From Melampsora larici-populina 98AG31 (lineage: Eukaryota; Basidiomycota; Pucciniomycetes; Pucciniales; Melampsoraceae), in contig NW_006768769.1 of NCBI RefSeq assembly GCF_000204055.1, positions 2,349,942 through 2,413,941 of the forward strand: 64,000 nucleotides of DNA. Direction: 5' to 3'. The notes beneath the pieces were generated by a model. It ran no database searches and was not told where the DNA came from. It was given only the letters and a program-made list of their open reading frames with translations. How positions within the stretch are numbered: the first letter of the stretch is position 1; each line of letters starts with the position of its first letter. The translations under genes were made by a program, and so were the position numbers. Below are positions 1 through 64,000 of the stretch, in pieces.

Positions 1-648
1 GCCACAACGCAAGATAGGCTTGCTGGAAGGTCAGACAGAAGTGCCAGCCCTTGGTGCTCTCCTTGGACACGTAAGCTTGATAGATAACAGCTTCGATCAT
101 TTTGTTACATTTGTAAGGAATGGTACTAGCTGACTGTGGTCGGGCGGTTGTATCATTTTTTTGATCCAAACGAATCTCGTACCATGACCGAGCTCCTAAA
201 AGCAGTCGACACAAAAACTCAAGCTCGGTTTGCTTACCTTGTAAGCAGTTTTATTATTCCCTTTCGCAACTCAATTTCACCTTTTTATGTTCACTATCCT
301 TTTGCGTAGAGAATGGCACTTGCTGTATTTCATAATACCAGCGCGGAAGAGCGTAAGGCACAAGGTGGATTGACTAATTGGCAAATGATTGATCACAATT
401 TGTCTGAATTTCGCGACAAAAGTCGTGACTATCGCCGAGCGTACGTCAGATTAGTTTTTAAGGGTTTAAAAAGTAGCTAACACTGCCTCTATATCACCAG
501 ATTCAATGCAATTGTCCTTGCTCGAGATCAAGGTCTATTCAATGGAAAGAACACGTGGGATGAGATTAAATCCAATGCACAATTTGAGGTCCCTAGCGTA
601 ACCAATGTTGTCACCGCCATCCCTTTCCTCCCCACAAATGCCAGTTGA
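1..648 (+). CDS. 3' part of an unidentified multi-exon gene
   Basis: Four exons can be joined in frame: 2-70, 130-240, 310-440 and 501-648 (stop TGA 646-648). The three introns are 59-69 bp with GTAAGC or GTACGT donors and AG acceptors, and the phases match (0, 0, 2). The joined product is a mixed helical-looking soluble sequence containing LLEGQTEVPALGALLGH early and DQGLFNGKNTWDEIKSNAQF near its end. The gene starts before the window, so any signal peptide or domain start is unseen. I do not recognise the family. It is read as a real gene because the open frames and splice phases agree over four exons. Confidence 0.6.
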
Positions 649-1021
649 ATAGCTAATCACATACTCTTATTATCTTATCTCTCATCTCTCATCGATTCAT
701 TGTTTTCATCAATTCATCAGTTTCATCAATTTATCAAATCATTGATTCATCAAATCATCAATCATCGGTTTCTCATTTTTATTTTTTTTCTCGCTTTTTT
801 CCTTTTATACTTTGTGTTTTCATCGTTTTTGTCGTTTTCGTCATTTTGATTATTGTTATTATTTTTATCATCTTTATCATCTTTTATATTATCAATGTTT
901 ATCGCCTTTGGGTTGCAAATAATTTGTGTTTTCAATACTATAATAACACTATAAGAAACACAAACCCTCACCAATCCATATAAGCCAAATCAAAAACAAC
1001 CCGGAGATATCTCTGAAATTC
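649..1021. other. AT-rich intergenic region
   Basis: No convincing gene. The first part is made of irregular TTCATCAA/ATCATCAA words (about 690-770), followed by T-rich sequence. It probably holds the 3' UTR of the upstream gene. Confidence 0.5.
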
Positions 1022-1294
1022 ATCCGCAGGTCATCCAGTGCTCAGCAGCCTGGATGTCCAACCGACTGCCAGAAGTACACCTCTGGGAATCGATGCTCCG
1101 ACTACCCTCACGACATACCTTGACGGATGTCAGGTAGATGCAGGTCAGCGATCCTCGGGCTGCCCGATGGGCTCTGCTCGGTCGTCCCCACTTGGGCGTC
1201 CAAACAGGCACATACCGCTGTGTTGTGGGGGGGTGTCCGTCCCCCACCAAAAAAATCGGACATCCCCCGGACAGCTGGGTGTCCTTGTGGTGTA
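1022..1294 (+). repeat. Interspersed repeat, copy 1 (ends GTGTCCTTGTGGTGTA)
   Basis: This GC-richer block carries many GGATGTCC/GGACATCC-type words and ends in GTGTCCTTGTGGTGTA. The same 3' end and word composition recur at 15401-15676. Short open frames on both strands here are not conserved between the two copies, so the block is read as non-coding, probably a degenerate non-autonomous element. The left boundary is approximate. Confidence 0.5.
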
Positions 1295-1471
1295 ATGACT
1301 GTGACAGTGTAGTGTAGTGTGAGGTGTGTGTGTCTCCTAAGTTTAAGCTTGACTGAGGTTGACTTTAATTTGTTGTTGACCACTCAGTTTACAATCCACT
1401 ACTTGCTATTCTAATTCTCATTCTTCATTCTCATTATCCTTGATGATCAAGTTTAATCTGCCCCCTTGAGC

Positions 1472-4400
1472 ATGTCATCCCCTTCTCCTTTATCACAATC
1501 AACTCTACCCCAATCAAACACTAGTCTGACACCAAACAAACCACCTTCAACTTCTAATAAACCCAAGGATGGCGCAAGAACTTTGGTAGATGCTTTAACT
1601 GCTTATCAACGTAGGAATGCTAGGTAAAGCATCGCTTTGATCTCATTGAATCTATTAAAAACTAAATCATATCTCTTCCTGACGATTTCATTCACATTAT
1701 AGACCTAGAGCCGAAAGAAATCAAGTTCAGACTAGCTCTCAATCTGCGAACCCGTCTCCTTCTCCGAACAACCTGTCTCCAAGACCAAACCGTTCTGATT
1801 CCAATAACGATGACAATGCTGATAACAAAGCGAATCCAACGACTCCTGATCGTCACCGTTTAGCTCCAAGCTCAGCCCGAAGTCGAAATCACCATGTATC
1901 TGAATTCAGTCGTAACCTTAACCCTGATCAAGAAGTCCAACTTAACAAAAACACAGACAATCGTGGTCGTCTCAATGGAACGAGATTCAAATCATCTCAT
2001 AAGACTACCGCTGGTGGTGTGGTAGGCGGAAGGTCTCCCTCGAATAACCTACCCTCTTCGAAGCTGTACGACCCCAATTCCAGCTCACATCCTCCAGCCC
2101 GGATCTTTGGTGATAGTGGTCGTCTTCCTATCTCTGCCAACACACGTCCTCACTCTCATCGGCTTGTTTCAAGTAAATACGAAACCACCACAGCCCCCGG
2201 AGGGAGTAATACGCAATCATCTGTCAAGCCTGGCCATGAACGTGAAGGTCCTTCTGCTGTACGACCTCATTCGTCACAGCCAATCAAGAAATCTACCATG
2301 GCTATGGATGCCGATCTCACAGGTCATGAGCGTTGGAAGACAAAGAAACCTATTCGTGGTGATAGCTCAATAACTGCTGGTGCAAATGGAGCCCCAAGGC
2401 AGCTTTTTGATCCACGGAAGCACGACCCGGTCAAGTTCTCTGCAGCGAACCGCCCGATCGAAACTGGCGCAGCAAATGGTCTATCTGATAATAGAGATTC
2501 TGCTACCGCCGGTAGTGGGCTAGCCACAGCCGGCGCACATGAAGATAACGGCCATGGTTCGCATCTAGATCAAGGGGGTAAACCCACGAGTACGATTGTC
2601 CAGCTCAAAAGAGCCTACAAATATATTGTATGTCTCGAAACTGCACTCAAAGAAGAAGAATTTGCTTCAAAAGCTAAAGAAGAAGAAACAAAGACTCGTG
2701 AAATCAATTCGGCTCAAGACGGACGTCATAAATTGTTGGAGGATGACTATTGGGTGAAATTGGCTAAGCAACATCGAGAGTTTGTCGGAGTCTCCCTCAT
2801 TGTTTCATACAGTGTGGATTCTATGCCCAAGATCTGACAACCCTCGAGCAATTTTATCCCCTTCTTCCTTCTTACCACCCTCTGTCTTTTCTCCAGTCTG
2901 GCTGAAAGCCCAATCACCATTTCCCTAACAATGGCTACCCAATCCAAAAATTACCAGGCTTCGATGCATTTCTTTACCTTCAGAAAATACAACATTCCTA
3001 CTCGACTCTGGCAAACAGGATTTCATCAACTACTGGAACGCTTACGACATGCACTTCCATCTAACTCTGGGCAAAGTAGTAATCATCATCTATTGGAACA
3101 TATGACAGATTTCATCTACTTTGCTTATGGGTTCTACACTAATTTACTGGAAGAACAGTCTTTTGGCAGTTTCAGAAGTATTTGGATCGAACAACTTGGT
3201 GATTTGGCTAGATACAGGATGGCTGTTGCAGGCTTGATGACTAAACTAACATCCAATCATCAACACTCTAAGAATATCGCTAATGAGATGACTTCAGAGG
3301 TCCATGCTAGTGATACTGATTTCAGCGATGCAGATGATCAGGTGGCCGGAAAGGCTATGCGACGAAAGCGAAGGGGACGAAGACGCAAAGAAGGATCTCA
3401 AAGCGATCATTCAATGGCCGACAGTTTAGATCTTGCTAGTGATAGCCATCATTCCCGAAGCAGTGACGAGGAAGACACTCGTCTATCACCCGCCCCGATC
3501 AAGCCTAAGGCAGTCCCAGTAACTCCGAAGATTATGCGTGGAAGCATAGGTGTTGCAGCACTTGGAGATTGGGAATTTGAAGAACAAGAGATTTGGCGTG
3601 CTACTGCTAAGGATTGGTATTCCAAAGGTTTGGCTGAAAGTCCCGGCACGGGTCGTTTACATCACCATCTGGCTTTACTCAGTAAGGGAGACGAATTAAG
3701 GACATTGTATCACTATACTAAAAGGTATTGAACTCTCTTTGTTCACTCCTACTTCTCATCAGAATGAGTTACAGCGCAGTACTGAATTATGCTATTTTTG
3801 ATTTGGGTGAGGATAGCCTGACAGCCTCGCATCCTTATTTACCTGCTAGGGAATCGATCTTGCCCTTTTTCGAATCTGAACATCAATCAAGACGAACCAG
3901 GCCTGAGGTGTCAATCAATGATCTTTTTGTACACTTACACGGCATGTTATTTACCAAGATCCAATTAGACGACTTCCATGAAGAACTAGCGCGTTTTATG
4001 GAGAAATTGACGGAAGATCGAGTTTTATCAGAAAGACATCATCGAGTGAGCGATTTCGATCGACTTCCGACTGTTGTTGCTAAGCCAGTAATGTCAGATG
4101 CTAGTTGGGTGATGATGGCCACCATCAACATCTGTGCACTCCTGCAATATGGAGCAGATGATGGAGTGATACGAGTGAATCAATCTTTTCGACAAAAATC
4201 TGGTACGGACATGGGATCTCGTCACTTGGGTGGCAAAAGAGCAGTTGGCAAAATGACTGCATCTACAGGTAAAACATTGATGATCGCACCACAGGCCATC
4301 TTGGTGAATCATTCATCCAATACACCACCCAGTGTAATGCCTGACAGTTTAAACCTTCGACGTCCATCGCAATCGATCAGCTCAGATGACGGTATGCTTG

Positions 4401-6347
4401 CTTCATCTGTCGATCAACATTCCGATACCTTTTCACACACTGATAGTCAGCCCAATCACGAAGATGAAGTGATGAATTCAACAACGCTAATCGAAGACCA
4501 AATGAGATCTATTAAAGTCAAGTCAGATCATCAAGAAGTAGATGATGAAGGAGGACCAATAGTTTTTACTTTGGCTGCAAAATTGAGTTTTGATATGTTA
4601 TCGGATGCATTACAGCCTAATCTTTACCGATTATGTCCATATGTGACTTTAATATTAACATTCTTAGGATCAATGAGTCACAATTCTACCTTGATGCGAA
4701 AACTAGAAAAGTTCATACCATGGATGAGGTTACAAGAATTATTTAATTCGATACCTGAATCAATTGAATTAAAGTCTACGTCAAATGAATCATCTACTCA
4801 TAGTTCAACTGGAGGAGTATTCAAATTGATTGGTCATCCTTTACCAGAAGATTGGTGTTTACGTGGAATGGAATGGACAAACAAAACCTTATTTGGAAGA
4901 GGATATTGGAAACCTTCAAAAGAAGTTGATGGGCATAATAATGAATCATTTCAACCAGTTAATCGAAATTCTGAACCTGAATCAGAGATGGATGTTTTAC
5001 TTTCTTTCTCTTCATGCGAAGCGGAAAGATCTCCAGATCCATCTTCTGATCCAACACGAAGTTTGAGTTGTGCTTCGTATGAAATGGATATGGATGACGA
5101 GCTTAACCCTGACGATAAAGAATCTCAAGAATCAAAGGCAAGTCGAGACGCGCGATGGAAACGGATCTCCTTGGTGGCTGTGTGGATCTCCAAATCAATC
5201 CCTGGTTTCGGTTTCGATCCTACCATGCCTACTCATTCTAGGTTTGCCATCTTGAAGAGTTTGAGAAATAAGATTCATGAATGGGACTCGGAGAGGCGTA
5301 GAGAACAAGAGGAAGAAAGGCTCTTGAAGACTAAACGGACAATCAGGGAGCGAAGGATAGTGGAGATTGATGAAGCCATTGATAACCAAATGGAACATGA
5401 TGAAGATGATGACGATGATGACGATGCCGAAGACGATGAATTGGTCCGATCACTAAAGGTATGTTCAAATCATAATCTATGCTTAACTTGATAAGATGTT
5501 TAACTGTGTTCCTGTTGACTATCTTAGGCTCGACGACGTGAATTGAGAGCTATCTTGAACCAAGCAAAGAAACCGAAAATCTCCCGTCCACCCAGATCGA
5601 CACCGGGAACGAATGGTGTCAAAGTTTCTCCAACTCGTAACAACCTCATCAAGGGCGCACCTCACAAACAACAACTTCGATTGAACGCATTACCAGGTTA
5701 TACTGTGTTAAGTATTTGATACGAATATCTTGATTGGAATGTTATCGATCATGAAAGATTTGCTCGAATCGGAACAATGGACGATGATCATCCCATTAGT
5801 AGTGATTACAGAATTAGATGGATTAAAAAAAGGAAATCAATCCAATGGATCACAATCAACACATCATCAAAATCATAACAATAAAGACAGATTGAGCTCA
5901 GATGCAACAGAAGCGATCAAGTATTTAGAAAGTTCGATCAAGACCAAATCAAGATGGTTGAAGATTCAAACTAGCAAAGGGAATTATCTAAGAGATTTAT
6001 CCATCAGAAACGAAAAGATCAATTTTCAAGATCCTCATCAACATCATTCAAATTATAATCAAGTAGGATTTTCAACTGATCATGCATATAATTTAGATGA
6101 TTTAGTTCTGAGAGCAACTATGTGGCAAATCGAACATTTTAATCATTCATCAATTAAATCTAATCAAAATCAAAAAACTGAAGAAGAAATCGTAGAAGAA
6201 GATCAACAAAAAGCAGAGAAAGTAGTTTTAGTTACATTAGATCGAAATTTAAGATTGAAAGCTAGAGCTAGAGGAATCCTTGCGGCTAATGAAAACCAAA
6301 TTATTGGATTAGTTGAACTTTCCAAACAAACTCAACTTGGGGGGTAA
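1472..6347 (+). CDS. SMG6: SMG6/EST1-like protein: EST1 TPR/DNA-binding-type region plus C-terminal PIN nuclease domain
   Basis: Telomerase-binding EST1/SMG6 family. SMG6 is the endonuclease of nonsense-mediated decay, and EST1 acts at telomeres. Exons read: 1472-1623, 1703-about 2779, about 2958-3724, 3817-5458, 5528-6347. The splice between 2780 and 2957 is unresolved. The N-terminus is long, Ser/Pro-rich and disordered. The EST1 core includes KYNIPTRLWQTGFHQLLERL, LGDLARYR and, across the intron at 3725-3816, YTKSLTASHPYLPARESIL. A linker rich in acidic residues (about 5400-5440) precedes the PIN domain, which has VFDTNIL, ITELDGL and a late VTLDRNLRLKARARG motif. One extra A at about 5711 puts the PIN domain out of frame: upstream codons end in a TGA (5718-5720) exactly where VFDTN should begin. 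As written, the gene would lose its PIN domain. The family call is firm; whether the frameshift is real is open. Confidence 0.85.
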
Positions 6348-7278
6348 TACAAAAAGAAAACTTTTTGGACGATCTTTTTCTTCTCATACTCTCTTTCTCC
6401 TCTCTTTTGTCTTTCTAACGGCTGGAAACAATCAGTTTTAGAAGATCATTTGGAACTTTTTGGAGATATAAGGAGTCAAGGAATTTGAACGTTTGAACTT
6501 AGACCCGGGTACGGCGATTGTATGTCTGTGTGTGTGTTTTCAAAGGGAGTAGAGTGAAATCAAACGAAGCAAAAAAATCAACCGCAAGATCAAATCACAA
6601 GTTCTAGAGCCAGAAGGTTATGTGTGTGCGTGTGTGTTTCTGGTCTGTTTTTTTGGCGCCCTCCTCTCCTCTTCTTTTCTCTATCCGAGGTTGCTACCTA
6701 CACTTACAGCTACACACATGCCAACACCTACACACACACACACTATCTCTCTGCGTGTCTCTTTTTGGTTCATCTAACCTTTGCAAAAGATGAACTTATG
6801 TTGTTGATGGATAGGTTTCTTTGTCATGAGAAAATCGGTTCATTAACTAATTGAACTCTCGAATTTATATCAAACATATATCTCGAATAGGAAGATACCT
6901 CAAGTTTATCGTTTTTTTCTTTGTTTGATGTCGACCTTGGAAGTGAATTGAAACTTGAATCAAGAATAGGAAGACCAAATTGGAAAAGTGTTGTGGATTG
7001 GTTTGTTTGTTTTTTTGGTTTAGAGATGGGGAAAGGATTTGGTTATAAGAAAGGAATTTGAACAATTTCGATTTAGAACTTTGTAATGTTTTTTTTGTTT
7101 GGGAATAGGAAAGAAGAGAAGGATCATGGGGGAAGTAGTGGGAGATGGTGGTTGTTGTTGATTTTTTTTGGATTAAATTTTATAATGATTTATGAAAAGT
7201 TTTTTGATTGTTGTAGAAAAGAAAAAAGAATTTTGAATTGATTTTTTTTTGGTGTTGTTGATTTTTTTTCTTTATATC
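6348..7278. other. Intergenic: 3' UTR and low-complexity DNA
   Basis: Contains short GT and CA dinucleotide runs (about 6520-6540, 6624-6645, 6725-6745) and T-rich tracts. I see no gene in it. Confidence 0.5.
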
Positions 7279-9050
7279 TATATATTACTTTTGCTAAAAA
7301 CCTTGGCCCGATCAAGAAAAAATAAAACAGAATTAGACCCAGAATTCACCGCAGCAGCCACAACGCAGCAGAGAGAAAAAAGTTTGAGGGTGCTGTCACA
7401 CGTGGTGCGACCTCCATTCCATTCCACTGGCCCGTCACTCATCTCTTGGGTCTAGTTCACCCTCACATGGCCATCTCTTTTGTCGCACACTCTGGCAAGA
7501 TGAGCTTGTCAAACTTTTGGTAAGTCACTCTACGTGCTACATTATAAATAACATCTTATTCATCATCTATTGGGGTACTTTCTAACAACCTTCCATATCG
7601 TTTGATTCAGATGACCGTCCTCGCAACACAGTCTGATATCAGTGATTGGTCCACCTAGCTTTGTCTCACCATCACCTCACCAGCTCTTCCTTCCCACACT
7701 CTTTTGCGATGGGTTTGAGGTGTTGGATTGATTTGTGAAACCTCTCTGTCTGTACTACTCCTCATATGTTGATAACAAGCAGAATTTTTGTTAACAGATG
7801 AAAATAAGAGATGAGATGAAGATAAGAGATGACAAGCTTTTATGAAGAAGGGCAAGTTGATTGAGAGGTATCTTACATATCTCCAACCTGTCCGGTGCGA
7901 GCTCTGCTGAATACCAAAAGTCTGAGATGAAATAATTTATGAAAGATATCCAAAACGTGAGTGATTTTTCAACGTAGTTGAGATTGTCAGAATCATCGAT
8001 TGGTCATGAAAAATATCACAACCAATCAATTCCGATTGATTCTCCTATGAGGCAATCCTATGATTGCAAGCTGAGAACCATCTCAGATCTCTTATGAGGG
8101 CAATAAAAGATATCATCGGGCTTCAAGTTATCCAAACCCATTCGATTCGTCTATGGTCCTATGAACAGGATCAAAAACCATTTCAGTTTTCTTGAAGACA
8201 TTCAAAGTCAAAAATCGATTGGCTTTGCTTAGTCAAAACCAATTGACCTTCCTATCTTCCTATGAGGAAGATTTTGAACAATCTCAGCTCTCTTGTGTCA
8301 TCTAGAGACTGATGTTTTTGAACAAGACCAAAACTGATCGATCCGCTTGTAATCCTATGAAGAAGATTGAAACAATTTCAATTTTCACACCACTCTTATC
8401 TACAATTCATCGATTCTAATTCCTATACAATCACAATCTTTGATAACTACAATTCATTGATTCTAAATGATCAAGCTTATCTTCAAATATCTGAAAACTA
8501 CAACGATGGTACAATTTGTGTGTTAATTCCGTTTGATTGGATTTGACCTAGTAATTAAAAGATGTGATCTCCAGACATCAAACTTTGACATATTGAATCC
8601 AAACTCGAAAGGGTTGAACTTGGGACAGTATGATGGTAGTTATTGGAGAAGATACCTAGAAATGTTGTTGGGGATTATCAGCAAGTTGAATGAAATTCAC
8701 TGAAAAGACAAATGGAGGGATTAATGCAAAAAAGCGTACCTTTTTCCTTACAGAGACCAGCCATCAATTGTCCACACTGGATAGGACACATTTCCAGGAT
8801 GCGAGAAGCAGCGGGGGATTGAGTTTGGTGAGGAAAACGAAGTGCTGGCAGGGATTTTGAGAATATGAACAAATTTTGGCGGCAACGGGGGAATCAAAAG
8901 GACCGAATAGGAGGGAGATCACACCACATGTGACAGCACCCTCAAACTTTTTTCTCTCTGCTGCGTTGTGGCTGCTGCGGTGAATTCTGGGTCTAATTCT
9001 GTTTTATTTTTTCTTGATCGGGCCAAGGTTTTTAGCAAAAGTAATATATA
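7279..9050. mobile_element. 1.77-kb element with about 135-bp terminal inverted repeats, no transposase seen
   Basis: The left end (7279 to about 7415) and right end (about 8914-9050) are inverted copies. Both carry GCTAAAAACCTTGGCCCGAT, and further in GTTTGAGGGTGCTGTCACA, with only a few mismatches such as CACACGTGG versus CACATGTGG. The tips are TATATATTACTT, so a TA target is likely. The interior shows only short overlapping open frames and AT-rich sequence with scattered CCTATGA/ATCGATT words. It is best read as a non-autonomous TIR DNA transposon (long MITE or deletion derivative). The superfamily cannot be assigned from the tips alone. Confidence 0.8.
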
Positions 9051-11851
9051 GTTTTTCAGTTAAAGTTTGATGGTTTAAATATAATGATAATATTTACAGT
9101 TACTTGATCTTTTGAAAGAGAGAGAGAGAGGGAAAGTATAAATTGAATCATTGGTTTTTTTTTGGAAAACTTTTGATTGAAAGAATTCCAAGAGGTTTGA
9201 GTTTTTGAGACACTTTCTTGCTGGAAGTGGTTTATCTTTACCGTTTGGTTTGTTTGATTAATATTGGACAGAAAGGCTTGGAAATTCTTATGTAGGAGAA
9301 TGAAATGAGACCTATGTATGTATCTGTTTTACTTACAAATTTTTGTTTGTGGCTACTCTGGGCTTGGACTGTATGTAGTGTGAAGATTTATCATTTAATC
9401 TGATTTGAAAGATTAGATCATGTTGTTTGTTTATCCTCTTTGAACTTGGTCTGAATACTCACCATGGGCCACTGTGTAGCAAAAAGCATGGAACACATTG
9501 GAAACACGGACCAGGGCTGGCACCACAGCACAGCACATGATCAAGGAACCTCTAAAGCCTCTAGGGAACATTACAATGCAAAATTGATAGTAGTTGGTGA
9601 TTTGCCTATTAACTGATGGGAATGTGGATTAAGTTGAGACTGTATTGTCACATGTTTGTTTACTAACAGGCTTTTGTAATATCTACAGTTAAGATGCCAT
9701 ATGCTGTTGACCACATCTTTTCAAATTATTGATTTATTCCCATTGTCTTCACATTTTCTGTTTTCCTTGATCTGATCTTGTATCATCTTTTCTGCTCACT
9801 TATCATTGATTTTAGCCCAACAACTCTTTTTCATTCCCTGTTTTGTTTTGTTATATTTCTTTTTTCTAAAACAATTATTTTTTTAATTCCTATGTGTGTT
9901 GTTTATTGTCTTTTGTTATGTCTGATTGGTTATGTTTCTTTAAAATTTTCAAGGTTCTCTAGGTTATTATATTTTATTATTTAAATTCTTTATTCTTCTT
10001 TCATCAAATATTCTTAATGGTGTGCAATTTTTTTGTTCTATCTGTTTAAGCTTTATTTTTTATTCCTTTTCACACATTTTATTAGTGTTGCACATTTGTT
10101 ATGCATATGCTACATAAGGTCTTATTTTAATTCAGGCAATTTATACCCTAGGCTTTTGGATTTCCCAAACCACACAGTACTTGCTTTATACCAAGTATTT
10201 AGTAAGTTTCAATGCATTCACATTTCCAGAAATCCATTGATTTGTCACAAAAAGACTGGCTTTTGGGTTGTTGACTGTTCCATTGGTAACAGATCAGTCA
10301 TATTTGTTTTTCTCCTTGACAAGAACATGTTATTTGATACCTGATCAATTGAGACCCACCGGTGTTGAAACCTGCCTAGGCATTTTATATTATTATCTTA
10401 TTTTCAAATTTGGCAAACTGATTTTTTTGATCATGAATGTAGCAAGATCCTCACCCACAAAGCATATGTTTTTTTATCAGAAGGCTTGCACATTCTCACT
10501 GCCTGAGCGGTCTTTGGGGTTGTAGTGTAGTGGCAGCAACATTGAGTGCAATACAACCCTGCAACAAGGCCTTGCTTGGTTCATCTCACAAAAGGCTGAT
10601 TCCCATGATAAAATAGTAGTGATTCAGTTTTGTTCATCTTTAGTTGAATGGGGATCTTCAGAATAAGAAAGGGTCTTATTTGATAGCAAATTTGGTGCAC
10701 AGATTGATTTTTTTTAGTGAAGAGACATTCATCAAACTTTATACTTACAAAAACCTGGTTCAATCTTGGCTTAAACCCCAAAAGAGGATTCACACATCAT
10801 CCCATCAATAAAAAGCTAAATTTGAAATACTATTATGATTATCCTGTTTTTTTTTTGTTTGACACCTCAGGCTCTGTTGATTGCTGTCAGTTTTCCATAT
10901 TTATTCTTACTGAAGTAAAGGATATTCTGTAACTGATTACTCAAAGAAAATCTTTACAAACAGACCAACAAAAACTTCCAACAAATGTGGTGTTGATCAA
11001 TTCAATCCTTGCCCTCAAGCTTGTAAGTCAATTACTGTTGATTGTCAGTTAAGTTACTTACAAGCCACATTTGAAAAGCGCTCAAGGAGAATGGGCATCC
11101 ACAAAATCCAGGCTAAGTGAACCCAGCCTCAATGTCTTTCATCTAATCTTTTTCTTCCTTTCTCAAGTTTATTTCTTCATATTGATTCATGTGTGAAGAA
11201 ATGATTCAGTTTGATCACTTGTTCACTTCAATCGTCTTTACAAGATATATTGGAATAGTAAGATGACAGTTTTGATGTGTGAAATTTTCATAGACCTTTC
11301 TACTACATACATATTCTAGAAAATCTCTTATCCAAATTTTCAATCTGAAAACCTATGAATTTCAAAACCAACAATCATTAGAGATTTGATTTTGCTTAAT
11401 GAAGGGCTCGCAAATACCAAGTTGGTCAAACTTTCAATCATTAACTTCAACATGACTTTTGTTTTTGTTTTGCAATAGAATAGAATTGCAATAGTATACA
11501 GATTGTTGAAAGAAAAAGCAAGTTGATTAAAACCGGTTTCCTAACAAAAAAATTCACTACAAAAATCTCTGTCCATCTTTTCAAAAATACAAAATACTCA
11601 TACTTTGAGAGGCTACAAGAAAGATATTAAATTAGATTGTAGTAAAACAACAACAACAAGAAGAAGAAGAAGCAAAAAGAAAATAATGAAGAGTAGGTTG
11701 AAAAAAGTGATAAGGAAATGCTTGAGTTGAGTAAAGTTAAGTCAAAAAAAAATGCAGATAAATAAAAGTGAGAAGAAAAAAAAGCAAAAAATGGGTTTCT
11801 GTTGAATGATTTAAAGAAAAAACCAATCCATAACTGGAAAAGAAACCTCAA
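9051..11851. other. Gene-poor AT-rich region
   Basis: T-rich on the + strand around 9780-10080, with no ORF longer than about 100 codons and no domain I recognise. The word content (TTTGTT, CACACA, direct CAACCCTGCAAC-like words near 10550) looks like decayed repeat. The last part probably holds the 3' UTR of the minus-strand gene that ends at 11852. Confidence 0.4.
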
Positions 11852-14163
11852 TCAATCCAATATTTTAAGTCCAATACTATCAAACAATTGTTTAAAAGTA
11901 CCATGATCTCTTGAATTCCTATTGATATGACAAACATCCATCGATTCATTAGTTTGACTCAAGAAGAAAGCGAAATACAGTTAGGTGGTTTAGGACTTAC
12001 GTCATCCGATTAGCATAAACGCATTTAACAGAAGGATCAGTAACCACATGAGTCTTTTGATAATGTTTATCAGTCACTATCTTATCCTCAATCTTAATTT
12101 TAGGTTTAAAGACCGAGACGGCAGGTCTGAGGCTCAAATGACTACTGTATAACACATCACCCCCCAAAAAAATCAAAAACCAATCAGTCAATTTCATTCT
12201 TTATTTCATCAATTCAAAAAAATCACTTACAATCTTTTATTTTTGATACGGATTAAAGGAGACGGAATGATACTAGGCGTATCAACTTTCAAGTTAGATT
12301 CAAAACAAAACTCTCCACCAAGTTGAGTAAATGAACCTGGATTCCTAAATGGCATCTTATTAATATTCTAAAGAGAAAGAGAAAAGAAAAATCCATCATA
12401 TTCATCAATCCAAGTATTTCTTTTTGTTTTCTTTTTGAAATAGAGGGATAAAAGTTTTCCAACTTACCAAGATAGATTGGGTCACCACTTTTCTGGTGTT
12501 CACTTCTCGTAAATAATCACCTTTTTCACTATTCTTACCTCCTTTCATAGTCCGTTCAAGTCCGAATTGTTTAAAAAGTAATTTATTTGAACTCGAATCA
12601 GAATAAATCTCAAATGGACAATCAAGCATTTCTAATGATTATCAATTCAAAAATCCGAATCGGTCTTAGTAAAGTTCTACTAAGTTTAGGTAATTGGAGC
12701 CAACCAAAACACTTACCACGATAAGAAGCAATCATTCTCCAATCACCTGTACCAATCAAAACGATTCGAGTACCACTATCTTTTAATTTTCGAAAAGCTT
12801 CTGTCCGTTTTGAAAACCTTTGAGACATCTCCTTAACATAAGTTTGACAAAGTGCACACCAAAAGAATCGAATAAAGATCACAATCGTACGATGAGATCT
12901 ACCAATGATTTCTTTAAATGTGATAGGATTACCCGATTGAGTTTTCAAAACACATCGTTGTGCAAGTGAGGTAGATGATTCGTCTAAGAGTTTACGTTGA
13001 GATTGAGGTTCGTTTGGTTGGATTAGATCGGCGGTTGTGACTTCACATGCAGTGGTACCACAACTACTTGAAGAATGTTCTCGGACTACTTCTGTAGATT
13101 TCATGGGGATTTCTTGTGACATTAAACCTTGTAAACCATTTAAACTGATCACAGCCGTTTTGAGTGCTGCGATTTCTTCTTTCAAAAGTACCGTAGGTGC
13201 TACATTTGAGACTGGAGCTTTTGCAGAAAGTCTAGCAAATGAGGATTGGTGTCGTAATCCACTAGAGGATCGGTCTGGATTCGCACAGGCTCTTTTACAA
13301 ACATCTTCTAACCATGAATCAAAACTCGCATCACGTTGTGGAGCACATAGAGCGCGTAATTCGTGGGCCGAGCTCATAGTTCGAAGACCGATTGGACGAT
13401 TCACAGAAATCTTGGTTCGACTGATTGATTGTGAGGCGAGTGAATTAGATTGGATTGAAATGGCAACAGGCTTCGAGCGTCTGGTACCCATCACAGGGTT
13501 TCCATCGAGTTGAGACGTAGGATTGGTTTCAAGAGTACTTCTGCGTTGTTGAATAGGATTTGAAAAAGTATGAGACGATTTGAAATCATCTTCGATCATA
13601 CTGAACCTTCTGATCGGAGGAAAGTTTCGTTGTTCGAAACTTTCATCAATCACTTGAGTAGAAGGACCAGATGGGCTTTCTCCATCGATCCCTTTGGATC
13701 GGTCGTATTGATGAACAGATAAACATTCGATCTCATCCGTCGAGTTTGAACAAATCGAAGCTGATCGAATCGTAGATTGATATTCAACAGATCTATCAGA
13801 TGATGAAATCGAACTCCTTCTGTCTTCTTGATTTGATTCGGTTGAAGAATAATGTCCAGGAAAAGATAAACGGAAACCGGTGTTTCGAACAGATGGTGAA
13901 TCATGAAGTACCAAATTACTTAAATTCGAATCAGGAATCTCAGTATCTAATAACGCATTTGAAACATATGATGGAGTTTCTATGAATGAACTAAGATCAT
14001 TTGATGAACCGATTTCTTTTTCTGATGGAATTGATCTTCTGGTGTTCGGATCATCAATAGTATTTAACTTGGAATCGGTTTCGAAAGATACATGAAAATC
14101 GAGTTCGGATGAAACAGATGGATGATCAAGTTCATCGGTGAGGTATTGAGCGTTGGATGACAT
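11852..14163 (-). CDS. AhpC/TSA-2 (PRXL2/SelU-like) peroxiredoxin-fold protein with long disordered N-terminus
   Basis: Five exons on the minus strand join in frame to 652 aa: 14163-12717, 12631-12468, 12367-12231, 12144-12001, 11918-11852. The first 350 or so residues are Ser/Thr-rich and low-complexity. The C-terminal part is the thioredoxin-like AhpC/TSA-2 fold: SGNPITFKEIIGRSHRTIV, then RFFWCALCQTYVKEM with a Cys-x-x-Cys redox pair, IGTGDWRMIASYREMLDCPF, a PFRNPGSFTQLGGEF strand and a final RMTNSRDHGTFKQLF. Each intron falls inside this fold and restores its expected order, which supports the model. Family members are thought to act in thiol redox balance; substrates are poorly known. The long N-terminal extension is fungal-type and without a recognisable domain. 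Confidence 0.88.
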
Positions 14164-15151
14164 TCGGTTAATTGTTGAACAACTTGTTTAATGGTATTGG
14201 TATAAATTGTAAATTGACAAATTCCTTTTCTGATTTTAGTGACTGAGATCAAGAAGCGAAGTCAATCAGTCTTGGATTTGGATTGATTTGTAGTCAGTAG
14301 TTTGTAGTTAATGAAGTGATGTGGTAGAAGTTGAATTAGCGGATAAGGTCCTAATGGAAAGAAAGACCGTTAAGCCAGTGAAAAATGTATGAAGAATGAA
14401 GTCAATGGATGGATGGATGAATGGATGGTAACCTCGAGAAGAATTCAAGAAAGAATTGAGATTAGTATGAGATGATCGCTAAGAACTGAACCAGTAATAG
14501 AGTATTAGTGTATCAGATTTCAAGGGAAATTATAATCAACTCAACCCAGACTAGCTGGACTATGGTTTGCCTACCGGTGTACTTGATGAGAAGAGATCGA
14601 TCTTTTGGCTATATTCTTCGAGTTGGCGAGAAGAGAACTTAGCCGAGCCCAACTCAAAGCCTGGTCCACCTTATTGCTGAACTAGTTGGAAGGATTTGAG
14701 ATCTTATTGCAACAACAAAACACAAATTGCATAGATAGGAAACAAGAAAATTCAGTAAAGGAACAAAAATGCGAAAATATGGAAGGATGTGTTGCAAACC
14801 TAAACAGATAGGAACTCGGTGATGTAAAATAAGGCAGGTTAATGAAGAATCCTACTAGTATGTCAAGAATGAATCATTAATACTCTTGTATAATCAAGCA
14901 AAGTACATTCTAATTACCTTTAAACAACAACTAAAGTCGCCAATTCCTCCTGAGATCAATTACGCTTGGTGTCGTGGTGATCTATTAGTTGTTGGATCGT
15001 ATGAAGAATGTATGATTGAGATTCAAGGATATCACCAGAAAAGGAAATTAATGAAACTCGAATGAGATAAAAACTGAGCACAAAAGTATAAGGAATAATC
15101 AGCCAGAGATTCTGATCAAGAAGACAACCTGTTTATGAAAAGAAAATCAAA
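14164..15151. other. Intergenic, upstream of the peroxiredoxin-like gene
   Basis: No gene seen. It includes the probable promoter and 5' UTR of the minus-strand gene and short ATGGATGG repeats near 14405-14428. Confidence 0.45.
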
Positions 15152-15244
15152 TACAGTCAAACCGGAAAAGCTTGACCGATTTTGCCCGCAAAACTCAAGC
15201 AAATTGGCAGGGAATTGGTGGCAAGCTTTTCCGGTTTGACTGTA
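15152..15244. mobile_element. 93-bp hairpin MITE with perfect 23-bp inverted ends, TA target
   Basis: The two ends (15152-15174 and 15222-15244) are perfect reverse complements over 23 bp. They read TACAGTCAAACCGG inwards and are separated by 47 bp. The element proper begins CAGTCAAACC and is bounded by TA on both sides, as expected for Tc1/mariner-type MITEs. It cannot code for anything and would fold into a strong hairpin. Confidence 0.85.
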
Positions 15245-15400
15245 CCAAAATATAATTAACTTGATAGAGAGAAAACAAACGCAATGCCAACAAGTGGTCC
15301 ATTCACATTGTGTATCAGATTATGAAGTTATTGACGAATTCGGAATTTGATTATTAATAAACTATAATCTTTAATTCCTCAATTGAATTTGTAGAGATTT

Positions 15401-15676
15401 CACAAAGACACCTTTTTGCAAGAGGATGTCCCGACTGTCCTACATCAAGACATTGGGATGGCATCCCAAGTCGGGACATCATTGAGATGACCTTGAGGTG
15501 GGACATCCTCATGTTATCCTTTGGATGCCATGGCGGTGTCCTCAGTTGAAGCACATCTTGGAATGCTCCGTGAGGGGGATATCCGGTGGACGTCTTGCAG
15601 GAGAGCGTGTCAGGATGTCTTGCCCTCTGCAAACAAAGAGGACATCCTGAATATATCCGAGTGTCCTTGTGGTGTA
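15401..15676 (+). repeat. Interspersed repeat, copy 2 of the GTGTCCTTGTGGTGTA family
   Basis: Starts near CACAAAGACACC and ends GTGTCCTTGTGGTGTA, giving short imperfect inverted tips (CACAA[A/G]GACAC). The interior is packed with GGATGTCC, GGACATCC and GGGACATC words. It shares its 3' end and composition with 1022-1294 but little continuous sequence, so it may be an old non-autonomous DNA element. Confidence 0.55.
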
Positions 15677-17143
15677 GCCATCACTCTAACTTAACTAACA
15701 TACCGAAAGATTAAGCTTGAACATGAAAGAGAGAATTATCAAACAACATATGTAAGACTATGTTATAATTAGGACCCATCACAAGAGTTATTGTGATCTC
15801 TTACTTCAAGGTAATGTACACTGTGTTGTATACCAAAAGCTGAAAGTGGAACCAACAATGAAATCTCCTCTGATATGCTTTCTGCCTGCATCTACAAGAC
15901 AGGCTATTTTGAACCGCATCACTCACTGAGATCACCGTGAGTCGTGACTGTAAAATTTCTAAGCTTCTTGATGCAACACATCTTGATCTGTGGTAGAGCC
16001 AGGAACTGACAGATAGCATTATGGATCTATGCTCAAGGTGGCATTGGAAATCATTTTTGGCCATTTGATAGAGGGGAAACCTTTCACGGATCAGACATAT
16101 AATATACGTGCCACAAAAACGAAATGAAGCCACAGTTTCTATGTTCTTGCTTATTGGAGTTCCTTGTGTTCCTTCAATGAGCCTATGTTGATGGGAGATC
16201 ATATTAGTTAGAGTAAGCTCTTTCAACCACGAGAATGAATCATAACTTAAGATAGATGAATATAATAAGCCCGTCAGTTCACAGCCATTTGACCATCACT
16301 TGATATAACCCTCTATTTTCTCGCCCCTCATCAAAGTCCTTTTCAACCCTCATTGTTTCCATAATATTCAAAGACAGCTTACGATCTAAACCCCGAGTCT
16401 CTTAGAGTATTTGACTATGTAGTTTAAACTTTCTCTGAGCTGTTTATGAGACCACAGGTTTAGACTTGAGTGCTCAAGTTCTTGTACATGTAACTTCTTT
16501 GATGATTAATGATTTTGTTTGAGCACTTTGAATTGGGGTTTTCCTGTAAATCTTGAACAGACTTCAATGGTGGTAGTACTCGATGATTTGAAAAATCAGA
16601 TAATGATGCTCGTTTTGATCAATTAATCTGAACTTCATCCAGTCATGTTGGAAGTAGGTCTTGTGAAATCCGAGAAGTTGATGTGTCCTGCGAGAATCAG
16701 ATTAGTTTGATTTGAATTCCTCCCAGTCAAGATCACATATGTACCATGAATCGATTTTGAAAGAAAGGTGGGTTGAGGTTCTGATTGGTTTAGCTGATCA
16801 TCTTATCTTCACAAACCAGATTTATCAAGAAAAAAAGGAAGATGTTTCAAAAAAAAAATTGGATTTAATTTTTACATCAGTAGAGTTCAAGTCTCAAGAT
16901 GATCAAGTAAAAGTTCAAAAGTATGGGTTTTGCAGTAGGAGAACCGGTTTGAAACCATGTTCTAATCCATACAAGAGATATGCTTATACCCAATTCACTT
17001 TCTTAAACCAAACTTTTTTGGTTTCCAAAATCCAAACAACAACCCATCAAATCCACCTCACACTTCATACTTTTCAACTTCAAAGTTCAAACACATCAGA
17101 AACCAACCAACCAACCAACCGAAAAGAAGAAGGCAAAAACAAG
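15677..17143. other. Intergenic, upstream of UTP23
   Basis: A 141-codon minus-strand open frame (15801-16226) has no recognisable motif and no neighbouring exons, and I do not call it. The reading frame open upstream of the UTP23 ATG (from 16712) lacks family similarity and is read as 5' UTR. A CCAA repeat precedes the start at about 17100-17120. Confidence 0.4.
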
Positions 17144-17318
17144 ATGAAAACTAAAAGAACAAAAGCTAATAGAAGAACTATGCAAATTTATAATACTGTA
17201 TTTAGTTTTAGAGAACCTTATCAAGTGATTGGTAAGACTTTTTCTTTTCTTTCTTTATCTTAATTCAGACACATCAATTTCAATCAAAGATTTAATAACT
17301 GATTTATCTTTTTCTTTT

Positions 17319-17353
<35 letters not shown>

Positions 17354-18329
17354 ATATAGTTGATGCAGATTTTATGATTACTGTGATGACTCAAAAAATC
17401 GATTTGGTTTCTAGATTAGAATCTGTTCTAGGAGGAAAAGTTAAACCAAGTAAGTTTCGACTTCTATAAACTGCCTATCCCAAACCTACTGAAAACCCGA
17501 AACCTTGACCAAACTTCTAGTGATTACCCAATGTACAATTTCACATTTAATCAATCTAGCCAAAGAAGGTAACCAAATCGCACAAGAAGCAGTCAATCAA
17601 TCCAGATCCATATGTGAAAGAAGGAAATGTAATCATTGGAAAACCAAAGAAAGTTCAATAAAATGTATTGAAGGAATCATTGGTTTTAAAGAAAACAAAT
17701 TAAGATATTTGATTGCTACACAAGATTTTGAGTTTCGGACTTTTTTAAGAAAGAATGTGATTGGGGTTCCGATCCTTTATCTTAATAAATCGGGTTTACT
17801 TTTGTTGGAAGATGAAGGTCCTGCTAGTGAACTTAAAAGACAAGAGGTCAGTTTCTCTTTCTTATTTTCTTGTTGGATTTGAGAGCTTGTTTTTGGGGGT
17901 TTAAAGTTTGATTTTGATGAATGGTTTTCTTTGGTTTCTTTATAGATCGAAAATCAAAAACTACATATTCCAAAAGAAGAATTAGAACTACTTCAATCCT
18001 CCAACTCCAATCCAACCACAAACCTCCAAATCATCAATACCAACCAACCCAATTCATCTTTAACAAATCCAGAAACCACTACTATTACAAGTAAATCAAA
18101 TGAAAGATTAGAAAAGAAACTAAAGAAAACTAAAAAGAAAAAAGAACCTAATCCATTAAGTATTAAAAAGAAATCAAAGAAACCGATGAGTAGTCTTACA
18201 AAAAAGTTTAAGGATTCAAGTTTAGTTAAACCTAACAGGTTTAAAGAAGAAAAGAAAGAAGAAATTCAAAAATCTAAAAGGAAACGAAATCATTCTAAAA
18301 CTAAAAAATCAAACTCGATTGAAAATTGA
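17144..18329 (+). CDS. UTP23: UTP23, PIN-fold small-subunit processome protein
   Basis: rRNA-processing factor of the Fcf1/UTP23 family, acting in the nucleolus at early 18S rRNA assembly and snR30 release. Four exons give 295 aa: 17144-17231, 17360-17449, 17521-17846, 17946-18329. The ATG at 17144 is chosen because the family starts MxxKRxKAxRRxMQxYxxxFxFREPYQV. The PIN-like region continues VDADFM, MITQC, then a Cys/Cys-His/Cys zinc cluster (CERRKCNHW ... KCIE), ATQDFEFRTFLRKNVIGVPI and LYLNKSG. The last 130 residues are a Lys-rich basic tail ending in KKSKK-type clusters, usual for nucleolar proteins. The first intron contains a TTGA/GATT microsatellite right before its acceptor. Confidence 0.93.
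17320..17353 (+). repeat. (GATT)n microsatellite inside UTP23 intron 1
   Basis: About eight GATT units lie immediately before the acceptor at 17359, so length variation here would change the branch-point to acceptor spacing. Confidence 0.85.
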
Positions 18330-19090
18330 ATTATCTTTTATGAAGATCATTTTGCAAACTTGAGTTTTTTTTTCTATGCTTTGGATTCATCTTTGTATTT
18401 GTATAGTTAGATATTTGAAAATTCATACTTAATCTTAACCAACATTGATTTTTTTTAGAAATTCATAATCTTATTTATGATTTATCAACAAAGAGAAACC
18501 CAAAAAATCTAAACCCAATTTGATTTCCAATAAATGAAAAAATGATCTTCAAATTTCATTTAAAGCAACCAAAGTCTTTTAGTTGATCATAAACTTATTT
18601 GAGACATTTTTCAAGATTCAAAAACTTGAATTTGATAAAACCAAAACCAATGTAATCATTTATTTTCTTTCAATTCTTTCCAGTCGGTTTACATCCTTTT
18701 CTTTTCTTTGCTTTTCTTACCTTTTGATTCATAATTTTGATCAAATTAAATTTGACTTTTTTAAAAGTAACATTTACTTTCCTTTTCTCAAAGAAAAGGA
18801 TTCATCTTTTCTTCATATACACTAAGAATCGGTTTTTGTTTGTTACTATGCAATTTTCACATCTGTCAAATTTCAGAACACTAACACACACACACAAAAA
18901 CAAAACAAATGTCACTTTTTTTCCCATGAAATCATCATTTTTCTTTCCTAATTTTTCTCTTTACAAACTTTTTGAAACAATCAACAACATGTTCATCTGT
19001 TTCTTCCCTTTAATCTTCCTTAATTGATCAAGTTCATCTTATACTTTGATCTCTTCATTTCATTTCGTTTTGTTTGTTCTTCTTCTCTCA

Positions 19091-19125
<35 letters not shown>

Positions 19126-19285
19126 GCAATTCAATTCAATTTCCAACCAAACTCTCTTCTCATCTTGAATTTCAAAACCTCTTCAAAGATTCCTTTTGAT
19201 ACTTATTAAAATACCTACCAAAAAGAAACGAAAGATCAACCAACCCTTCCCTCCACAAAAACTTGACAACCGACGAAAACCCGAC
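18330..19285. other. Intergenic between two convergent genes (UTP23 and lectin A)
   Basis: Holds the two 3' UTRs. It is AT-rich, with a trinucleotide ATC/CAT run at 19091-19125. Small open frames here are compositional. Confidence 0.5.
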
Positions 19286-20900
19286 TTACTTCTTTGCCCC
19301 AAACCCAACCAATCCAATCAATCCAAGTAAAGTGCCCCACTTAATAATCCAAGCAAAAACCGTCAGGATCTGAGCACCTAAGCCCATCCTACCCGATCCG
19401 ATCCCACCACCCGATCGGTTCCCTTCGTCATGGTTTGACCAAGCTGGTTTCTTTTTAGATGGGTTGTTTAAATCTTCTGGTGGATGATAAACGATTCCGG
19501 TAGACGAAACTGAGACTATGTCATGTGCGTCTGTTCCGAGGAAAATCATATATCAACTTCACTTTCAGAGGGTTTTTCTGGAGGGTAAGGGTAAGGGAGG
19601 GCAGGGTTTGGATCACGTACCACTTACTTCCCCTGTATGAGCTGTGAAACCTAGGATAGGTTTATCAGGTAACGAATAATTTTCAATCGTAAAACAATGA
19701 TTCCATTCATCCCATTTCTCATGATGAACCAAAACCTAAACCGACGGCCGTCAAACCAAACCAAACGAATCAGTTTGTGTGTTTTCTTAGAGAAAGAGAG
19801 AAGAGATGGATGATTACTTCTAAGAATTTAGATTGAACATAACTGATCCTTAATTTACTGGCCACATCTGATCTTCTGATTGATAAAGAACATGCACCGG
19901 ATTCTTGACCGTCTCCATCTTTTCTTACATCATAACTCATATATCCATTATTCGTCATTCCTATGATTCTTGGAAACGAATACTAGAAAAACATCCAAAA
20001 CCAAAACCAAAACCATAACAAAACAGAAACAAAAACAAAAACAGAGACGGGGTTCGGTTAGGTGTAGGAAAGGGTTTGGGAGGAAGAGAAGGAAAGACGT
20101 ACGGAGTGACGAGAGTTTGGAAAAGTATCTATAAAGATCCCTAAACCAGTCCAATGATCTACAACCAAAAAGACCCACCAAGAACAATCAAGATCGAGAA
20201 CCAGAAAAGCAAGTAGAAAGGAAAAGAAAAAAAAATGTGATTATGTATGTTATGTACCAGCAGCACCAAAGACAGGACCGAGATGAGTAGAAGATTGAGT
20301 TAACCAAATAGCCATTCCATCACCAAAGACAGTAGAAGATTTTCCATCGATTTTAAATTCGATTTCGATTTGGAAATTCGTTTGTGCTATGGGCTGTCTT
20401 GACCATAGGAATCCGGCTTGGGATGATCTGTCTTGGGTTAATCTGATTTGTTTGTTCGTGTCTATGACTGATTATGGTTTTTTTTGGGGGGAATTAGAGT
20501 GATTTGGGAATTAGAGTGATTGGTTTTTTGGGTTTGAGAGAAGGGAAGGGATGGGGTTTACTTGTTGAACCTCCGAAATCGAACCATCTGTTTTGTAGAT
20601 CTGAATCCACGTAAGCTGATATCCAAACAAAAAACAAAGTTAAGTAAAAAATAATGATAATATATATAAGATGATTTGTGAATTGAATGACTTACGAGCA
20701 TAAATCGAATGACTACGAATCGGAATCGTAGGTTCAGTGATACCTTTAATAAGTCTATTTTTGATATTACCGTTTTCTAAATGTTGAGCTTCTGGTGTAT
20801 GGTTTATGTTTGAAGATGATGATGAGCTTGTGAATCTGATTAAGGTGATTAGGATTGGAATTGAGATTGATAAGAGTTGAGATTGAGTTGATTTGATCAT
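19286..20900 (-). CDS. L-type (legume-like) lectin A, ER/Golgi cargo-receptor type, single-pass membrane protein
   Basis: Seven exons on the minus strand give 347 aa: 20900-20696, 20615-20562, 20461-20258, 20158-20103, 19982-19818, 19735-19621, 19530-19286. The N-terminus is a hydrophobic signal sequence followed by a Ser-rich linker. The lectin domain (about 69-290) shows PYVDSDLQNRWFDFGGST, IRLTQDRSSQAGFLWSR, FGDGMAIWLT, DHWTGLGIFIDTFPNS, the two conserved Cys (ACSL and NHCFTI) and TAHTGEVSDAHDIVSV. A Gly-rich stalk leads to one transmembrane helix near the end (ILTVFAWIIKWGTLLGLIGL), and the chain stops GFGAKK, so almost nothing is cytosolic and the dilysine is at the last two positions, not canonical KKxx. 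The family (VIP36/ERGIC-53/Emp46-47) binds high-mannose glycans and sorts glycoproteins between ER and Golgi. Paralogue of the gene at 52910-54348. Confidence 0.92.
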
Positions 20901-21405
20901 CTTGGATGGTTTGAGATCGAGAGTGAGAGGAGAGCTGAGGAGAGTTGAGAGTGCTGAGTTGAGAATGCTGAGAGTGAGAATGCTGAGTGGTTAATTGGTG
21001 GTTTATTTCTAATTTTTATAGTTTTTTTGGTTTTAATTCTCGATCAACTCAACTCAATCGATCAAATCATCATCATCATCATCATCATCATCAGCATTCT
21101 GAGATTTCTTAAAACTTGAGCTTTCTTTTCTTTCTTTAATGCTACAATCTACTGTACACTTTGGATTCTAGAAATCGTGAATGAAAATGAGAAAGTGAGC
21201 TACCTACCTAATTGCTGCTGCTAGTTTACCAGATTGTGAACGCAGTTTACCAGTCTAACCTATCTATCTATTTATCGAATCATCACAACTCATACTCTCT
21301 TACAACTCAACTTATTACAATTCCTTCAATCAATCAACTAAACCTTCAAAATCTATTACGAATCGTTGAAAGAAATCATCTCAACCATCCATCATTCTTC
21401 ATTCG
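20901..21405. other. Upstream region of lectin A
   Basis: Contains tandem GAGAGTGCTGA-like words (about 20940-20990) and an ATC trinucleotide run (about 21066-21094). No gene is seen. Confidence 0.45.
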
Positions 21406-21508
21406 AACCTTCACGTTCACATCTTTCTATATATGCGTCAGAAAGACAATTCAAACAGATTATGAAGATTTCTTAAAGTGTTTTACAAGCTCAGTTAAAA
21501 AATAAATT
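21406..21508 (+). repeat. 103-bp perfect direct repeat, left copy
   Basis: Begins AACCTTCACGTTCACATC and ends AAAAATAAATT. It is identical base for base to 23758-23860, and the pair brackets a 2.25-kb insert. Confidence 0.95.
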
Positions 21509-23757
21509 AAGGGTACTCAAAGCAAAGTATGTAGCGCTACATACTTTTCGCTACATACTTTTTTTGGCGGGGACAAAGAAAAAAAATATACTTTTGGCCT
21601 CGCCTTCCCCGCCAAAAAAAGTACTGTCGTTCCCAAAAAGGTTGCCACATCGACAAAAATTTTTTGTTGAGGTGGTCTGTGCGCGCTGTCAGAATTTGAC
21701 AAGAGAAGACAGCACAGAACCTCTCTCTCTTTCGAAGCTAAGGGCTTTGAAAGAGAGAGAGGGAACCCTCTTTTTGGAATCCACGACCCAATTCCTCTTC
21801 CCCCATTATCCGCCAAACCACCACGCCCGTTTCAAAAATCGATTTTTTAATTTCTTATTTAGGTCATCACTTCGACTCAAAAACAAAACAAAACGTTCGG
21901 CTCAACGCGGTTCCTTCATTACAAGACTCGGCTTTAAAACTTGATTGTAAGTCCCCAAAAACTCGGCTGTCAAAATTGAATTTTCACCGTCTTATTTAAG
22001 TCTTCACTTCCACTCAAAAAAAACGATAGATCTGCTTAACATGTTCCTCTCGACTCAAAACTCGCTGTTCAAAATCGATCTTTGCCTTTTGTTTTTAGTT
22101 CTTCAGATCACTCAAACCACTCGAGCCATCTGCTAAATTGTTTTTTACTTTAGTAGATAGACTGTTAAAATGAAGTCGATCGATCATGCGTTATCTAAAA
22201 GAACATGTAATTTTCCTTGTTATACAAAAGTTCAATCGATATTGGATTGTCATTGAAATGAAAATGTGATTTGTCTTGTTTTTAACAATTTTAATCGAAC
22301 CGTGGTGAACAAAAGCAAACAAGTTTGATGTAATCAGTTGATAAATTGGAAGATGTGTTTCTCCAAGGTTTTGATCAATCGATCGAATGAGTTTTTAAAA
22401 TCAAACTCGGTCCAATGCTATCAAAGCTTTAAATTTTTTGCTAATAGACTCAAGTCAAACCTGATCTTGTTCTTAAGAAGCTGATCGGGAACTTGGATCA
22501 CTTCACAAGATAGACAAGACAAAGCATAGACTTATCAAAGCTTTACAACCTTTGATAGACCTAAAGTCAAAGGTGATCTTGGTTTTAAGAAGATGATCGG
22601 AAGCTTAAATCGCTTCACAAGATAAACGAGACAAAGCACAGATGGTGCTTTTATGATATCAAAAATTCCAAGAGCTTGTTATGCTTTATTCAAAGAAATT
22701 TTACAAAATTGCTTTGTGAGAAGAAAAATGGTAAAGTATTCAGAAAAGGAAGTTGTTTGCTATCGATTCATCATATGGACTTTGTTGTTAAACAAAAAAA
22801 GGGAGGTATGTAGCCAAAAAATTGGTCACTCGTTATCACCAAAACTAAAAAAGGTAAGAAAGACATGTTGTTGATTGTTATCAAACAAGAATCCAGGTTA
22901 TCCAGAATTATTCAAAAAGGAAACAAGCATTTCCTTGTATGTACAACCAACATCAGGAGTAGAAAAACAAAGAACTGTTTTGTAAAAATCTGATCGGTTT
23001 GAATGAAAATGAAGACTAATTATCAAAACTCGAGTCGAAGAACTCCTAAGAACTGTTTTGGAAAAATCTGATCGGTTGCAATTAAAATGAAAACTTCTTC
23101 AGAGTATTTCTTAAAAGCCATTAGCGATGATGTGGTTTGGCCGATAATGAGGCACTGGTTGGTCAGGAGGAAATGCGAGGATGGATTTGGAGTCGGAATT
23201 CAGGCAGCTGAAAAAAGAGGGCTCTCTCTCTGTTGAGGCTATGGAATTCTTTGACAGGGAGATTCTTTTCAGCTCACGTGCTCACTTCTCTTGTCAAATT
23301 CTGACAGCGCGCACAGACCACCTCAACAAAATTTTTTTGTCGATGTGGCAACCTTTTTGGGAACGACAGTATATAGCAAAAAGTATGTACACGTACAGTC
23401 GTTCTCAGAAATGTTGGAAAAATGCAAAATCTCGAGCTGAGCTCGGGGTCCGTGCGCTGAGCAGGGACACGCAGATACAAACACTGACAAAAACTTTGAT
23501 TTTGACAGGTATCTCAAGATGAAAATTCGTTTACTTTCCATCATACCTCGATGACCACACACCTATCTTGCCAATGGCCAGGCTAACGGACTGATCTCTT
23601 CAGAAAAACGGTGAAAACGTATGATTTCATGGTTAAGGGATTGTAACACGAGTTGAGGATCAGAGGAAGGATGGCATGGAGAGGACACAAGGGAGTTGAG
23701 GTTGGTGAAAGGGACACTGATCTCCACTCGACAGCTGCCATGACTTTTCCGTGACAC
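21509..23757. mobile_element. 2.25-kb insert with internal inverted arms and subrepeats
   Basis: Bounded by the 103-bp direct repeats. Near the left end is a perfect 20-bp palindrome (21526-21545, AGTATGTAGC and its reverse complement). Inverted arms at 21621-21708 and 23285-23371 share about 87 bp with a few differences (GTTCCCAAAAAGGTTGCCAC, GAGGTGGTCTGTGCGCG). Inside are imperfect tandem units: about 100-bp units at 22447-22542 and 22553-22645, copies of AAGAACTGTTTTG near 22969 and 23047, and three TTCAAAATCGAT...CACTCAAA units between 21825 and 22120. Open frames over the arms are mirror copies and are not read as genes. No transposase is visible. It is a non-autonomous or composite element. 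Confidence 0.7.
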
Positions 23758-23860
23758 AACCTTCACGTTCACATCTTTCTATATATGCGTCAGAAAGACA
23801 ATTCAAACAGATTATGAAGATTTCTTAAAGTGTTTTACAAGCTCAGTTAAAAAATAAATT
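23758..23860 (+). repeat. 103-bp perfect direct repeat, right copy
   Basis: Identical to 21406-21508. After it the sequence continues as ordinary intergenic DNA, as if the pre-insertion site had one copy. Confidence 0.95.
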
Positions 23861-25556
23861 GATGACTTCTTATCATCCTTGCTTACTATGAAAAACTCGT
23901 TTGAAAAAATGTTCCGACCTATTGAATCAATGACGATTAGAAGTCGATCTTGAATGTATGCTACAAGATGACAAATTTATGACAGAAAGGAAAAAAACAA
24001 GTCAGGTTTTTGAAAAATTACTATACGAATTCACTGGATTCGAATCGTCATGGATTTCTATCTAAACGTTCATCAACTCATCATGATTCATAACTTATCA
24101 ACCGACATTTCGTATCCTGATTGGTCATCTCATCGAAATCAAATCAAGCTTTGATGAATTCAAATCAAGAAGAAAACCTTGGTGCGTTTCTATATGCACC
24201 ATCTACTACATACAAAAGATTTCCTTCTTGATGATTCGGTTTTAGAATCTGGTGGGATGATTCGGGTGAGTTGACGGACGGGATACATAACACCGGGGGG
24301 GAAGGCGATTTCAAAAAGTTGAACGCCCACCAGCCAGATAGAAAGGCAGGCTTTGTCGTACGCATAGTTACTGTTCTTACTTGAAACCTATTTGATTCTT
24401 CTGAACTTTTCTGTACAAAACCATAGAAATAAAAATCAATACAAGTTCAACCTTTCTGTACTTGATGAACTTCAAATCGAAAAGTGGAAAGATGTATGGT
24501 ATCAAATTTACTAGAAAAAAGAAAAACTCTTGTTCACTTTTGAACCCACATCCCACATCCACAATCCACATCCACGTCCACGTCCACATCCACATCCAAG
24601 TGCATGCTATGGAGATACATACGTATGGCACCAAGTATGATAGAATCAGAATGGTAGGAATGAATTGATTGACTTTTTTCTATGTACAACCATACCACAC
24701 GTATGTAAAGGAGTTTTTTTTGAAAAAATTGTAAGGATCATTTTCAACCACGCCGCCGCCGCCAAAAAAAACCCCTCCTTGATCTTTTCTTCACCCTTTG
24801 AAGTATTTACAAGTAGTATTTTATTTTATTTTTTCTTGAAAGCTTTGGTCGGGGTTTTCTTAATTTGTGTAACTACATTTTCGAAACTCTTAATCGTTGT
24901 TGGGAAACAAGTAGGAAAATCGACTGGTGTGAGTGTGAGTGTGAAGTGTGAGTAATTTAACTGGTGATTGTTTTTCCCTTTTGACGAGTTACTTGCATAG
25001 ATAAGTGAGTAAGTTAGATACTAGAATGACTTTTCTTCATCTTCATCATCATTTGTTGTTATAGTTTATTTTCAACTCATTCTTTTTTTCCATTTTCATT
25101 ACGTATATATATATATGCATACTGACTTGCTATCTGTTTTTTTTCCTTCTTTTTTCTTTTTTTTTCGGTTGGTGTGGTGAGTCATCAAGAAACATCATTC
25201 TTAGATTTTCTTTTTCTTTTGGTTCTTGGTCTGAAGGATTTGTTATTGGTAGTACGATAGTGGTGGTTTTTTTTCGAAAAGTGAATAATTCTCTTTGTTA
25301 ATTATTAAATTATTACTTTTACTTCTTGATTAAAATCAACATCAAAATCAACATCAAAATCAAAGCAAATCAAATCGAAAAAAAAGAAGAAAGAAAAGAT
25401 TTAAGGAAGAAAAGAAAATTCAGATCAAGTGTTAAGGAAACCAAATTGAATAAGTTTTGATTATCTTATCATCAAAGAACTTATCCGGATCGATCTTTTG
25501 GGTTTTATATATACAAATCTATATCTATCTATATTTACACATACCAAGAAGATCAA
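23861..25556. other. Intergenic, upstream of 7TM-A
   Basis: AT-rich, with a CCACATCCACGTCCA-type hexamer run (about 24545-24600) and long T tracts (25080-25170). Likely holds the promoter and 5' UTR of the gene starting at 25557. No gene is recognised. Confidence 0.45.
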
Positions 25557-28182
25557 ATGACATCACCTATCTTAAATACGTTACCTTCTATAGGTGATAT
25601 TCTGGCTCTTTTACCTCCAGGTGGGAATCCTTATTCGTTTGGATTAGAATTAGTTGAATCAAGGTTAGTATACTGTCTGTTTGTTTGTTATAAATTCGTC
25701 ACTTTTTTATAGAATCTTTTCAAATTTTCTAACTAATATTTTTTTTCTTTTTTCTTTTGGTATGGAATTCAAAAAGTGCATTTCCATCGGTTGAAAAGAA
25801 AACTTATCAAATCTTAATAGGTCTTTCGATCATTCATGCTTGTACAATCTTATTTTGTGGAACAGTGATAAGTATTCCATGTTGGAGAAAACATGAAGAA
25901 TCTAAATCCAATTATAAAGCTCGAGGTAGAAGTAGAAGTAGAGGTGGAGGGGGAGGTGAAGGTGAAGGTCAAAGGATGATTTGGTTACTTAAAAAGTTTT
26001 ATATTACTGAAAGTGAGTGTTGAGAAAAAAAAACTTGATTGATGACTTTTCGGTTTTGATTTAGTATATGAAAAATAATTTATTGATGGATAATTCTTTT
26101 TTTTCTTTTTCGTGATTTCGTTTGGTTTGAGTATAGGTAAAAAAACTTATTGGATTCCAAATACATGTAAGCTCTTTTCTTTCCTCACAACCTCATCCAT
26201 TCATCTCTTTTTAAAGATGATCTTATAAATCAAAAGACTAATTTTATTTTCTTTTTCGATGATTTGATTTTGAAATAAATAGCTTTAGCCGTTGCGATTT
26301 GTCAATTATTAACTAGTTGTTTTTGTGAAATTTATACTTATGTTGATTATGCTTCATTAAAATCACCTGAATTTGCTGGAAAAATGTCATTAGGAATTTG
26401 GTAAGTCAAAAAAAAGAAGAAAGAAAAAACTTGAATAAAAAAAACCCTAAAAACTTGAAAAAAATAAGACTAATGTGTTTTTTTTTTCTTTCGGGTTGAT
26501 AAAAAGTGTACAATTCATGTGGTTGTTTAACTTTTATAGTTATTTTGTTACATCTTGGGGGGCTTTAAATACTTGGTCAGTTTCTGTTTCTTTAACTAGA
26601 TTCTTGAATTACGAAGCCAGGAAGAATGGATGATGTTGAAGCTTACATTTAAAGTTTCTTTTTATCAGTCTTTGTTTACCTCATCCATCTTCAGTCTTAA
26701 CCAAACGAGTGATCTCTCAACCGATGATCCTATACATCTTCTGTACTGGAGTACCAATCCTAGTGACCATCATCACTTTAACCTGGAGTATTATCTTGGC
26801 TATTGCCTATCGAAAAGAAATCGATCATATCACTTTAGTTAGAGATTTACTTAGTAATGCTTCTAAGAATTGGGAAGCTAAAGTGATACCTGATCCAGAT
26901 GAGTTTATTAAGATCGTAATGGCTGGTGATGAGCTTTTGAAATCTACTGCTCATTTGATTAATTGTCTTAAATGGAACTCCTTTACTTGGGCTTTTCTTT
27001 GGACGATTACTGGGATCGTAAGTTTGAATTGTTTTTCTTTACAATATTGAAATTATACATCTTCTCTTTTTCTTTGACTGATTTTTGGTTTGCTTTGTCG
27101 GATTCTTCGTTTGTTTTGAATCATAGTTTTATACTAATTCAGTTTGGCCATTAGTTAAACTTATGAAATCTTGTTCAAATCGAATGAGACATATAAGAGT
27201 TGTAAGAGTAGGAGACCATCCTAATCTGATCACACCATCACAACCATCCAGTTTAATTCCAAATTATGAAGCTCCAATTAATCATCAAAGTATTAAAGGT
27301 GTTGGAAAAGCTTTAAGAAGAGCTTATAGTTCGTCTCAAATTCTTTTAAATCCTTTTTTCTTTTTCCTTTTGACTTTGACTTTGAACTGAATTTGAAATT
27401 TCTTTGGGGTTTGATTTTGGTTAGTTTTTTTGGTTTGTCATTGTACTGTGATGACTATCTCAGTGGTTTATACTATCTTGGTTTGTCTTATTATTGGAAC
27501 TCATACTGAAAAAGTGATTGTAGTGTAAGTCAAACTTCATTTAGTTTCTTTTTTTAAATCTTCAATTTTCGTTTATAATCAATTTATTCACTTTTTCTTT
27601 GGGGTGGTCTATGGTTTGTTTATAGGGCTCGTTGGCGTTCACTTGGGTCTTGGCTTTATCTTGTTAGTGGTGGGTTTTCGGCCATTGCAATGTTATTCCA
27701 GAGTGTAAGTTTCCGATTCTTTCAAAAAAACACATTCGAAATCTTTAATCTCATTTACATTTAAACTGATGATAATGATGATGATTTATTTTTGACAGTG
27801 GCGTTCATATACTGAGACAGATGTTAACAAATCCAGTTCAACTTGTATCTCAACCTCATCCATCACAAGTATAGATCTATACCATAAACTTTCATATAAA
27901 CTAGGACGTAGACAGACGACGACAAGTAGTAGAAGTACAAGAACTGAATCGAGCTATTCGACTAGTTCATCAAATCATCAGATCAAAGAAATCGAACCGG
28001 TTCTTAAAGATCTTAGATGGAGTGATGAGATTTTGATTATTAGGAATCCAAAGATCTTTAAAAACGATCATGATTTAGAAATCCTTAAAGAAGATTTGGA
28101 TCTTGCTAGTACTGAAGATCATCATGATGATTCGTTTAAAAGTTTATCTCCTTTAATTTCAATTTCGAATTTTAATAGGTAA
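25557..28182 (+). CDS. 7TM-A: seven-transmembrane protein with long cytosolic tail, GPCR-like, family unnamed
   Basis: Ten exons give 557 aa: 25557-25663, 25777-26012, 26137-26166, 26283-26400, 26507-26575, 26669-27017, 27127-27328, 27425-27524, 27626-27704, 27799-28182. All phases agree, and the order was confirmed against the two paralogues at 49-58 kb. Predicted helices lie at about 46-68 (TYQILIGLSIIHACTILFCG), 125-145 (SLAVAICQLLTSCFCEIYTY), 163-190, 206-230 (PMILYIFCTGVPILVTIITL), 289-315, 371-396 and 405-428. No signal peptide is present. A long loop after helix 4 and a Ser/Asp-rich tail of about 125 residues complete it. The seven helices and tail resemble a receptor layout, but I see no STE3, Pth11 or rhodopsin signature, so a ligand or G-protein role is only an inference. 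It sits 4.7 kb from divergently transcribed lectin A. Confidence 0.85.
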
Positions 28183-29814
28183 AACTTGAATCACATAAAC
28201 TTTTCGGATTGACTTGTTTACCTCCTTTCTTTTTCTTTCTTTCCTTTGAACATATATATACACAGACTCTCTCTCTCTTTCTCTCTTTATTTTTCTTCTT
28301 CTTTATAAGTGTATGAGTTTTTGGGATCTTGTGCTTATTTTTTTGGGGGTTCACTTATGATTATTTTTTTGGATCGTTTGTTACTATTTATTTGACTTGA
28401 AGATAATTAATCTTTTTTGGATTTCTTTGTTTGTGATTACTTTTTTAATTTATCTTTCTGTAATCTGTCTTTTGTTGTTTGTTTTGTTTTTTGTTTTTTG
28501 TTTTTTGTTTTTTGTTTTTTGTATGGGGTGATTCGAATAAATTGAAGTGTTTATAATTCTTTAGCAGGTTTTTTTTCCTAAATCTAGTGTTTCTTTTCTT
28601 TTCTTTTTGCAAAGCTTTTTTTTTACCAATTTTTTCAATACTAATTTTCGAATGAATGATTTATAGTAATTGAAGTTCAATGATTTCCTACTTTTGAAAT
28701 TATTTTAAATATCTTTTTCTGATATTTGTAATTCAGTGAAACAAATTTGAATGAAGAGATTAAACATTAAAGAATACAATGGTAGTTCACAAGTTGTAGA
28801 AAATTAGAATTCCAAGGACTTAAAAACAAGTTCATCATCTTGAGAACTGTAGATATATGGCCCAAGTCTCTTGCATCTGAAGTCAAAAAAATAGATTATT
28901 GGAATGCTGTGTTAAAAAATGGACATGGATATGTACCACTTGAGAATGTAGTCTATCAGCCAGTACAGTCCAAACTGTAATTTCAAAGTTCAATTTGTCT
29001 GGCTCCGTTGGGGTGCATTTAGCACACAAAGGGTGTTTGCAATCTCTCAATTACAGCTCTATCTTGATTTCCTGCCCATTGTTCTGATTGCAGGTCTAAC
29101 CTAATTATGTTTAGGTCCTTTTTGTTTTATTCCTTTTAATATTAAATCCCATTTCATTTCTGCATTCTACTCTTTTTTTATAAAACTACTTCTTCATGGT
29201 GCTTTTATGTGTCTCTGATTTTGAAAGTAAGTTGCATTTCAAGTCACTGTTGCCTCAACTTTCCACTTCCTGTAGTGTGCCTGTTGAGCTAGCTTATAAA
29301 AAGCTGTCTTTTTGCCATCATTTTGGTGGTAATATCATCCACACAGCCTGTCTACAACCTATCAATTCTCCAATCTTGGATATTTAATCATCCTACAATG
29401 TCTATGAAGTGGTTAGTCATCCTCAAAAATTAGTTTTTGTATGTTCATGCCATATTTGCACACCACTGATGGATCCTGTGCCAAATTCGGCCCCTAGCAG
29501 CCCAAATTCGGCCTAGCCCAAATTTCGCCCTTGACCGCCGGATAGCTGCCTGGCTGACGCCTCATTTGTGGCGTCCTAGATGAGCCCCGTCGGCCAAAGG
29601 CCAGTCCGCAATCAGCGGTCTGCGCGGCCACCACCTTTGTCAGCCCTGAGTACTCAATCATAGCACCAAAGGCTGACACACGATAATAGGAAAAGCTTTA
29701 AAAACAATAATCACAACCCAGAGTCAGTGTCAAGATTCAACTTACATATGAATTGACATATGTAACAAGTGTAAAACATATGTGGAGGACTGTGTATGTA
29801 TACAACTTTTATAC
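28183..29814. other. Intergenic/repeat-rich
   Basis: After the 7TM-A 3' UTR there is a GTTTTTT run (28480-28522). A short GC-rich block at about 29480-29690 repeats CCAAATTCGGCC words and looks like a small inserted element. No gene is recognised. Confidence 0.4.
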
Positions 29815-30218
29815 TAGGGGGTGTCAAGTTTGATTTTTTATAACAAAAAAAACTATGAAACGGCTAAGTTTGTATGTTATAACTCAAAAAAAACTTAGCC
29901 GTGGTTGTTTAATAACTGCTAAACCATGATTGAGGTTTTTTTACATTTTGGCCTCGATCATCCACCTGGTGAGGTGAAAACTGCTGGTAAAAGGATGCAA
30001 GGTTGTCCTGGCATCCACTATTAAGCCCACTGTGTCTCAGAGCGAATCGGTCAAGGCGAGCTCTTTGATCAAATGTTGTAAGCATAAATTGTTTACGTTT
30101 TACGCAAACGGGATACATAAATCCTCTCCCGTTTGCATAAAATTTGTGTAAATTTATGCTACAGCGGGAGAGAATTTTTACGGTAAAAACCGTAAAAAAA
30201 CAAACTTGACACCCCCTA
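29815..30218. mobile_element. 404-bp MITE with TAGGGGGTGTCAAGTTTG inverted ends
   Basis: The left tip reads TAGGGGGTGTCAAGTTTG and the right tip is its perfect reverse complement, followed on both inner sides by T- or A-tracts. An inner pair of copies around AACTTAGCCG/CGGCTAAGTT and the GGGAGAG/CTCTCCC arms adds more secondary structure. No coding capacity. Confidence 0.85.
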
Positions 30219-30657
30219 CTTCCTAAGATTACATACATCTCACAGCTGTAACATGTATGAAACTAAGTAGAAAGATTTATAAATTATATGTAATAGAACC
30301 TAACCTTGGAACCACAAAGTTTAATGCTCATAGGATTTTCAAACTTCAGACTACAAAAACTCTGAATATGCAAACTTTGCAATCATGATGACATTATGAT
30401 TTAATACTTTTCATTTACCCAATGAAATCCTCATCACCAACTAGATTAGCTTTCAGTAAGGTGAAATTTACTACCTTATTTGTGATTTTGTTACATTGTT
30501 CTTGTGGTTCTCAATTCCTTCCATTATTGTTACTATTCCTGAACACAGTATATTCATAGTCGTTGATTACCATTTGTAGAGTCAAACTATTCAGGAGACA
30601 AATAGTCCTTAAGTGCTGCTTGATCTGATTGGGATTTGGTCAGATCAAGGAACTTTG
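30219..30657. other. Intergenic between two MITEs
   Basis: AT-rich; nothing recognisable. Confidence 0.4.
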
Positions 30658-31513
30658 AGGGCACATTTGGTACAGCTTACAAAATTTTGTATGTACCTTT
30701 TAAAAGGTACAAACTTTCCGACCCCAGAAAGTTGATTTTTGTTTTAAGTTGACTTTTTGATGAAAGTCAACTTAAAAGTCCATAAAAGGTGAATTTTGTT
30801 TGGCAGCCAAAATCTGGTTGACCGTTCCAAATCTTCAAGGGTCACTTTTTCTCACTTTCACTTTTCTTTGTTTCATCTCTAGTTCCAGAACCACCAACCA
30901 ATTTTTTACCTTTTTTACTAGCACTTTTCTCGTCTAGAGATTCAATCGATTCCGAAAAACTTCACAAAAAATCATAAACGGTGTTTGCCTTGCAAATCCA
31001 AATATGTTGAACTACTTTTCTAGGTGTTTTAATGACATTGGATTATATTGTTTCTGTATCGTGACTTTTGGTTGTGGTGTTTGAAGATGAGAGATTGAAT
31101 TGACTATCAACAGTGCTAATGGACAATCATGTTGAATCACTTCAAAGATAGAAGGGGGGTATGGTAGATGCAACATGTGCGATTTGAAAACAACAAGTGA
31201 GTGAATCCAGATTTCTTTTGACAACGATGTTGATGTGAATTGAAGTGCGGACAGGGGGGTATGGAAGATGGGACTTGTAGATTTTCAAAAACAAGAAAAG
31301 TGATCGGGATGTTGGGTCAAATAAGTAGTGTATTGGAAAATAAGGAGCTCTTTGGCTCTTTATTATAAGTAGCAAAATAAGCTACTTATGGGTCCCATAA
31401 GTAGCTTTGAAAAGTTTTGAAATTCCGGTGCCAAATGGACTTTTTGAAATTTGACTTATGAAAGTCAAATTTTGACATAAGTAGCTTAAATTAAGCTCTA
31501 CCAAATGTGCCCT
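30658..31513. mobile_element. About 0.86-kb MITE-like element with AGGGCACATTTGGTA inverted ends
   Basis: The left end AGGGCACATTTGGTACAGCTT mirrors the right end, whose reverse complement reads AGGGCACATTTGGTAGAGCTT (one mismatch). Inside, palindromic stretches such as ACCTTTTAAAAGGT and repeated AAGTAGC/AAGTCAA words occur. No transposase is seen. Type unknown; the tips resemble hAT-like non-autonomous elements only loosely. Confidence 0.75.
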
Positions 31514-32980
31514 AAACCTGTGTAGTACCTCTTTTAGTCAGATTTAAAAAAGATAATTGATCAAGGGAAGTTACTGAAGAACCAGTTTGCAGTTTTGACC
31601 AAAATACTAGTAGAAATTTACTCCCAAATCCCTTGAAAACCCATTCTTTAAAGGTCCTCTAACTGCAGTCTTACAACCCTGTTTTTCCGTCCTTAAACTT
31701 TGTAGCATATAAGCCCTACAAGTTTATTTCTTTTTTTAGTGATTTACTTTTCTCTGTTGTATGAATTGTAACTTCTCGTTGCAATCTATACATATAACGT
31801 GTTAGAAAGATGATAGCTTTGAAAACCACTATAAACATCCTGAAAATAACCCCAAAGGATAGCAGGCTGCTTTTGCTTGTAGATACCAACCATTACAGTG
31901 CAATTCATTGATTCTGAAATTCCCTGTACTCAAATATGTGGAAATTCTTGAACAGAAATTGCTGAACAATTTCATAAAACTTGGACAGCTAGGCTTTTGC
32001 TGGTAAATTTTGTTGCCTCAAGTTAAAACCTTATTTTGTACCTATATACCAAATTATGAGGTACAACATTAGGTATATTCCAAGCTTGGCAAACATCAGC
32101 ATTAAACATAGATATATTTGGGGCCAAAAAAACTCTTTTGTTTGCACCAGGAAGGTTCTTGTATGAGGTGAGATAATTTAATAGCCTTTAATGTTGTATT
32201 GGTTGAGAAATCAACTGGCTGCCAAATATGTGTAGATTTGCAGTTAGATCAAGAGCATAGAGGCACTGGTGTATATGTGAGAGGTCAGCTACTTCCAGGC
32301 TGACTCTTGATTAAGAAGCTGAAGTGCGGATATAGTGATGTAATACCAATGTCTTCACTGGGTACACTCAAGTGTAGACTTCAATTAGTTGACCTCTAAA
32401 GAGAGGATTCAATACCAGTGGGATGGCAGTGTGATCCTTCAAAGGAGCTTAATCAAGAGCTCTAATGGTAATAGAGACTGCAGAACTTTACACTTTGATT
32501 TCTCAAAGGTTCAACCAGATGCTTTACACTCAACTCAATAGGTATCCTATGCAATTCTAAAGCTTGGTTCCATAACTATATAGTCCCACTAGCTTAGAAC
32601 CACCACTTTACATATCACAAGGGCTCAAGGGAGGTTGTAGAACTAGAAGATCAATTACAATAAAATCACTTCACTCAATATTCTTGGTAAGAATGAAGTA
32701 AGTTGTGATGTGGAATTGTGGAATGATGCGAAGTTGATTTTTCTTCCAGAGGCGGGAGAAGAGGGGTTTAAACTTTATATATTCTAGACCTAGGTGTCAG
32801 CTTGTGGTTGGCACTTAGGTTTGTCATTCTTTGAAAGTGATATTTAAGTCTTGTTATCTAAGTGACTCTTGATACTGGGCCATGAGGTGTAATCCTTACG
32901 GGTTTAGACAATTTACATATATTTACATGTGTGTTTGTTAGTCCGTGGTCCTGTAAACAGGGCTCAAGGGCTGACAATAA
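31514..32980. other. Repeat-derived intergenic DNA
   Basis: No ORF above 60 codons and no domain. The base composition and word use differ from the gene-containing flanks, consistent with old transposon sequence. Confidence 0.4.
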
Positions 32981-33135
32981 GGGTGTGTTCACTTAAGCAA
33001 TTCCTGGACAGAAATTGCATTCTGTGAATTTTTAAGTACAAAAATGAATCATACTCCACCAAACCAGCACTTTGACTGTTGTAGAATGCAATTTCTGTCA
33101 ATTCCTGATCAGAAATTGTGTAAGTGAGCATGCCC
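32981..33135. mobile_element. About 155-bp imperfect hairpin MITE (GGGTGTGTTCACTTA / GGGCATGCTCACTTA ends)
   Basis: The left half GTTCACTTAAGCAATTCCTG ... CAGAAATTGCATTCTG is mirrored by the right half (CAGAAATTGTGTAAGTGAGC), with several mismatches. Non-coding. Confidence 0.65.
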
Positions 33136-33756
33136 AACCTGTTGTACAAGTCTCTCACAGTCTACAGAAAGACAATACACTGGTCAGATAATCACATAAC
33201 ACTTGTGGTGCTTCATGCCATTGCGACTATTTGATAAGGGTACATATTTGCATCTTTGCTATCAAGTTGTGAGGAACTTACCCTTGACCTAGAAGAAATG
33301 AGATGTGCCCAGTCTACAATTTTCTGGTGATTGACCATCAAAAAAATCAATGTGTGCAGTTATGGAAAGTCCACTTCATGAGGTCGCGGGGCAGCTATCC
33401 TGTCAAATCAAGTGTCAAGGATTGTATGAATTTGGAACCCATGCCACCACAACTAGAGAATTTCTGTAGTCCACATTTGATACTTTGAATAATGTATCCT
33501 GGCTGTACATTACATGTTCCACATTGGATGTGGAGTCTATTTTTCATATTGGTCTCAAAACACCATCTGAGTTCAATTACATAAGATATCCTTGGTCTAG
33601 ATCTGATGCATTTACTATTGGTAAATGTTTTATAACACACACTGCATATGACTGTTGAATTGCATTTTCTTGCCCCATGGGTTTTGTGCTTGAGTAAGAT
33701 TCAGGCAGCTTCCTCCCTTAGAAGTTATTTTTTGATCAACATCACAAATTTCAGAA
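33136..33756. other. Upstream region of the 878-aa secreted protein gene
   Basis: AT-rich, with no coding feature. Any promoter for the gene at 33757 would lie here. Confidence 0.4.
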
Positions 33757-36393
33757 ATGCCTCACTCATCTTTAACAATATCAAAGCTACTTCAATCCTG
33801 GGGATTGATTGTCTTCATTTTTTGGATACCATCAAGCTGGGCTATCAAAGACATACTATTGCCAGCAAATGACATAGAAAGAATTTCAGAGGAGGATATA
33901 TGGTTTGAAACTTTGCTCCATCAAGAAAACAACTTTCCTGATATTGTGCTACACACAGAACCAGATCATTTTCAAGGTTACAATTTTGAAAAGTTGGAAT
34001 CTAACACACATGGGTACACTGATTTTCTTTACCCGCATGTGCTATCTAGCAATGGATTTATGAACCCCAGCTTGGAAGAACACTTGATTTGCTCAGGGGC
34101 ACCAGAAAATTGGCACACCTTTCAAAATAATGACAATGTATGCATTGACCAAACTTCACCAGCCCTTGAGACCATTCTTCCCAAGGATACTAGAACAATA
34201 TCATCCAATTACAACACCAATTATCCAATTCAAGAAGGTCTTGATAGTCACCAACACCTTGTTGATATCTGTAATGAGGATCAACTTAACTTGGACCAAC
34301 ACTCATTCTTTGGTCCAAAAAGCCAATCTGGAACATTGGAAGCTAAATATAAACAACTTCTTTCTGGCCAGGCCAGGCACCCAGCAAGCACTTCTGACCA
34401 TATACACAGCTATGCAGGCCCAAAAGACTTGGACACTCATTATGATCCTGACCTGGATGACATATTTTCAAGCCTCCAACCCCTTGATAGCTCTGAATGT
34501 GATTTTTTAGGCTGGGCTTCACCTAACCGAGGTGTTCTTCAAGATGTTCCACCCTATTTTCATAACCAAATGGGGAGCACATCAAGTCAGATTATTTACA
34601 TAAATGAGGAAAATGAAGGCACCAATACACATAGGCCAAGCCAAGGTGACAATATGGAAGCTGATGATACACTGTCTTATGGACCCCATCAATTTAGATC
34701 AGTAACAGACCAGACAGAATTGTCAAAAGGCAAGAAGAGGCTGTTGATTGAAGAGAATGGTCACAATGAGATTGAAAGGGGCAATGGTTTCCTAGTTGAT
34801 ATTAGTAAAGAGATTGGAAATTTGGAAAATGATAAACCTCCAAGGAAGAAACAAACCCAGAATCCAAAAGATAAGCTTTCACAAGGATTAATTGATGAAT
34901 ACATTGTTCCAGTGACACAAATGTTTGATAAATCTGCAGGGGCACAAGATTGCCAACATGTTGGTTCAATACCAGATACCTCAAGGAATTTGTCAAAAGA
35001 TGTGATTGTTCCAGCTATTAAAAAAGGAATTCAAAAGAAACATGACTGGAAGAAGCCTGGCCAGGACACACTTACAATGCTCAAGGATATAGGTGTATAT
35101 TATGTGGCTAATTCCCCTGTTTATGCTTATAAACTGCCCATCTGGTTCAAAGCACTCAGGGATGATTTGATGAAGATTTCAAGTAAAGATAAAAATCTGG
35201 GAAAGGCAGTGCATAAAGCAATCGATTGTGCACAGTGGTGGGTCACAATGAGCATGTTTGGTATTGTCATAATACATCATGACCCTGTATTAGATAGTTC
35301 TTTGCTAGAAAAAATGTTGGGCCATATGTGGGACCTCATTCACCCTATCTTTGAGCAATGGAGGCATGTGGGGATCAAGGATATGAAGCTCAAAGCACGT
35401 CAGAGTTATTTGCTAGAGCCCCTGTTCCTGTTTGCATACTTTTCCAAATTACCCAGATTGACAAAAATGTCATTGAAGATTTTGGAATCAATTTTAGTCA
35501 GATATAACCTAGACCCAAACACATCAAAGATAAATGTAAAGGAAATAGGGAAGCTTCAATGCAAAGCCCAGAGTATCTACAACCAAGACATGATGTTCAT
35601 CCAGGGTGGATTATATTCAAGAGCATCAATAGGGAACCTTGAATTTGAGGAAATGAGATATCACAGTGGTCATAGAAATTTGCCATGGACTTCAAGAACT
35701 TTGAATAGGCACAAAATTAATGAATGCAGGTCAATATCTAGGTCTGCCAAGTTTCTTATGCCTAGGGGTTTCGAACTGTGTCAAAAGATTCACATTTTTT
35801 TTGTAGAATTGATTATCAACTTGCTGAACAAGTATAAAGTTAGTAACAATCTTCATCAATATTCAACTCACCAGATACACTTGTGCCATACTGTGGTTCT
35901 AGAGAATAAAGCAAAACATGAGTCAAATATGGAGACTATTGTCAAGGCTGTTAGCCTTGCAGAGTATAGAATAACAGTGGGTTTTATAGGAATGATAAGA
36001 TCACTCTATGAGAAGCAGTCAACAGAAACCAAATTGAACACTATCCTTGATAATGGGTGGAACTTCCTCAAAAAGGAATATTCAAAGTGGAAGCTTTTGA
36101 GCTTTGAGGATGGAATACACTCAGTATTTTTCACACAGGCAGAAACACTATCACAAGAGCTGAGGTTTGAGAAATCATGGTTAGATCCAAGACTTTCATT
36201 CCAATCCCTTTGCACACATACAAAAGACCTGGCAAACCATCCAATATCACTGACCTATTTAAAAATGCTTTTGAAATCATGGTTTGATGAAGCTTCAGAT
36301 CCATACCTAATGGAAGCACTTGAACATCTCTGTAGATTCAAGATTAGAACATACCGTTGCTGTTTAGATTGGCTTAATAATAAAACCCCTTGA
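33757..36393 (+). CDS. Large intronless predicted secreted protein, 878 aa, function unknown
   Basis: A single uninterrupted open frame of 878 codons. The N-terminus has a short polar start, then a hydrophobic core (LLQSWGLIVFIFWIPSSWA) ending in SSWA, a good signal-peptidase site. No other membrane helix is evident. The first half (about 30-330) is Asp/Ser/His/Asn-rich and probably disordered. A basic patch GKKRLL and later PRKKQ lies in the middle. The second half (about 400-878) is helical and Trp/Cys-containing (WKKPGQDTLTMLKDIGVYYV, QWWVTMSMFGIVIIHHDPVL, FKIRTYRCCLDWLNN). I recognise no domain. The secretory signal, lack of introns in an intron-rich genome and position inside a transposon island suggest a lineage-expanded secreted family of rusts, possibly host-interacting, but that is inference. 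Confidence 0.75.
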   Translation: MPHSSLTISKLLQSWGLIVFIFWIPSSWAIKDILLPANDIERISEEDIWFETLLHQENNFPDIVLHTEPDHFQGYNFEKLESNTHGYTDFLYPHVLSSNGFMNPSLEEHLICSGAPENWHTFQNNDNVCIDQTSPALETILPKDTRTISSNYNTNYPIQEGLDSHQHLVDICNEDQLNLDQHSFFGPKSQSGTLEAKYKQLLSGQARHPASTSDHIHSYAGPKDLDTHYDPDLDDIFSSLQPLDSSECDFLGWASPNRGVLQDVPPYFHNQMGSTSSQIIYINEENEGTNTHRPSQGDNMEADDTLSYGPHQFRSVTDQTELSKGKKRLLIEENGHNEIERGNGFLVDISKEIGNLENDKPPRKKQTQNPKDKLSQGLIDEYIVPVTQMFDKSAGAQDCQHVGSIPDTSRNLSKDVIVPAIKKGIQKKHDWKKPGQDTLTMLKDIGVYYVANSPVYAYKLPIWFKALRDDLMKISSKDKNLGKAVHKAIDCAQWWVTMSMFGIVIIHHDPVLDSSLLEKMLGHMWDLIHPIFEQWRHVGIKDMKLKARQSYLLEPLFLFAYFSKLPRLTKMSLKILESILVRYNLDPNTSKINVKEIGKLQCKAQSIYNQDMMFIQGGLYSRASIGNLEFEEMRYHSGHRNLPWTSRTLNRHKINECRSISRSAKFLMPRGFELCQKIHIFFVELIINLLNKYKVSNNLHQYSTHQIHLCHTVVLENKAKHESNMETIVKAVSLAEYRITVGFIGMIRSLYEKQSTETKLNTILDNGWNFLKKEYSKWKLLSFEDGIHSVFFTQAETLSQELRFEKSWLDPRLSFQSLCTHTKDLANHPISLTYLKMLLKSWFDEASDPYLMEALEHLCRFKIRTYRCCLDWLNNKTP

Positions 36394-39080
36394 AATTCCT
36401 ATTTAGCGCTGTGAAACCACACCTTTGTGCTGTGATATCTGTGGGCTGTGTGTCCATGATGATGTTGCAAGGTAACTGCATCTCCATACATACTGTAAAT
36501 GAAGGATTTAATTTTTGCTACTTACAGATCAATCAAAATACTTTTAGGTCTCACTGATCTCACACCTGAGCTCCCAAGATTGCAGTTGTGTCCAGGTGGT
36601 ACTTTGTTATCCAAAGATGTACATGTTCCCCTTTCTGCCTCAAAACCAATCTGTGTGTGATTGTAAACCAGTAGCTACTACACAGACACTGTTTATGTTT
36701 CTCTGGCAGTGGTAGGAGCCCATCAAGTCCTGAGTGAATGTTCTAAAAGACATGGTCTTTGCATCCCAGCCTTCCTTGACACCGTGCAACATGGTCCTGT
36801 TTATTTGATCAGCCTACACTACAAAAGATAGTCTTTTCCAGGCGGAAAAGGAAAGTATTGCTGGAGAAAAATCTTGAGGCATCAGGAAGAGAGCGGAAAT
36901 TCCAAAAAATATGCATCTTGTTCCTTGATATTGGAGCTCCATTATGAGTTTTTTTTGTATCTTACACACCAATATTGTTCAGTGCACTAATAATAAAGGT
37001 TGAAAATCATCAAAGAAGTACCTGTAATAATAGATGAAACTTTGCCCATGATTTCAAAGATATCATCTTGAATTCTACAAACATCAATGAATTTTGCACT
37101 TCCAAATCAAGCCTCTTGAATCTGAGTTCATTGTAAAGCCAAACTTATCTTCTACAATTGGTATTAACTGATTGCCTCTGTAGTGTGTCTACAAAAGATT
37201 CTATGTTGCCATCTACACAGAACTCTTCAAACAATTATACAGTGTTTACATCACAAAATAAAACCTAATTACTTCCTTGATGAAGTTTAAAGGGGATCAG
37301 TTCAGATTTCAAAGTACCAACAATTGAGTCCTTTAAAGTAGGATTGCAAAAGCTATTGGTGTTTATATATTGCACAATCTTGTCTTCACAATGATGGAGC
37401 AAATATCAGGTATTGTTACAGGTGGTTCTTGGATGCTTTTCAACATTCAATGTTAGTACATTGACCAATATTGGTGTTGATAATACAAGAGAATACTCAT
37501 AGTGCAGCTCCAACATCTAGAAACAAGATGTATATTTTCTTGGAAGTTACCCTGGGCCAGCAACGCAGATGTTGTGTTCTGCGCTTGCATTGCATTGCAG
37601 TTTTTCTGAATGCACCACACCATAGAGTTAATTTTTAGGTTGAGGCCTAACCTGCTGCGCAAGAATATCCCTCAAATCAACGGTTTTTTTGGGCTGCAAC
37701 AACCTTTGTTGTCTTACTTCCCAAAAAAACTTACAATCCAATGTTTTTTTCCTTACCTTTTGTTGTGGCAGTACTTACCGCAATGCAGTGTATGTTGCTT
37801 ATCTTTCTTGTGTGTTGCGGAGAAACACAGCAAAAAATATGTGTCCTGTGGTGTGGTGCAGTGCTGGCACAGGGTTGTCTTTACCTGGTGTCTCAGGTTT
37901 TTTTTATATCAATACTTTTCTACTCTGCTTGAAATTTCAAAAAGATCATGTTTCTGGTAGTGCTAAAATATTTTATAAGACACAGGCTAGCCAATTGTTT
38001 ACCCCAGTATGTCTGGCTCATGTATATCAGTTTGATTTTTTTCAAGGATCAAGATTCATAAGACTGAGTGGGACCTAAATTATGTATATTTATATTCGTA
38101 AAACCAGAATCACACCCCCTGAAATCCCTACTTACCTGTAATTACGGCAAGGCTTTAAGAATTTGGGTGAGTGAACACTAGAATCTCTCTGCTTCCCACT
38201 TACAACTCACATAAGTGCAGCTATGGGTAGCATTGATTGATGAAGATTTATTTTTTACATTCAGCTTATTCATTTATGTATCTACCTTCCCAATGGCATT
38301 GGTACTTCACAGCAGGAAGCCCGTGCAGGCTTTTGAAACATAGATGCTTTTTTAAAAGCAAGTTTTGCAAGCAGCAATTGCATCAACAAGCATTTGCAAA
38401 AAGCATCCATCAGCTTCAATTACCCTCACACCTGCCTGATTGTCTCATTTTTTTGAAGCACTCTTCAAAATCATCAAATCCTGAAAAGAAAATCAACATT
38501 GCATTGTGACTGATTAGTGCATTGAAGCAAAAAGGAGCCTGTGAATTTTTTTGATATGTCAATTGGGACCAAGTTGTTGCCACTTCTATCAAGAGCGTAG
38601 ATTTTCCCTCTAATTGTCAAATGGTTGCTAATTTTCACATTTGGACACCAAGACAGAACTGTGACTGGTCCCCATCTGTGGGTCATAATTAACCCCATTT
38701 CAAGCAAAAGAAAGCCACTTTTAAAAAGCATGATTGCCTGAATATGCACTAACACATTTCTGTTGTTTCCAATTCTGGTTAACAATCTAATTTTGTTGAA
38801 TGTGTTGGGACCAGCTTTGGGGGTTGTGGCTTGAGGAAAGAGGGTAGATGTAAATGACTATGTGATATAGTTATTGTAGCATGAAGAGGAAAGCATAGTA
38901 GGAATATGGTCTGGTACAAGAGTGGTTTGGCAGTCCTACATGTCACAGGTTGTGACAGCTCTATGATCCATGACTAGGATCATGTCCCCCTTTACACCCA
39001 GGCTCCCTGTTTGCGGCCCTGTGCTCATCCTTGGGGCTGGTATCAAAAAACCTGGTGGGAAAAAACCTCACCCCTACCTC
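36394..39080. other. Repeat-rich island, no gene called
   Basis: Short open frames at 37610-38078 overlap in several frames and carry no motif. The region looks like eroded transposon DNA adjoining the chromodomain remnant. Confidence 0.4.
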
Positions 39081-39443
39081 TCATGTACACCATGTCCTTT
39101 GGTGTTCTTCTTCAGCCTTTGGAAACCTTAATTTGAACTTGTCAATCATTTCTTGTGCATTTGAAACACTGGCTTCTGGTTCCCATGAGTCCTCCAATCT
39201 ACTGTACCCTTTCCAACTAATTGGAATGTGAAAGTTCATATGTAGAGGCAAACAAAATGTTTTGAAGAATTGTAAAGGCAACAGAACAGTGATTGTTGGA
39301 ATTGGATCCTTCTGGATCACAAAGCTCATGTTTCTGCTTGCTTGGGACTTGAGGTAAATTTCACCTTCCATGAGACCAGAAGCCAATTGATTTTTACAGT
39401 CCATCTTGAAATGGACTTGGGAACTGACTGAGGTTACTTTCAA
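39081..39443 (-). pseudogene. Retrotransposon remnant with chromodomain (Ty3/gypsy chromovirus type)
   Basis: The minus-strand open frame of 120 codons contains ISWKGYSRLEDSWEPEASV followed by NAQEMIDKF (about codons 75-104). This is the C-terminal half of a chromodomain as found at the end of chromoviral integrases (WKGY..xxxxWEPE). The usual N-terminal strand (EYxVExIL) is missing. No integrase, RNase H or reverse transcriptase frame is seen nearby, so this is a fragment. Domestication is possible but not supported. Confidence 0.65.
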
Positions 39444-40486
39444 AGGTCAGTTAAAGATTTCAGAGTGAGGAAGTTAAATGTGACAATGTTTTTAGATTGT
39501 GATATGATTCACTCATTGATCCAAGCTGGACCCTGATTCTTCACAACACACCAATTCTTCTATTCCCATTGGTGTTGACAAAATCTTATGATTGTCTAAA
39601 ATTGAGGGTTGGTCAGTTTTGTTTTCTTGAATTAACCACCCTTAGATAATAACTTATCTCCTTTTCGTGAATTTGTTTACCAATCCAACAATGTTTAAGG
39701 ATCCTAGCTCAAAGTGTCATGGGATCCATTTTTTTGTTTTTAGAATTAGAATAAGATTCTTTGAGACCCAATTTTGAGTGGTTTGATCATCTTGATGTGG
39801 TACCACCACTGGATTTTGATATGTCTGTGGCCAAGATTGCTCAAGTATCAAGCTAGATCCAAGATTTGGATTCCTGCCCCAGAATTCATCTTTCGAAAGG
39901 GATCTTCCAGCTTGTCCTTCACATGTTTGTATGAAGGCCAATATGCACACTTCAGCTTTCCGAGTACCACAGTTTGACGTTCAAACCTAGTGGTTTATAA
40001 TTCAGTCAATAAGTGATTACAGGCAGGATTGTTACTCGAAAATTGGAATTATAGATCATAAATGAAAGTAGACAGATTGGATATCATATAGTCAATCAAC
40101 TTCCTATGTTCTATCCTTGTACATAATCATGTTGAGATCTCATAAATCAAATCAAATCTTTTGGGCACGTATCATGGAAGCCTGAAGGTAGTTTTGCTCT
40201 GATTTGGTGCATTTTCAATGCTCGATGATCTTTTTCGCTCGGTTGTTATAGAAAAAACTCAAATGCCTAGGAACTAATGCAACGATTGACTTACATAGTT
40301 TGTTTTGTTGTATATGGATTTGTATCTGGTTGGTGAAGTTTGGGCTTGATTGGTTAAAGTGGAGATATCCGAAACCCGAAGAGAGTACTTATATTTTATG
40401 TAAACTCAATTCAAATTCGAGTTTTTCGATTTCTTCAAGTTCAACTTCAAACTTTAGATTTTACCCAATTCGATCAAACCTCAACC
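39444..40486. other. Intergenic, upstream of the RING/TRAF gene
   Basis: Minor open frames are not conserved. The last 200 bp precede the ATG at 40487 and likely carry the promoter. Confidence 0.4.
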
Positions 40487-42168
40487 ATGAACTCTGAACA
40501 ACTGCTTCACTCTACTTCATCATCAGCTTCAACTTCAAATCTTCAAATCAAAGATCATTCCATCAAACCATTCAATACGGAAGATGAATACGATTTTGAA
40601 GAGCTTGGTTATGATTATCTCAATGAAGTTAACGAAAACTTGTTATGTCCTATTTGCACGTTCGTTTCTTTTCTTTATTTATTTTTAAAACAAACATTTG
40701 ATTGATTTTTTGATTGGTTGGTTGGTTGTTTTTAGAAACCCATTTGTTGATCCTGTAATGTGTGAATCAACTGATCATGTCTTTTGTCGATTAGTGAGCC
40801 ATCGAAAGAAACTAAAGACCCCTACCAATATCACATCAAGCTGACTGTTTTTCTCTTATTGACGATCAAAAATAGTGTTTAATCAAATCGCTTGAACTTT
40901 CTCCTACTTGTCCAATCGATCGACTTCCATTATCGATTTCAATAATCCAACCAGCTCCTAAAATCATTATCAAATTAGTAGATGAATTGATGGTTACATG
41001 TCCCTTTAAAGAGAAATTTCAATGTTCATTTCTTTGTCAACGTTATTTAATTAAAAGTCATACAGATTCACGTGTTTGTGAATTGGCTTTTAATTCCAAA
41101 AATAATAAGAAATCTTTAGAAACAGATTTATCATTTCCTTTTGAATTTAATCATGAAGATGAAGGCTTTCAATTTGAATGGAATCAGGGGAAAATTCAAT
41201 TAAAAGTTCATAATCCTAATCTTGACTTTATAACAAGACCTGTAAGTCATCTGATTCACGTTCAATTCGATTTGCATATAAAACTCATCTATTCTTGTTT
41301 GTCTATCACTTAGGATCAACATCAGTTTTACAAAAGATCTTATCTATCTACAAGTTCATCTCCTTTATCTTCAAGTCCAAGTTCATCATCAACCGGTAGT
41401 CCTCGAACTCGTTCGACTACTTCAAACTCATCCGAATCTACTTCAACAGCCAGTTCTACCCCACCCAACGAATCCAATCTGATCTCATGTCCATACCAAA
41501 GATTCGGATGCACATATACCTGTCAAAGTTTAGAAGAAATTCAAACTGTTCATCTTTGTTCATCATCATTAACAGCTTGTGAATTTGAACCGATTGAAGA
41601 GATTTTAAAAAGTTTTAATCTATTAGAACATCAAAACCAAGGATTGAAAAGTCAAGTTTTGATTTCAAAATCAAAGGAAATCGAATTTAAACGGATCATT
41701 GAAAGTTGTAATCTTAGTTTAAAAAAACTTTGGGAAAAGATTATCAAACTTACTAATGAGGGATTACCAAGTCGAAATTCATCATCTGCAAATCATCATA
41801 TGAGATATGATCCAATTAATGGAAACCGAATTCAATCTAAGCTTCCTACTCAATTGAATTTGAATGTCCATTCTGATGGATTACCAATACAATATCATCA
41901 ACATTTTCATGCTTTATGGAATAGGATTAGGGATTTAGAATTCGAATTGATCAGAGTTAATGAATCTGGACTAGTCTTACATGAATTAGTTAAAAACCTT
42001 AGTCGACTTCAACTTCATACTTCTACGTCAAATTCGTCTTCTGGTTCTGATCATCATGATCATCATCCACTTGAAATTCAATCCAAACCAAAAAAGAAAA
42101 TGTTGAAAGAAAATGAAATTTGGAATGAAAAGATAAAGAACTCGGGTAGATCATTTGTAAAACTTTAA
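40487..42168 (+). CDS. RING finger plus TRAF-type zinc-finger protein, probable E3 ubiquitin ligase
   Basis: Four exons give 483 aa: 40487-40659, 40736-40793, 40876-41241, 41314-42168. The N-terminal 50 residues are Ser-rich. The RING domain is split by two introns: LLCPIC, PVMCESTDHVFCRLCL, PTCPIDRLPL, which supplies the C-x2-C, C-x-H-x2-C-x2-C and C-P spacing. TRAF-type zinc fingers follow: VTCPFKEKFQCSFLC with a later SHTDSRVCE, and SCPYQRFGCTYTC with VHLCSSSLTACEF. The C-terminal 150 residues are helical and include a basic KPKKK cluster. A RING with TRAF zinc fingers but no MATH domain is the usual fungal arrangement. Substrates are unknown. Confidence 0.88.
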
Positions 42169-43529
42169 AAATTGAAAAAAATGAAAAAATCTCATCCCGG
42201 AATATCTTTTTGGTGACTTTATGAAGCAAGAGTGTGTTTCTTTTTTTCTCTTTTTTTTAAAAAAATTGTTCATTATTGTTGTTGTTGAATCCCATTGTTT
42301 TACTTTGCTCATTTAAAACCCATACAAGTCATTGAATTCTTTATCTATTGCTTTTTTAACTATGATTGATTGACTGTTTTTTTTTGCTAGAATTTGTTTT
42401 ATTAAATCAAAATCATGTTGACAAAAAAAATCTAAAACTTGTAAATTGAATTCCATTTGTTTAATATCATGTATTATCATTTTCAAACAAACAAACAAAC
42501 AAACAAACAAACAAACAAACAAACAAACAAACAAACAAACAAACAAAAAATATAAAAAATATAAAAAAAATCAATTGGATTTCTTTTTTTCTTGATTATT
42601 TTAAGGTGTCTTTCTCCTTATTTGATTTGGTTATTATATCAGGAAAAGATTTTGGTTTGGTAGATTTAAGAGATTTTGTTGATGGGTGAAAAATTGGTGT
42701 GTTTATTTGTAAGTTGCAATGGATTTCACAAAGTTTTTAATGTACAGACTAGGATAATTGATTGAGGACTATATACACAGTACTGGTGAAGTATATACAT
42801 GAGATCAAAAATATGACAAAAAAAGTTGAATTCAATTTACAAAGAAGATATCTTACAATAGTTTGATAGATGTTTTATTTTTCTTGTGGTATGGTGGGTT
42901 TAAGAATGATTTTAGATATCCTTTGAATAATTTAACATGATTTGATGATCTTCTTTTTTGGTTCTTGACTGATCATCCCTGTCATCTCACTTCAAGTTCT
43001 AGGACCATGGGTATACTATTATCTCACATAACCTCTTCATATCTTAATACAAGAGAATTTTGTTTTTTAATGAATCCCTACTGTTGAGATCTTTTAGATG
43101 AGGTTTGATCAACGGATGTTCAGTATGTTTATAGTTGAGATACCAGAGTGAGTATTCTGTTACACTTGGTTTAAATATTCTTAACTTACAATTGGGTGGC
43201 ACGGATTGCTTTTAGTTTCGAAGAGAAGATTGATGAGATTGAGAGTTCAATCAGTTGGATGAAGAGATATGAAGTACACTGAAAAGTTCAGGTTAATTTT
43301 TTCTGAATACTACCCAATGGATTGCACGCATCTTGGGAGGATGCTTTGGAATTTCAAGTGTCAAGTGAATGTTGTATTAACAAGATGAAGTGTCCATGGG
43401 GTAAGTAGTATTACAGGACAATGCGCCTTGCCAATGGGACATACAAAGAATGAAATGATAAAACGGATGACAAGATGCAGGGTAGTAATAAGAAGCCAAT
43501 GAATGAAGAACAAACTGATAAAAAAGCAC
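42169..43529. other. Intergenic between convergent genes
   Basis: Contains the CAAA microsatellite (separate entry) and A/T tracts. No gene is seen. Confidence 0.45.
42484..42546 (+). repeat. (CAAA)n microsatellite, about 16 units
   Basis: Uninterrupted tetranucleotide run downstream of the RING/TRAF gene. The minus-strand open frame through it (Phe-Val-Cys-Leu repeats) is an artefact of the repeat. Confidence 0.95.
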
Positions 43530-44523
43530 TTAGAGAAAATCACCAAGAAGACCATGACCACTGAAAAGATGTGAAAGATCTAAGCTCAAGAGAACTTGAA
43601 GGTTGATACCAACGATTGCAAAGAGGTGAAGATTAATACCGATGCTGACCAACAAGCTAGAAACGTTGATGTTCAAAGAGATTAGGATTCCAACAACAAC
43701 ACGGAGACAAGAATGAAGGATGTTAAAATCGGCTGATACATAGAGAAAACAAATAAAGAATATCAGTATTAAAGTAAGAGACACAAGAATCAAGATAGGA
43801 ATCAGCCACTGACGTTGACATTGTGGAAGATAGCTACTGTAGCTCTGGGTGATGATGGTGATCATAGATTGGAATTGCTGAAAGACTGGTGTGATGGCTG
43901 ATGTAAACTGTTCAAAAAATTCATTCAAGATAAATATTGGAGGGTTTGAAACTTATAATATAAAAGAAAGACTTCAAACTAACTTGAGCAGCATGAGATG
44001 ATTCGCACACATCACATCCACCAATGTTGATAAATTGAATGACCATGGCTTGGAATTGAATCACCATCGTATGAATCTCGTATGAGATTTGTTGGAATTG
44101 ATCTCCACTCGAGCTCCATTGTGAGAATGTGTTTGCACAAATCGTTCCAAAGTTTTGAAATCCTTGAGTAAGCTGTGGAAAACTAGTGAATGCTTGGTTT
44201 CCAAAGACAACACCGCTTGACCAAGTTGCTTGAGTAACCGAGACAACTCCTTGAGATGAACCACAACCAGAGAAACACTTTTCGTTTACTGCAATTCTCT
44301 TGTTACTATTTGAAAACCGGTTAAATCATCAGCCAGATGTATTGAACAAATCATCAGAGACAAAAATTTACTAACGTGTTTTGCTCAACAGGTGAAGCGG
44401 CCGCAAATGCTAAGCAGAAGCAAGATGACAAGAAAGATGATCAGAACCAAGTCAAAATTTTCAAGCAAGGAACCCAGACTTACCGACGAGAGCAGCAACA
44501 AAGAAGGTAGACGTGAATTGCAT
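43530..44523 (-). CDS. Small Cys-containing secreted protein with Kex2-like site, candidate effector
   Basis: Five exons on the minus strand give 230 aa: 44523-44484, 44409-44376, 44305-43984, 43907-43814, 43732-43530. The start MQFTSTFFVAALVAFAAASP is a clear signal peptide, split by the first intron. It is followed by NTNKR, a dibasic Kex2-like processing site, and then the mature part KCFSGCGSS ... TICANTF ... GGCDVCESS ... SCLRVVV. Gln/Phe-rich amphipathic helices (QFQAMVIQFI) occupy the middle. The last 60 residues are an alternating Leu/Ile/Val/Asn pattern (VVVGILISLNINVSSLLVSI), hydrophobic but not a clean anchor. The last intron has a length divisible by three and could be retained, which would add a membrane helix. 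The layout matches rust secreted-protein families, but no specific function can be read. Confidence 0.78.
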
Positions 44524-45793
44524 GATGTCGAGTTGATTTGTAATATTACAAAAGTGAGTGAAGAGGAGGTTTTTGGATTTTGATTAGGAGTCAAGGTATG
44601 AAACAGATATGAACAAGATGATAGGATGATGAGTGGAATGAAGCACAAATAATCTAGTAAGCGGTTGACCCTTTTATACTCGATCAGCTAGCCTTTTTCA
44701 CTCTAGCTTCAGCGTGAACTCCAAAAAGTCAAGCGCGTTGACCTCACATTGGAAATGTGTTCCGATTGGTCAAGTCTCATGGTTACTTTCCAACCAAACT
44801 TTCTTCTTAATCTCCCGGTTCACATCCTTCTCCGTCCTACAGTCTGGTCTTTGCCTCTTGAATATCAATTTGGTCAAGTTCTATTTAAGATGGACAAACG
44901 ATTTGATTTGGAGTTTTGAAACTTGACTCATTTTGAAATCTTTATACCGCGACTGCACATCCTCTTCTGATTCGCATCAATGGCCATTCTCGGAGTCGCA
45001 GCCACCACTAATCTCTTCTATATATTAACCAATACATCAAATCAAATCAAATCAAATCTTTTCTTTCTTTCTTTCTTCCTTCCTTTCTTACTTTACTTGT
45101 CTGTTCAAGCAGTTTTTGCAAACTGAACTGTTAAGTACAATACAATGTTTTTGTTTTTAAATCAGAGCATTCCATGCAGAATGTACGCAACCATTTTTTT
45201 ACTTTTTCGTAGGAAAGGAACAGACAGAGATCTCTTTGAATAGTAAAGGATATTGATGAAGTCTATCGAACAAAATATATTTCTGAATTACAAATCTTTA
45301 CAAAAAAACAATCTTTTTCAAGTAAATCTTCATATATTCAATTATATATAATCCTGAAGAAGTCAGATTGAAAAAAAGTTTGAATCTAGTTCATATTATG
45401 TAGAACCATTTCAAAATCATACAAAGAATGCAATCAAGCAGATTTGTACAACACGCAACTCTCTGAATTCCACAATTTATATCAAAAAAAACTTGTTTGT
45501 GATCAAGAAAATTAATCCTCTGCTTAGCATCTTTGAGTTTGACCACACAACGTTTGCCAAGTATTTTAAGATTAAGATGGATTTAGAATTCTAGATTAAG
45601 CAATTAATGAGTTCAGAGCTGATCGAAATGAAGAACACTAATTTTCAATCAAAAACTTTGAATGAATCTAGTATACTTAAACGATTGGTTTTTTATATGA
45701 ATTATTAGATTCTTTTTTTCATATGTTTATTTACATACATACTTTTTTTTGGTTCGGATCACAACAAGTGAAAGGAAACCTCTCGGTATGGTA
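44524..45793. other. Intergenic
   Basis: Includes the probable promoter of the secreted protein (44524-44700) and the 3' side of FMC1. AT-rich with TCTTTC runs near 45060; nothing coding is recognised. Confidence 0.45.
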
Positions 45794-46261
45794 TCATTTC
45801 TCGGTCAATGGGGTATCTAAATCCAATTTCTTTGGCATTGGTAATCCTACTCGATTCGCAGTCCTAAGAATGCAGAACAATCGTACAGTTGATCAAAGGG
45901 AGACCTTCGGTTCAAGTAATTCGAGAAAATACTTACGCTTTTAATCTTTCTGGTTCATTTAAATCTCCAACTGGATTATATCGTTTTAAAAGATCCTTTT
46001 AAACCGCAACCCAAAAAAATATCTTCCGAAAATATTATATAATGAATATAAAAAAACAAGTAGTTTACTTACATTATAAGATTTGGATGCATGAAGGTAT
46101 TGGATTATAGGTTGAATGTTTTGGGATGGAAGTCTTGATAGTTGTCGTAAGTAATGGTTGATTGAAGTTGGAACTTTTTTGGATTGGTTGGTGTTTGTTG
46201 ATGTTGATATGTATGTTCGGTATAATGATCTATAAACTGATTTGATTTGTGAGCTTGACAT
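45794..46261 (-). CDS. FMC1: FMC1-type mitochondrial ATP synthase assembly factor
   Basis: Three exons on the minus strand give 105 aa: 46261-46073, 45995-45937, 45863-45794. The product is a small three-helix protein: IKSVYRSLYRTYI (LYR-like first helix), a middle helix ending LHASKSYN, then DLLKRYNPVGDLNEPERLKA and TANRVGLPMPKKLDLDTP. The RYNP...E..R...TA.RVGL pattern is characteristic of the FMC1 family, which helps assemble or stabilise the F1 part of ATP synthase in the mitochondrial matrix. Length fits the family. It shares a 265-bp upstream region with the divergent sirtuin gene. Confidence 0.85.
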
Positions 46262-46526
46262 TGTTTGTTGATCGAGAGGTTTGAAAGTTAAGAGAAATTG
46301 GTGCTGATGTGAATGTCAAAGGCGCTGGCTGCTTTAACATGCAAGTCGAGTTCAGCTTCTGATCCGATCCGATCCGATCCGATCTGACACACACCACTCA
46401 AAATTATCCTTATGACTCGGGTCGAGTATAAATATTTACAAACTTTCAAAGAGTTGATGCAAGAAACAATAATCAGATCGATCCATAATTTATAACATTT
46501 CAACAAATTGCATATTTATCAAGGTG
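46262..46526. promoter_or_regulatory. Shared 265-bp divergent promoter of FMC1 and the sirtuin gene
   Basis: The two ATGs are 265 bp apart and face away from each other. A run of GATCC units (46361-46384) and a TATAAATATTT stretch (about 46428-46437) lie in the middle. The GATCC run could be a repeated binding site, but no factor can be named. Confidence 0.6.
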
Positions 46527-48366
46527 ATGGGTCGAATTTCAATGCCACAGTTACCTCCCTTGAATCCTTCATTCAGGGAGACGTCAAAAACAATTAATGA
46601 ACTATCAAAAGCTATTCAAACTCTTACTTCTTTCTTTCTTAATTCTTCTAATTGTATTGTCATCACCGGTGCTGGTCTCAGTGTCGATTCGGGTATAAGA
46701 GCTTATAGGTTTGATATTCTTTTCAAAAGTTTGTGCACAGATTCGGTCTAGTTGGGTCGGTTTCTGATGAACATCTTTCTTTGATAATTCGTTTTTCGGG
46801 TTTTTTTGGTTGGCTTACTTGTGAATATTGTGCAATGTGTGACATGATTCACAGAGGAAAAGATGGGGTTCGTGACATATTTTGGTTAGATTGACAGTGT
46901 CTCTTTGGAAGCTCGGTGGATTATGAAGAAATGTATAGGATGAAACGTTGATTGTCTTGTTCTTTTTGAAATCAAAGTCTTATTCGATCAATAAGACATA
47001 TCGTCCAATCTTTTTTCAGTTTAGTATTTCATTTTTTGAATTTCTTAGATTCCTTTCGGGTCTACCATACTTGATCAACTGACTGATTTTGATTTATCAA
47101 CCGAATTCTTTTTTGTTTTTTCTATAATCAGTGAATTTCAACAAGTTGAGCATTTCTTATAGAATTGACTTAAATAAATTCATTACGTTTTGTGGGCCAA
47201 AAACATCACATACTAAGATTATGATCAACAACGATGACCCAAAAAGTCTGAAAGTTTTCGAAAACGATATTGGGCAAGATCGTATTTAGGATATCCGAGT
47301 GTACGTGATGCAGAACCTAATATTGGACATTATGCTTTATCAGCTTTAATGAAGATGGGATACGTTAAAAAAATCATTACTCAGGTTGGTCAGATTCCTC
47401 CCTTTCTTACTCAAAGAAATTTTATGTCTGTTTTTGTTGGCGGCTTTTGAACTGATGTTGATTTTGATTTTGGATGAGATTTTTGGGTGTAGAATGTTGA
47501 TAGGCTTCATCATCGTGCTTCTCTAGATGATGAAAGCGTTTTGAATCATCCTTCTATTCTTGAACTTCATGGAACTCTACGATTTGTGAATTGCTTAGAC
47601 TGTGGTCATCTTATAGGTACCTTTTATCACTTTGGAAAATCCTAAGAATGATGGTTCTACACTCAACTTTTGAATTCGATCTGTTTTTTATTCAGATCGG
47701 AATCAGATTCAAGATCAATTATCGAAATTGAATCCTGATTGGGCTGATCATCTTGATCAACTTGCAATTGTTGGTCAAGAGATTAAAACTAATCCAGATG
47801 GTGATATAGATTTGAATGATAGATCATATGATTCTTTCGTTTTACCTAGTTGTTCAAAATGTTTAACTGGAATCTTAAAACCTAGTGTAAAGTTTTAATT
47901 CGGCATTTTTCACTTTCTTTCCTCGTCTGTCCATTTCAAAGCTAACTTTGTATTGGATTGTGATGTTTTTTACAATCATTGGATTTTTGAACAGGTGACT
48001 TTTTTTGGTGAATCACTTCATAGTAACATTAAACCTAAAACAGAAGAAATTATTTCGAATTCATCAAATTTGATTGTCCTTGGTTCATCACTCACAACTT
48101 ATTCAGCTTTCAAACTTGTAAAACAGTTTAAAGATCTCAAACCACATTCTCAGGTTGGATTAGTAAACATTGGTAGATGCAGAGCAGATGAGATTGTAGA
48201 TTGGAAGATTGGAACTGATACTGATGAACAAATTGGATTAGGTTGTAGTGAGGTTTTAAGAGCAGTTGGATTAGAACTTTTTCAGAGAGATTATCGTGGT
48301 ATAGGAAAAGAAAAAGAAGTGGTTAGGAACTTGTTGGAAAGTGGGGTTAAGAAACCTGTTCTTTAG
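46527..48366 (+). CDS. Sirtuin (SIRT4-type, class II) NAD-dependent deacylase
   Basis: Eight exons give 357 aa: 46527-46708, 46855-46867, 46978-47018, 47132-47144, 47247-47384, 47493-47616, 47696-47886, 47995-48366. Two exons are only 13 nt, but each is needed to rebuild the family sequence. Motifs in order: ITGAGLSVDSGIRAYRGKDG (NAD binding), NKTYRPIFFHEF, FRKRYWARSYLGYPSVRDAE, TQNVDRLHHRA, LELHG with the catalytic His, zinc Cys pairs NCLDCG and CSKCLTG, KPSVVTFFGES, GSSLTTYSAFKL and VNIGRCRADE. The YWARS and RPIF(F/Y)HEF signature is typical of SIRT4-like proteins, which are mitochondrial. No strong cleavable presequence is seen, although the start has several hydroxylated and basic residues. 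Shares its promoter with FMC1. Confidence 0.92.
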
Positions 48367-49126
48367 ATCTTTTGGGGGTTTTAGTTGGGTCTGAATCGTG
48401 TAGTTTAGTTATTGTTTTTTTGGGTATAATTCAAATAAAACTTTATAGAGATGTAGACACTGATTTTAATTGACAAAAAGATGTTGAACCGCTTTGATCA
48501 CTTCTTTGATCTTGGAGGTTAATTGGTGTCCATTTGATATCTGTGGCTCAATATGTTGTATCATTGATGTATCTCGGGTCTTGTGAAAGCAGTTGATGGG
48601 AGGATTTTATGTAACATGCAGTTGATTTTTTTTGAAGACAGTTGAGTTGAATAGAGGCGTATGTTCCCCCGAAGACTTGATGGGCAAAGGACTTAATGGC
48701 ACAACCAAAAATCTTGGAAACTCCTTTACTGGAATTTTGGTGATTAAAACTTTGGAAAAGTAGCCTCAAAGATTGTGAGGTTTTAAAGTCTCAAGATCAC
48801 TGGAGCATGAGATAAAGTAAAGCTTGTCTCTATTCTATAGTGTTTATAAGGTGGTATCCCATTCAAGTTTATGAAAAGTGACAGTTGTCTTATTTGATTT
48901 GTATTGATGAGTTGTACTCGGTGATGGTTCATGAAGATGAATTTGATAGATACAAAGAAAGGAAATTCGAATGAATGATATGATTTGTAGTAGTTACATG
49001 CGTGTAAATGAGTGTATCTGGATTACATAATACGAAAAGCTGCCTTGAACATAAAGAAAGCAAAAGTAGAAAGAAATGAGAGGTAAGTGAGGTCCCAGAT
49101 GAAATACAAGTCAAGATTTTACGATT
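48367..49126. other. Intergenic between convergent sirtuin and 7TM-B genes
   Basis: Two 3' UTRs; no gene seen. Confidence 0.45.
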
Positions 49127-51177
49127 CTATTCTAATGGTAAAGAAGTAGTTCGCAAAGGTGGCAATTCTGGTGGAACAGATAGTGATGGTGAAGGTAAAG
49201 GTAGAGGTAGGGGTAGGGGTGTCAGAGAAGGTGAAGCAAGAGGTGTGGGAGTTAAAGGAGCCAGAGTGATATAGATTACTGAGTTTTCTCGAATTGGATC
49301 AAGGGTTTGAAATTGAACCTGTGGTGATCCAATTGTTGAGACAGAAGCGATGCTGCTTGCAGGTGCAGATGACTTTGGTCCAGGTGTTTGCATGTGTAGA
49401 ATTGGATGTGAGATCTTTAACTTTTTGTTTGACCCTTCCTTTGAAAGTAGCATCTGGCCCTGCATTGGTGATAAGCATTTTGAATCAGTTTACATTACTT
49501 TAGCGATGAGAAATTCAGATGTCAACTTACACTTTGAATAAGTAAAGATAGAGAGAGAAAGGCAGCGCTAAAAACGATGACCCAAGCGGAAGTGACTCGC
49601 CATGCAGGTCTATAGAATAATTTGGACGGATGAGAAAACGCCGGTGTCCCGAAGGAAGAGCAACGGGGTAAGAGGGAAAAGCCTTACGTGACGAGAATAT
49701 CCTCAGCTTTGATGGTCAAGATCAAACCAGTAACTACGTACCAGAGTAAAAGTAAGGTAACGAGCATACATCGGGCCACGAGGAAGACTGAACAAGAAGA
49801 AATAACAATAAATCTCCAGCAAAAGATTGAAAGACTTGAATCGATCAAGAAAGAGGACTCAACTATATTTCCTTCGTAACTTTTTGGCTTGTAAAATCGA
49901 CATGGTGGCTCGATCATCGGTTAAAAATGTAGCTTCACTATGACCTTTTTCCATCTCAAAGTCCAATGAAAGTCCAACAGCTGTTTCACGAGCGACAGCA
50001 ACTGACTTTTTCATGAGTTTGAGAAGGAGGACAACGGTGACAGTGTAAAACTAGAGGGAAAAAAACCGTGTACAAAGAATAAGTTAGCTAACTTAGGGAT
50101 ACATATTGAACTTCAAAGGGTGGAAAACGTGACTTACAATTACGGCAATGATGACGAAAAGGGACCAGGCCAAGCAAGCCCCCTTGAAGTGCCTAAGGAA
50201 GAATTGACTACTGTCGTGAAAAGGGAATACAACGCTCGTAAGAGTGTCATAATCGATGTGACGATTGATAGAGGTGGGAGGAGTCCAATGAGCAGATAGA
50301 TCATCGAATGTAGAGATGAGGTTTACAAAGGCTTCCTGTTCGGAGCGAAAAAAGAAGAAAGACGCGATGCCATATCCGCTCGCGACCAACAAGACCACAG
50401 CAGGTACACCGATGCACAATGTGTTGAGTAGAAGCGGGTGAGGGATGGTCTTTTTTGAGCTCCCATTCCGCTTCACTGTCTTGCCCGGTGCGAGGATACT
50501 AAGAACAAATATAAGCAAGACTGGTTCTGTTGATGAATTGAGAAGTACTCACTAAATGTAGAGTGCAGACCAGCCACTAGAATTGCAAAGTACAAGTCAG
50601 ATCCAATCTTATACGAAGGAAAGATGACAATCAATTTACTTACCTGAACCAAAATCCAAAAAAGCCTGGGACGTAGGATACCACAAGCCACATACTGATA
50701 TAACTACGCTGCGAGAACTGGCTCGACTGAAAGTTCATGTAGCTCAGCACAATGAATATCTCGGCGAGGATGCTGGCAAAAATTTGTGAAATGGCGACGG
50801 CCATACCAGGATTAGGGATATAATAGGAATAGATTTGATTATCTGAAGACCAATATGAATCATCATTGAGTTGTTATAATCGGAGAAAGTGCAGAGTGAA
50901 AGTAAAACATACTTTGTGCAACACGTTCTTTCTTCCAAAGCCAAAGGTGTTTCTGTTGAAATGCGTGATTCCGAGTGAATGGAATCACCACGAGTGAAAC
51001 CGCAAGGCAGAATATGACGACGTAGACTACGGCGAAGGTGATTAGGAGACCGTATACTGGATCAGAGGATGGAATAGTGGGAAAAACCACTGCCTGCATT
51101 GACTCTTTCAAATATTCGTAAGGATTGACCCTGGGAGGAAGCTGAGGCAGCGACTGTAATAATCGAATGCTGCTCAT
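49127..51177 (-). CDS. 7TM-B: paralogue of the 7TM-A membrane protein
   Basis: Eight exons on the minus strand give 515 aa: 51177-50913, 50842-50644, 50576-50553, 50498-50138, 50050-49864, 49787-49688, 49609-49531, 49459-49127. Start chosen at MSSIRLLQSLPQLPPRVNPY because it aligns with the start of 7TM-A (NPY shared); the frame is open further upstream without similarity. Helices: VYGLLITFAVVYVVIFCLAV; YYIPNPGMAVAISQIF onward; VVSYVPGFFGFWFSGWSAL; PHPLLLNTLCIGVPAVVLLV; FKGACLAWSLFVIIAVI into FYTVTVV; FLVARCMLVTLLLLWYVV; WRVTSAWVIVFSAAFL. Exons 6 and 7 are 100 and 79 nt, exactly as in 7TM-A and 7TM-C. The tail is Pro/Ser/Leu-rich (PLPLPLPLPSPS). Divergent with lectin B, 1.7 kb away. Confidence 0.85.
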
Positions 51178-52080
51178 GATGGATTCTGTGGATGAGTGTA
51201 AAGGTAGGTGTAAGGTGAAGATAAATTGAAGAAGCGTTTGTTGACCAACGAGCACTCGGGGTGATAACTGAAAAATCGGGCAATGGACTATGTACGAGTT
51301 GAACGTTGTGATGTCAAAGTGTTGTTGATTATTTTGTTTTTGCTGAAAAGAATGCCAGACTTCAATGACCGCAGCGAGTGGGTCGAATTGAATAAGGTGA
51401 AAGGTAGGAGATTTGTGCAGCGTTTGAGATGTGAACATCAAACAGTCAAGTTGACTGTGGTGGACCATTGGGCCAGCCTGGGCCACAGTGCTTGATAGCC
51501 GGAAGGCTCTCATAAACACCCGTCAACAACACCCTAAAGCAATTATATAAAAAACAGTCAATAATCTTCAACCAAGTGCTTGAAGAGAGCTGGAACGGTC
51601 CAATTGCCTCAGAAAAGGAGTGCGACGTGCAATTGGAGTTGCAGTATATACTATGATGAGACATCCTCGATTACAAACCAGGACGACCGGATAAAGGGGA
51701 TCAAATCTCAACCAAGCAATGCCTATCGTTCTGTGCGTCAAATGATATTTAACTGAACGTAAGTCCCCCTCACCGGCCTCCCTCCGCGCGCGGTTGTGAT
51801 GGGGCTTTCGTTGAGCTAGAATTATATAGGCCATGTGTGACTTTACAAAATGGTGCGTGCTTTCACAGAAACTCAAATCAACCGAGGTCCTTTTCAATTC
51901 TCAACTTATACCAACATCGGCCTTGTCTTCTTCATTTTCTCCACAGGACGATATAGTAAAACCAGTTGGACTTTTTGCTCTGGCTGCCCATCTTATGGAA
52001 GCATCAAGTAGAAGGTTTCCGCAAAGGGACATCATAATTTTAGACAAACGCTGCGAGATAACCAACTCTGAACCATGTTT

Positions 52081-52146
52081 GACCAGTTGAACCCAGTTGA
52101 ACCCAGTTGAACCCAGTTGAACCCAGTTGAACCCTGTTGAACCCAC
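52081..52146 (+). repeat. Minisatellite, six TTGAACCCAG-type 10-bp units
   Basis: Tandem units GTTGAACCCA, the last with one change (CCCTG). They lie about 0.8 kb upstream of lectin B. Confidence 0.95.
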
Positions 52147-52155
52147 ATATGGTAG

Positions 52156-52232
52156 TTCTGGGCGCGCCTACCTACACTTCAAGTTTTTGAGGCGCGCCTT
52201 CTGGCGTGTTTTTCAAACGCGCCCCCAGCCTG
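52156..52232. repeat. Small GC-rich inverted element (CTGGGCGCGCC ... GGCGCGCC ... GCGCCCCCAG)
   Basis: About 75 bp with imperfect inverted GGGCGCGC/GCGCGCCC blocks. It stands out in AT-rich DNA and is probably a tiny non-autonomous element. Confidence 0.5.
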
Positions 52233-52909
52233 AACGAGTCGAGACCTTCGAGTAGACCAGTGTAAAATTCCTCATCACTCGCCAAACTTATCACTTTATG
52301 GACTATCAACCGCTGCTGTCAGCTCTTTCAGTTCAAATCAATCGCAATCTTAATCCGAGTTTTAATCTCAAAACCTTCCAACCGCCCTGGAAATTTTGAA
52401 CCAAACCAACTAAAGCAAACCGAACTGACCCTCCCACCCACCCAACGGCGCGATCCTAGCCAAGGGAACGCTGGGTTCCGTAGAGCCAATTCCCAAGGCG
52501 TGGCTCCGCTACCGAACTTAATATCGGCCATTGGAGATGCTCCGGGATCAGCTCAACCTTGATATTGGTTCCACGAAGTCTCCAGAGTAACTGCTCGAGA
52601 CCTCCTCTTGCTCCCATTCCAACGCTACCAGAGCCAACAAAAGATTGGGAGCCAGAAGTCAATCATCCGGTCTTCGAGAGGGACTTTGAAAATACCCAGA
52701 GACATAGATCGCAGCTTCGGTTGAGTTGCCTTCCGCTACACATCTGACGTTCATCCCATAGTCGTGAATGCACACCGAACCCTGAGTTCACACCCCATAG
52801 TCTGTATGGATCCCCCGCAACGTTTCTCATCCTGAAATATGGCCGTCTTATATGTATCGCTTTTTCAAAATCTCCACGATTAGGTCCCAACAATCACTTT
52901 TTGTCAACC

Positions 52910-54348
52910 ATGGCACTCTTCCTAGTATTTTTACTCTTCTTAACCCATTCATCTGCCACATTTGATCGAGAGGATATAGTTCTAGATCGACAGATCAAGG
53001 GAAACATCACGCAGCTGGGCGAATTGCACGATCACGGGCTTGAAATTCGTGAGCCTATTCCAATCTTCAGGTTGCAAAGCGATGAATGCATGGATTATAA
53101 ATGACTCCATACTCATCATCATATCCACCAATCCTCATACGGTCTTCCTCTCTCATCAGCTTACGTGGAGAATCTCAGGGGCCTAAATTATGATTTCGGA
53201 GGGTCCACAGGTTTGCAGCACCACTCGCTTCTTTCGTGACCCTTCGGCTGCTGAGTTGATATATGTATTGCACCTGAAGTCATTGATTTAAATCAACACT
53301 GTCGCCTCACGCAACGCAGACCATCGCAGGCCGGGTATCTGTGTTCGCATCGGCCGCTACTCTCGCCTCAATTCCAGATTGATGTAGAGCTTTCTATTGG
53401 TGCCAATGATAAGACTCTGTTTGGCGATGGGCTTGCTATCTGGCTGGTCGAGGACGGGATCAAAAACACGGGCTCTGTGTTTGGAGCCCCCGGTCAGTCT
53501 TTGGACTTAATCAAGCTTTTGTGACTTACATTACAAAAGGCTGACTCTGAATTTATTTTGTTGAACTGTTCCCCAGACTATTGGACAGGTCTTGGAATAT
53601 TCATAGACACTTTTCCAAATAGTGATAAATCAGTTTGTCTTCCACAGAAGTGACCTCTTCTCTATGCCCCCGGACATGCAGCTAAACTTTCCGATCTTCC
53701 AGAAACCATTTCCCATCATGATGGGAATGTTAAATGATGGATCGAAGCGGTACGATGTAGATAATAACGGCCAAGGACAAGGAAGTGGGGAATGTCATTT
53801 GCCCAGGATACGAGATCAAGGGCCTCATACCATTCGAATAAATTATGTGAAATCAAAGTTTCTCGAAGTGAGCATCTCATCTCTCGCTGGGATCTGGTTA
53901 AGATGTGTTTTCAGCAGATTTATAACTTCGAAAAAACCATCATGAAAACAGGTTCTTGTACGCTATGACGATCCTGACAAGTATTCTACGGACGTATGGT
54001 CTCACTGCTTCACAATCTTCGATGTCACATTGCCTCTCCGACCCTACCTGGGATTTTCCGCTCACACTGGTTATCTTGCAGGTTGGTTAATATCCTACGA
54101 TATAAAATACTTAAAGTACGAAATTAACAATGTACCCTGCAGATACCCATGATATTGTCAATGTCTTTGCGAGTCAAATTCATCACGGGCACGAACAGCC
54201 GAAGTTCACACCTCCAGTTCAGCCTCATGTTCAGGAAGTGAAACTCAGTGGAGTAAATATACGTATAATACTACTCCTTGTTTTTTTGGTGGTAGCATTC
54301 TTGGGGGGTAAAAGGTTAGAAACTCCCAACAGAGAAATCTTATCTTAG
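52910..54348 (+). CDS. L-type lectin B, divergent paralogue of lectin A
   Basis: Seven exons give 319 aa: 52910-53048, 53160-53210, 53280-53492, 53577-53632, 53703-53867, 53952-54081, 54143-54348. All intron positions and phases match lectin A, and exons 4 and 5 have identical lengths (56 and 165 nt). Signal peptide MALFLVFLLFLTHSSATF. Lectin motifs: YVENLRGLNYDFGGST, CRLTQRRPSQAGYL, FGDGLAIWLV, DYWTGLGIFIDTFPNS, KPFPIMMGMLNDGS, conserved Cys in GECHL and SHCFTIF, SAHTGYLADTHDIVNV. The C-terminus has one transmembrane helix (IRIILLLVFLVVAFLGG) and then a 13-residue tail GKRLETPNREILS, longer than in lectin A and without a dilysine. The DLQNRWFDFG core of A is changed to NLRGLNYDFG, losing the usual Trp. 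No frame break. Likely still made, with altered ligand or sorting. Confidence 0.87.
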
Positions 54349-55672
54349 AAATCATGAAGCTGACTACACATTCACCGGTGTGATCAGATACAAGCGCTCC
54401 GCTGACAAGAAATTCTGATCCATGTTATTACACGAGGTCATTTCTCCAAAGCTGGTCTTCATTGCACATTGGTTGTATCAGGTGACCAAAACCTCAAGAA
54501 GTTTCAAGATGAGAATGCATAGTTGTCATTGTCAAAGCTCGACTACCCTTCTTGGAGCTGGTCCCTTCCATGGATCCCTTCCATATGCTCGAGAGGAAGA
54601 AACCAAAAAACATGTGGGTCAGTGCATCATGTAGTAAATAAAGGTGGAGCTATGGCTAGGCCTTGAAGCAAGCTAGAGGTACCGGAACAGGAGCATGTTC
54701 TAATGGGGCTCGCCCTGGTACAGTCCAATGCTAAGTCCAGATTGCCCATGAGATTGCAATTAAGTGAAACACGCGGTGTGGCATATTCCAAAAATAATGG
54801 GTTACCAAAACAAATCAGTCATCAGAATCATCTGGGGGGATGGAACTGTGAGATATCCACTTGATCCATATCTTCAATAACTTGAGGAACAAATGTGACC
54901 CGGGTCAGTGGGCACAGGTGTAATGATGCTTGAGTAATATCCAACATTGTTGCGCTATGCAATGAAGCTTTTCTAATCCCATGAGCAAACAAAAGGATCC
55001 TGTGTGGTGTCAAATCATAAATATCACAGCCTTCATTCACTAAAGAAGGTTGATACAGTGGGGTTTGTTAAAGCCCTATGCACGCCTGGTGCTCAGAAGC
55101 AGTCGTGATCTAGCTTGACACGAGCCGTGCCAAACCGCGGGACCCTCACCCCCGGAGGTCGGAGGAGGGACTTAGTTAAGTTGAAGTCGTCGTAGGTCTT
55201 GATGAAATTTGCACCTCCACAGTACAATCTTAATGAGAACAGAGTAGTTCCAGGATGTGAGGACCAGTCACCGTGGCCCAGGGATTTTCAGCAAAATACC
55301 CGAATCTTCGGACATCTTGCCAGATATATTAAACAACGAAATAGCTCCCAAGACTTTTATATTGATCCAAACAAGTCTTCGATGGTGGTTCTTCGGATCT
55401 GTGCATATTGGAGTCTGGGCTCTTTGGTGGGTGCCCATAGAAGCCATGATATAATGCTTAAATACACAAGGAACTTTCAAAGACATAATTTTGTACACCA
55501 AGAGAATGAAAGAGAGAAAGTCATGTTTTGAATGGTTTTAATCACATTTTTACTTAAGGATATCTTGCTCGAATTTATATACTACTGATTTTTGCACGCG
55601 GCAAGTCTACAACCACCATGAGATAAAGATAGATCAAAAAATAATGTAACTGAAGCAGGACGAACGTCATTC
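54349..55672. other. Intergenic between convergent lectin B and 7TM-C
   Basis: Open frames up to 110 codons carry no motif. A short GC-rich patch (about 55125-55175, CCGCGGGACC, CCCCCGGAGG) may be a transposon end. No gene is called. Confidence 0.4.
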
Positions 55673-57714
55673 TCACATCACAAGGGGAGGAGGACATTTT
55701 TCACAAGATGCGATGCACTGGTCGATCATGACAAAGGAGTCCGGTCGGGTCATAGGAAGAGGTTCTGCCATTTGTAGCTGGAGGATGTTCTCAGGCATAG
55801 AGACATCGGACTGTTTTGTTGGCATAAATCTTGTTGGAGATTCGGAAGTCTCCGAAAGTAACTTCCACTATACAAAAATGAACTCGTTGGTTAGTTTTGC
55901 TTTGCCCAATGAAATGATAAAGATGGTTTACGGAATGCTTACGCTTTGTAGTAGTAAAACTACTGATGACAACACTGAACTCGAAACGGTCACCCAGATG
56001 CATACCGACCGCCAGGCGATACTATTTCCAAAGAAGAAGTAAGACTACAAACATATCTCACACTGAAATAGTAGTCGTGTTCATATCTTCATACTCAACT
56101 TGTCGATCACACTCCCGATCTTGATAGTCAAGGCGATTCCGACAATTAAATGCCATACCAGAACCACTGTAAGTAAAGTGCAGTGCAAGAGCAGCATTCC
56201 TACAAAAGTTCAAAAACAACTTACCAAATTGGTTAATTTTGGACTGATTATGAGATAGAGATGAACTTCATTTCTGAAAAGAGGAAACAATCAATGCACT
56301 CACGATAATTTCGTTTGAGATTTTTGGAGGATTTCGAACCGGATAATGCACGTATCACAGTTTGCGTACCTCCGATCCGCTCTGACGTGAGAGCAGGACT
56401 CCGGCTTGGACCCTCAAGTGTTGAGTTGTAGTCAGACGAGCATCCTACCAGTAGATTTCTCTTGCCACTGGCTACATCTACAGTCGTTTTTAGCAGTCTC
56501 AGGAAAATAGTAATGGTGTAACTATAAAACTGTTGAACAAATCCACATGTCACAAAGGTAGCATATCGAGGCGAGTCAAACGGACGTAACCAAAACATGA
56601 GATACTGCAAGATACCAAGGTACATATGGCGTTACCGCACTCAGATCAAAATACGTACACTGACTTCTATCAAAGCTGCGATAGACCACGTAAGGCTAGC
56701 CCACCTGAACTGAGCGACGAATCGCTGGATTGCCAAGGTATATCGGGCCATCTCGTTTGAGAAGTCCTGCCCCGAGGCCACTTGAGCGACAACTGCTTGG
56801 TAAGCTTCTACCCTTTCATGGGTTGCCCGAATTGATACGATACCCCACTGTATAGCCGTGAGGGTGACGAGAACAGGGACACCGACACATGCGCTATTCA
56901 TGATGGCCGGGTGTAACATGCTTCCCCGGCTTGAAACTCCACCGATAGTAGGTCGCTCGGGTGAGAGTAGACTGTGAGTCCAAAAGCTTAGACAGGATCA
57001 GAATCAACGTGAGAAGACAGATGATGATAATGAAGTCACTATTTTTTACCAGATGTATAGTGCACTAAAACCGCTAAACCAAAACCCAGTGAAGCCTGGA
57101 GATACACAGACAGATATAAGAGTGAAAGAAAATTACAAGACGAATTTCGGGTACAATAAATATCAGTAAAGCGAGGTGGACGTACAAGGTGTGTAAGACA
57201 CAGTTAGCCAAAAGTATCGATAGGTTGAGAGTGTCGCTTGAGGGTCCTGAAGAGCCCGATAAGAAAGATAAATATAAACCTCAAAGAGTACACTTGACCA
57301 CAGTTGGGATATGACGATGGAGAGACCACCATTCGGAATATAATAAGGAGTTGGTCGCGCTGTTGCGCAACAAAAGACCGATCCAAGAAAATGTTGTCAA
57401 TGTTTGATCTTGTCAGGTGGACCAAGGAAGACATAACAAGTGGGAACACTAAAAAGGTAGGATAACTGACAAGATAAGTATTGTTTTCGCCAGAGCCAAA
57501 TGTTTTTTTTTCTCGAAGCCGAACCTCTTAGAAATGGAGTGGCGAGGATGACAAGGGCCAGCCCAATGATGACAAGGTAGATGATACCAAGGCCGACCAG
57601 AAGCCTGGAAACATATGGATACACATATGGATGTTGTGATTGATCCAACCGTGACAAGATTATTGAAATTTGTGAGTCTTGCGGTGCACCGGCACTCGAT
57701 GTCGTGTTCAGCAT
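55673..57714 (-). CDS. 7TM-C: third paralogue of the 7TM family
   Basis: Eight exons on the minus strand give 458 aa: 57714-57471, 57359-57186, 57095-57050, 56971-56659, 56529-56304, 56199-56100, 56021-55943, 55867-55673. The first ATG of the frame is at 57714 (MLNTTSSAGAPQD). Helices: LVGLGIIYLVIIGLALVILA; YYIPNGGLSIVISQLW onward; GFWFSGFSALYI; HPAIMNSACVGVPVLVTLTA; RWASLTWSIAALIEVS into FYSYTITIFL; LLLHCTLLTVVLVWHLIVGI; AWRSVCIWVTVSSSVLSS. Exons 6 and 7 are again 100 and 79 nt. The tail is short (about 65 residues) and ends in a Cys/Pro cluster, CIASCEKCPPP, unlike the long Ser/Asp tail of A. Convergent with lectin B. Confidence 0.83.
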
Positions 57715-59763
57715 CGTCAATCGGGGCAAGGTCAACGGAAACTTATGGCGTGAAATCGATTTCCTTCAAATCGCGGAGTTGCAAAGGCGAAGTCCGATTT
57801 GCGTTTACATATATGCATTTGGGAACCGCTTCAGAGAGCGGATGAAAAGAAGAATGAGGAAAATTAATCTATATCATTTGGGTAGTTCTGCGGTATTGGT
57901 ATTAGATAAATCAGTCCCGTTATATGGTTGAACAGAATCGCGGTCTTGAATTTCAGATCTCAATTCATGCAAACAAAAACGAAGGTCAAGGCGATGTGAA
58001 GGGACAAGAGAGAAGGAAATGGTGAATATATCGTGTGCACATATGGTGTTCACTATGAATACAAAAACGAAGGTCCAAGTGCTTCCAGTCTTGAATGCAG
58101 CCATCGAAAATCGAAAAGGTGGCTGAGATGAGTGAGGATGAGTGAGAATTAGAGTGGTCGATCTGTATCCACAAGGAGATCAATTAAATTCGTGACTGAA
58201 CTAATTTCCCAAATTGCAAGCCCAGTGGCCACATGCTCGTCCTTTCCTCCCGTCTGCTCCGTATTCCGGTCTCGGAGCAATAACACCTCAACAGACCTCA
58301 ACTTCCCGCCATGTCGCATACACTCATTGCGTCCAACATTGGTGCACGAGGTATGTAAGAGTATGTAGGCATATTGCTTCAGGCCACCAAACGCAAGCGA
58401 ATTGATATCATGGGCCTCGTGAGGAGCACCGGAGAAAATATGGGATCAAGGATCTATCTAACTTGGAACTTCAAAAGTCGATACAGCCCTGTCGCCACAG
58501 CACTGGAGACAGGTCTGATGATGGTCCATATTGACCTGGGATTCAGATTTATCCGGATGTGATTCCCTCACTGATTTATGGCCATGATGCACGCCGTATG
58601 GCACATATATGTAGGTAGGAGCCGGGAAGTTCAGACAAACTTTATTTCAGAAGATCGGCAATTTTCATCTTGTAAATAACACGAGCAACGCATGCGTGCA
58701 GATTTTCCGCCAAAACTCCATTGATCTGAACATGAAAAAAGACAAGAATTTATGTATGGGGCTATAAACCAAAACGCTAAACAGCCTTCTGGGCTTTCTT
58801 TGCAATCATCCTTAAATACGGGGATTCAACCCTAAGTGCTTGGATTATGTGTTACTCAATCTTTTGCCAGGATTATGGGATTGACACATCCATTACCCAA
58901 ATTCTCTAAGGATGAGCCTTTGGAAGCCAGAAGAATGTAATCAATGTGTGCTGCCTGCTTGTAAGAAATGGTGTATGTATTGCAGAGGCAGGTGATCATC
59001 AATTGTAGACGTAGATCAGATTGGGAGGCCAGGCTTGGAGATATAAATTGGAAACTCTGATAGAAATTTTCATTTGACACCCTTTTTGATCAAGTATCCT
59101 TTCCATGCTCATGCTTGCAGACCGCCAAGAGCTGAGCCATATGAAAAGTATGATTGCTCAAAGCCAGCTTCAGGGATACGTAGTAACATGCTCAGACAAA
59201 TTTACTAATCTAGTAGTAAGCTCTCTCTTTACTTGACCATGAAGAGGCAGACATAGCACTGCGTCCACCACAGACCTTCTCGACGTCGAGATGGTCAGAT
59301 CTTCCCGACTTTGTTTCCACTTAACTCTTTTTCAATGTTTTGTTCCTTCACAGACCTTCTCCTCAGTCAAAAGCCTGAAATTCCCTCCTTTCCACGTTTT
59401 TTTACTTTACTGAGCTTATGGTCAGTCAACAGTCTGAGGTATTGCACCAAAGCTCAGGAGATGAGCAATCACCTCAGCGCACAGGCATAGCACTTTGTAC
59501 ATGACCGCGCACATGCACATTCACTTTTAGCCCGGAGAGAAAATCTTGAGGGCGTCAATTGAACACTAGAAAATACGGTGCCATCCAAGCTGCAGGAAGC
59601 ATTAAAAGCACGCATCTTCAGAACTCCCTTGGCAGCTGAGGTGAAATCAGATGACCAATGGCTGCGAGTAGTCAGGGCGCCGGCCCCGGTGGTTTTGGGC
59701 ATCAAACCTTGGGGCGCTGATGAAGACGTCACAGTCTGAGTCACTGCATCGATCTCTAGCCCT
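57715..59763. other. Intergenic upstream of 7TM-C and of the oxidoreductase
   Basis: Contains one doubtful small secreted ORF (separate entry). Sequence around 58310-58510 shows a possible exon-intron-exon (ATG near 58311, GTATGT donor near 58350) but the joined frame stops quickly. Nothing else is recognised. Confidence 0.4.
57874..58104 (-). CDS. Doubtful small secreted protein, 76 aa
   Basis: An open frame starting MAAFKTGSTWTFVFVFIVNT and continuing ICAHDIF: a plausible signal peptide followed by about 50 polar residues with one Cys and an N-glycosylation site (NGT). No intron, no relative in the window. It ends 160 bp before the 7TM-C start on the same strand and could also be part of that gene's 5' region. 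Confidence 0.3.
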   Translation of the reverse strand: MAAFKTGSTWTFVFVFIVNTICAHDIFTISFSLVPSHRLDLRFCLHELRSEIQDRDSVQPYNGTDLSNTNTAELPK

Positions 59764-59863
59764 TGCACTGGCTGTGCAGCTTGATCAATCCCTGATCTCT
59801 TTCGCCCATCTCAGAATGAAGGTAGCCGTCATTGGAGGTGGAATCAGTGGACTAGGTGCTGTC
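59764..59863 (+). repeat. 100-bp perfect direct repeat, left copy (carries a duplicate of oxidoreductase exon 1)
   Basis: Identical to 60740-60839. It contains the 5' leader, the ATG and the first 16 codons (MKVAVIGGGISGLGAV) of the oxidoreductase, but is cut before the exon's splice donor, so this copy is dead. Confidence 0.95.
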
Positions 59864-60739
59864 ACAAGACCTGATTCACTGTTTTCCCCGTGACAATACC
59901 TAGAGATGAGTCTCAATCACCTCAGTCACAAGACCTGATTCACTAACCTGTTTTCCCCGTGACAATACCTAGAGATGAGTCTCAATCACCTCAGTCACAA
60001 GACCTGATTCACTAACCTATGAGGTATAGTCAGGTCACAGAATAAGATGGAGAAAAGGAATCGGCGCGTATAAGTTTTAGCTACGATTTCTTTTCCTTCC
60101 GTAGAATAGCGGATATTTATTTCACCTGTTTTCCCCGTGACAATACCTAGAGATGAGTCTCAATCACCTCAGTCACAAGACCTGATTCACTAACCTACAT
60201 CATCAGAGAGATCAACAAACATATAAGAAAAGATAACAGTTAGATATATAAGAATAGAAAAAGAGAACTAAGAGTGATCTTATTCTGACCTATGAGGTAT
60301 AGTCAGGTCACAGAATAAGATGGAGAAAAGGAATCGGCGCGTATAAGTTTTAGCTACGATTCTAGCGCCGATTAACAAACAAGTGAAACATGAAGATATG
60401 AATGACGAGAAACAATTAGTAACATCCATATAGAAATGAAAGAAAGATAAAGAAAGAATATGATAGAATTGAAATAGTGAAAGGGGCTTACTCTTTTCCT
60501 TCCGTAGAATAGCGGATAAGGAAAAGAGTATTAGCCCAAATTGATGGAGGCGCAATTCAAATAAAGGAACTTCTAGGTTTAGGTTTGACTTAATAGTATT
60601 GTTAGATTTAGTTCAGTTTCAGCCACTATGATCTAAGTTTAAGCGGGGTAGCGTATTTGTAATAAGTCAAGTGTCAATTAGACTTTCACTATAGCTGAAA
60701 CCTAAGTAAGATCATGAGAGACTGGGTTGTCTCTCAACA
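59864..60739. mobile_element. 876-bp insert of repeated, rearranged LTR-like blocks
   Basis: Made of a few modules used several times. A block TGTTTTCCCCGTGACAATAC...CACCTCAGTC occurs three times, each followed by ACAAGACCTGATTCACT. A block starting TATGAGGTATAGTCAGGTCA (about 70 bp) occurs at about 60019 and 60292. A block CTTTTCCTTCCGTAGAATAG occurs at about 60091 and 60495. The insert includes a TGTT...AACA-bounded stretch (ends TCTCAACA), as in LTRs. No coding frame. It looks like solo-LTR material multiplied or shuffled at the insertion site. Confidence 0.7.
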
Positions 60740-60839
60740 TGCACTGGCTGTGCAGCTTGATCAATCCCTGATCTCTTTCGCCCATCTCAGAATGAAGGTA
60801 GCCGTCATTGGAGGTGGAATCAGTGGACTAGGTGCTGTC
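60740..60839 (+). repeat. 100-bp perfect direct repeat, right copy (functional exon 1)
   Basis: Same 100 bp as 59764-59863. Here the exon continues with TGG and a GTGAGC donor. Confidence 0.95.
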
Positions 60840-62528
60840 TGGGTGAGCGTTTGAGACACCCTCTGAACGTTCCATACTTGATGTTTCACTGACAAATTGA
60901 TCAGCTTTTGAATGAACATTCCGAGCACCAAGTCGAACTTTTCGAAGCAAATGAATATGTTGGTGGTCATCCCCATACCGTCCCACTCCCCACCAATGCT
61001 ATGGTAGACACTGGTTTCATCGTTTTTAATCGGCTCACGTATCCTAACTTCACCCGACTTCTCACTATACCGGGCGTTCGAAGTGGTCCCTCCGAAATGT
61101 CTTTCTCAGTTTGCGTCGGTTCAAAGTATGAGTGGGCTGGGACAGGTTTAATGGCAGCATTTGCTGGGGCATCTGATTGGGGCGCTCAAGCTCGCATGTT
61201 GTGTGATATCATCCGTTTCAATGCCAACGCCCCAGACGCCCTGCTCGATCCACGTCCATCGCTGAGTGTTGGGGAATACTTGAACGAAAATGGCTATTCA
61301 GATGCGTTCAGGCGTCATTGCCTACTGGTAAGCTCGTTTGTTCCGCATATGTGCTAAAGACTTCATAGGGCTGAATGTCCTCAATTTCAACAGCCAATGA
61401 CTTCTGCCATCTGGTCAACCCCCGCAGACAAAACCGCTCTGTTATTCCCGGTGAAAACTCTTGTACAATTCTTTCCAACCATCACCTACTACAAGTCTTT
61501 GGTCAGCCAGAGTGGTTAACAATCCCTGGGGGCGCTCGTACCTATGTAGAAGCTATATTACGGAACTTCCACAACCTCACCTTCATAAAAGTGCATCTGT
61601 GACCTCCATTCGGCGCGAGGGAGATGACAAACTCAGTGTCTTACTCGAGTCTGGGAGGGAGCGTGGGCCATTTGATCAAGTGATTTTTGCTTCTCACACC
61701 GACAAGACGTCAAAAATCCTGGCATCCTCTGCATCGGACACAGCCTGCAATCAAGCGTTATCCGTCTTATCTCGATTTTCTTGCACTGCAAACCATGCAG
61801 TACTGCATTCTGATCCGAGCTTGACGCCCAAACAGCGTAACTGTTGGACAGCTTGGAACTATGTAATTCACAATTCTAGTGAAGCTTACGAGAAAGATCA
61901 CGTGGAAGACATTGTTTGTCTGTCGGTCCCCTGTTACTACTCTTCATGCTTGATTGATGCAAAACAAGATTAGTGATATACTTACGTCAAGTGCTGACTA
62001 TCCATAGGACTTACTGGATGAATCGCCTTCAACCTGATACGTTACCAGAGAGCATCCATGGGCCTGTGTTTGTCAGCCTCAACCCACCCGATAGTGCCAT
62101 CTTTCCTAAAGATGTCATCGGAAGGTGGACATATCATCACCCTGTTTAATCAGCTGGAGTGGGTATCCATCTTTCAAATCGAAAATCTAGATAGTGTAAC
62201 TGACAAGCTGGCATGTTAGAGTGTGGCAGCACAGGATAAGATTTCAGAAATACAGACTCAGGGACGGATGAGCTTTGTAGGCGCATGGACTGGCTACGGT
62301 TTTCATGAAGACGGGTTTTGGTCCGCGCTAAGATTGATGACCGTCGGAGCAGGTGAAAAGGTTGCCGGGGTCAAGCGCCCAGTGGGAATGAATCCTCGAA
62401 TACCTTCCACAGAATCTAGACGTACGCCTTTAGCAATACGCGTCACCATTGGAGTAGTCAATTGGTTTCTGAAGAGGATATTTGGCAAGGAGAACCATCA
62501 GATACCCAATCGTACCAAAAATAGTTAG
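60792..62528 (+). pseudogene. FAD-dependent amine-oxidase-type oxidoreductase (COG2907-like), frame broken twice
   Basis: Flavin oxidoreductase of the NAD(P)-binding Rossmann/amine oxidase group often linked to cyclopropane-fatty-acid synthase genes; its exact reaction is not established. Exons: 60792-60842, 60905-61327, 61394-61921, 62008-62143, 62220-62528. Motifs: MKVAVIGGGISGLGAVW (FAD-binding GxGxxG), LFEANEYVGGHPHTV, VDTGFIVFNRLTYPNFT, SEMSFSV, PMTSAIWSTP, NHHLLQVFGQPEWLTIPGG, DQVIFASHTDKT, ANHAVLHSD, CWTAWNYV, TYWMNRLQP, GAWTGYGFHEDGFWSALRL. In exon 3 the frame slips twice, near 61472 (FF/NHHLL) and near 61583 (LTF/HKSAS); each slip is a loss of one C after CC or C. Everything else is intact. 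Either a recent pseudogene or two sequence errors; in the latter case the gene is functional. Confidence 0.8.
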
Positions 62529-62733
62529 GCTGATGTGGATTCCAATTTGCCCCTCATCAGTTTTGATTTCTTGAATACATGATGTTGTATGACTAGATTG
62601 TTGTACGGCAATTACACTAAATAAAGAAATGAAGACCAGTCAGAAGGTCATAATTTAATGGGGCTGTGAATTCTTGAATACAAAAAGGGAAGAGATACTA
62701 AAGAGAAGTGATTAAGACACCCATGCATGATAA
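62529..62733. other. 3' region of the oxidoreductase
   Basis: Short AT-rich stretch with no independent feature. Confidence 0.4.
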
Positions 62734-62916
62734 TCACAGCTCTCTTACAACAATTCCGGCCATGTGAATGAAACTTGTTAAGGTGATGATGTAGCGCGCT
62801 TTCACAACAGAAAATTGTGCCGCGACCATGACTTTAGGATTTTTCAAACTAGGAATTGATGCCGAGATGAAGAATGCACCAACTAAGCCCTGTCTGAGGC
62901 AGCGGAATACATGCAT
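62734..62916 (-). other. Possible internal exon of an unidentified minus-strand gene
   Basis: Between an AG acceptor (CCTCAGACAG) and a GTAAGA donor lies a frame reading GLVGAFFISASIPSL ... MVAAQFSVVKARYII ... FIHMAGIV. It has two hydrophobic stretches. A continuation after TCTAG upstream of 62600 would add about 11 residues and stop. No family recognised and the 5' exons are not found. Confidence 0.25.
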
Positions 62917-63171
62917 GTGAGATGAACCTGATTGTTAAGTTTGATGGTTGGGTGTGATTGCACCTTAAAAAGAGACACTTTTGAAACTTGAAAGCTTTGA
63001 ATTTATCAACTCAAGGCTACGGAAATGACTAAGCCTACTGAACCAGTAGGTTAGGTTTTTGAGATAATCTAAAATAAAATACGTATAAAATCGAGAACAA
63101 CAGGTGAAATGTACGATCAAATATCAAAATCAAAGAACAACGTGCTGATGATAGAACTACACAAGTATGGG

Positions 63172-63588
63172 TCAGGATTCAACCGTCATCCTGAAGACTC
63201 TATGATCATGAAGGAATGGATCCATCAGACTCTCAGTGTCTGATAATTTGCTTTCCACCTCCGCCTTTTCGAGGTCTTCTTCCTGCCATGGTCGAGCCTG
63301 TTCACGGAACTCAGGAAGGAACATCTTGGGGTTGATATCTTCCAATTCAACGCCCGAGATGGCTTTTTGACCTCTTGGTGGGGCAGTGGAGGTGAATCGC
63401 AAAGGCGAAGGAAGCTTGGAATCATGAATCGCTTGATAAGCTCCAGGTGGGATTCTAGGTTGACCAACACGGGAACGGATAGGATAGGCGGAGAAGGAGT
63501 GATGTAAACCTTGTTGCTCAAAGATCGCAGGAGTGAGAAGGTTCTCAATTGTAGGCGGAGTGTTGACCGACAAAGTCAACCTAGGAGT
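63172..63588 (-). CDS. Unidentified gene, terminal exon (about 138 codons)
   Basis: The open frame runs from a probable AG acceptor (TTCATGTAG) at 63588 to a TGA at 63172. It reads TPRLTLSVNTPPTIENLLTP, then HHSFSAYPIRSRVGQPRIPP and ends FHDHRVF-like polar sequence with acidic and basic residues mixed. There is no in-frame ATG at the beginning, so the first exon(s) must be upstream; one candidate ATG lies at 63671. Pro/Arg-rich, no signal peptide, no domain recognised. Confidence 0.45.
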   Translation of the reverse strand, partial: TPRLTLSVNTPPTIENLLTPAIFEQQGLHHSFSAYPIRSRVGQPRIPPGAYQAIHDSKLPSPLRFTSTAPPRGQKAISGVELEDINPKMFLPEFREQARPWQEEDLEKAEVESKLSDTESLMDPFLHDHRVFRMTVES

Positions 63589-64000
63589 CTACATGAAAGA
63601 ACTCTGATCGACTGCTCTCAGCGTCGCAAGCTGTGATTAGCCTTCGGGCTCAAGTCTGGGTAGCTACTCATTTTTTGTGTTGAAACTGGGAGCAACACCC
63701 TTCTTGGTGTTGATATCATACTCTTACAATTAGTAAAGAATACTCATAAAACAGAGACAAGCACTCGTTAAACAAAGGACTTTGTCATATTTTTTTAGTT
63801 TTCTTTGCAGTTCTTTTTTCAGTATACTAAGAAGAAGAGCGAGTACAAGTGCTGTGTGAGCTGGGCAATGATTGAGCTGCTCTGAGGGTCAGCAACTCCT
63901 GCTCAACCAGGATACGCGGTTTGCTTGGGCTGTTCCTGAGCAGCATGAAGGGGCATTTGGAACAAACTTTGACCAAACATGATACAAACTTTGGACAAAC
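63589..64000. other. Window end, nothing firm
   Basis: May contain the 5' exon of the preceding minus-strand gene. The last 60 bp (AACAAACTTTGACCAAAC and AACTTTGGACAAAC words) resemble the edge of a repeat. Confidence 0.35.

What the first reader, a model, noticed from the sequence alone, without database searches (positions are those of the whole stretch)
19286..57714. A lectin-7TM gene pair present twice in opposite order, with a third 7TM copy
Lectin A (-) and 7TM-A (+) are divergent neighbours. 30 kb away 7TM-B (-) and lectin B (+) are also divergent neighbours, followed by 7TM-C. Exon phases and key exon lengths are conserved for both families, so both members of the pair were duplicated, most simply as an inverted segmental duplication. 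Co-retention after strong protein divergence suggests the lectin and the 7TM protein may work together, for example as a cargo receptor and its client at the cell surface. I know of no described lectin/7TM system of this kind.
Basis: partly seen in the sequence, partly recalled or inferred. Interest (0 to 1): 0.85.

Follow-up and report, generated by a model that had tools for sequence, protein, structure and literature searches.

The report
Lectin genes inside a 7TM cluster
A poplar rust fungus carries two copies of an ordinary cell-transport lectin inside a cluster of a large, undescribed family of seven-helix membrane proteins; the two kinds of gene are old neighbours, but the evidence does not show that they were copied as a pair or work together.

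Summary
The window is Melampsora larici-populina (poplar rust). It holds two PF03388 lectins (lecA, lecB) and three members of a 7TM family (tmA, tmB, tmC), in the stated order and orientation. The lectins share 7 of 7 introns; the three 7TM genes share 6.

Only two lectin genes were found in the genome, but 40 loci of the 7TM family on 23 contigs, 7 of them within 165 kb around the lectins. tmA and tmB are not sisters: trees holding them together are strongly rejected. A pair duplication remains possible only if it founded the whole 7TM family. No other gene of the window is duplicated between the two blocks.

Linkage is old: Cronartium orthologs of lecA and tmA lie on contigs of one length with consecutive numbers; in M. 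americana all four have one contig length. Co-retention is not obligate: Puccinia shows lecA but no 7TM hit, Cronartium tmB but no lecB.

lecA is a conserved VIP36-type lectin. lecB, seen only in Melampsora-type sequences, evolves fast and lost an Asp kept in 117 of 120 listed relatives. The 7TM family has no match at E 0.01 in Pfam or NCBIfam and none in the PDB.

The parts
19172..20900 (-). lecA: VIP36-type L-type lectin, 8 exons, 362 aa, one C-terminal membrane helix, ending KRF (public MELLADRAFT_47114)
   Evidence: splice model, identical to P0006; PF03388 207.9 bits; best PDB match VIP36 149.7 bits
21406..23860 (.). insertion between lecA and tmA: dispersed element with 94-nt inverted arms (21622-21715, 23278-23371), bracketed by 103-nt identical direct repeats (21406-21508, 23758-23860)
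   Evidence: 25 matches of the arm in the genome, many as inverted pairs about 1.5 to 5 kb apart
25557..28182 (+). tmA: 7TM family member, 10 exons, 557 aa (public MELLADRAFT_93647); orthologs in M. americana, Cronartium and Austropuccinia
49127..51177 (-). tmB: 7TM family member, 8 exons, 515 aa; orthologs in M. americana and Cronartium
52910..54418 (+). lecB: divergent VIP36-type lectin paralog, 8 exons, 318 aa, ending KKF, Asp of the KDG motif replaced by Asn (public MELLADRAFT_103306, with a different gene model)
55673..57714 (-). tmC: 7TM family member, 8 exons, 458 aa, groups with the C36 and C130 copies

Best explanation
This is a local cluster of a large rust 7TM family in which the only two VIP36-type lectin genes found in the genome sit. 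Shown: both lectins are PF03388; the 7TM family has 40 detectable loci, 7 within 165 kb here; tmA and tmB are separate old lineages of it; lecB arose within rusts and changed fast. Inferred: lecA does what its family does, namely sort N-glycosylated cargo between ER and Golgi, and keeps the conserved sites tested; lecB is a specialised or weakened paralog, because it lost a conserved Asp that I recall as a calcium ligand. The 7TM proteins are probably receptor-like surface proteins (N-terminus out, C-terminus in, by loop charge), multiplied by local and dispersed duplication. Adjacency of lectin and 7TM is then inherited linkage, not a functional unit.
For: Two lectins only: 3 PF03388 matches and 11 matches to lecB at E<=10, all inside lecA and lecB. 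40 distinct 7TM loci on 23 contigs, each with at least one match at E<=0.004 (counted); 7 in 165 kb on contig C5, reached by 0 of 20000 random placements. Given that cluster, two random points both lie within 4.66 kb of a 7TM gene in 9% of draws, with gene bounds partly approximate. tmA+tmB as one clade rejected; tmA+tmC and tmB+tmC likewise (p 0.0007 and 0.0056). lecB within the rust lectin clade at 97/93 and 99/98. The KDG Asp is D in 117 of 120 listed relatives; the three N are P0010, P0011, P0017, the lecB rows. Seven family-averaged hydropathy peaks; loops 1, 3, 5 carry net +5.4, +2.6, +3.4, loops 2, 4, 6 +1.3, -0.1, +0.9. lecA hits in two Puccinia species without any 7TM hit.
Against: Orthologs of lecA and tmA in Cronartium have consecutive numbers and contigs of one length (41590), and all four genes in M. 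americana have a contig of one length (1298713): this persistence could reflect selection. Genome-wide the chance of one point lying so near a 7TM gene is only 0.5%. Absence of lecB in Cronartium and of 7TM genes in Puccinia rests on word-limited searches (7998 best candidates scored; 120 of 353 lectin hits listed). Hydropathy of 8 single sequences gave 3 to 7 helices. No expression data were examined, and no fold of the 7TM could be obtained.
Confidence: 0.6

Rival explanations
1. An ancient inverted duplication copied a lectin-7TM pair in the rust stem lineage; this very event split the 7TM family into its A and B halves, all other 7TM genes descend from one or the other, and no functional link is needed.
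For: Order and orientation fit. lecB falls inside the rust lectins. tmA and tmB lie in different large groups of the 7TM tree and both have Cronartium orthologs. Without the insertion the lecA-tmA gap would be about 2.3 kb, near the 1.7 kb of tmB-lecB.
Against: Requires the root of a 40-locus family to lie between the tmA and tmB groups; several other members branch between them. No third gene was copied along within the window. tmB is retained in Cronartium but no lecB was seen there.
Confidence: 0.25
2. One reading: lectin and 7TM are functional partners, the lectin being the cargo receptor of the glycosylated 7TM protein, and the pairs were kept together for that reason.
For: lecA-tmA linkage in Cronartium and M. 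americana, as far as contig lengths and numbers tell; VIP36 and ERGIC-53 are cargo receptors for certain N-linked glycoproteins (start of the abstract of PMC3912170, listing).
Against: Lectin without detected 7TM in Puccinia, tmB without detected lecB in Cronartium, Austropuccinia lecA and tmA orthologs on contigs of different length (30.5 and 46.9 kb); two lectins for 40 7TM loci; lecA-type lectins are listed across Basidiomycota where no 7TM relative was found.
Confidence: 0.1
3. lecB is a decaying copy with no function, left beside a 7TM gene.
For: very long branch (stem 2.27 changes per column), loss of the conserved Asp and of the Trp in the LWSR motif, not seen outside Melampsora-type sequences among the 120 hits listed.
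Against: open through eight exons with intact splice sites; Asn in all three lecB rows, one of them from a contig with all exons joined.
Confidence: 0.05

Closest known systems
VIP36 / LMAN2-type L-type lectins (PF03388; ERGIC-53, VIP36, yeast Emp46/47 group)
   Same: lecA and lecB: lectin domain, C-terminal membrane helix, short basic tail ending K-[RK]-F; best PDB match VIP36
   Different: the VIP36 histidine after Tyr-Asp is Val in both; in the 120 listed relatives it is His in only 12. lecB also lacks the KDG Asp, has an insert before the W..CF motif and a shortened stalk.
Fungal 7TM receptors (STE3 pheromone receptors and other fungal GPCR classes)
   Same: seven family-averaged hydrophobic peaks, N-out and C-in by loop charge, long fifth loop
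   Different: 13 of 13 members tested have no Pfam match better than E=0.013 (to an unrelated family) and no NCBIfam match up to E=1; the profile has no PDB match up to E=1. The STE3 matches of this genome are at C83, C171 and C3, none overlapping a listed 7TM locus.
Locally clustered lineage-specific gene families of rust fungi
   Same: 40 loci, local groups on C5, C15 and C36, strong divergence
   Different: multi-pass membrane proteins rather than the secreted families treated in the passages seen of PMC4071342

Membership tests
VIP36-type L-type lectin (lecA) | PF03388 lectin domain above the curated cut-off | tested here: met
   207.9 bits against 24
VIP36-type L-type lectin (lecA) | mannose-site Asp and Asn (Asp121, Asn156 in ERGIC-53, passages of PMC3912170) | tested here: met
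   both present in lecA; GDG Asp in 119 of 120 and FPN Asn in 120 of 120 listed relatives; that these columns correspond to Asp121 and Asn156 is by alignment and recall
VIP36-type L-type lectin (lecA) | sugar binding and ER-Golgi cycling | not testable with these tools
   no assay; tail ends KRF like 80 of 120 listed relatives
VIP36-type L-type lectin (lecB) | PF03388 lectin domain above the curated cut-off | tested here: met
   158.4 bits against 24
Calcium-dependent mannose-binding lectin (lecB) | Asp of the KDG motif (calcium ligand in VIP36; role recalled, the two residue names searched were not in PMC3912170) | tested here: not met
   Asn in the three lecB rows, Asp in the other 117 of 120; lecB is filed as a homolog only
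Known fungal GPCR class | match to a Pfam 7TM family such as STE3 | tested here: not met
   0 of 13 members match a 7TM family; the four families listed at E<=1 are ATPase_gene1 (0.013), DUF6264, 40S_S4_C and Lig_chan (0.6); likewise none for the three window genes
Known fungal GPCR class | seven helices, N-terminus outside | tested here: met
   family-averaged hydropathy and loop charges over 40 rows; a prediction only, single sequences gave 3 to 7, no fold obtained
Known fungal GPCR class | coupling to a G protein | not testable with these tools
   none
Inverted segmental duplication of a gene pair | both genes of the two pairs are sisters | tested here: not met
   tmA+tmB clade rejected; escape only if the event founded the family
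Inverted segmental duplication of a gene pair | further duplicated sequence around the pairs | tested here: not met
   ORF-against-window comparison shows only lectin and 7TM matches between the blocks

The most novel reading that the evidence does not exclude
The 7TM genes are a new class of receptor-like proteins special to rust fungi, expanded to 40 or more loci to sense the plant or the stage of the life cycle, and the neighbouring VIP36-type lectins were drawn into serving their export to the surface.
Probability: 0.1. Interest if true: 0.8.

Novelty: new variant of a known kind. Interest (0 to 1): 0.4.

Why it matters
As a lectin-7TM system it would matter little: the lectins are an old cargo-receptor family and the linkage may be passive. 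What remains is a family of about 40 seven-helix loci in an obligate plant parasite with no usable match in Pfam, NCBIfam or the PDB, and no hit outside rusts among the named sources of two protein searches. How rust fungi perceive their hosts is an open question, and this family is a concrete set of candidates. lecB is also a clear natural case of an L-type lectin that lost a conserved residue while its sister kept it.

Tried and rejected
Rejected: inverted segmental duplication as the simplest account, and conserved exon structure as evidence for a pair. Looked for recurrent neighbours of other 7TM loci in 19 fetched stretches plus the window: apart from copies of 7TM loci, antisense shadows and what look like repeat pieces, no recurrent partner family. 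Looked for a third lectin: none. Position of lecB: sister to all rust lecA rows on all columns (84/61), sister to the Austropuccinia-Puccinia rows on the lectin domain (82/74); unresolved. lecB held to other groups: with Melampsora and Cronartium lecA p 0.12 and 0.15, with the five other rust rows p 0.27. Some 7TM rows move between trees: C5_2320k falls on the tmA side and on the tmB side. The second joint figure printed (0.13) counts points inside genes and is not used. Single-sequence hydropathy was replaced by the family average. Paper searches for the 7TM family or the lectins in rusts: of which I saw listings with starts of abstracts, only the best-ranked rows where many papers matched (12 of 239, 10 of 82); passages; term counts and passages. 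None of what I saw describes the 7TM family or the pair; no wider claim is made.

Rows dropped: 3 of 28 7TM loci outside the window had under 230 aligned residues and were left out of the tree; nine loci found later are in no tree, and only one of these nine was fetched (fragments of 41, 14 and 4 bits). In one search seven long rows were left out of the second test. The lectin tree used 34 rows: 33 picked by me out of the 120 hits listed, plus the lecB model.

Full report
What the window is. The genome searched as 'own' has 98.3 Mb in 243 contigs and the window is C5:2349942-2413941. The lecA protein equals Melampsora larici-populina 98AG31 MELLADRAFT_47114, on a contig of 2603268 bases, the length of C5.

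The genes. I spliced all five genes by hand along GT-AG introns in open frames. lecA (-) 19172-20900 and tmA (+) 25557-28182 are divergent; tmB (-) 49127-51177 and lecB (+) 52910-54418 are divergent; tmC (-) 55673-57714 follows. The lectins share 7 of 7 introns in alignment column and phase; tmA, tmB and tmC have 9, 7 and 7 introns and share six, one of them offset by one column in tmC. Contigs of source 'lgn' of 1.5 to 2.4 kb carry all exons joined for relatives of lecA, lecB, tmA and tmB (P0008, P0011, P0127, P0001), which fits transcripts; that is my inference about the source.

The lectins. Both match PF03388 (207.9 and 158.4 bits) and both have VIP36 as the best solved relative (149.7 and 108.7 bits). 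No third copy was found at the sensitivity used, which works exon by exon. lecA is part of a family listed across Basidiomycota that usually ends in KRF (80 of 120 listed relatives, of 353 hits). The mannose-site Asp and Asn named in passages of PMC3912170 appear kept in both. The Asp of the KDG motif, which I recall as a calcium ligand of VIP36, is D in 117 of 120 listed relatives; the three exceptions are the three lecB rows. lecB sits inside the rust lectins (97/93; 99/98 on the lectin domain) on a very long branch. Whether it split before the crown of rusts or inside the Melampsora side is open.

The 7TM family. Searches with tmA, tmB, tmC, P0131 and a fragment protein of another member reach 40 distinct loci on 23 contigs, each with at least one match at E 0.004 or better (counted). 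Not all are shown to be whole genes: 25 of the 28 loci fetched outside the window in the first round gave 230 or more aligned residues. They cluster: seven within 165 kb on C5 around the lectins, others on C15 and C36. Random placement gave seven within 170 kb in 0 of 20000 trials. Averaged over 40 aligned rows the hydropathy shows seven peaks; loops 1, 3 and 5 are the most positive (+5.4, +2.6, +3.4 against +1.3, -0.1, +0.9 for loops 2, 4, 6), i.e. N-terminus out and C-terminus in, while the two ends carry no clear charge. Single sequences gave 3 to 7 peaks. None of 13 members matches a 7TM family in Pfam (best hit of any kind E=0.013), none matches NCBIfam, and the profile finds nothing in the PDB up to E=1. 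The STE3 matches of this genome are elsewhere. Protein searches found relatives only in Melampsora, Cronartium, Austropuccinia and unnamed sources (5 and 10 hits), within the limits of a word-based search.

Were the genes copied as a pair? The tree puts tmA with the C15, C10 and C3 copies, and tmB with its Cronartium ortholog (and the unnamed P0004) next to a group made of tmC and the C36 and C130 copies. Forcing the tmA and tmB clades together is rejected (lnL 89 lower, p 6e-57; 85 lower, p 1.6e-6 without seven long rows), and so are tmA+tmC (p 0.0007) and tmB+tmC (p 0.0056). Since the tree has no outgroup, a pair duplication is still possible if it was the first split of the whole family. 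Against it, no other gene in the window matches between the blocks.

Is the linkage more than chance? Genome-wide a random point lies within 4.66 kb of a 7TM gene with probability 0.5%, but inside the C5 cluster with 31%, and two points both do so in 9% of draws (uniform points, gene bounds partly approximate). So once the lectins are inside the cluster, their adjacency is not remarkable; why they are in the cluster is not explained by this. The linkage itself is old: in Cronartium the orthologs of lecA and tmA carry numbers 665964 and 665963 and lie on contigs of the same length, 41590 bases, hence presumably one contig; in M. americana lecA, lecB, tmA and tmB all lie on a contig of 1298713 bases. 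Distances there were not seen. In Austropuccinia the two orthologs lie on contigs of 30.5 and 46.9 kb, in an assembly that may be broken; the Cronartium tmB ortholog lies on one of 32.0 kb. Puccinia graminis and P. striiformis show lecA but no 7TM hit, and Cronartium shows tmB but no lecB. Partnership is therefore not obligate as far as these searches reach.

The gap between lecA and tmA was widened by a dispersed element with 94-nt inverted arms and 103-nt identical direct repeats at its edges; without it the gap would be about 2.3 kb, near the 1.7 kb between tmB and lecB.

Mechanism. Most likely lecA sorts glycoproteins in the early secretory pathway like its family, lecB is a changed paralog with doubtful calcium-dependent sugar binding, and the 7TM proteins are receptor-like surface proteins of unknown ligand. 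The first is inference from family, the second from one conserved residue and rate, the third from topology alone. A functional lectin-7TM unit is not excluded but has little in its favour beyond linkage.

Verdict. Observation confirmed, duplication story mostly not supported, partnership unproven. The more interesting object is the 7TM family itself.

Noticed in passing
window 1-64000: GC steps from 32-39% (8-48 kb) to 41-45% (48-64 kb); GC3 is 0.32 and 0.23 for lecA and tmA but 0.44, 0.45 and 0.47 for lecB, tmB and tmC.
   Followed up: partly
21406-23860: Dispersed element with 94-nt inverted arms, bracketed by 103-nt identical direct repeats; 25 arm matches in the genome.
   Followed up: partly
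G000:C3:1958342-1958714 and 1960615-1961091: A 7TM family match lies about 2 kb from a STE3 pheromone receptor match on the same strand; the stretch could not be fetched.
   Followed up: no
public record P0010 (lecB of this genome): The public gene model lacks exon 2 and the membrane tail; the eight-exon model here agrees with P0011.
   Followed up: yes
52083-52152: Tandem 10-nt repeat (CCAGTTGAAC) between tmB and lecB.
   Followed up: no
1683-6344: Long open frames, one with an EST1 RNA-binding match (23.7 bits) and one with a PIN domain (81.1 bits): probably an EST1/SMG6-like gene.
   Followed up: no
33736-36390: 885-aa open frame without a Pfam match at E 0.001.
   Followed up: no
46473-48366: Frames that look sirtuin-like by a recalled motif; neither piece reached Pfam E 0.001.
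   Followed up: no
loci L041, L042, L043, L046, L047: Five 7TM loci on C135 (two), C88, C22 and C43 form a young subfamily; the pairs L041-L043 and L042-L047 are nearly identical and share flanking frames.
   Followed up: no
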